Of a stretch of DNA of 32,019 bases, positions 1 to 32,019 are shown piece by piece. The notes beneath the pieces are model-generated. The model made no database searches and was not told the origin of the DNA. It saw nothing but the letters and a program-made list of their open reading frames with translations. This DNA is from a virus. The translations under genes were made by a program, and so were the position numbers. The first letter of the stretch is position 1. Every line of letters begins with the position of its first letter. The DNA lies in IMG/VR virus record IMGVR_UViG_3300020470_000113, positions 1-32,019 of that record; one strand, written 5' to 3'.

Positions 1-1028
1 GGATTAATTACCAAACCAATACGACGATAGTCGTTATCAGTTGGGAAGTCACCAGATCCTTCATCGTAGGTGAACTTAGTGTTAATCATTACACGGAAAC
101 CACCCAATTCAGTTGCAGGGGATTTACCATGTCCTCCTACTGGAGGTATGACAACCTCAACGCTACCACCAGTACCTGTTCCAGCACCAATACCATTGAC
201 TTCATCGATGATTACTTTACCAAAGGTGTATCCAGATCCACCAGATGTAACAGTAGCAGATGCAATACGACCACCATCTACAACAAGTGAAACCCTACCA
301 CCAACTCCGTCTCCTTTAATAGGGACGTTTTCATAGGTACCGTTGTTATAACCCGCACCAGATGATCCAATAACAATAGTATCAATCTCTCCACCGATAG
401 CATCCGCCACAACAGCAGTGTCAAATAACACTGGCATGTATTCGTTGGAGAAGAATTTTAAGACTTGACCAACAGGGATCGTAAACATATACTTCCAACG
501 GTAACCATCAGCAGTTGTGATAATTGAAGTGGAGGTGCCAGTAGGCTCAACAGTACTAGGTTTACCATTAGGATCACTAGGACTGGTGCCGTTGTATATG
601 CACTTGTAAACTTGATAAGACGAGTTAACAACGTAGAAATCTGCGTCGTAAAGTTTGGTAGCACCCGACGATGCCGTTTTAGTCGAGGAGTAATCATGAC
701 GATACATATCATAAACATAACCCAGACCACCAGTGGTTTGCTCTGGGGGAATCCAGTCAGTACGACGGATAACCTGAATGGTGTCATTTGCTAACACCCT
801 CTTCAGGGAGATCATATCCGAATAGTCATCGGAAAATTCTTGGAATGAATCTACTGGGTCTGGAGGTGCGTTTTCGTTATCCCATGGTTGTGGTCTACCG
901 ATAAACACATAAAGGCGATCCCGACTAGTACCCGCTTCCAGGTCAGACTGAGTAGGATTTGGCCCTTCAAGTGCCTTCCTGAACCTTTCGGCAGTAAATA
1001 TTCTAAATTGGTCGGTAAGTAATGCCAT
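1..1028 (-). CDS. 8: Baseplate wedge protein gp8 (T4-like), 3' end cut by window edge
   Basis: This is a T4 gp8-like baseplate wedge subunit, a structural part of the hexagonal baseplate that connects wedge proteins. I translated the minus strand from the ATG at 1028; 342 codons are visible with no stop, so the C-terminus lies beyond position 1. From memory, four segments match T4 gp8: an early FIGRPQPWDNENAPPDPVDS (T4 has FGRSEPWSSNEN and a PTDS motif), an IRRTDW motif (T4 IPRRDW), GYRWKYMFTIP followed by SNEYMPV (T4 GYVWEYLFEIP, TNEYIVV), and a final YRRIGLVINP (T4 FRQISIITNP). Compared with T4 gp8 it carries an extra glycine-rich insert of two GSGY-type repeats at roughly 130 to 395. The gene follows the 635-residue protein after 34 bases. 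A GAAGG sequence about 13 bases upstream is a possible ribosome binding site. The family call is confident; the exact C-terminus is unseen. Confidence 0.88.
   Translation of the reverse strand, partial: MALLTDQFRIFTAERFRKALEGPNPTQSDLEAGTSRDRLYVFIGRPQPWDNENAPPDPVDSFQEFSDDYSDMISLKRVLANDTIQVIRRTDWIPPEQTTGGLGYVYDMYRHDYSSTKTASSGATKLYDADFYVVNSSYQVYKCIYNGTSPSDPNGKPSTVEPTGTSTSIITTADGYRWKYMFTIPVGQVLKFFSNEYMPVLFDTAVVADAIGGEIDTIVIGSSGAGYNNGTYENVPIKGDGVGGRVSLVVDGGRIASATVTSGGSGYTFGKVIIDEVNGIGAGTGTGGSVEVVIPPVGGHGKSPATELGGFRVMINTKFTYDEGSGDFPTDNDYRRIGLVIN
130..395 (-). repeat. GSGY-type glycine-rich repeats inserted in gp8
   Basis: Two beta-rich repeats, with SSGAGYNNGTY and TSGGSGYTFGKV as their cores, sit between the gp8 SNEYMPV segment and the final LVINP segment. 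The same repeat type occurs in the 635-residue protein and the giant protein upstream. T4 gp8 does not have an obvious equivalent here, so I infer an insertion or exchange. The function is unknown; such repeats probably form short beta-ribbons. Confidence 0.6.
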
Positions 1029-1050
1029 TACTATACAATTGCCTTCTTTT

Positions 1051-1058
1051 TATTTATG
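1051..1058 (-). promoter_or_regulatory. T4-late-promoter-like motif upstream of gene 8
   Basis: Read on the minus strand this is CATAAATA, one base from the T4 late promoter octamer TATAAATA. It sits in the 34-base gap between the 635-residue gene and gene 8. A T4-type late start would fall a few bases downstream, close to the GAAGG at about 1042 to 1046, leaving a very short leader. The match is visible; promoter activity is inferred. Confidence 0.45.
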
Positions 1059-1062
1059 TGGG

Positions 1063-2970
1063 TTATTCACCCTCGTTTCGGGAGAATGTATTATATTCAA
1101 CAGCTTTGATGTTGGCTAATGCTCCAGAAGTATTACCTCTAAGCACTTCACCTACATTAAACTTGTAAGTGTCACCATTAGGTATTAAACTCTTAACACT
1201 AATAGTGTATTGACCTGTCTTAGGTCCAGATATCCTACTAACAGAAGTGCACTTAACACCAGTTGTAACACCTTCTAATTGCTCTGCACCCGAAGGACTG
1301 CTCTCAACGGTATGTAGGTTCTGTGTAGTATATTCTATAATTATATCAGCAGTAGATGTATGAGTATCACCATCTCCTAATTGACCAGCAGACTGTACTG
1401 TTGCAACTAATGCATTCTGACTACCGTCATATATCTGATCCCCTATCTGTAATAGGGTGGTGTTTTGTCCACCAAGAGTCTCCTCTATACCATATTTAGA
1501 CGATGCAATACCACCATCTAGATTAATCTGGTTTTCAAAGTCTGTACCAGTGTTAACAAGGTCAATGATACCATCACCAAATCTTTGTACACCTTCACTA
1601 TCAGTATACTCTTCATCATCATCTTCAAATGCTCTATTTAGGATGAGTCCTAGTGGTACAGTGAAAGTAACAATGTCACTTCCTTCCTTTTCAACTAAAA
1701 CGTGAGGCTCAATACCTGTGCCAGATGATCCAGAAGTACCTGCAACGAATGCTATATTCTTTGCTTTCTCATTAGATCTACCAGCATCAATGAATGCTAA
1801 TTCATCAACCTCAAAGGTTAAGTAGAGTGCTCTTTGAGCAACATCCCAGTCATATACAATAGCAACTCGGTTGTTAGATGACTCTTCAACCCTTCTTACT
1901 TTGTCAGTAACACTAAAACTATAAGCAGATAACCCAGTATTAGGATCATCCTGTAAGTTATCTAATATAACCTTCTGGTCAAAACGGAAGTTAATACCTC
2001 TATCACATCCAGTGAAAGCATCGTATGTTGCACCGTCTACACCAGCTTCAAGTTTACCTGTATATCTAACTAACTCTCTACCAAGTAGGATTTTACCTGA
2101 ACCTGGGAAAGGAGCAGTAGTTTCAACTGGTATTTCTGTTTGACTTGATGTTAGATCAGATGTTATACCTGTAAGGTTATATGTAACTGCATTTAACGAC
2201 TGTCTAACTCTTGCTTCTCTAATAAGGTTAGTATCCCTAGTAAAGATAATCTCTGGAGGTGTGCTATATCCACCGCCACCTGCCAAGAGGTCAATGTTTG
2301 TAATCTTTCCGAGGTTGATAAACGCTTCGGCCGTTGCACCAGATCCACCGCCTTTTATTATCTGTATAAGAGGAGGATCTTCAAAGAATTCACCCTGATT
2401 TGTTAGAGTAATAGATGTAACCTGACCGAATGGATTAACAGCAGCAACACCAGTTGCACCCTGTCCTCCACCACCTGAAATGATAAGGTTAACGTCCTCT
2501 TCAGTGTAGTTTCTACCTTGCTCTTCAATAGAAAGACCAGTTATCAATCCTGTTACTGGTACTAATTCAGACCCTGATCCACCACCACCTTCAATACGAG
2601 CAGTAGCATTAAAATAACCATCACCAGGTGTGGTCATCTGAATGAAATCTATACTACCATCTTCCTTAAGGTAGACTATACCATCTGCATGGTTATCTGA
2701 ACCATCATCTTCAATTACCAATTTCAATGGGTTATATCCTTCACCAGGATCTAACACCTCAACAGCAGTAATCTCCCCTGCTTCACCTTCTATGACAGGT
2801 CTCAATACAGCATCACGAATAGGTGTGCCACAATTTTCAATACGAAGTCTAGGTGGATCATTAGGATCATATCCACTCCCAGGATTAATCACATAGACAT
2901 CCCTCACCCCTGATATACTATTAAATACAGGGAAGATTTGTGCTCCAGATCCAGGGACTGTTCTTGCCAT
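1063..2970 (-). CDS. Virion structural protein with six GSGY repeats (635 aa)
   Basis: This 635-residue protein is not one I can name; the setting and repeats mark it as a tail or baseplate structural protein. Residues about 25 to 248 hold six imperfect repeats of roughly 36 to 45 residues, with cores at 30-34 (PGSGY), 75-79 (PGEGY), 115-119 (PGDGY), 151-155 (QGRNY), 192-196 (QGEFF) and 231-235 (GGGGY), each followed by a glycine-rich run. Residues about 271 to 310 hold a tail-fibre-like segment with PFPGSGKILLG and LVRYTG. Near the C-terminus GEVLRGNTSGALANI matches the ribbon motif found in the giant protein. There is no signal peptide or membrane segment. Its ATG is separated by one base from the stop of the upstream gene (TAATATG), which suggests coupled translation. 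It lies directly before gp8, so a role in or near the baseplate is inferred from position only. Confidence 0.8.
   Translation of the reverse strand: MARTVPGSGAQIFPVFNSISGVRDVYVINPGSGYDPNDPPRLRIENCGTPIRDAVLRPVIEGEAGEITAVEVLDPGEGYNPLKLVIEDDGSDNHADGIVYLKEDGSIDFIQMTTPGDGYFNATARIEGGGGSGSELVPVTGLITGLSIEEQGRNYTEEDVNLIISGGGGQGATGVAAVNPFGQVTSITLTNQGEFFEDPPLIQIIKGGGSGATAEAFINLGKITNIDLLAGGGGYSTPPEIIFTRDTNLIREARVRQSLNAVTYNLTGITSDLTSSQTEIPVETTAPFPGSGKILLGRELVRYTGKLEAGVDGATYDAFTGCDRGINFRFDQKVILDNLQDDPNTGLSAYSFSVTDKVRRVEESSNNRVAIVYDWDVAQRALYLTFEVDELAFIDAGRSNEKAKNIAFVAGTSGSSGTGIEPHVLVEKEGSDIVTFTVPLGLILNRAFEDDDEEYTDSEGVQRFGDGIIDLVNTGTDFENQINLDGGIASSKYGIEETLGGQNTTLLQIGDQIYDGSQNALVATVQSAGQLGDGDTHTSTADIIIEYTTQNLHTVESSPSGAEQLEGVTTGVKCTSVSRISGPKTGQYTISVKSLIPNGDTYKFNVGEVLRGNTSGALANIKAVEYNTFSRNEGE
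2227..2898 (-). repeat. GSGY repeat array in the 635-aa protein
   Basis: Six tandem imperfect copies follow the pattern (hydrophobic)-x-(hydrophobic)-x-x-PGxGY, then PP and a beta strand, then GGGGSG-like runs. The last two cores (QGEFF, GGGGY) are diverged. The same unit is found in gp8 and in two clusters of the giant protein. Confidence 0.75.
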
Positions 2971-2971
2971 A

Positions 2972-4456
2972 TTAGACGATTACTATATTACCAACCATTG
3001 CAGGATGGAGTGTGCATTGATAAACATAGGTTGTGCCAGCAGAAACATTTTGAGGCACAGTATAATATTGGACTCCTGTAGTAGATCCAGTAACACCAAC
3101 AGATAGAGCAGCACCACCTGCTGACTGTCTTAATTCAAATGGGTGTGCTACACCTGGACCTGAGTTGTCAAATCTGTATGTAAATCCTCTATAAACATAG
3201 ATTGTTGGATTATTTGCGGATGAATCCATACCACCACCTGAGAATTGATAGTCAGACATGGTAGGTGCAGTAACTGTAAAACCAACTGTAGGACTCTCTA
3301 CAGGATCCCATGAAGTACCATTGTATACGATATTATCATTATTGGATGGAGTAGAAGAGGTATAAAGATCTGCGTTTATAGTCAACGTGTCTGCTGTTGC
3401 AACAGTTGCAACTCCATTACCACCCGCTACGGTTAATGTAGTAGTTGCACTTCCAGCAGCAGTTGTACCACTATCACCAGCAATTGTCTGGAATATATTC
3501 TGTGATACGTTTGGAGCATCATTGGTGATTGTAAGGTTATCACCTGATATAGCAGTGCTTATACCAGTGCCACCAAGTAAATTAATAGTAGCAGTAGTGC
3601 TACTTGCTGTCTTATTTCCCGAATCACTTCCAATTACACCATAGGCATTTTGGTTTGCATCACCTAATGCCCCTGTCATGTTTATTGTGAGGGTGTCTCC
3701 TGTGATTGCAGTCGAGATATTAGTGCCTCCCGCAACTGTAAGAACATCAGTAGGAGCACTAGCAGTAGTACTGCCAGTGTCAGCAGTGATTCCTTCAAAT
3801 AAGTTTTGAGTTGTACCACCGCCTCCACCAGATCCTGCCTCATCATTAGCAGGCTGCCATTTAAGATTTGAAGCGGACCATTTAAGAACTTGACCATCAC
3901 TCGGACCTCCACCGACTGTCATATCTACATCATCAAGTAATCCAATACTATCTGTATTGTCAATTAACTTAGTCCATGCTGTGTTAGTTGCATAGTATGC
4001 AGCAGACTCATCAATAACAACACCAAACATTCCTTTATGATCAGTGAATGCTGGTAAATCACCAGATGTTGCAAAGTCATTAGACCATTTTAATTTTCCA
4101 TCAGCACCATCAATATAGGTAAGTGCAGATCCAGTGTTTGCTGCCCAGAATTTGATATCACCACTACCATTTGGTTGTATAACTATGTCTCCATTGTTAG
4201 ATGATACGATTTTCTGACCTGCTACGTCTACATCTGCTGTAAATGCAGCGAAATGACCCTCAGTAAACTGAGCACCATTCCATACTAGAGTTTGTCCATT
4301 CGTAGGAGCACCTACGTTGACTTGTAGATTGGTATCGTTACCTAGATTGGTGTAAATCTCATCAATGACTTGATTCAATTTGATAGCACCATCTCTCAGA
4401 CTGTCGCCAGTGCCGTCATTAGCGGTAGTACCAATACTGAGTGTTTGTTTAGCCAT
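2972..4456 (-). CDS. gp10-like N-terminus, repeat stalk and cupredoxin-like tip (494 aa)
   Basis: A 494-residue structural protein with three parts. Residues 1 to 41 (LSIGTTANDGTGDSLRDG, then IKLN and DEIYTNLG) resemble the N-terminus of T4 gp10, which begins NIGNVVDDGTGDYLRKG followed by IKINENFDELY; in T4 gp10 is a baseplate wedge protein. The middle has tail-fibre modules (DGQVLKWSASNLKW) and three repeats of about 50 residues at 217-259, 269-311 and 319-361. The C-terminal 100 residues look like a cupredoxin: H438 in AHPFEL, then C481, H484 and M487 in CTLHPAMVG. All four type-1 copper ligand positions are present; copper binding itself is inferred. The gene follows the 530-residue protein after 24 bases and overlaps no neighbour. 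No strong Shine-Dalgarno sequence is visible. I infer a baseplate-anchored fibre or spike; it is far from T4 gp10 beyond the N-terminus. Confidence 0.82.
   Translation of the reverse strand: MAKQTLSIGTTANDGTGDSLRDGAIKLNQVIDEIYTNLGNDTNLQVNVGAPTNGQTLVWNGAQFTEGHFAAFTADVDVAGQKIVSSNNGDIVIQPNGSGDIKFWAANTGSALTYIDGADGKLKWSNDFATSGDLPAFTDHKGMFGVVIDESAAYYATNTAWTKLIDNTDSIGLLDDVDMTVGGGPSDGQVLKWSASNLKWQPANDEAGSGGGGGTTQNLFEGITADTGSTTASAPTDVLTVAGGTNISTAITGDTLTINMTGALGDANQNAYGVIGSDSGNKTASSTTATINLLGGTGISTAISGDNLTITNDAPNVSQNIFQTIAGDSGTTAAGSATTTLTVAGGNGVATVATADTLTINADLYTSSTPSNNDNIVYNGTSWDPVESPTVGFTVTAPTMSDYQFSGGGMDSSANNPTIYVYRGFTYRFDNSGPGVAHPFELRQSAGGAALSVGVTGSTTGVQYYTVPQNVSAGTTYVYQCTLHPAMVGNIVIV
2975..3280 (-). 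other. Cupredoxin-like domain with complete type-1 copper ligand set
   Basis: Residues about 393 to 494 of the 494-residue protein. A segment reading TIYVYRGFTYRFDN resembles the cupredoxin first strands. H438 (bases 3143-3145), C481 (3014-3016), H484 (3005-3007) and M487 (2996-2998) fit the His ... Cys-x2-His-x2-Met arrangement, and the end GNIVIV matches the final strand of blue copper proteins. Family resemblance is by eye. Confidence 0.65.
3374..3808 (-). repeat. Three ~50-residue tail-fibre repeats
   Basis: Residues 217-259, 269-311 and 319-361 share the pattern QN-x-F-x-x-I-x-x-DSG, then a threonine- and serine-rich strand, GG-x-GI-x-T, and GDTLTI. The spacing is 52 and 50 residues. 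Such repeats are common in phage fibre shafts; trimeric shaft formation is inferred. Confidence 0.7.
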
Positions 4457-4476
4457 TTGAATACTTGATTACAGGA

Positions 4477-4484
4477 TTATTTAG
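4477..4484 (-). promoter_or_regulatory. CTAAATAA late-promoter-like motif overlapping a stop codon
   Basis: On the minus strand the end of the 530-residue gene reads ACC TAA ATAATCC, so the TAA stop is embedded in CTAAATAA, close to the T4-type late promoter TATAAATA. The next ATG is 20 bases downstream of the motif. The same arrangement occurs at 6078-6085. Chance is possible because TAA supplies half of the motif. Confidence 0.4.
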
Positions 4485-6073
4485 GTACCATCATAAGATT
4501 GTAAGGTAGAATCCATAGTAGATGATGTACTATCGAATCTATTATCAGTGCTTCCACCATCACCAGCACCAGTTACTGTCAATATTGCTGCTTGTGAATC
4601 TAATGGTGAGTTAGAAGCAGGTACTGGTGCACCATTTGGACCAGTTATACGACATCTAAAGCGATACCCAGTCATATAGGGTAGTGCAGTTAGAGAATAG
4701 GTATCTGCGGTAGCACCTGTGATGACAGCAAATGCGAAACCACCGTCAGTAGATCTATACCACTGGTATGATACAGGTCCGTCCTCTGGTATTACTAACT
4801 TCTGTATATTGAAGGTAGCAGTTTGACCAGAATTGACAGTAACATTCTGTGGTTGTAATGTAAATTGTAAAGTTGGAGGGATTGGAGGGTCTCCACCGTC
4901 TCCACCATCACCACCAGATGATACAGGTGCTACAGTGAACGTGGTGTCAATAGTTTCTCTGGTTGTATTACCAATGATATAAGGGAATTTTGTTATATCA
5001 TTGTCATCAGGGTCTACTGTTAGGAAATATGCGTAGGTTCCAGTGGGATATTCAGGTGTAAAGCAATATCTACCGTTATGAATATCTAAATCTCCACTAC
5101 CTTCGACATATTCATAGTCTTCCATGAGTGCACCAGCAGGTGGATTGTCAGAATCCGTGCCATAATCGGGTCTACCAGGTGCTTCTTGGTCTTTAATACC
5201 GTATTGAGTCCTCATTGTACGAGTACCACTCAAATTATCGAATGGATCATCATATCCAAAAGGACCATAGATGGGAAATCCATCAAAACATATGCCAATT
5301 ATCTTAGAATGACCGTCTGGATGACGAATATTATTACCATTAAACTGGGTATTACCATAATAATCGTTATAACTTGCCATTGTTGAATTGGCTTTCCAAC
5401 AATCTAAGAAATGTGGGTCGTGATAATGGTATTCACCTGATTGTGTAGGGTGTCCACCACAATTATCTTCTCCAGAATTAACAAAAGGTGCATCTCCAGC
5501 AGCAACCCAACTGAATCCAGCAGGAGGATTGAGTCCTGATCCAGCAGAAGGGTTAAAAATAGCAACTCCATTGCCAGCAATTCCTATGTTCCCCAGTGGA
5601 GTTTGAGTTCTTCCGTTTCTGCTATCCCAATACTCATATGTACCATTAACAGGAGTTATCTCCTGTGTATCCATGATCAAATCTAATCTATCATCTGCTG
5701 CCAACCAGCACTCACCAGCAATAGAAGTAAACTCAGTGCCCTTGTAAAGATATCTTAAGTGTAATCCATCACTAAACTTAAACATTAAGTGGTCACCAGG
5801 TTGAATATTATTCCCAGTGAATACAGTAAGATCTGTTACTGACAATGTTATTGATCGAATGAATCCATCATGCGTATAGACATTGGAGTCAAACGTCCTA
5901 GCAGTGCCAAATGTGCCACCTCTATACAAGAAATCATGATCGAAATCTTGCTCAGTAGGTACATTAGGGTTGTGATCGTTAGGAAACGTGCCATGAGCCA
6001 CTGGCGATGGTAATCCATTGGATGCCACCGTCAAGACTTTAGTCGCTTCGTTGTAAGTTGCTGTTGCACTCAT
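4481..6073 (-). CDS. YHYH-domain plus Ig-like virion protein (530 aa)
   Basis: A 530-residue protein of the YHYH family, a domain of unknown function common in marine T4-like phages. The signature YHYH is at residues 215-218, within GGHPTQSGEYHYHDPHFLDC; the domain runs from about 160 to 370 and includes GICFDGFPIYGPFGY (260-274) and GRYCFTPEYPTGTYAYF (334-350). A glycine/aspartate-rich linker (387-397) leads to an Ig-like domain at about 400 to 502 (SYQWYR, then MTGYRFRCRITG). The N-terminal 150 residues, with EYWDSRNGRTQTPLG at their end, are not recognised. The giant protein upstream has the same two ends, a YHYH domain at its N side and an Ig-like domain at its C-terminus, so this gene may have arisen from it or the reverse. 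Eight bases separate it from the giant gene. No Shine-Dalgarno is visible. Adhesion or a structural tip role is inferred. Confidence 0.85.
   Translation of the reverse strand: MSATATYNEATKVLTVASNGLPSPVAHGTFPNDHNPNVPTEQDFDHDFLYRGGTFGTARTFDSNVYTHDGFIRSITLSVTDLTVFTGNNIQPGDHLMFKFSDGLHLRYLYKGTEFTSIAGECWLAADDRLDLIMDTQEITPVNGTYEYWDSRNGRTQTPLGNIGIAGNGVAIFNPSAGSGLNPPAGFSWVAAGDAPFVNSGEDNCGGHPTQSGEYHYHDPHFLDCWKANSTMASYNDYYGNTQFNGNNIRHPDGHSKIIGICFDGFPIYGPFGYDDPFDNLSGTRTMRTQYGIKDQEAPGRPDYGTDSDNPPAGALMEDYEYVEGSGDLDIHNGRYCFTPEYPTGTYAYFLTVDPDDNDITKFPYIIGNTTRETIDTTFTVAPVSSGGDGGDGGDPPIPPTLQFTLQPQNVTVNSGQTATFNIQKLVIPEDGPVSYQWYRSTDGGFAFAVITGATADTYSLTALPYMTGYRFRCRITGPNGAPVPASNSPLDSQAAILTVTGAGDGGSTDNRFDSTSSTMDSTLQSYDGT
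4568..4876 (-). other. Ig-like domain of the 530-aa protein
   Basis: Residues about 400 to 502. It shows a proline-rich entry, VTVNSGQTATFNI, the tryptophan of SYQWYR, and the cysteine of YRFRCRITG, in the usual order of an Ig fold, ending in AILTVTG. It closely resembles the C-terminal domain of the giant protein. Confidence 0.65.
4964..5596 (-). other. YHYH domain of the 530-aa protein
   Basis: Residues about 160 to 370 with the YHYH motif at 215-218, a conserved FDGFPIYGP segment and the closing TPEYPTGTYAYF segment. This is the family signature. The biochemical function of the domain is not known to me. Confidence 0.85.
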
Positions 6074-6077
6074 GGAG

Positions 6078-6085
6078 TTATTTAG
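6078..6085 (-). promoter_or_regulatory. CTAAATAA late-promoter-like motif at the end of the giant gene
   Basis: The minus strand reads GACATC TAA ATAACTCC ATG: the stop of the giant gene lies inside CTAAATAA and the next ATG begins four bases after the motif. If transcription started in the T4 manner, it would begin at about the start codon, giving a leaderless message, so coupled translation from the upstream gene is at least as likely. Confidence 0.35.
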
Positions 6086-9000
6086 ATGTCATCAAAGATT
6101 TGTGTTGGTAAGAAGTTGCTTAGGACTGTAGCACCAGTCTGGACGCTCAATACAGCAGATAGTGAGTAAACTGGAGTTGCACCAGATGCAGTGATCGCAA
6201 CACGATATTCGTCACTGTCGTCTGCCTGTGTAGTATTTGGAGTATTGTATGTTGACTGGTTAGCACCAATGATGTTGCTCCATGTCTGTGTGCCATACTC
6301 CTTCTTCTGCCACTGATAATTCATTGTCTGATCGTTAGTTACGGTAGAGACAACTGTGAATGAAGCAGAGTAACCTTGGTTAACTGTTACGTTAACTGGG
6401 TCTTGTGATATGAAGATTGTGCCAGGATCGATATCTCCAGCACCACCTGTGTATTCAGATCCTTCGCCAGCGAGTACGTCAAATCCACCGTTAATAGGAG
6501 CACCTTCAGGAGTTGTGAAACTATCAGGAACTTCATTATCGATAGCAACTGTTGGTAATGCGTATCCGATACCAGGAGTCTTAACATCAATTCTAGTAAC
6601 ACCCATCAATGCCTTGATACGAGCGTCAAATCCAGAAGAGGAGATAACGTCAACGTTAGGACGTGAAGTATAACCATCACCAGAGTTGGTTAGGTTAGCA
6701 TTTGTAATCTGTCCAGATGTGATATCAGCGATAGCAGCAGCGTTACGACCCTTAACAGATCCAGTGTACTCGAATGTGATTAGTGAGTTTGAAGACTCAA
6801 TTAGAGCAACCTCACGAGCAAATTCTTCACCGTCTATTTCAAGTTTGTCACCAGCTTCGATTGGTGGGACAACGGTTGCTGCGATAACGTCTGCGTCAGA
6901 TCCAATGTATGAGAAACCAACGAATGTTGATCCCGCACGTGGGACTTCAGCGAAGATTAATCGTGAACCAACGATCTCGTATGCGAGTCCAGGTTCCTGT
7001 ATAACACCGTTAAGTGATACGATAATGTTATTCTCAGGACGGATAACGTTAGATGAAACACCTTCAGTTAGAGTCAAGGAGTAGAATAATCCAGATCTCT
7101 TAAGGTTGAAGGAAGATCTCAATGAATCAAACTCATAACTGATATCGTCTAACTGACGTAATTTACCAACGTAGTAACCAACGAATTGTGATCCGATTAC
7201 AGGTGGCTCAGCAAACTGAATCTTGTCTGAGAATGCAACGTAAGAGTTGTTACCGCCAGGAGGCTGTAGGATACCATTAACGAATGCTAGTAAGTGACCA
7301 GCTGGATCTGGGAAGTATGCTTCACCATTAGAGATGGTTAAATCAAACTGTGTTTGCTGACCATCAAATCCTCTGAAGTATCTGTCAACACGACCTTCGA
7401 GTGTGCGAGCAGATGAAACTGCACCACCCCATCCGTAGTCGGAAATGACTGACATATTATCAACGAATGCCCCAGAAGCATCTTCTACCCAAATTTCAGC
7501 AGTGATACCAACTTGCTCGATTGATACGACCTTAGCGTATGATGAGTAAGTTGTTGTAGTTACGTTAGTAACGTTAGCATATATGCTTGGGAAGTTAGAT
7601 CCAAGATCAATCTTACCAATGTTGTTTGTGCCTTGAGTTACAGCATCGATTGTCTCACCTGTGCCTACTGGAACTACGTTACCAACCCAAAGTTTGTGTA
7701 TACCGTAGTTAGGATCAGTATTCTCAAGCTCTAATCCATTAATGTATTTTGTTACAGTTGCTTTGAATCCTGGATTCTTCTCAGTTGTACCTTGTAGGAG
7801 TGATACTTCATCACCAACACGGAAGGTATCATTAGTGCCGATATCAACGATTGCGACTCCAAGATCTAACTCATATACCGCAGTACCATGTATGTACTGG
7901 TTAAGTTGAATCTGTGTACCAGTTATACCCTTAACTGAAAGGATGTATGCAGTAACACTACCGTAGATAACGTCACCAGGATCCCACTGAGCATCAATGG
8001 TTTCAACATCAATCGTGATACGACCACCAGTATTACCTGTAAGTGATCCAGACTTATTGACATAGTTGTCAATGTATCCTTCAGTATTTGATTCTTTAGA
8101 GAAGAACCAATCACCTGAAGCAAATGCACCTCTAGAGACATTAAGTAAGAATCTATCAGTTGGGGCACCAGCAGTACCTGTTGCACCAGATGTCTGACCT
8201 TCTAATACATCATTCTGAGCTATAGTACCAGCGATAGTTTGTAGTTTAACTAATGATGTGCCATCAGTAGACTTCTTAGTCTGCATTACAAAACCAGTAT
8301 TTGATCCAGCACCTTGGACTTGGACAGTCTCACCATTCAAGAAGACTTCATACTCACCACCCTGTGTGGTTGACATACCAGTGATAGGATAATGTGTAAA
8401 GATCTTACGGATAGTTGCTTCATTATCCTGAATTCTTCCTATCTCAGACTCAGCACCTGAAACACTACCGTAGATAACGTCAGCAGGATTGAATCCACCT
8501 TGGATTGGAGTATCAGAAGGATCGATAGCATATACTGGAGCGTTACGAGTAATACCACTTCTCTGTACAACTGCCATGATTTGTGATCCAGAATTACTTG
8601 TATCAACTTGTAATACTCTGAATCTTCCATCGTGGATGTAAGAAGCACCAATTTCAAACCACTCAGCAGTAGCAGTCAAACAATAGAAATAAGGTTGACC
8701 TGTCAATCCACTTAGGGATGTATCAGATGCAGGGATGTAACTTAATACATCACCACGTCTGAAGTTGTTAGCACGATTAATTCTAATTCTATATTCAGCA
8801 CGGTCAAATCCAACTTCAACTTCAGGAGTTAGTGTAACCAATGCAGGGTCAGTATTGTAATCCCAACCTACCTCATACTTGGTAACTCTGTTAACAGCAT
8901 CAGTAGATGCAACGAATGTAACTCTTGCTTCTGTTGGGAAGGATGATCTTTCTAGAGCAAACTCAATTGGGTTAAGTGAAGAGTCAATTATAAACTCAAC

Positions 9001-12000
9001 TGCTTCCTGATTCCACTCAAGTCTTCCAGCTGGTTGCCATACGTCATAGTTGTCCCAAACACTATCAGTACCAACAAGATACATGATACTCTTAATGTAT
9101 TCTCTACATCTGGTTAGAGCAAATAGGATCTGAGATCTAACAACATCTTGGAATGCAATGAAATTACCTTCACCATCAAACCAGTCTTGTGTCATTCTGA
9201 ATGATCCAGCATTACCACCTGTAATCAAGTCATAACGGACTGCCTTAAGGACATCATTACAGAAGTCAATAGTTAAGTTAGTAGATGGGTAACTTGCTAG
9301 TGTATCTGAGAATGCTCTTCCAGCAATTGCTTGCTGATTGAAGAGAATCATGTTAGCGATAATCTTATTATTATATGTGCCAGCACCTAGAGTGGTTGAC
9401 ATACTATCGAATAATGTATCGATAGCAGACTGGACGTTATAACATGTACCTGACTGGTATACGGTATTGGTATATGCAGATGGGAATGTCTTAGTTACAC
9501 TGTTAACAAGATAGTTTTGATTGTTATTTGCTGCTTGAGATATAGTGTTGATGTATATGTCAGCAAGTGTATTAATTGCAGAAGCAGTTTCATTACATGT
9601 GCCAACCCAGTTACCATTAGCATCTTGACCACCACCAGATACATCGTATGTAATTGTTAGATCTCTAGCAACTACATCTGGAGTGTACTTGACGGGCCAT
9701 ACAGTTGGTAGTGTGTAACTTCTGTTTGCAATATTACTTGGGTTAGTAAATGCATCAGTTGCAAAGTTAACAAGAGTAGTAAGTTCGTTTTCTACATTTA
9801 GAGATTCATTTCCAGTGTATGCAGGATCAACTAGACGTGATCTATAGTAATCTAGATCAGATCTTGTAGGCCATGCCCATGACTTAACATGCTGTACTGG
9901 TAGTTTCTGACCATCAGCATAGTCTGTAACACGTGGATATGTGTGGTTAGTCTGGTTGCTATCCTGTGAGCATGTAAAGGTTAATGAATTGCTATCAATG
10001 ATAACAGCATCATCAGTACCAAGAGTATGATTTGCAACAGTTAGAGTTAACTGACCACTTGTAGGCTCATAGTATGCGTCTGTAGGTGTTAATTGTGTAC
10101 CATCATTGGCAACAGTAATACAGTTGGATAGAGCAGATACGAAAGTATGTCTATAATTACCACCCTGTATTAACGCACCAGCATTAGCACTTACAAATGT
10201 ATGCTGATATGTATTTCCAGCTGGTGACTTACCAACGTTAATAGTAATAGTGCCGTCTTGTTTCTTAAGACCCTTCTTCTTAGCAGATACGAATGTATGA
10301 GTACCAAGGAATGTAGAAGGAATCATATTGAATCCTAATACACCAACATCGAATGTTGAGGTAGATACATTATGTACTGGTAACCACTGGTTACTTGCAT
10401 GATCAGTAGGTCTTGGATATGTGTGAGGAGTTTCATCCTTATCCAGATCACATGTAAATGCCAATGAGAAGTCATCAAACATTACATAATCATTTGCCTT
10501 AACAACTCCATTAGTATCAGCAGATACGAATGTGTGACGATAACTACCACCACCTATTACAGCACCAGCAAGAGCACTTACGAATGTATGATCGTATAGA
10601 TCAGCAGTAGCAGCAACATCTACATCAACAGTAATCTTACCAGACTGTCTATGTAAACCGTTATGCTTCGCATCAGCAAATGTATGTGTGTAGTTACCAC
10701 CAACGGTAACACCGTTTGTAGCAGCAGAGTGGAATGTATGAGTATACTCACCACCAACAGTAACAATAGATCTCTGGACGTTAGATGCGTTAGCAGAAAC
10801 AAATGTATGGACTGTTGTATTTGTAGAAGGAATGTCTGTTAATACTTGGACATCGAATAGATCACAATTAACATTAGAGATCTTCAACCATCTTCCACTT
10901 GAAGGATCAGTAGATCTTGGATATGAATGATTAGTAACGTTGTTATCCTTACCACATGTGAAGGTTAATGAATTGTCTGCAATCTTAACATACTCACCGT
11001 TAATGAATCCATTGCCCACTAGGATACCGTTTGCAGTAGCAGACTGGAATACATGAGCAGTAGTATCTGTGATAGCACCTTGACCACCGTTAACGTTAAC
11101 AGTAATTGTTGTGCCAGATACAGCAGTGATGTCTAACTCTTGATTATATGCATAATCAGCACCAGATGTTGTGGCAGCACCAGCAGCACGTGGATATGTC
11201 TTAGTAGTTACGTTTCCATCTCCACCATAATCACAAGTGAATGTTAGTGAGTTAGGTAACAATCTGATAGTATCATCAGTAGTCAGAGTATGTGCTCCGA
11301 TTGTTAATTCTAAAGTACCAGATGTTGGGTTGTATGCAGCACCCGTAGCAGTCTTCTTATCTTTAGGTACAGAGAGTGTCATGAATCCAGTAGCAGGATT
11401 GTATGATGCAGTCTCTGTGGAGTATGTGTTATTAGCGTTTTGGAATACGTGAGTTGTAGTGTTAGAAGATGTACCAACATCAACTGTAATACCATCAGCA
11501 GTAACAGCAGTAATCTCAACTCTATTATTATATGCAGGGTCATTGCCTGTAGCACCACCCCATCCTGTAGGACGTGGATACCAGTGATCAGAATTTTGTG
11601 AATCTTGATCACAACGGAAGACCATTGATTTGTTTGCAATCTTAACGTAGTTACCAACCTTAAGTTGATGGGTACCGATGGTCATTGTTAGAAGACCAGT
11701 ATTAGGTACGTAAGATGCAGCACTTACTCCATAACCTTTAGCATGTGATTCTCCAACATCAAGTTTGATTGTTGAATTCTCCATCATGATGCCACCATCA
11801 GCAGCACTTACAAATGTGTGTGCATAAGATCCACCACCCTTAACTACACCTCTAATAATTGCACCTGTTGCAGCAGATTGGAAGTTATGAGTTGTTGTGT
11901 TAGATGATGTACCAACGTTAACTGAGAAGGAATTAGCATCAACATAAGTAACACTTAACCATGCATTATTAGATGCAGGATCTTGCTTTCTAGGATATGC

Positions 12001-15000
12001 ATGATCGCTTCCAAAACTATCTTGCTGACATCTGAATACGATAGACTCATCCTTAATTTGAATCTTATCTCCAGTAACAAATGGATGACCAGCAACTGTC
12101 AATACCAACTCACCAGATCCAGGTGTGAATGTTGCACCTGTAGGTGTGAATGCATTTACAGATCTTACAAATGTATGCTGAGAAGTATTAGAAGAAATAC
12201 CAACATTAACTACAACGCTATCAGCAGTAACTGATTGAATTGGAATAGAAGTATCATAATATGGATCATCAGCAGTAGCACCACCTTGACCATTTGCACG
12301 AGGATAGAAGTGCTCAGTTGCGTTATTATCTAAAAGACACTTGAATACTAATGACTGATTTTCAATCCACAATGATTCATGTGCAACCTTAAGTCCATTA
12401 GGAGCAGCAGTTACAAATGTATGTGCATATCCACCACCAGAAATTACAGCACCAGCAGCAGTACCACCAGCCCAGTTGTGTGTAGTTTCATCAGTGATTG
12501 CTCCCTGATTTCCGTTAACGTTAACTGTGATTGTTGTAGCAGTCTTAGCAGTAATTGGTAGGGCAGTATCATATGCATAGTCCTTACCATTTGCGGTAGA
12601 AGCACCAGATGATCTTGGATATGTCTTCTGAGTTGTGTTACCATCACCATTGTAATCACAAGTGAATGTTAATGAATTAGGTTTGATCTTAATGCTATCA
12701 CCAACATCTAATGTATGAGATCCAATGGTAAGTTCCATGTTACCTGATGTTGGATTATAATTAGCAGCCGTTACGTTATGTGTAGACTGAGGTGAAGTAC
12801 CTACATTGACTTTAAATGTATCATAAGTGACATCACTGATTGGCATCCACTGATTAAACTGAGGATCAGTTGTTCTAGGATAAGTCTTAGTGGATGTATT
12901 TCCATCCATTCCACAAGTGAATGATAATGAATCTTGAGCAATCTTAACTCTGTCACCAATAGTGAATCCATGAGCAGGAATTGTTACAAGTAAAGTACCA
13001 GCAATAGGATCGTAATCTGCATTAGTAATAGTATGAGTGGATCCACCTTTATAACCATGTGGTCCAATCTTGAGTGTCATATCACCTGTAGTAGGCTCAT
13101 ATGTTGCATCAGAAACAAGATAATTAGCACGAGTTGTAGTACCGATCTGGACGTTAAAGTTGTTACCAGCAACACCAGATACTTCTAACCACTTATCATA
13201 TGCAGGATCAATTCCTTCACGAGGATAAGAATGATTAGTAGCATTGCCATCCATATCACAAGACATTGTGAGTGAGTTTGGCTTCAACTTAATTCTATTA
13301 CCATTACTGAATGGATTATTCAATACTGTTAATGTTAATACACCAGTCTCGGCATTATATGTTGCACCAGATGCTGTGTATTCTGCATGTCCTACATCCT
13401 TAATTTCTATAGAATGATCGTATGCTCTATCTCTCTTATGAGTTACACCACCACCAACAGCAGAAACAAATGTATGACTGAATGATCCACCTTTTCTGAT
13501 TGTACCTCTTAAGATTGAATTAACCTTAGCAGTTACAAATGTATGTGTGGAAGTATTTGTAGAAGGTACCTTATCAAGTACTTGGACTCTAAATGTATCT
13601 TGAGTTACATTAGAAATTGTTAACCACTTACCAGATGCAGGATCACCATGTCTAGGATAAGCATGCTCAGTTGCATGGTCATCTTTAGCACATGTGAAGA
13701 TCAATGCATTATCTTCAATCAATACTTGCTCACCATCTAACATTCCATGATCAGGAATTGTGATGGTCATAACACCAGATGCACCACTATAAGTTACATT
13801 GGTTGGTGTCTTACCTACAGCAGGTTTGAAGATATGAGCATGATTAGAAGATCCACTAGGTGAAGAATTAACGTTAACAGTTATAGTGCTATCATCAACA
13901 GCAGTAACATTAACAGCATCACGGAATGCAGGATCGTCAGCAGTTGCACCACCAACACCATTTGCTCTTGGATATGTGTGGTCAGATCCATGACCATCTT
14001 GAGCACATGTAAATGTCATTGAGTACTCATTGATATAGATGCTATCGTTAACTTCTATACCATGATCAGGACCAACAGTAATTACCATATTACCGTTAGA
14101 AGCATTATATTCTACATTCTGAGGATCAAAACTTACAAATTCAGACTTACCAACAAAGATGTCAATAGTGTTTTCAGTTGCATTCTCTACAGGCTTCCAC
14201 TTACCACTAATAGGATCAGAAGATCTTGGATATGTCTTAGTTGATGTATTACCATCCATTGTGCAATTCAATGACAATGCATTGTCTGCAATCTTAATAA
14301 GAGATCCATTATCCATTCCATGATTAGTAATAGTAAGAGTTAGATAACCTGTCTCACCATTGAAATCTGCACCTGTAGGTGTGAATGAATCAATAGTTGT
14401 TCTTGGATAAGCATGTTGTGATCCATTCTGATCCATATCACATGTAAATGTGACAGCACCATCAGCAAGTTTTACATGCTGACCTTGCTTCAATGAATGA
14501 GGACCAATATTAAGCTCAAGATGTCCTGTGTAAGGATCATAAGAAGCATCAGTAGGTGTGAATTGTGAAGCAGCAGTTGTGCCAACATTAAGCTCAAATG
14601 TATCTTGAGTTACGTTTTCAATTTGTATCCACTTACCACTGATAGGATCTGTACCTCTAGGATATGCATGATCGGATGAATTATCATCCATTGTGCAATT
14701 CATATGAAGAGCATAATCATCTAACTTGATGAAGTCACCATTAGAGAATCCATGCTTACTAACTGTTAGTGCCAATACACCTGTTGAAGGAGTATAAGTT
14801 GCTCCACTTGGAGTATGTCTTGTTACACCATCATCAATAATTCTTAGAGACTCATTGTATGCAGGATCAGTAATTCTAGGATATGTGTGCTCAGTAGAAT
14901 TACCATCTTTAGAGCATGTGAATGTTAGAGAATTAGCAGCAATCTTAATGCTATCGTTACCCTTCATCATTGTTGCAACAGTAATACTCTTAGGTACTGC

Positions 15001-18000
15001 TGATACAAATGTATGAGTAGAAGTGTTAGAAGAAGGTATGTTGAATAATACTTGAACGTCAAATGTATCTTCAGTGACGTTACTTACCTTCATCCACTCA
15101 TCACTGAATGGATCATTCTTTCTAGGATAAGAGTGATTAGTTTGGTTACTATCCTGTGTGCAGGTCATAGTAACAAATCCATCTTGTACCTTAATTCTGC
15201 CACCATTCTGTAGACCATGCTTCGCAGAAGTAATGGTCATAACACCTGTAGTTGGATTGTATGCAACGTTGGTTGGTGTTAGTTGTGCAGGAGCAACAAA
15301 CTTATGACTGTAGTTACCACCAGTTACAACTTGTGCCCTGGTAATACCATTAGGAGTTGCAGACTTGAAGGTATGTAATGTTGTATTTGTAGATGGAATA
15401 TTCTCTAATACTTGGACATCAAATGTGTCATCTGTGCAATTAGAAATTGTTATCCACTTACCACTTACAGGGTCACTGCTTCTTGGATAAGCATGGTCGG
15501 ATCCATTACTATCTTGTAAGCATGTGAATACAAGTGAATTGTTATTGATCTTAATGCTCTCTCCATCATGGAATCCATGATTAGGAACTGTGATCGTCAT
15601 AACACCTGTAGCTGGTAGATAGTTTGCATCAGTAGCAGTATAAGTTTCAGTACCAGGAATGAAGGTATGAGCATACTGACCACCAGCAACTAATGCACCA
15701 CTTACTGCACTCTGGAATGTGTGAGTTGTTGGGTTAGTAATTTGTCCATTACCAACGTCAAGAGTAACAGTACCATTTTGTCTGTGTAATGAATTAGATA
15801 CAACAGAAACGAATGTATGATCGTATACATCATTAACAGCAGACTTACCAACTTGGACAGAGAATCCAGTAGGACTTACATTACGGATTGGTAACCACTG
15901 TCTGTATGTTGGGTCAGATCTTCTTGGATAAGTATGGTTTGATTGATTGTTATCCTTACTGCAAGTAAATGTAATTGCATTCTCATCAAATCTTACAAAG
16001 TCACGTGCATGATAAATTGCACCTGTAGCAATATTATTGCAAACGTGAGTTGTAGTATTAGAGATAGGTGAGTCACCATAAAGATTACCAACCTGTAGAT
16101 CGTATGTGTTACTACCGATATTGAATGCCTTTAACCACTTACCAGAAACAGGATCAGAAGGTCTTGGATATAAGTGATCAGTTGCCTGACTATCTTTATC
16201 ACATCTGAATGTTAAGACGCTATCTCTGATCATCATCATGTCACCATTCTTCACGCTGTGACCATTCTGAGTTAACCTTAATATACCTGTAGTAGGATAG
16301 AAGGTGCACATTGTAGGTGTAAGCTCATTAGGTCCTAAGAAACTATTAGCAACCGTAATTTGCATACTACCCTCAGTTGGGTTGTATGTAATATCAGTAG
16401 GTGTATGATTGGTTTCACCAATTTCCCATACAGGAATATTACTATCGTAGAAGTGATCCTTCTTATGAGTTATGCAGTTATTAGTTGCAGATAAGAAGTT
16501 ATGAGCTGTAACATGAGTAGAAGGTATTACATCAAGTACTTCAACGTTGAAACTATTAGCAGTCGTATCTTGTATCTGTACCCACTTACCAGCAACAGGG
16601 TCTGTTGCTCTTGGATATAGATGAGCAGAAACAATAATACCAGTTACACATTCTGAATCAGCAGAGATAAAGTTATGAGTACTTGTATCTGTGATAGCAC
16701 CTTGACCACCATTGAAGTTAACAAATACGCTGTCAGCAGATACTGAATCAATTGGTAAGTATGTATTATATGCATAATCCTTACCGTTTGAAGTTGCAGC
16801 ACCTGTTGCACGAGGATATTTCTTCTGAGTTGTATAACCATCACCATTAAAGTCACATGTAAATGTGAGAGACTCAGGTGAAATCTGAATCATATCATTG
16901 GTGGTTAAACCATGATATAAACCAAGAGTTAATTCTGCTACACCTGTTGTAGGATTGTAATCTATAGCAGTAGGAGTATGTCTTGAAATATCTTTCTTAC
17001 AGCTGAATGATAGAGACTCATCAGCAATCTTCACATATGAATATGGTAAGAATCCATGGTTAGCAACATGGAATGTAAGATGACCTGTATTAGGATCATA
17101 ATCTACATGAGATGGAGTATGAGTAGTAACAGCAGATCTAGGATATGTGTGGTTGCTTGAATTGCCATCAGCAGCACATCTGAATGTTAATCCATCATCC
17201 TTAATTCTTACACTATCACCAGCATGTCTAACACAGTTAGCTACAGATGTTGAATAGGTATGATCATAAATTCCACCAGTTATAATAGCTGCTCTATGGA
17301 CACAATTAGGTGTGCAACCAACAAATGTGTGTAGAGTTGTATTACTCTGAGGAATGTCCACTAGTACTTGGACATCAAAGCTTTGTGTAGTTACGTTAGT
17401 AACTTCAAACCAATTATCTGAGAATGGATCAGAAGGTCTTGGATAGGTATGTACTGTAGCATGATTATCAAAACCACAAGTAAATTTCAAGGAGTTATTA
17501 TCAATCTTGATCCTATCTCCATTTTCAAATCCATGACCATCGATAGTTAGATTAAGAATACCTGTTGTTGGATTGTATACAGCACTTTCTGGAGTAAATC
17601 CTACATGTGGTATAAAGGTATGATCTGTAGTATCAGAAGATTGACCAACATCAAGAGTTATAGTTCCATCCTTCTTAGTAATTCCACCAACTGTTCCTTG
17701 GACAAATGTATGAGCAGTAGTGTTGGTTGAAGGAGCATAACTTAATACTTGGACATCAAATGTGTAAGTACTTACATTAGATACTGCCAACCATCTATTT
17801 GCATATGGGTCAGTTGCTCTAGGATATGGATGATTAGATCCATTGTTATCTTCTAAGCAAGTGAATGTTACAGCACCCTCTTTAAACTTAACTTCATCAC
17901 CATTACTCAATCCATGAGCAGCATCAGTGGTGATACTCATAATACCTGTTGTAGGATTATATGATGTACCTGTAGTTGCAGTTAAAGGTGATCCATCATG

Positions 18001-21000
18001 AATGATTGGACATGGCTTGTTATAGAATGGGTCAGCACCACCGTTACCAGAGAAGTTAGATCCTGAAGATCTAGGATATGGGTGTAGTGACTGATGAGCA
18101 TCTAAGAAACAAGTAAATGTTAGAGACTCTTTTGCAAATCTTATGCTCTGACCATTACGAAGATTGTGATCACCAATAGTGATCTTCATGTGTCCTGTTA
18201 CAGGAGTAAATTCAGCAGCAGTAACTAAGAATGGAATTTCAGGTGTGCGTCCAACAAAGACATCAAACTCATCTTTAGATACATTCCTAATATCCATCCA
18301 CTTATCACTCATTGGATCAGTAGAACGAGGATATGCATGGACTGTAGCATTGTTGTCCATTGAGCAAGTGAAACTTACTCCACCATCAGCAACCTTAACG
18401 AAGTCTCCAGCAGAGAATCCGTGGTCAGCAATCCTCAATCTCATTAATCCCTTCTTACCATCATATGATGCAGTGGATATACTATGAACTGAAGACTGAC
18501 GAAGAGTTGTTTTTCTATCTGTTGTTAATACTAACTTACCATCAGCAGGAGTAAATGTAGCACCACTTACATCATATTGTTGCTCAGGTGTCTTACCTAC
18601 GTTAACAACAATAGTGTCATTGGTAACTCCAACAATAGGTGTTGGCTCATTGTGTATTGGGTCAACGTGACGAGGATATGCATGGACAGAAGCATGATCA
18701 TCCATTGCACAAGTAAATGCTAATGATTGAGATGCAATCTTAATGTTAGTACCTACTGCCAAACCATGACCAGATCCAACTGTCAATTCTAATTGACCAG
18801 TAGTAGAGTTAAATGTAGCAGCAGTTGGATTCCAACCTACAGTTGGAGACTCTCCAACATTAACAGTAAATGTGCCACCAGGAATATCAGATTCAACAAC
18901 ATCTAACCACTTACCACTGCAAGGATCAGTAGATCTTGGATATACATGCTCACTATAATAGTTGTCCATGGAGCATGTGAATGTCATGGAGTTATCAAAG
19001 ATTTGTATCTGCTCACCCTTAGTGATCTTATGACCAGGAACTGTCAGAGTAAGTAGACCCTTAGTAGCAACATATTCTGCATGAGATGCAACGTGCATAT
19101 CTGCACCAACAAATCTATGTTGACCGATATCTAATTCTAATTCACCATCATTCTGATTATAAGTTGCATCAGATACGTTATATTCAATCTTAGGTGTCTG
19201 ACCAACGTTAACAGTGAAACTATTTGTAGTTACTGCTTCTACTAACATCCAAGCATCACCAGCAGGATCCTTTGCTCTAGGATATCCATGCTTAGTAGAA
19301 TGATTATCTTGAGCACAAGTGAATATTATAGATCCATTCTTGATTTGTATTTGATCACCAGTTTGGAATCCATGTGCAGCAGACTGACATACTAATAATC
19401 CAGTATCAGGATCATATGTAGCATCAGATATAGTATGCATTGTAGAGTCAGTCATACCATGGTTAGGTAGAGTGATTGACATACTACCATTTTCAGGATT
19501 GTATGATGCATCCTCTACAGTATGAGCTGTTGCTCCAACTGCGATAACTTCTACAGCAGCATTACCAGCTGGGTCACCAGATCTAGGATAAGAATGAGTT
19601 GAAGCATTATTATCTTGATCACATGTAAAGTTTATAGAGTTAGTTGCAAGTGATAAGAAAGTACCAACAGTATGATTATGTGATCCAATATTGATCACCA
19701 TATCTCCATTACTACTATCATAAGCAGCATGTGAAATATCATATGCAATCTTAGGTGCAGGACCAACATTAACTGTAAAGGTGTTAATAGCAGCAGACTC
19801 ACCAGCAACTAGAGATCCACCACCAATAGCATATCCAGCGAAGTTAGAAGAAGCGAATATTCCACCGCCACCTGTCAAACCAGTATAGTTTGCACCAGGA
19901 GTTGTTGCTTCACCAACAGGTGTGCCATCAATCCAAAGTTTTACTCTACCACTACCAGTACCTAAGTTACCACCAATACGAATCTCCCATACTAATTCAT
20001 GGTCACCATCATCAAAGTATGTTGATAAGTTACTGATTTGTAAGTCAAGCATTGCAAGACCATTATCATTATGGTTTGCACCACCACTGTAACTATTGGT
20101 ACCATCACCAGCACGGAGTCTTAAATATGTGCCATTATCTCTAATACCAAACCATGTTCCTGAAGTAGAATCACCTGCTTCAAATAAACAACAATCTATT
20201 GGGTTAGAAGGTAGTTTTGTAACACAACGGAATACTGCATCTTCATCAGTTACAATTCCAGTGCCACTATCAGTTGTAGAAATCTTATCTTCACCAGCAA
20301 TGAATGATCTAGTTACAAGACTATTAGGTTGTCCAACAATAATACCTGTATCAGCAATAGAATTGAATAGTGAATTATTAGGTCTTGGGACAGCATCATA
20401 GAATCTTTGATCAACATTATGACCAGCAGCATTAGTAATAACCTGACCCTTCATGGCACGAATGGCATATTCTTTTGCCTTATTCATGATCCAGATGGTC
20501 TCAGTAGATTGAGCAGCAACGTGATCTAAAGCACCATTATAGGTTGTATAGAATTCAGCAGCATACTGCATCCAGTTGTTACCACCATACTTAAGGTTAA
20601 ACGCTAATGATCTAAGAATATCAGTAACGTCATGGACACAGTTAGCTGGACCTCCAGGAATTAGGAGATTCGGGAATTGTACAAGTCCCGCAGCAACCGC
20701 TTGCTCCGCAATATAGCGTATATTTCCATCAATAGCATCTCCACATTTTTGATACATCACTTCACGTGGGTTTTGCTCATATGATTGTACTGGTGTTGTT
20801 TGTAAATCAGTACCTTCAATGTAGTCTCTACCGAATGCATTACGCATGGTAAGAGTCATGATATCTCTTAATATCTTAACTACAGTTATAGATGCTTCCC
20901 ACTCACCCTCAATATGCTTAAGGGAATTATTTTCTGTCTCAACATATAATGCAGCAGCATCATATGTCTTCTCGTTACAATCAAAGCGAAGGTCATGAAC

Positions 21001-24000
21001 CGCTGCCTCGATCATATCAAGTACGTCATCCTCACAGTTAACTGGACCTCCAGGAATCTGTAGATTTTCATACTTAGACAAGTCATTCATAATTGCTACG
21101 CATTCTTTAGCAATTATTCTTCTATTATTCCAAATAACATCAGCAGCGTCAAGGTATCTGTCGTTAGAGTTTCTACCAGTTGGACCTTGAGGATATGCTT
21201 CAGTATCAAGTACTATATTCTCATCTCTATATGCTGCTCTTGCAGTGTATAAAGGACTATAATATTCTTCCTGAATATATGAAGGAGCAATAGCACCTAA
21301 CTCAGAAGCAGCTTCACCTGAAGATAACAATAAGTTGTTGATTGCCTTTAAGCAAAGAAGTTTAGTATGCTCAAATGCATCAAGCATTGGATTAAGCTCA
21401 GATTCAACATGAATCACATTTTGCTGACTATCAAGATACTTATCAATAACTGCTTCAGTCTGATATGTGCCACCTGTAGCAAGGTCAGCAATTACAGCAG
21501 GAAGTATAAAGTCCTTGATATCTCTTTCACAATATGGCTGACCATATCCAGGCATCTCTAGGAAGTCATATACGGTGCCATCGATATCTTTCTCATACTT
21601 ATTCTGAATAAATCCAGCAACCTCTTCTGCGATATAATCTCTATTCTTCCAAAGTTGATAACCACCTTCTCTGAATCTCTGATCCATAGGAGCAACAACC
21701 TTAAGTAAATTACTACCTAAGAGGTTAATCTCATCAGTTGTATTAGATGAAGCAGGTGATGCAAAATTATTAGGTATTCTCAACCTAGTACTATATTCTC
21801 CATTAAGATCAGTAGATGTGGTTGTAACAACATCTATACAGATCTTGAATACTTCATTCCATGTATAGAGAGATTGTAGAATCTCAGCAGCGATGTGATC
21901 TAACTTACCACTAGCAGTTAAGTAAGTTCTTGCTGTGTAGATTGTATGGAAGTCTCCACCTTCTTGAAGGTCTTTAATAAGTGCTCCAAGGATGTAATCC
22001 TTTGTATCTCTTATACAAAGGTTAGTACCACCATATACATTATTGCCAGGATCATCACCACGAATAGTAAAGTCTGGGAATGCAACCTTCATTCTACCGA
22101 CTGCTTCTTCAGCAATCCAAGCAGCGTTAAGGTCGATAATTTCAGCACATCTCTTCTGCTCTGCTCTACCAGTATCAACGTCTTCTACAATAATATCTCT
22201 TTCTGCATAATCAATAGACTTGGCAGTTGCAGATGAAGAATTCTGACCACAGAATGTAGCATAGGTATCAGTAGTTGAGCATACAAATGGTGCTTCACCA
22301 TTTAGACCAAATACAATCTTTTCATCAGTATAATCAAGTGTATTAGGTGAAGTGAAGTTTGCTTGACGATCACCTACTCCTTTTTTAATTACGAAATTAT
22401 CAATATGACCAGCCCAACTATTTGCTAAGTTAAAGTCTGCTCCAATATATGCACCACCATATAGGTAATCATTAGTGTCAACGTAGTTAGATCCAACTTG
22501 TGATCCATTTACATATGCCTGAGTAACACCACTTGTCCTACAGACTGAAATATGATACCAAGTACCTGTGGTAGCAAATACATCTGTACTAAGGATAGTA
22601 TTGGTCGTGCCGTTATATACCTTTAATTTCTGTCCATCCATCAAGATATTCAAACCTTGAGCAGCAGTTAGTCTTCTGAAGTCTACAAGTACTTGTGTGC
22701 CGACATTAGAAGCAGGACGGATCCAACCTTCAATTGTGAAGTCTCCAAGTCCAAATTCAAAGTCTTTACTCTCTGTAGCAACTATATGACCGTTAGTTGG
22801 AATATAGATGGATTTTTCTCCTTCTAATTCAGCTTTCTTGATTATTACACTTTGAGAGCAATTTGTGTTTGTGAGAGTTGAGTTAGTAAGATATTCTCCA
22901 TTTTGGAAGGTACCAGTAATTGGTCCTGCAAATAACCACTTAAGACCAGAATTAACTCCAACTGCACTGAATACTGCACCAGAAGTGATACCTTTGATTT
23001 GATCGTTAGTTATGAATAATCCAGTTGACTTATCCTTATATGCAAGTTTTGTAGTCCTTACAGTCTCATTAGCAACGAATGTGCCGTCAGAAACAAGTGC
23101 AAGAGCATTAACGTTGGTTAGGTTACCAGCAGTCATTGCAGTTGTTGCAATACCACTTAGAGTGTCAATATAAGATTTAACGTTAGCACAGTTGTTAACA
23201 TCCTGATTATTACCAGATGCATAGTTTGCATCGTAAGTATTAGCAGGAGCAACACCACCAGAGTAAGTAGTGGGATCATTAAGGTTATAACCAGGAGTAT
23301 TGAGTTCCTTCCAATACATTAGGTTATTGATCGCTGAATACATCAACGTCCTTGCAGAGTTAAATGCCCAAACTGCTTCTGCTTCTTCACCAACAATACC
23401 GTTAGTTAGAGGGACACCAGCATCATCGAAGAATTTTTTAGTAAATTCAACGGTATTATAGTTACCACCAGATCCTACATCTTCAGCAATAGCATCGATG
23501 AAGTATCCAAGGTCACGACGACATTTCTCTTGATGAGGTGAATATGTACCTTCTTGCTCATCAGGTAGCTCAGTTAGAGAAGAAATATTTAATGCTTCGT
23601 CGATGAACTCCCAGAGTGTTGAAAGTGCCGATTGTACATCTGAGCAGTTCTCAGAATCAGTATTAGAGGTATTAGAGCCAGCAGTTCCATAAGGATCATT
23701 AGGTGATGGGTCAGCAGTAATTGTAAGGTCTTGATACGCAACCCAAGAGTCACCAGAGTTTACAGCATTAATTGTGCCTGAATAACCGTTAGCAAGAGCA
23801 ACTAAACAACGATCTTTAGCCTTTTCGTATGCAAAGCGAGTTTCGGCCGCTTGGGCATTAACGTAGGTTAAATTACCGTTACTATCGAAGAATTGTTGGA
23901 TAAACTTACGAGCATAACGATTACCACCTGCATACATGTCAATAGTGATTGCATCGATGAATAATCCGATATCTCTCTTACATTTGTCATCTGAAGGAAT

Positions 24001-27000
24001 AGAAGATGAAGGATACTGAGTCTTCATGTCATCGAATGCCATTCCGATGATTAATGCTCTATTCTTCTGAATTAACCTGTATGCGTCCTTAAAGCGACTC
24101 CATGGGTTAGTAATAACGTCAGATGGGAAATAGTAGTCTTCAAACTGTATTGCAATACTTGCTTCAGCAAAATCAATGATTTCTTGCTTATTATTGGAAA
24201 TATTGCGTTTTCCATCTAAGAATCTGTTTGCAGCGATTCCATGATAAGCAGAAACTGGATTTCCGTAAATAACCTTCTTATTTCGGATAATTTCGCCTTC
24301 TGCAAGAGTACCACCAGTAAGTTGAGAATATGTAATCTCAGTAGTCCTTACTTCTTCAAAATCAAGGAAATCAGCATTAATTCTGTTTGCAGAATCGTAA
24401 AGCTTAGTAGGAGTAATAGATGATTGTGAAATGTCGTCTAAGATGACATTAGGGTTAGTTAGACTAACTAAACGCTCAAATAGTAATCCGAAGAAGGTAG
24501 ATCCTCTGTTAATGATCAATTCATCAACAGGGTCACCAGTTACAGGATCTGTGTAAGGTGCGATGTATGTAATCTGGCCTGCAATCTTAGATGAGGCAGA
24601 ATAAATGTATTCGTTGAGTTTAAGGTCAAAGATACCAGTTTCAAACCTAGGAGTACCTGAAGTCTTACTTACAACGACTCTATCAGTAACAACACCTTGA
24701 GGGTCGATATTAGTCTCTTCAATGTAAGCAGTGTCACCATCGAGGTTAGTAATTGCTTCTCCAAACTCAAAGATAGTATCTGAGTTGATTAGAGTAACAG
24801 ATTCTACTAATGCAGCGAATATCTCACCTCTTACAATTTGCTCGTTAAGATCAAATGTACCACCAGTTACATTGATAACATCTAAGTGGTTAGTACCTGA
24901 ATCAATAACGGTAGCAACAGTATCAGTAGTCTCACCCTGTATTTGCATACCTAGGGTTGGGAAGATACCATAGTTTGCAGTACCACCAGATTGGTAAAGT
25001 GCAATTCTGTAGATAGGTGTAGGAGTAACTCCTAAGATTCTATAGTTAACTTTAGAAGGTGGTTTAGGTGGCTCAGCAAATACTAAATTACCACCAACGA
25101 TTGTGAATGATTCACCAGGAGACTGGATAACACCGTTAAGAGTTATCATCAACTGATCTTGTTTAACAATTACCTGCTCACCCTCAACAGTAATTGGGAA
25201 TTGCTTATCAATACCGTTAAACTGATCTGAGATATCATCAAGTTTCTTAACGATAGAAGTTAAGATTTCCTCAGAAGAAGTTAGACGTTTCTTACGGAAA
25301 AGAACCTCAGTATTGTTGTAATCAGTATAGATTGGTTGAGCAGCACCGAATGATGTAATCTGGTTTACATTACTATAGTTTTGTATGTTAACCTTCTTAG
25401 TAAACTCAGTACCAATTCTACGTCCAGATACGTCCTTACCACCAGTAAGTTGTAACTGACCAAACATATTGAAACCAGCAGGGTGGTTATTTTCTAAGAC
25501 CTGAGTCTTCCACTCTGTGATAGGAATTTGTGATTGTACAACATATGAGAAGTTTTGATAGAAGAAACTATCTTGAATCTTCTGGACAATCTCAGATGGT
25601 TTACCAACGTCATCAATAAATCGGCCTGGTGTCTTCGTTAGGGAGCCGATATTTAACACACCACGTGCTATCGAGAAGTTATCGATAATACCAGATGCCT
25701 TAGATATTTCACCTTGGACTCTCTCACCTTTTGCCCAATCACCAGTATAATCTACAACCTTAAGAATCTTAGGACCAATCTGCCAACCAGTGTTAGTAGA
25801 AACCTTACCAATAGCAGTCTGTGTCTCTATTGAAGATCCTTGATATACTGTCTCTCCTTCTAAGAAACGAGATGTTTCAACAACAGCAGTTGCTTTACCA
25901 CCGAATACCTCAGTTAGAAGTGTCTGTCTACCAGATCCTTGAGTCAAGAATGTAACGAAAGATCCAGCTTGTGCTGCCTGTAAAGTAAGACCAAATCTTA
26001 ATTGGTCAGGCTCCATACCTGCTGCCTCACCAGCAATAGCATAATAGGTCTGTCCTTCAACCAAGCTAGTTAAACCTGCGGTACTTGGTTTTGGTAATTC
26101 ACCAGTTGTTGATCCAATATCATCAGCACGGAATTGGACTTCAGCACCAGTGGTAATACCATGTGGGAAGTTAAACTGTAGATAGTTAAGGTCTAAGTTA
26201 ACAACATAGTTGAATTCTGATTTCAGAGTAACAGTTGGTTCGGATGAGTAACCTGAACCTGGATTCTTAATTGTAATCTCAGACAATCTGTTATTCTTAA
26301 CGATTGCTATCGCTTCAGCACCTGATCCACCACCACCTTCGATTACAACAGCAGGAGTAGAAGTATATCCAGAACCTGGGTCAGTTATCTTAATCTGACT
26401 TAGTATTGATGTATTAAAGAGTTGTAAGTTAACAGGGAATGTAATCTCTGGTTTTAAGGTATAGTCATGTGAATAACCGAAACCAAATTCATTATTCTTC
26501 AGTCTCTTAATCTTACCAATATTAGTACCTGTTAAGAAGACAGATGCACCAGATCCTTCAGAAGGAATAACGACATTAACACTACCACCAGATCCAGCAA
26601 GAGTCTGTCCTAGGATACCAGGTATAGCGTCTATATCGATAGATGCAGTTGTATAACCTTTACCTGGGTCAGTTACAGCAACACCTGTAATAGTACCTGA
26701 TCCAATCTCATCATCAACTTCTACAGTAACGGTTGCCTTAGCACCTTCACCATCTCCCAATATAGGGACATCATAGTAGACACCTGGAGCATACTCAGTA
26801 CCTCCATCAACAACTACAACCTTCTCAATCTGTCTGAAGGATGCAATGTCACTAATGATAGGTAATTTCTGATAGAATCCACCTGGAGAAACCAGTTGAA
26901 TTGTATTAATAGGACCAACTGCTCTTAGAGAGGTAGTTGAATAATATGAGTATGGTTGATCAAATTCGTCATTTCCAACCTCAGCATTCATCCTTTCTGG

Positions 27001-30000
27001 TTCTTTCAGAAGTGGGAATTTGAATGTTGTATCTGTTGGTACTTCTGATATCTTAAATGTACCATCAAAGGGTGTTGTGATGACATCGATAAAGCTGTTG
27101 CTGCCTACTGGTGAATTCGCCCCTGTCCTTGATGGATCGAAGTAGTAGGAAATATTCGTCACATCCCCTAATACAGAGAATTTAACGAATGGAGCTGGAG
27201 TTGTTGGAATACCTGGAGTACCAGATCTCTCAATATTGTTGAATGAGTATTCTAGTTTATACTGGTTATCCTGAGAGAAGGATAGGTAATATCCAAAGTT
27301 AGAAGTATCAGATAGATCAAATACGTACTGATGATTTCTAGTAAACTCTAAAGTTGGGTGTTTTGCATAGATGTTAACACCAGCAATAGCATTATTAGTA
27401 AATGCAGGATCTGAGTCAGCAGTTGCTCTGATAGCAAATGTAAACTCTCTTGATCCCATAATCTGATCAATAAAGAAGGATCCATTAAACTGGGCCGTAG
27501 TAAATCCCTCGGTGAAGATTATATTACCAGCATCGAAATTGTGAGCACTATTTGATGTTGCATAGACATATTCTGTTCTGACAGAAGATGATCTAATAAT
27601 ATCTTTCTCTAAACGAGCAGTAACACGAATTTTCTTAACTGATGCAAATCCAGATATCTCAGTACTCTTCTCATCCTCAGCAAGAGTTATATTACTAGAG
27701 TTGATAGAAACAACGTCTCCTGGAATGTATACAGATCCTGGTTGTACCTCCATGATCTGAACCATATAGTTGTTGCCATTATCATAAGGCATCAATCTAG
27801 TGTAAACACTGATTGCTTCTTCAGTAGAAATATGAGTCCAAGTTACACCACCATCACTGGCATCACCAGTATCATGAGTAGGTGCTGTAGTGCCACTGAC
27901 ACCGCCTCCACCGACTGCAACTTCATAGACGTTTAACTTATACCAAACTCTCTGTCCAACGACGTAGAGACGATCTGGTAACCACTCAGGCATATCTAAT
28001 CCAGTCCACTGAGGTCTAGGATATGGATGCTGAGTTAGGTCAATAGTAAACTTACCAGCATCATCTAGGAATGCCCAGTTTATAACACCGTCACTCTGGA
28101 CACCAGCAGTGTGTACTGGTGCAATAGTACCTGAAGTACCAGCACCTTGTGCTTGATAAATTCTCTTACCATTATAAACTGTATCTCCTTGGACATATGC
28201 AGTATTTGCTTGCCATGGATTCTCTTCTTCAATAGTATCGAAGTAAGTACCTTCAATCTGGTTAACATCTCCAGCAACAGTCCTATAACGATCTGTATTA
28301 TTAAACTCACCATATATCTTACCAACTTGATACTTATTACCGTATCCAGGGTTTAATAAGGTGCCTTCTGGGACGTTTACAATGGTGCCGTATGCTTGAG
28401 TAACACCAGCATCATTAAACTGTTGTAAGATTGTACCCTTAGTTAACTTAAGATCTTGACTAAAGGTAAATTCCATTACGTTGTCTATCTTCTGATAGAG
28501 AGCATCACGCATATAGAACTTACTAATAACATCAGCACTTATTTCAAGTCTCTTACCTAATGGTGAAGGTATAGTAGATGTCTTAGTTGCATACTCAGCT
28601 TTATTAGTTGTAAATGTATAAGTGCTTGGGTTTAATGTAGCAATGACCTGGGACATATCCAGAATCTGTAAACCACCTGCACCAGGAACCCATGCAGATA
28701 GAGCAGAGAGACCTAAATCAACCCATGTAGTTGAAAGCTCAATATCTGTAAATGCTATGTCTGTATATTTGGTAACTCCAGATAGAGTAAATGTGCCTCT
28801 CTTAGAATGGAGTCTATCAAACTTAACTAAGACGGAATCTGAATTACTTGTAGTAACAGGAATCTCTTCACCAGGTGTAGAGTATGCAGTATTGTAAGGA
28901 GCAATGTTGTCTACTACAAGATCATCAATATTACCAACGAAACAGTTAGCAGCATTACCACCAGTATGCTTACCTGCAACTGCTACCTCATTAACACTGA
29001 TATCAGAGGTGCTTTGGAAGTTAACAACTAGGTTACCATTAATGAATAACTCATACTGATAAAGACCTAATGATTCTTCTCTCTTCTGGAAGGTTACGTG
29101 TACCCATTGTGCACTAGCAAATGCAGTCCAGTTAACAGCAGTAGCAGATGTTGCTGCTTGTACTGAGTTAACATAAATTACTGCTTTCTCATAGTTTGCA
29201 CTATTCTGATCACCATCTAACTCAACCTGTATGCTATCACCTGCAACAGGAATAACATCAAATAGAATTGGTTTATGGTTTGTAGCATGAGCAGTAGTAT
29301 TCATGCTCATCCATGTTCTGAAACTCCACTCCTTATCGGTCATTCCGTAAGAAGCAAGTATAACAGGAGAAGGACCACTCAACTTAAGTGATCCAGTACC
29401 AAACTTGTAAACTACATCATCGTAAGTAGAATCAGGAATCGATGTAAATGTCATCGTTGCTAGATTCTGCTTAGTAAAGTCGTAATCTAGATCAGTATCA
29501 TCATTAAATCTATATGCTGCAATTTGGTCAGACTGTTGTCTATCAAGTACTAAGATTGGGTCACCAGAGTTATCTACTGTATGAGTCTTAGCTTTGAAAC
29601 CAATATTTGCAGTATCATCAATCTTAGTCTCTTTAATTATTGTTCCATCATACTTCATATAATGGATAACTGAGTATCTCTGATTTTGCTCTTCAACTAC
29701 ATCAGTTACAAGTGAATAGTTACCAAATACATCTACGTTAATACCAGCATGTCTAATTGAATCAATGTCTCCACTGATAGTAACTGTCTTCTGCCATTCC
29801 CACTGACTGTTGGCAGTTGCAATTGGGAATTTGCTGATTTGTACTTTATCATACTTGGAACTAACGCTGTTATATACATCCCAAACTAAGACGCAATCAC
29901 CATAATCATCAACAGCGAATTTAGGATTTCTTACATATCCACCTAAAGTTGGGATCTGTCTGATATATTCAATTTCAAGGTTTGCACCGTCAAACCAGAA

Positions 30001-32019
30001 TACACCAAAGATACAATCGTCGTTATCATCATTAACACCAACAAAGAAGAATCTGTCATCAGATATCCACTTGATCTGGTTAATCATCTCTGAATCATCA
30101 GCAGATGCAATCTTTCTCTTCTCTACAAGATCACCATCAAGATTACACTGAATGATCCACATATCGTTAGGATCAGGTGAATTACTATCTGTATAACCTG
30201 CAAGATAGATACGACCTTCCTGGTCTAATGCTAGAGATGTAACCCAGTCTCTTCTTGTGGTACCACTGATACCAGCAATAGCCTTCTGCCATAGAAGGAT
30301 ACCATCTGGAGCATTAGCATTGTTGAATCCAGACTCATACTTACCTAACCAAATATCAGGATTATACTGAGAGTTATTAGGATCATATGTTTGACCAACG
30401 ATATAAATGATGTCATTCTCTGCTGAAGCATCGATATGCATCTTAACGAATTCTGCCTTCTTAGTACCTGAGTTAAGAGGTAATAAGTTTCTCTCCCAGA
30501 CTTTTTGGCCTAGGTCGTCAAATTTGACGATAATTGCTGCTTGGTCACCATCTGTTTCAAGACAACTACCACAGATATATGTGTAACGCTCTTCAGTCGT
30601 TACCATATCATGTATACTGACTATACCAGTTGCTTCAAGGTATTCAGTGATCCAATAGCGAGTTTTCTTATATTGCTGAGGATGAGATACTCTAATCTGA
30701 GGAGGATTGTCAGCATCATATCCATTACCAGAATTAATGATATTAACCTTATTAATCTGTCCAGTATTCTCAAGCACCAACTGGAGAGAAGCATCTTGAC
30801 CAGATGCTGTAATTAACTCAAAAGTAGGTGGAATATCTTCGTTATATCCTGTACCTGCTTGAGTTACTGAAATACTCTCAACACCAGTCACAACCTTGAC
30901 TTTGAAGGTTTTCTGAGTGTTATCAATGACAGGACGTGAGTTTACAATGATTTCATCTTGTTGTCTCAACTCATGCCCTATAGATGTTGTTATAACACCA
31001 TATGGACGGTCACCAATGATCTCTTTCTGATATCCAATAATATTCTGTCCCTTAACAGATTCGATGATAGCAGAAGCACCAAAACCACCAGTACCTTCAT
31101 TATCGAAGAATATGGTGTCATCTACCTGATATGACTCACCTGGGTTCTCAATAACAAATCCATCAATCTGAGCATTCTCAAATTGAGTAGTTGTCTCAAC
31201 TTCGATATCAACTCTAGACTCAGCAGAGACTCTTGGGAAATAGTCATATATTTGTAGAGTTGCCTCTTCAGACATCTCTAGTAATTCTTGTTGCTCATTA
31301 GCATCAATCAAACCGTCATTATTACTATCCTGTATTTCAAAGATAATAGGATATCCTTCTATCTCAGTAGTGAAGATATCAGCAGTCTGGTTAGGTTGAC
31401 GATCAATATCAATATCAACATCAGTATATGGATCTCTATAACGGACAACACCATCAGGGATATTCTCTTGTGTTGCTGCTTGAGAGAAGTTCCAAGCATC
31501 GGGAAGTGAGTTAAACTGTGGTCCTAAGATATATGGGAATTCAGAAAGACCTGCATCACTAGCATCTATAGTTACGAAATAAGCATAGGTGCCTCCAGGA
31601 TACTCAGGAGTCTTACAGAAACGACCATTATACTGATCTAAGTCACCTGATTGGAAATCATAGAAATAGTCATCTACAAATGTGCCAGCAGCATATGTGG
31701 CAATAGGAGGACCATCTACACGAGCAGGTTCAGGATTGGTTATCTCATCATATACAACGTTTTCTTTCAGTTTATATGAAGTACGCATCCTTCTGATACC
31801 ACTATTCTGGTCAGTAGGATCGATATATCCATAAGGACCATATATTGGGTTACCATCAAATGCCCAACCTATAACAGGTGAATGTTGGAAATTAGATGCT
31901 AATTCTTGGAATTCCTGTGTAACAGGATTTAAGAATACATTATCACCAACAACATATCTTAATTCTTTAGGATCTGAGAGGTGAGCATATTCACCACCAA
32001 ATTGGTTGTTATATCCAGT
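6082..32019 (-). CDS. Giant modular virion adhesin/structural protein, at least 8,645 codons, N-terminus outside window
   Basis: One open frame covers about 81% of the window and is still open at the right edge: the 77 codons upstream of the ATG at 31788 continue the same YHYH domain (GWAFDGNPIYGPYGY), so that ATG is internal. At about 108 Da per residue the visible part would be near 0.9 MDa. From N to C: YHYH domain; EF-hand loop; GSGY cluster; beta-propeller-like region; LamG-like; two W/Y/G binding-module-like repeats; GSGY cluster; tail-fibre modules; helical C-x2-D/GGN modules 1-2; LamG 2; helical modules 3-6; LamG 3; about 31 FTC...YPR units; helical module 7; ribbon and NGVIQ modules; Ig-like C-terminus. 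There is no catalytic motif, protease site or membrane segment that I can see. The 25.9-kb frame has no internal stop, so it is under coding constraint. Position before gp8 suggests the baseplate or tail fibre; gp7 occupies the comparable place in T4, but I see no gp7 similarity. Host adhesion is inferred from the modules. Confidence 0.88.
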   Translation of the reverse strand, partial: TGYNNQFGGEYAHLSDPKELRYVVGDNVFLNPVTQEFQELASNFQHSPVIGWAFDGNPIYGPYGYIDPTDQNSGIRRMRTSYKLKENVVYDEITNPEPARVDGPPIATYAAGTFVDDYFYDFQSGDLDQYNGRFCKTPEYPGGTYAYFVTIDASDAGLSEFPYILGPQFNSLPDAWNFSQAATQENIPDGVVRYRDPYTDVDIDIDRQPNQTADIFTTEIEGYPIIFEIQDSNNDGLIDANEQQELLEMSEEATLQIYDYFPRVSAESRVDIEVETTTQFENAQIDGFVIENPGESYQVDDTIFFDNEGTGGFGASAIIESVKGQNIIGYQKEIIGDRPYGVITTSIGHELRQQDEIIVNSRPVIDNTQKTFKVKVVTGVESISVTQAGTGYNEDIPPTFELITASGQDASLQLVLENTGQINKVNIINSGNGYDADNPPQIRVSHPQQYKKTRYWITEYLEATGIVSIHDMVTTEERYTYICGSCLETDGDQAAIIVKFDDLGQKVWERNLLPLNSGTKKAEFVKMHIDASAENDIIYIVGQTYDPNNSQYNPDIWLGKYESGFNNANAPDGILLWQKAIAGISGTTRRDWVTSLALDQEGRIYLAGYTDSNSPDPNDMWIIQCNLDGDLVEKRKIASADDSEMINQIKWISDDRFFFVGVNDDNDDCIFGVFWFDGANLEIEYIRQIPTLGGYVRNPKFAVDDYGDCVLVWDVYNSVSSKYDKVQISKFPIATANSQWEWQKTVTISGDIDSIRHAGINVDVFGNYSLVTDVVEEQNQRYSVIHYMKYDGTIIKETKIDDTANIGFKAKTHTVDNSGDPILVLDRQQSDQIAAYRFNDDTDLDYDFTKQNLATMTFTSIPDSTYDDVVYKFGTGSLKLSGPSPVILASYGMTDKEWSFRTWMSMNTTAHATNHKPILFDVIPVAGDSIQVELDGDQNSANYEKAVIYVNSVQAATSATAVNWTAFASAQWVHVTFQKREESLGLYQYELFINGNLVVNFQSTSDISVNEVAVAGKHTGGNAANCFVGNIDDLVVDNIAPYNTAYSTPGEEIPVTTSNSDSVLVKFDRLHSKRGTFTLSGVTKYTDIAFTDIELSTTWVDLGLSALSAWVPGAGGLQILDMSQVIATLNPSTYTFTTNKAEYATKTSTIPSPLGKRLEISADVISKFYMRDALYQKIDNVMEFTFSQDLKLTKGTILQQFNDAGVTQAYGTIVNVPEGTLLNPGYGNKYQVGKIYGEFNNTDRYRTVAGDVNQIEGTYFDTIEEENPWQANTAYVQGDTVYNGKRIYQAQGAGTSGTIAPVHTAGVQSDGVINWAFLDDAGKFTIDLTQHPYPRPQWTGLDMPEWLPDRLYVVGQRVWYKLNVYEVAVGGGGVSGTTAPTHDTGDASDGGVTWTHISTEEAISVYTRLMPYDNGNNYMVQIMEVQPGSVYIPGDVVSINSSNITLAEDEKSTEISGFASVKKIRVTARLEKDIIRSSSVRTEYVYATSNSAHNFDAGNIIFTEGFTTAQFNGSFFIDQIMGSREFTFAIRATADSDPAFTNNAIAGVNIYAKHPTLEFTRNHQYVFDLSDTSNFGYYLSFSQDNQYKLEYSFNNIERSGTPGIPTTPAPFVKFSVLGDVTNISYYFDPSRTGANSPVGSNSFIDVITTPFDGTFKISEVPTDTTFKFPLLKEPERMNAEVGNDEFDQPYSYYSTTSLRAVGPINTIQLVSPGGFYQKLPIISDIASFRQIEKVVVVDGGTEYAPGVYYDVPILGDGEGAKATVTVEVDDEIGSGTITGVAVTDPGKGYTTASIDIDAIPGILGQTLAGSGGSVNVVIPSEGSGASVFLTGTNIGKIKRLKNNEFGFGYSHDYTLKPEITFPVNLQLFNTSILSQIKITDPGSGYTSTPAVVIEGGGGSGAEAIAIVKNNRLSEITIKNPGSGYSSEPTVTLKSEFNYVVNLDLNYLQFNFPHGITTGAEVQFRADDIGSTTGELPKPSTAGLTSLVEGQTYYAIAGEAAGMEPDQLRFGLTLQAAQAGSFVTFLTQGSGRQTLLTEVFGGKATAVVETSRFLEGETVYQGSSIETQTAIGKVSTNTGWQIGPKILKVVDYTGDWAKGERVQGEISKASGIIDNFSIARGVLNIGSLTKTPGRFIDDVGKPSEIVQKIQDSFFYQNFSYVVQSQIPITEWKTQVLENNHPAGFNMFGQLQLTGGKDVSGRRIGTEFTKKVNIQNYSNVNQITSFGAAQPIYTDYNNTEVLFRKKRLTSSEEILTSIVKKLDDISDQFNGIDKQFPITVEGEQVIVKQDQLMITLNGVIQSPGESFTIVGGNLVFAEPPKPPSKVNYRILGVTPTPIYRIALYQSGGTANYGIFPTLGMQIQGETTDTVATVIDSGTNHLDVINVTGGTFDLNEQIVRGEIFAALVESVTLINSDTIFEFGEAITNLDGDTAYIEETNIDPQGVVTDRVVVSKTSGTPRFETGIFDLKLNEYIYSASSKIAGQITYIAPYTDPVTGDPVDELIINRGSTFFGLLFERLVSLTNPNVILDDISQSSITPTKLYDSANRINADFLDFEEVRTTEITYSQLTGGTLAEGEIIRNKKVIYGNPVSAYHGIAANRFLDGKRNISNNKQEIIDFAEASIAIQFEDYYFPSDVITNPWSRFKDAYRLIQKNRALIIGMAFDDMKTQYPSSSIPSDDKCKRDIGLFIDAITIDMYAGGNRYARKFIQQFFDSNGNLTYVNAQAAETRFAYEKAKDRCLVALANGYSGTINAVNSGDSWVAYQDLTITADPSPNDPYGTAGSNTSNTDSENCSDVQSALSTLWEFIDEALNISSLTELPDEQEGTYSPHQEKCRRDLGYFIDAIAEDVGSGGNYNTVEFTKKFFDDAGVPLTNGIVGEEAEAVWAFNSARTLMYSAINNLMYWKELNTPGYNLNDPTTYSGGVAPANTYDANYASGNNQDVNNCANVKSYIDTLSGIATTAMTAGNLTNVNALALVSDGTFVANETVRTTKLAYKDKSTGLFITNDQIKGITSGAVFSAVGVNSGLKWLFAGPITGTFQNGEYLTNSTLTNTNCSQSVIIKKAELEGEKSIYIPTNGHIVATESKDFEFGLGDFTIEGWIRPASNVGTQVLVDFRRLTAAQGLNILMDGQKLKVYNGTTNTILSTDVFATTGTWYHISVCRTSGVTQAYVNGSQVGSNYVDTNDYLYGGAYIGADFNLANSWAGHIDNFVIKKGVGDRQANFTSPNTLDYTDEKIVFGLNGEAPFVCSTTDTYATFCGQNSSSATAKSIDYAERDIIVEDVDTGRAEQKRCAEIIDLNAAWIAEEAVGRMKVAFPDFTIRGDDPGNNVYGGTNLCIRDTKDYILGALIKDLQEGGDFHTIYTARTYLTASGKLDHIAAEILQSLYTWNEVFKICIDVVTTTSTDLNGEYSTRLRIPNNFASPASSNTTDEINLLGSNLLKVVAPMDQRFREGGYQLWKNRDYIAEEVAGFIQNKYEKDIDGTVYDFLEMPGYGQPYCERDIKDFILPAVIADLATGGTYQTEAVIDKYLDSQQNVIHVESELNPMLDAFEHTKLLCLKAINNLLLSSGEAASELGAIAPSYIQEEYYSPLYTARAAYRDENIVLDTEAYPQGPTGRNSNDRYLDAADVIWNNRRIIAKECVAIMNDLSKYENLQIPGGPVNCEDDVLDMIEAAVHDLRFDCNEKTYDAAALYVETENNSLKHIEGEWEASITVVKILRDIMTLTMRNAFGRDYIEGTDLQTTPVQSYEQNPREVMYQKCGDAIDGNIRYIAEQAVAAGLVQFPNLLIPGGPANCVHDVTDILRSLAFNLKYGGNNWMQYAAEFYTTYNGALDHVAAQSTETIWIMNKAKEYAIRAMKGQVITNAAGHNVDQRFYDAVPRPNNSLFNSIADTGIIVGQPNSLVTRSFIAGEDKISTTDSGTGIVTDEDAVFRCVTKLPSNPIDCCLFEAGDSTSGTWFGIRDNGTYLRLRAGDGTNSYSGGANHNDNGLAMLDLQISNLSTYFDDGDHELVWEIRIGGNLGTGSGRVKLWIDGTPVGEATTPGANYTGLTGGGGIFASSNFAGYAIGGGSLVAGESAAINTFTVNVGPAPKIAYDISHAAYDSSNGDMVINIGSHNHTVGTFLSLATNSINFTCDQDNNASTHSYPRSGDPAGNAAVEVIAVGATAHTVEDASYNPENGSMSITLPNHGMTDSTMHTISDATYDPDTGLLVCQSAAHGFQTGDQIQIKNGSIIFTCAQDNHSTKHGYPRAKDPAGDAWMLVEAVTTNSFTVNVGQTPKIEYNVSDATYNQNDGELELDIGQHRFVGADMHVASHAEYVATKGLLTLTVPGHKITKGEQIQIFDNSMTFTCSMDNYYSEHVYPRSTDPCSGKWLDVVESDIPGGTFTVNVGESPTVGWNPTAATFNSTTGQLELTVGSGHGLAVGTNIKIASQSLAFTCAMDDHASVHAYPRHVDPIHNEPTPIVGVTNDTIVVNVGKTPEQQYDVSGATFTPADGKLVLTTDRKTTLRQSSVHSISTASYDGKKGLMRLRIADHGFSAGDFVKVADGGVSFTCSMDNNATVHAYPRSTDPMSDKWMDIRNVSKDEFDVFVGRTPEIPFLVTAAEFTPVTGHMKITIGDHNLRNGQSIRFAKESLTFTCFLDAHQSLHPYPRSSGSNFSGNGGADPFYNKPCPIIHDGSPLTATTGTSYNPTTGIMSITTDAAHGLSNGDEVKFKEGAVTFTCLEDNNGSNHPYPRATDPYANRWLAVSNVSTYTFDVQVLSYAPSTNTTAHTFVQGTVGGITKKDGTITLDVGQSSDTTDHTFIPHVGFTPESAVYNPTTGILNLTIDGHGFENGDRIKIDNNSLKFTCGFDNHATVHTYPRPSDPFSDNWFEVTNVTTQSFDVQVLVDIPQSNTTLHTFVGCTPNCVHRAAIITGGIYDHTYSTSVANCVRHAGDSVRIKDDGLTFRCAADGNSSNHTYPRSAVTTHTPSHVDYDPNTGHLTFHVANHGFLPYSYVKIADESLSFSCKKDISRHTPTAIDYNPTTGVAELTLGLYHGLTTNDMIQISPESLTFTCDFNGDGYTTQKKYPRATGAATSNGKDYAYNTYLPIDSVSADSVFVNFNGGQGAITDTSTHNFISADSECVTGIIVSAHLYPRATDPVAGKWVQIQDTTANSFNVEVLDVIPSTHVTAHNFLSATNNCITHKKDHFYDSNIPVWEIGETNHTPTDITYNPTEGSMQITVANSFLGPNELTPTMCTFYPTTGILRLTQNGHSVKNGDMMMIRDSVLTFRCDKDSQATDHLYPRPSDPVSGKWLKAFNIGSNTYDLQVGNLYGDSPISNTTTHVCNNIATGAIYHARDFVRFDENAITFTCSKDNNQSNHTYPRRSDPTYRQWLPIRNVSPTGFSVQVGKSAVNDVYDHTFVSVVSNSLHRQNGTVTLDVGNGQITNPTTHTFQSAVSGALVAGGQYAHTFIPGTETYTATDANYLPATGVMTITVPNHGFHDGESIKINNNSLVFTCLQDSNGSDHAYPRSSDPVSGKWITISNCTDDTFDVQVLENIPSTNTTLHTFKSATPNGITRAQVVTGGNYSHKFVAPAQLTPTNVAYNPTTGVMTITSAKHGLQNGGRIKVQDGFVTMTCTQDSNQTNHSYPRKNDPFSDEWMKVSNVTEDTFDVQVLFNIPSSNTSTHTFVSAVPKSITVATMMKGNDSIKIAANSLTFTCSKDGNSTEHTYPRITDPAYNESLRIIDDGVTRHTPSGATYTPSTGVLALTVSKHGFSNGDFIKLDDYALHMNCTMDDNSSDHAYPRGTDPISGKWIQIENVTQDTFELNVGTTAASQFTPTDASYDPYTGHLELNIGPHSLKQGQHVKLADGAVTFTCDMDQNGSQHAYPRTTIDSFTPTGADFNGETGYLTLTITNHGMDNGSLIKIADNALSLNCTMDGNTSTKTYPRSSDPISGKWKPVENATENTIDIFVGKSEFVSFDPQNVEYNASNGNMVITVGPDHGIEVNDSIYINEYSMTFTCAQDGHGSDHTYPRANGVGGATADDPAFRDAVNVTAVDDSTITVNVNSSPSGSSNHAHIFKPAVGKTPTNVTYSGASGVMTITIPDHGMLDGEQVLIEDNALIFTCAKDDHATEHAYPRHGDPASGKWLTISNVTQDTFRVQVLDKVPSTNTSTHTFVTAKVNSILRGTIRKGGSFSHTFVSAVGGGVTHKRDRAYDHSIEIKDVGHAEYTASGATYNAETGVLTLTVLNNPFSNGNRIKLKPNSLTMSCDMDGNATNHSYPREGIDPAYDKWLEVSGVAGNNFNVQIGTTTRANYLVSDATYEPTTGDMTLKIGPHGYKGGSTHTITNADYDPIAGTLLVTIPAHGFTIGDRVKIAQDSLSFTCGMDGNTSTKTYPRTTDPQFNQWMPISDVTYDTFKVNVGTSPQSTHNVTAANYNPTSGNMELTIGSHTLDVGDSIKIKPNSLTFTCDYNGDGNTTQKTYPRSSGASTANGKDYAYDTALPITAKTATTITVNVNGNQGAITDETTHNWAGGTAAGAVISGGGYAHTFVTAAPNGLKVAHESLWIENQSLVFKCLLDNNATEHFYPRANGQGGATADDPYYDTSIPIQSVTADSVVVNVGISSNTSQHTFVRSVNAFTPTGATFTPGSGELVLTVAGHPFVTGDKIQIKDESIVFRCQQDSFGSDHAYPRKQDPASNNAWLSVTYVDANSFSVNVGTSSNTTTHNFQSAATGAIIRGVVKGGGSYAHTFVSAADGGIMMENSTIKLDVGESHAKGYGVSAASYVPNTGLLTMTIGTHQLKVGNYVKIANKSMVFRCDQDSQNSDHWYPRPTGWGGATGNDPAYNNRVEITAVTADGITVDVGTSSNTTTHVFQNANNTYSTETASYNPATGFMTLSVPKDKKTATGAAYNPTSGTLELTIGAHTLTTDDTIRLLPNSLTFTCDYGGDGNVTTKTYPRAAGAATTSGADYAYNQELDITAVSGTTITVNVNGGQGAITDTTAHVFQSATANGILVGNGFINGEYVKIADNSLTFTCGKDNNVTNHSYPRSTDPSSGRWLKISNVNCDLFDVQVLTDIPSTNTTVHTFVSANASNVQRSIVTVGGEYTHTFHSAATNGVTVGGNYTHTFADAKHNGLHRQSGKITVDVDVAATADLYDHTFVSALAGAVIGGGSYRHTFVSADTNGVVKANDYVMFDDFSLAFTCDLDKDETPHTYPRPTDHASNQWLPVHNVSTSTFDVGVLGFNMIPSTFLGTHTFVSAKKKGLKKQDGTITINVGKSPAGNTYQHTFVSANAGALIQGGNYRHTFVSALSNCITVANDGTQLTPTDAYYEPTSGQLTLTVANHTLGTDDAVIIDSNSLTFTCSQDSNQTNHTYPRVTDYADGQKLPVQHVKSWAWPTRSDLDYYRSRLVDPAYTGNESLNVENELTTLVNFATDAFTNPSNIANRSYTLPTVWPVKYTPDVVARDLTITYDVSGGGQDANGNWVGTCNETASAINTLADIYINTISQAANNNQNYLVNSVTKTFPSAYTNTVYQSGTCYNVQSAIDTLFDSMSTTLGAGTYNNKIIANMILFNQQAIAGRAFSDTLASYPSTNLTIDFCNDVLKAVRYDLITGGNAGSFRMTQDWFDGEGNFIAFQDVVRSQILFALTRCREYIKSIMYLVGTDSVWDNYDVWQPAGRLEWNQEAVEFIIDSSLNPIEFALERSSFPTEARVTFVASTDAVNRVTKYEVGWDYNTDPALVTLTPEVEVGFDRAEYRIRINRANNFRRGDVLSYIPASDTSLSGLTGQPYFYCLTATAEWFEIGASYIHDGRFRVLQVDTSNSGSQIMAVVQRSGITRNAPVYAIDPSDTPIQGGFNPADVIYGSVSGAESEIGRIQDNEATIRKIFTHYPITGMSTTQGGEYEVFLNGETVQVQGAGSNTGFVMQTKKSTDGTSLVKLQTIAGTIAQNDVLEGQTSGATGTAGAPTDRFLLNVSRGAFASGDWFFSKESNTEGYIDNYVNKSGSLTGNTGGRITIDVETIDAQWDPGDVIYGSVTAYILSVKGITGTQIQLNQYIHGTAVYELDLGVAIVDIGTNDTFRVGDEVSLLQGTTEKNPGFKATVTKYINGLELENTDPNYGIHKLWVGNVVPVGTGETIDAVTQGTNNIGKIDLGSNFPSIYANVTNVTTTTYSSYAKVVSIEQVGITAEIWVEDASGAFVDNMSVISDYGWGGAVSSARTLEGRVDRYFRGFDGQQTQFDLTISNGEAYFPDPAGHLLAFVNGILQPPGGNNSYVAFSDKIQFAEPPVIGSQFVGYYVGKLRQLDDISYEFDSLRSSFNLKRSGLFYSLTLTEGVSSNVIRPENNIIVSLNGVIQEPGLAYEIVGSRLIFAEVPRAGSTFVGFSYIGSDADVIAATVVPPIEAGDKLEIDGEEFAREVALIESSNSLITFEYTGSVKGRNAAAIADITSGQITNANLTNSGDGYTSRPNVDVISSSGFDARIKALMGVTRIDVKTPGIGYALPTVAIDNEVPDSFTTPEGAPINGGFDVLAGEGSEYTGGAGDIDPGTIFISQDPVNVTVNQGYSASFTVVSTVTNDQTMNYQWQKKEYGTQTWSNIIGANQSTYNTPNTTQADDSDEYRVAITASGATPVYSLSAVLSVQTGATVLSNFLPTQIFDDI
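6130..6435 (-). other. C-terminal Ig-like domain of the giant protein
   Basis: The segment includes IFISQDPVNVTVNQGYSASF, MNYQWQKKEYG and DEYRVAITASG, the usual order of an Ig-like strand, core tryptophan and late tyrosine strand. Only about 15 residues follow before the stop. The same domain type ends the next gene downstream. Confidence 0.65.
6898..7036 (-). other. NGVIQ tail-fibre module, copy 3
   Basis: The sequence NNIIVSLNGVIQEPGLAYEI followed by IFAEVPRAGSTFVGFSYIG is a module seen in many phage tail fibres and resembling the FNGILQ segment of T4 gp10. A second copy lies about 130 bases upstream. Confidence 0.55.
7165..7296 (-). other. NGVIQ tail-fibre module, copy 2
   Basis: HLLAFVNGILQPPGGNNSYV followed by IQFAEPPVIGSQFVGYYVG. 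It matches copies at 25030-25155 and 6898-7036. Confidence 0.55.
7900..8480 (-). repeat. Ribbon motifs of the form G-D-V-x-x-G-x-x-S-G-A
   Basis: Several short units, including ADVIYGSVSGAESEIG, NDVLEGQTSGATGTAG and GDVIYGSVTAYILSV, recur here. The same pattern ends the 635-residue protein (GEVLRGNTSGALANI) and appears around 25,700-25,870 as ETVYQGSS and ERVQGEISKASG. It is typical of phage tail structural proteins. Confidence 0.5.
9069..9375 (-). repeat. Helical C-x2-D/GGN module, copy 7
   Basis: NLTIDFCNDVLKAVRYDL, then ITGGNAGSFRMTQDWF, then a helical segment ending CREYIKSIMYLVG. It matches copies 1 to 6 on the far side of the YPR array. It is preceded by two copies of a smaller C-x2-V/T-x-SAI-x-TL motif at about 9395-9455 and 9525-9605. 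Confidence 0.65.
9890..19760 (-). repeat. Array of about 31 'FTC...HxYPR' units in the giant protein
   Basis: About 3,290 residues made of imperfect units averaging about 106 residues. Each unit has: a strand pair (ATYNPTTGxLxLTIxxHG), a segment of the type GDxIKIxxxSLTFTC, then C-x2-D-x5-H-x-YPR, then a D-P-x3-KWLxIxNV strand and either NVG or VQVL-IPSTNT-HTFVSA. By hand I count 31 YPR motifs and 31 FTC-type cysteines; 26 of the YPR motifs are H-x-YPR and five are K-x-YPR. The aspartate two residues after the cysteine is constant except in the three NGDG/GGDG-type units. I do not recognise a named domain. A repetitive beta-rod or binding array is inferred. Metal binding by Cys, Asp and His is possible but unproven. 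Confidence 0.85.
16588..17220 (-). repeat. Block of truncated and fused YPR units
   Basis: Four neighbouring units are irregular. In transcription order one goes from YPRSAV directly into the strand segment of the next unit; the next has its cysteine (LSFSCKKDI) but loses the YPR part and jumps to SRHTPTAIDYNP; the next is a full NGDG-type unit; and the last begins inside the motif as VSAHLYPRATDP with no FTC cysteine. All joins stay in frame. Confidence 0.6.
19785..20315 (-). other. LamG-like domain 3
   Basis: A concanavalin/LamG-like jelly-roll segment with VFRCVTKLPSNPIDCCLFEA, GTYLRLRAGDGTNSYSGG, HELVWEIRIG, VKLWIDGTPVGE and a closing GYAIGGG. It lies between helical module 6 and the YPR array. 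Carbohydrate binding is a property of some relatives and is only inferred here. Confidence 0.5.
20445..20757 (-). repeat. Helical C-x2-D/GGN module, copy 6
   Basis: KCGDAIDGNIRYIAEQAV, LIPGGPANCVHDVTDILRSL, LKYGGNNWMQYAAEF, and a helical tail ending AKEYAIRAMKGQ. The order N-x3-I-x-EEA, PGGPxNC-x2-D, D/N-L-x-x-GGN and a terminal helix is shared by the copies. Confidence 0.65.
20830..21163 (-). repeat. Helical C-x2-D/GGN module, copy 5
   Basis: ADVIWNNRRIIAKECVAIMN, IPGGPVNCEDDVLDMIEAAV, HDLRFDCNEKTYDAA and a helical tail ending TLTMRNAFG. The GGN is replaced by DCN in this copy. Confidence 0.65.
21318..21685 (-). repeat. Helical C-x2-D/GGN module, copy 4
   Basis: YQLWKNRDYIAEEVAGFIQN, PGYGQPYCERDIKDFILP, IADLATGGTYQTEAVIDKY and a helical tail ending LLCLKAINNLL. 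Confidence 0.7.
21815..22163 (-). repeat. Helical C-x2-D/GGN module, copy 3
   Basis: CAEIIDLNAAWIAEEAVGRM, NLCIRDTKDYILGALIKDL, QEGGDFHTIYTARTYL and a helical tail ending FKICIDVV. It follows LamG domain 2 directly. Confidence 0.7.
22330..22830 (-). other. LamG-like domain 2
   Basis: A clear LamG/concanavalin-like segment: FEFGLGDFTIEGWIRPAS, GLNILMDGQKLKVYNG, TGTWYHISVCRTSGVTQAYV, GAYIGADF and WAGHIDNFVIKKGVG. This order of a GDFTIEGWI strand, W-H-I-x-V-x-R strand, V-NG turn and G-x-IDN-V/F strand is characteristic of the family. Confidence 0.75.
23311..23531 (-). repeat. Helical C-x2-D/GGN module, copy 2
   Basis: EKCRRDLGYFIDAIAEDV, GSGGNYNTVEFTKKFF and a helical tail ending MYSAINNLMYW. 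Small C-x2-V-x-S motifs (NCSDVQSALSTL at about 23,650 and NCANVKSYIDTL at about 23,190) flank this copy. Confidence 0.7.
23785..24106 (-). repeat. Helical C-x2-D/GGN module, copy 1
   Basis: AYRLIQKNRALIIGMAFDDM, CKRDIGLFIDAITIDM, YAGGNRYARKFIQQFF and a helical tail ending RCLVALANG. I recall modules of this kind in other marine T4-like phage structural proteins, without a described function. Confidence 0.7.
25030..25155 (-). other. NGVIQ tail-fibre module, copy 1
   Basis: LMITLNGVIQSPGESFTIVG followed by NLVFAEPPKPPSKVNYRILG. It matches the two copies near the C-terminus of the same protein, some 18 kb away. Confidence 0.55.
26215..26830 (-). repeat. GSGY repeat cluster B in the giant protein
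   Basis: Four or more glycine-rich units with cores GGTEYAPG, DPGKGYTTAS, DPGSGYTSTP and NPGSGYSSEP, the last two each joined to VVIEGGGGSGAEAIA-like strands. It is the same type as in gp8 and the 635-residue protein. Confidence 0.7.
27815..27992 (-). other. Carbohydrate-binding-module-like repeat 2
   Basis: EWLPDRLYVVGQRVWYKLNV, then YEVAVGGGGVSGTTAPTHDTG and GGVTWTHIS. The W-x4-Y-x2-G-x2-V-x4-x2-Y pattern recalls small chitin- or cellulose-type binding modules and is also frequent in phage tail fibres. Ligand binding is not shown. Confidence 0.45.
28063..28221 (-). other. Carbohydrate-binding-module-like repeat 1
   Basis: WQANTAYVQGDTVYNGKRIY, then QAQGAGTSGTIAPVHTAG and GVINWAFL. It is a clear paralogue of repeat 2, about 75 residues upstream in the protein. 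Confidence 0.5.
28900..29530 (-). other. LamG-like domain 1
   Basis: A LamG-like jelly-roll segment: YKFGTGSLKLSG, EWSFRTWMSMN, WVHVTFQKREE, YELFINGNLVVNF and CFVGNIDDLVVDN. The signature elements (KFG-x-GSL, W-V-H-V, ING turn and IDDL-V) are present in order. Confidence 0.7.
29540..30665 (-). other. Beta-propeller-like region
   Basis: About 375 residues with repeated blades of the type YICGSCLETDGDQAAIIVKF, then WERNLLP, IYIVGQTYDPN, IYLAGYTDSN and DMWIIQCNLDGDL. Repeated (I/Y)-(Y/F)-hydrophobic-(A/V)-G strands followed by KF/YD-x-G turns recall SBBP-type beta-propellers. Blade number is not certain. Confidence 0.45.
30690..31170 (-). repeat. GSGY repeat cluster A in the giant protein
   Basis: Three units with cores NPGESYQVDD, QAGTGYNEDIPP and NSGNGYDADNPP, each followed by a beta-strand segment. 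Confidence 0.65.
31294..31329 (-). other. EF-hand-type calcium-binding loop
   Basis: The 12 residues DSNNDGLIDANE fit the canonical loop with D, N, D at positions 1, 3, 5, glycine at 6, isoleucine at 8 and glutamate at 12. Only one loop is visible and no second partner is near, so structural calcium binding is more likely than sensing. Confidence 0.6.
31510..32019 (-). other. YHYH domain of the giant protein, cut at the window edge
   Basis: The visible part holds GWAFDGNPIYGPYGYIDP, RMRTSYKL, GRFCKTPEYPGGTYAYFVT and FPYILG, aligned closely with the YHYH domain of the 530-residue protein. The YHYH motif itself would lie just past position 32019. This continuity proves that the frame extends upstream of the ATG at 31788. 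Confidence 0.8.

What the first reader, a model, noticed from the sequence alone, without database searches (positions are those of the whole stretch)
6082..32019. A phage structural gene of at least 8,645 codons, still open at the window edge
A single frame without stops covers 25.9 kb, and the part upstream of the first in-window ATG is a conserved YHYH domain, so the true protein is longer still. Visible mass is roughly 0.9 MDa by residue count. Such a length is extreme for a phage, and would dominate a virion's late protein budget.
Basis: partly seen in the sequence, partly recalled or inferred. Interest (0 to 1): 0.75.

Follow-up and report, generated by a model that had tools for sequence, protein, structure and literature searches.

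The report
Giant cyanophage baseplate protein gp7
A virus of marine cyanobacteria encodes one real protein of about 10,000 amino acids, an enlarged form of a known part of the viral tail tip that has grown by adding repeated domains of a kind also found in tail fibres.

Summary
The minus-strand frame 32019..6082 has 8,645 sense codons and no stop, and it is a real gene. A second IMG/VR contig matches the window's last 5,519 bases exactly and holds the start, 1,389 codons upstream; together they give 10,034 aa and 1.09 MDa. A third contig matches 19,944 bases, including the whole repeat array, with 5 mismatches and no gap. Of 41 relatives' contigs examined, 28 hold the complete gene, at 6,721-9,922 aa.

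It is the gp7-type baseplate wedge protein of T4-like cyanophages (PHROG 701). Three blocks match short gp7s in order, separated by large insertions and followed by a ~6,450-residue extension. Isolates already show 8,573 aa (P-RSM6). The 6,619-aa relative in phage S-SZBM1 was found in purified virions. Length follows the number of ~100-residue 'YPR' beta units (r 0.96-0.98). These units and helical modules recur in tail-fibre families, so I infer a built-in host-contact arm.

A new, very long member of a known kind.

The parts
6082..32019 (-). Giant gp7-type baseplate wedge gene, C-terminal 8,645 of 10,034 residues; the start lies 1,389 codons beyond the window edge
   Evidence: PHROG 701 in all pieces scanned
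31561..31998 (-). YHYH domain (residues 8-153 of the visible frame), cut at its start by the window edge
   Evidence: Pfam PF14240 E 7e-29; coordinates
25453..25584 (-). Third gp7 core block (HPxGF motif), overlapping the match to T4 gp7 866-897
   Evidence: hhalign E 6.6e-5; short-gp7 HMM E 2.2e-6
22387..22776 (-). LamG/concanavalin-like domain
   Evidence: Pfam PF13385 E 4.8e-15
20410..24102 (-). Region holding six helical modules of ~115 residues (C..D....I.A...D...GGN pattern), interrupted by the LamG domain
   Evidence: read from the sequence; the stretch 20785-21702 with two modules matches PHROGs annotated as short tail fiber and tail fiber
9871..19767 (-). YPR array: 34 HMM hits (some partial) to a ~105-residue beta unit with the motif C..D.....H.YPR..DP
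16627..16989 (-). Unit-sized stretch absent from G003 and G006 (117 extra residues in the alignment with G003)
   Evidence: position
9040..9369 (-). Seventh helical module, after the array
   Evidence: read from the sequence
6184..6411 (-). C-terminal Ig-like domain
   Evidence: head-protein and Hoc-like PHROGs; Pfam Ig_3 and I-set only below cut-off
4481..6073 (-). 530-aa virion protein with a YHYH domain
   Evidence: PHROG 25852 E 9e-223 and Pfam YHYH E 1.3e-34
2972..4456 (-). gp9/gp10-like wedge-to-fibre connector
   Evidence: PHROG 677 E 2e-139; Pfam T4_gp9_10_N E 6.8e-9
1063..2970 (-). 635-aa wedge-related protein
   Evidence: PHROG 22827 E 3e-264 and 708 (baseplate wedge subunit) E 1.7e-187
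3..1028 (-). gp8 baseplate wedge subunit, cut at the left window edge
   Evidence: PHROG 438 E 1.5e-149; Pfam Phage-Gp8 E 8.7e-14

Best explanation
The frame is the gp7-type baseplate wedge protein of a T4-like marine cyanophage (Kyanoviridae-like). Shown: a short gp7 core, split into three blocks at residues 9-61, 671-814 and 3535-3578 of the 10,034-aa protein, is interrupted by insertions of about 610 and 2,720 residues and followed by about 6,450 more. Most of the length differences among the relatives compared go with the copy number of a ~100-residue beta unit (YPR unit) in the C-terminal extension. Inferred: the core sits in each of six wedges, as gp7 does in T4, while the C-terminal extension (LamG, helical modules, beta-barrel beads, terminal Ig-like domain) projects outwards and touches the host surface. 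It may do some of the work of the long tail fibres that the nearest isolates are reported to lack.
For: PHROG 701 in all pieces of the protein. Short gp7s of phiM12, Cr30 and pf16 match three blocks in order, E 2.6e-7, 4.7e-21 and 2.2e-6. T4 gp7 matches two of them in order, E 1.5e-6 and 6.6e-5. Gene order: two baseplate wedge subunits of the size and place of gp25 and gp6, then the giant, on L005; giant, YHYH protein, gp9/10-like, 635 aa, gp8 in the window; the same order with T4 names in P-TIM40. tblastn of residues 600-800 finds 437 phage records, among them phiM12, Cr30 and pf16. The 6,619-aa S-SZBM1 homologue was seen in CsCl-purified particles with 71 peptides. dN/dS 0.11-0.31. Length against YPR-unit number: r 0.98 (n 12) or 0.96 (n 13), slope about 93 aa per unit. 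YPR units and two helical modules match PHROGs annotated as tail fiber (E 1.6e-36) and short tail fiber (E 1.4e-25). S-SZBM1, S-WAM1, P-RSM6 and P-TIM40, the four best-matching isolates, are said to lack long tail fibres (PMC9146016 section 3.4).
Against: The N-terminal block alone did not match T4 gp7 (it does match the shorter gp7s). Pfam's T4 gp7 domain models were not hit; only Baseplate_wedge PF23786, below cut-off (E 0.0048). The YPR fold match is modest (Z 8.1 at best), and Foldseek found no PDB match at E <= 0.001. Syn9 (6,076 aa) also has a giant gp7, and I did not test whether it lacks long fibres, so the fibre link may be only a clade effect. The regression is on related proteins. 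My PDB sequence search and literature listings showed no structure of such a baseplate.
Confidence: 0.75

Rival explanations
1. The extension is a passive scaffold: it enlarges or stiffens the baseplate and does not bind the host.
For: YPR units keep their order between this protein and G003 (26 of 27 units compared) and are under purifying selection, not the fast change expected of a receptor binder. Neighbouring wedge proteins share PHROG matches with the giant.
Against: The array has the weakest constraint (dN/dS 0.22-0.31 against 0.11-0.26 elsewhere) and large copy-number variation. Its units are shared with proteins annotated as tail fibers, and LamG and Ig-like folds are common in surface binders (established knowledge).
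Confidence: 0.3
2. The protein is made whole but cut into pieces during assembly, so the virion holds several smaller proteins.
For: Proteolysis during assembly is common in phages (established knowledge). The S-SZBM1 peptides cover only 13.5% of the protein and their positions are not given in the parts of the paper that I read.
Against: 71 peptides assigned to one 724-kDa entry suit an intact chain but do not prove it. I looked for no cleavage motif.
Confidence: 0.12
3. The frame is an assembly chimera or an expanded repeat.
For: The record is a metagenomic contig; 3 of 73 related loci show a frame break.
Against: Exact or near-exact agreement with two other contigs over 5,519 and 19,944 bases; no DNA tandem repeats reported in the window; each unit compared is 39-65% identical to its nearest fellow in the same protein, too different to collapse; 28 of 41 relatives' contigs hold complete long frames.
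Confidence: 0.02

Closest known systems
Cyanophage giant gp7 / 'baseplate wedge initiator' (PHROG 701; P-RSM6, P-TIM40, S-WAM1, S-SZBM1)
   Same: P-RSM6 and P-TIM40: same gene position and long collinear matches before and after the array, same core blocks. S-WAM1 and S-SZBM1: 66-67% identity over the 500 residues compared
   Different: 10,034 aa against 8,573, 7,351, 6,737 and 6,619; 34 YPR-unit hits against 20 in P-RSM6 and 5 in P-TIM40
T4 gp7 (1,032 aa; six copies, monomer in the wedge, PMC3004832 passages)
   Same: Two core blocks in order (residues 732-758 and 866-897 of T4 gp7) and a similar place in the gene order, after gp6
   Different: No match found to the rest of T4 gp7; the two blocks start 134 residues apart in T4 and about 2,850 apart here; ~6,450 extra C-terminal residues
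Short gp7 of Pseudomonas pf16 (523 aa), Caulobacter Cr30 (767 aa), Sinorhizobium phiM12 (1,007 aa)
   Same: A profile of the three matches all three core blocks in order
   Different: They are 10 to 20 times shorter and lack the insertions and extension
Cyanophage tail fiber protein families (PHROG 5342, 4527)
   Same: Share YPR units and helical modules
   Different: Shared modules only; they are other families, and I did not look at their gene position

Membership tests
Cyanophage gp7-type wedge protein (PHROG 701) | Profile match along the length | tested here: met
   L005 residues 7-1389 match profile 3-1378; window pieces continue at 1379-3304 and 3307-3738, the array matches in repeated stretches, and the last piece reaches 6122 of 6136
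Cyanophage gp7-type wedge protein (PHROG 701) | Lies between gp25-gp6 and the gp8 cluster | tested here: met
   L005: frames of 137 and 699 aa matching baseplate wedge PHROGs 261 and 219, the second ending 4 bases before the start codon (named gp25 and gp6 after P-TIM40); the window holds the gp9/10-like protein and gp8
Cyanophage gp7-type wedge protein (PHROG 701) | Present in virions | not testable with these tools
   Reported for the S-SZBM1 homologue (PMC9146016 Table 1); nothing is known for this virus
gp7 superfamily including T4 gp7 | Core blocks in order | tested here: met
   Three blocks with short gp7s, two of them with T4 gp7
gp7 superfamily including T4 gp7 | N-terminal block matches T4 gp7 directly | tested here: inconclusive
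   No significant hhalign match, though the same block matches the shorter gp7s at E 2.6e-7
T4 gp7 in the narrow sense (Pfam Gp7_helical, Gp7_5th, Gp7_6th) | Matches to the T4-type domain models | tested here: not met
   None reported for the giant's pieces (E up to 0.1, 0.001), while T4 gp7 itself hits all three. I therefore file it under the cyanophage gp7 family and claim only distant homology to T4 gp7
gp7 superfamily including T4 gp7 | Six monomers per baseplate, one per wedge | not testable with these tools
   Needs cryo-EM or quantitative proteomics
E1 FCCH-like / endosialidase-type beta-barrel (YPR unit) | Same fold | tested here: inconclusive
   VIA-align Z 8.1 to UBA6 (77 residues, rmsd 2.5) and Z 7.5 to phi92 endosialidase (84 residues, rmsd 2.5); Pfam E1_FCCH and End_beta_barrel below cut-off; Pfam also gives Cthe_2159 (carbohydrate-binding) below cut-off

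The most novel reading that the evidence does not exclude
In this cyanophage clade the gp7 wedge protein has absorbed the host-binding fibre: a million-dalton arm, built of tandem beta-barrel beads that grow and shrink by whole in-frame units, replaces separate long tail fibres, so that six copies give the baseplate its own receptor-binding skirt with adjustable reach.
Probability: 0.3. Interest if true: 0.65.

Novelty: new member of a known kind. Interest (0 to 1): 0.42.

Why it matters
Giant frames in phage contigs are easily doubted as artefacts; this one is backed by other contigs, purifying selection and a proteomics hit in a relative. It shows how a ~500-1,000-residue baseplate part can be extended to ~10,000 residues by insertions between core blocks and by copy-number change of one domain, in phages of marine cyanobacteria. 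If the extension binds the host, counting array units would give a sequence-based handle on host contact in uncultured cyanophages.

Tried and rejected
Assembly artefact: rejected by contig agreement. Recent tandem expansion: no DNA tandem repeats reported and the units compared are 39-65% identical to the nearest one in the same protein, so the array is old, though one unit was gained here or lost in G003 and G006. A head or packaging role, as PHROG 701 is labelled: rejected on gene order and gp7 core. Phycobilisome homology of the helical modules: Pfam's whole-protein score is above cut-off but no single stretch passes, a pair of modules scanned alone gave no Pfam match, and the AlphaFold model of that pair is poor (mean pLDDT 54), so it was not searched. 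N-terminal 1,389 residues against the PDB by sequence: no match at E up to 1. A profile of the array against the PDB: only two weak matches, E 0.0074 and 0.024, not pursued. Foldseek of the array against the PDB: none at E <= 0.001. Literature on record-length phage proteins: the listings showed no paper on this; I saw listings only and make no claim that it is unpublished. I did not test whether it is the longest phage protein known; it is longer than every other one I looked at (28 complete ones, the isolates, and the 30 records, whose completeness I did not check).

Dropped before counting: 7 of 80 loci were not given (L025, L028, L039, L044, L051, L056, L077); the downstream side was seen only as far as each locus reaches (at most 3,833 codons). 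One search took 41 of those 80 loci and one search took 30 of the 80 loci, chosen mainly for contig length. In one search the script called G036 complete because it used 1,388 codons instead of its own 1,385; its frame ends at the contig end, so I count it as truncated (28 complete, 13 truncated). G011 (7,842 aa, a different C-terminus) was left out of the first regression and included in the second. In one search only units of 70 residues or more were compared (27 of 34 in this protein).

Full report
What is in the sequence. The minus strand of the window from 32019 down to 6082 is one frame of 8,645 sense codons and a stop. Given its base composition, the chance of that is about 10^-257. The visible part weighs 938 kDa, pI 4.7. 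G000 is a virus record of 32,019 bases, the window itself. No tRNA and no DNA tandem repeat were reported in the window.

Where it begins. A search with the first 500 visible residues found 145 related places in viral contigs, of which the best 80 were kept. The best, L005, agrees with the window over all 5,519 shared bases and goes on upstream to an ATG 1,389 codons before the window edge. In 72 of 73 loci examined the frame goes on for 1,385-1,392 codons upstream of the corresponding point before a stop; the exception, L043, has a stop 156 codons upstream. Two others, L060 and L069, have a stop 2,477 and 2,259 codons downstream. Joined in a script, the protein is 10,034 residues and 1.088 MDa.

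Is it real? A third contig, G072, agrees with the window over 19,944 bases (window 5552-25495) with 5 mismatches and no gap, including the whole array, and G073 over about 20.9 kb at 97.1% with 13 gap openings and an open frame of 6,706 codons. L005 and G072 leave 1,005 bases between them, of which G073 covers 709. Of 41 relatives' contigs put through a frame search, 28 hold the complete gene, at 6,721-9,922 aa, and 13 are cut by a contig end (G036 counted as cut). Thirty further contigs of the P-SSM4 type gave open frames of 3,531-8,210 aa (completeness not checked). Nei-Gojobori dN/dS of the visible part against G003, G006 and G007 is 0.17, 0.23 and 0.25 overall, lowest in the first quarter (residues 1-2190, 0.11-0.19) and highest in the array (0.22-0.31). 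So the frame is translated and under constraint.

What it is. All pieces of the protein match PHROG 701, a cyanophage virion-protein family. On L005, two baseplate wedge proteins of the size and place of gp25 and gp6 come first, the second ending 4 bases before the giant's ATG. In the window follow a YHYH protein, a gp9/10-like connector, a 635-aa wedge-related protein and gp8. P-TIM40 has the same order with T4 names in its record. A profile of three short gp7 proteins (phiM12 1,007 aa, Cr30 767 aa, pf16 523 aa) matches the giant in three blocks in the right order: 9-61 (E 2.6e-7), 671-814 (E 4.7e-21) and 3535-3578 (E 2.2e-6) (a fourth stretch, 1703-1827 at E 1.3e-5, and several weaker ones fall in glycine-rich repeats and are not used). 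In the short profile the first two blocks are adjacent; in the giant 609 residues lie between them. The third block is near the end of the short profile (761-804 of 825) but has 6,456 residues after it here. T4 gp7 matches blocks 2 and 3 directly (E 1.5e-6 and 6.6e-5) but not block 1, and Pfam's T4 gp7 models are not hit. I therefore file it under the cyanophage gp7 family and call the link to T4 gp7 distant homology.

How long gp7 can be. From annotation: pf16 523, Cr30 767, phiM12 1,007, T4 1,032, S-H34 1,942, B23 2,845, S-SSM7 3,007 (with a second gp7-annotated gene of 3,001), S-CAM3 3,045, Bellamy 4,067, S-SCSM1 4,120, S-SM2 4,156, Syn9 6,076, S-SZBM1 6,619, S-WAM1 6,737, ACG-2014d 6,817, P-SSM4 7,312, P-TIM40 7,351, P-RSM6 8,573 (computed from the record coordinates where the call gives no length). 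The window's protein tops the range I saw; I did not survey all phages.

Where the length comes from. Between residues 5,474 and 8,772 lies an array of 34 HMM hits, some partial, to a unit of about 105 residues with the motif C..D.....H.YPR..DP. Over 13 related proteins, length rises by about 93 residues per unit (r 0.96; 0.98 without G011), while the residues outside units vary only from 6,283 to 7,107. Six of the 13 come from the nearest relatives with 31-34 units, so this is a description and not a test with independent points. Of 27 units compared, 26 have their best match in G003 in the same order; the exception is unit 11. This protein is 112 residues longer than G003, and a unit-sized stretch around unit 11, 117 residues in the alignment, is inserted in frame inside another unit; unit 11's best match within this protein is unit 27, at 62%.

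What the array looks like. AlphaFold2 on two units with 26 aligned sequences gives two all-beta domains (mean pLDDT 83, pTM 0.51) joined by a loose linker (pLDDT about 39), like beads on a string. The best solved look-alikes among Foldseek's candidates are the FCCH barrel region of the E1 enzyme UBA6 (Z 8.1) and a part of the phi92 endosialidase (Z 7.5). Such Z values may mean only a common arrangement. Pfam names E1_FCCH and End_beta_barrel, both below cut-off, and, also below cut-off, the carbohydrate-binding family Cthe_2159 (E 3.2e-4). Among predicted viral proteins 36 match at E <= 0.001; the named ones are mostly cyanophage proteins, some called baseplate wedge initiator, tail protein, long tail fiber or endosialidase. 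By profile, the units and two helical modules match PHROGs annotated as tail fiber and short tail fiber proteins. The C-terminus is Ig-like (head-protein and Hoc-like PHROGs).

How it probably works. Shown elsewhere: in T4, gp7 is a wedge monomer present in six copies; with gp8, gp10 and gp11 it forms the baseplate pins, and its A domain swivels outwards when the baseplate changes shape at infection (PMC3004832, passages). Shown for a relative: the 6,619-aa S-SZBM1 protein is found in CsCl-purified particles, 71 peptides, 13.5% coverage (PMC9146016, passages and Table 1). The same paper says that S-SZBM1, S-WAM1, P-RSM6 and P-TIM40 lack long tail fibres (section 3.4); these are the four best-matching isolates here. 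Inferred: the core anchors the protein in the wedge and the extension reaches out as a host-contact arm. For contrast, S-CREM2 has a long tail fibre gene of 14.9 kb and a 5.8-kb baseplate wedge gene (PMC10665884, passages); I did not test that wedge gene's homology, and I did not run the comparison across all genomes.

'Dominates the protein budget' is not supported: emPAI 0.41 against 27.64 for the capsid protein, about 10% of the listed protein mass in S-SZBM1. 'Extreme for a phage' is true against T4 but usual in this clade.

Verdict. A real, very long, new member of a known protein family, with a clear anatomy of how it grew. The open question worth testing is whether the grown part is a receptor-binding arm.

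Noticed in passing
window 4481-6073 (-): The next gene (530 aa) carries a second YHYH domain and matches PHROG 25852 over its whole length; its C-terminal part shares PHROG matches (27200, 613) with the giant's Ig-like end, so modules are shared between neighbouring virion genes.
   Followed up: partly
L016 / G011 (L102, L103): A relative has a shorter 7,842-aa gp7 with 22 YPR-unit hits and a different C-terminus resembling that of P-SSM4, with a 1,374-aa frame further on that has matches to the giant's first 500 visible residues; it looks like a recombinant end.
   Followed up: partly
window 20410-24102 and 9040-9369 (-): Seven helical modules with a C..D....I.A...D...GGN pattern; Pfam Phycobilisome scores above cut-off only for the whole 2,000-residue piece, and the AlphaFold model of two modules is poor.
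   Followed up: partly
IMG/VR 3300020411_000301, 3300020411_002770 and the window: Three overlapping contigs of what looks like one virus are held as separate records.
   Followed up: yes
L239 (S-SSM7): Two genes of about 3,000 aa, with one gene between them, are both annotated as gp7 baseplate wedge initiator.
   Followed up: no
L043, L060, L069: Frame breaks upstream of or inside the giant gene in three related contigs; real or assembly error is not known.
   Followed up: no
PHROG 701 annotation: The family is labelled head and packaging although the gene position and the gp7 core point to the baseplate wedge.
   Followed up: partly
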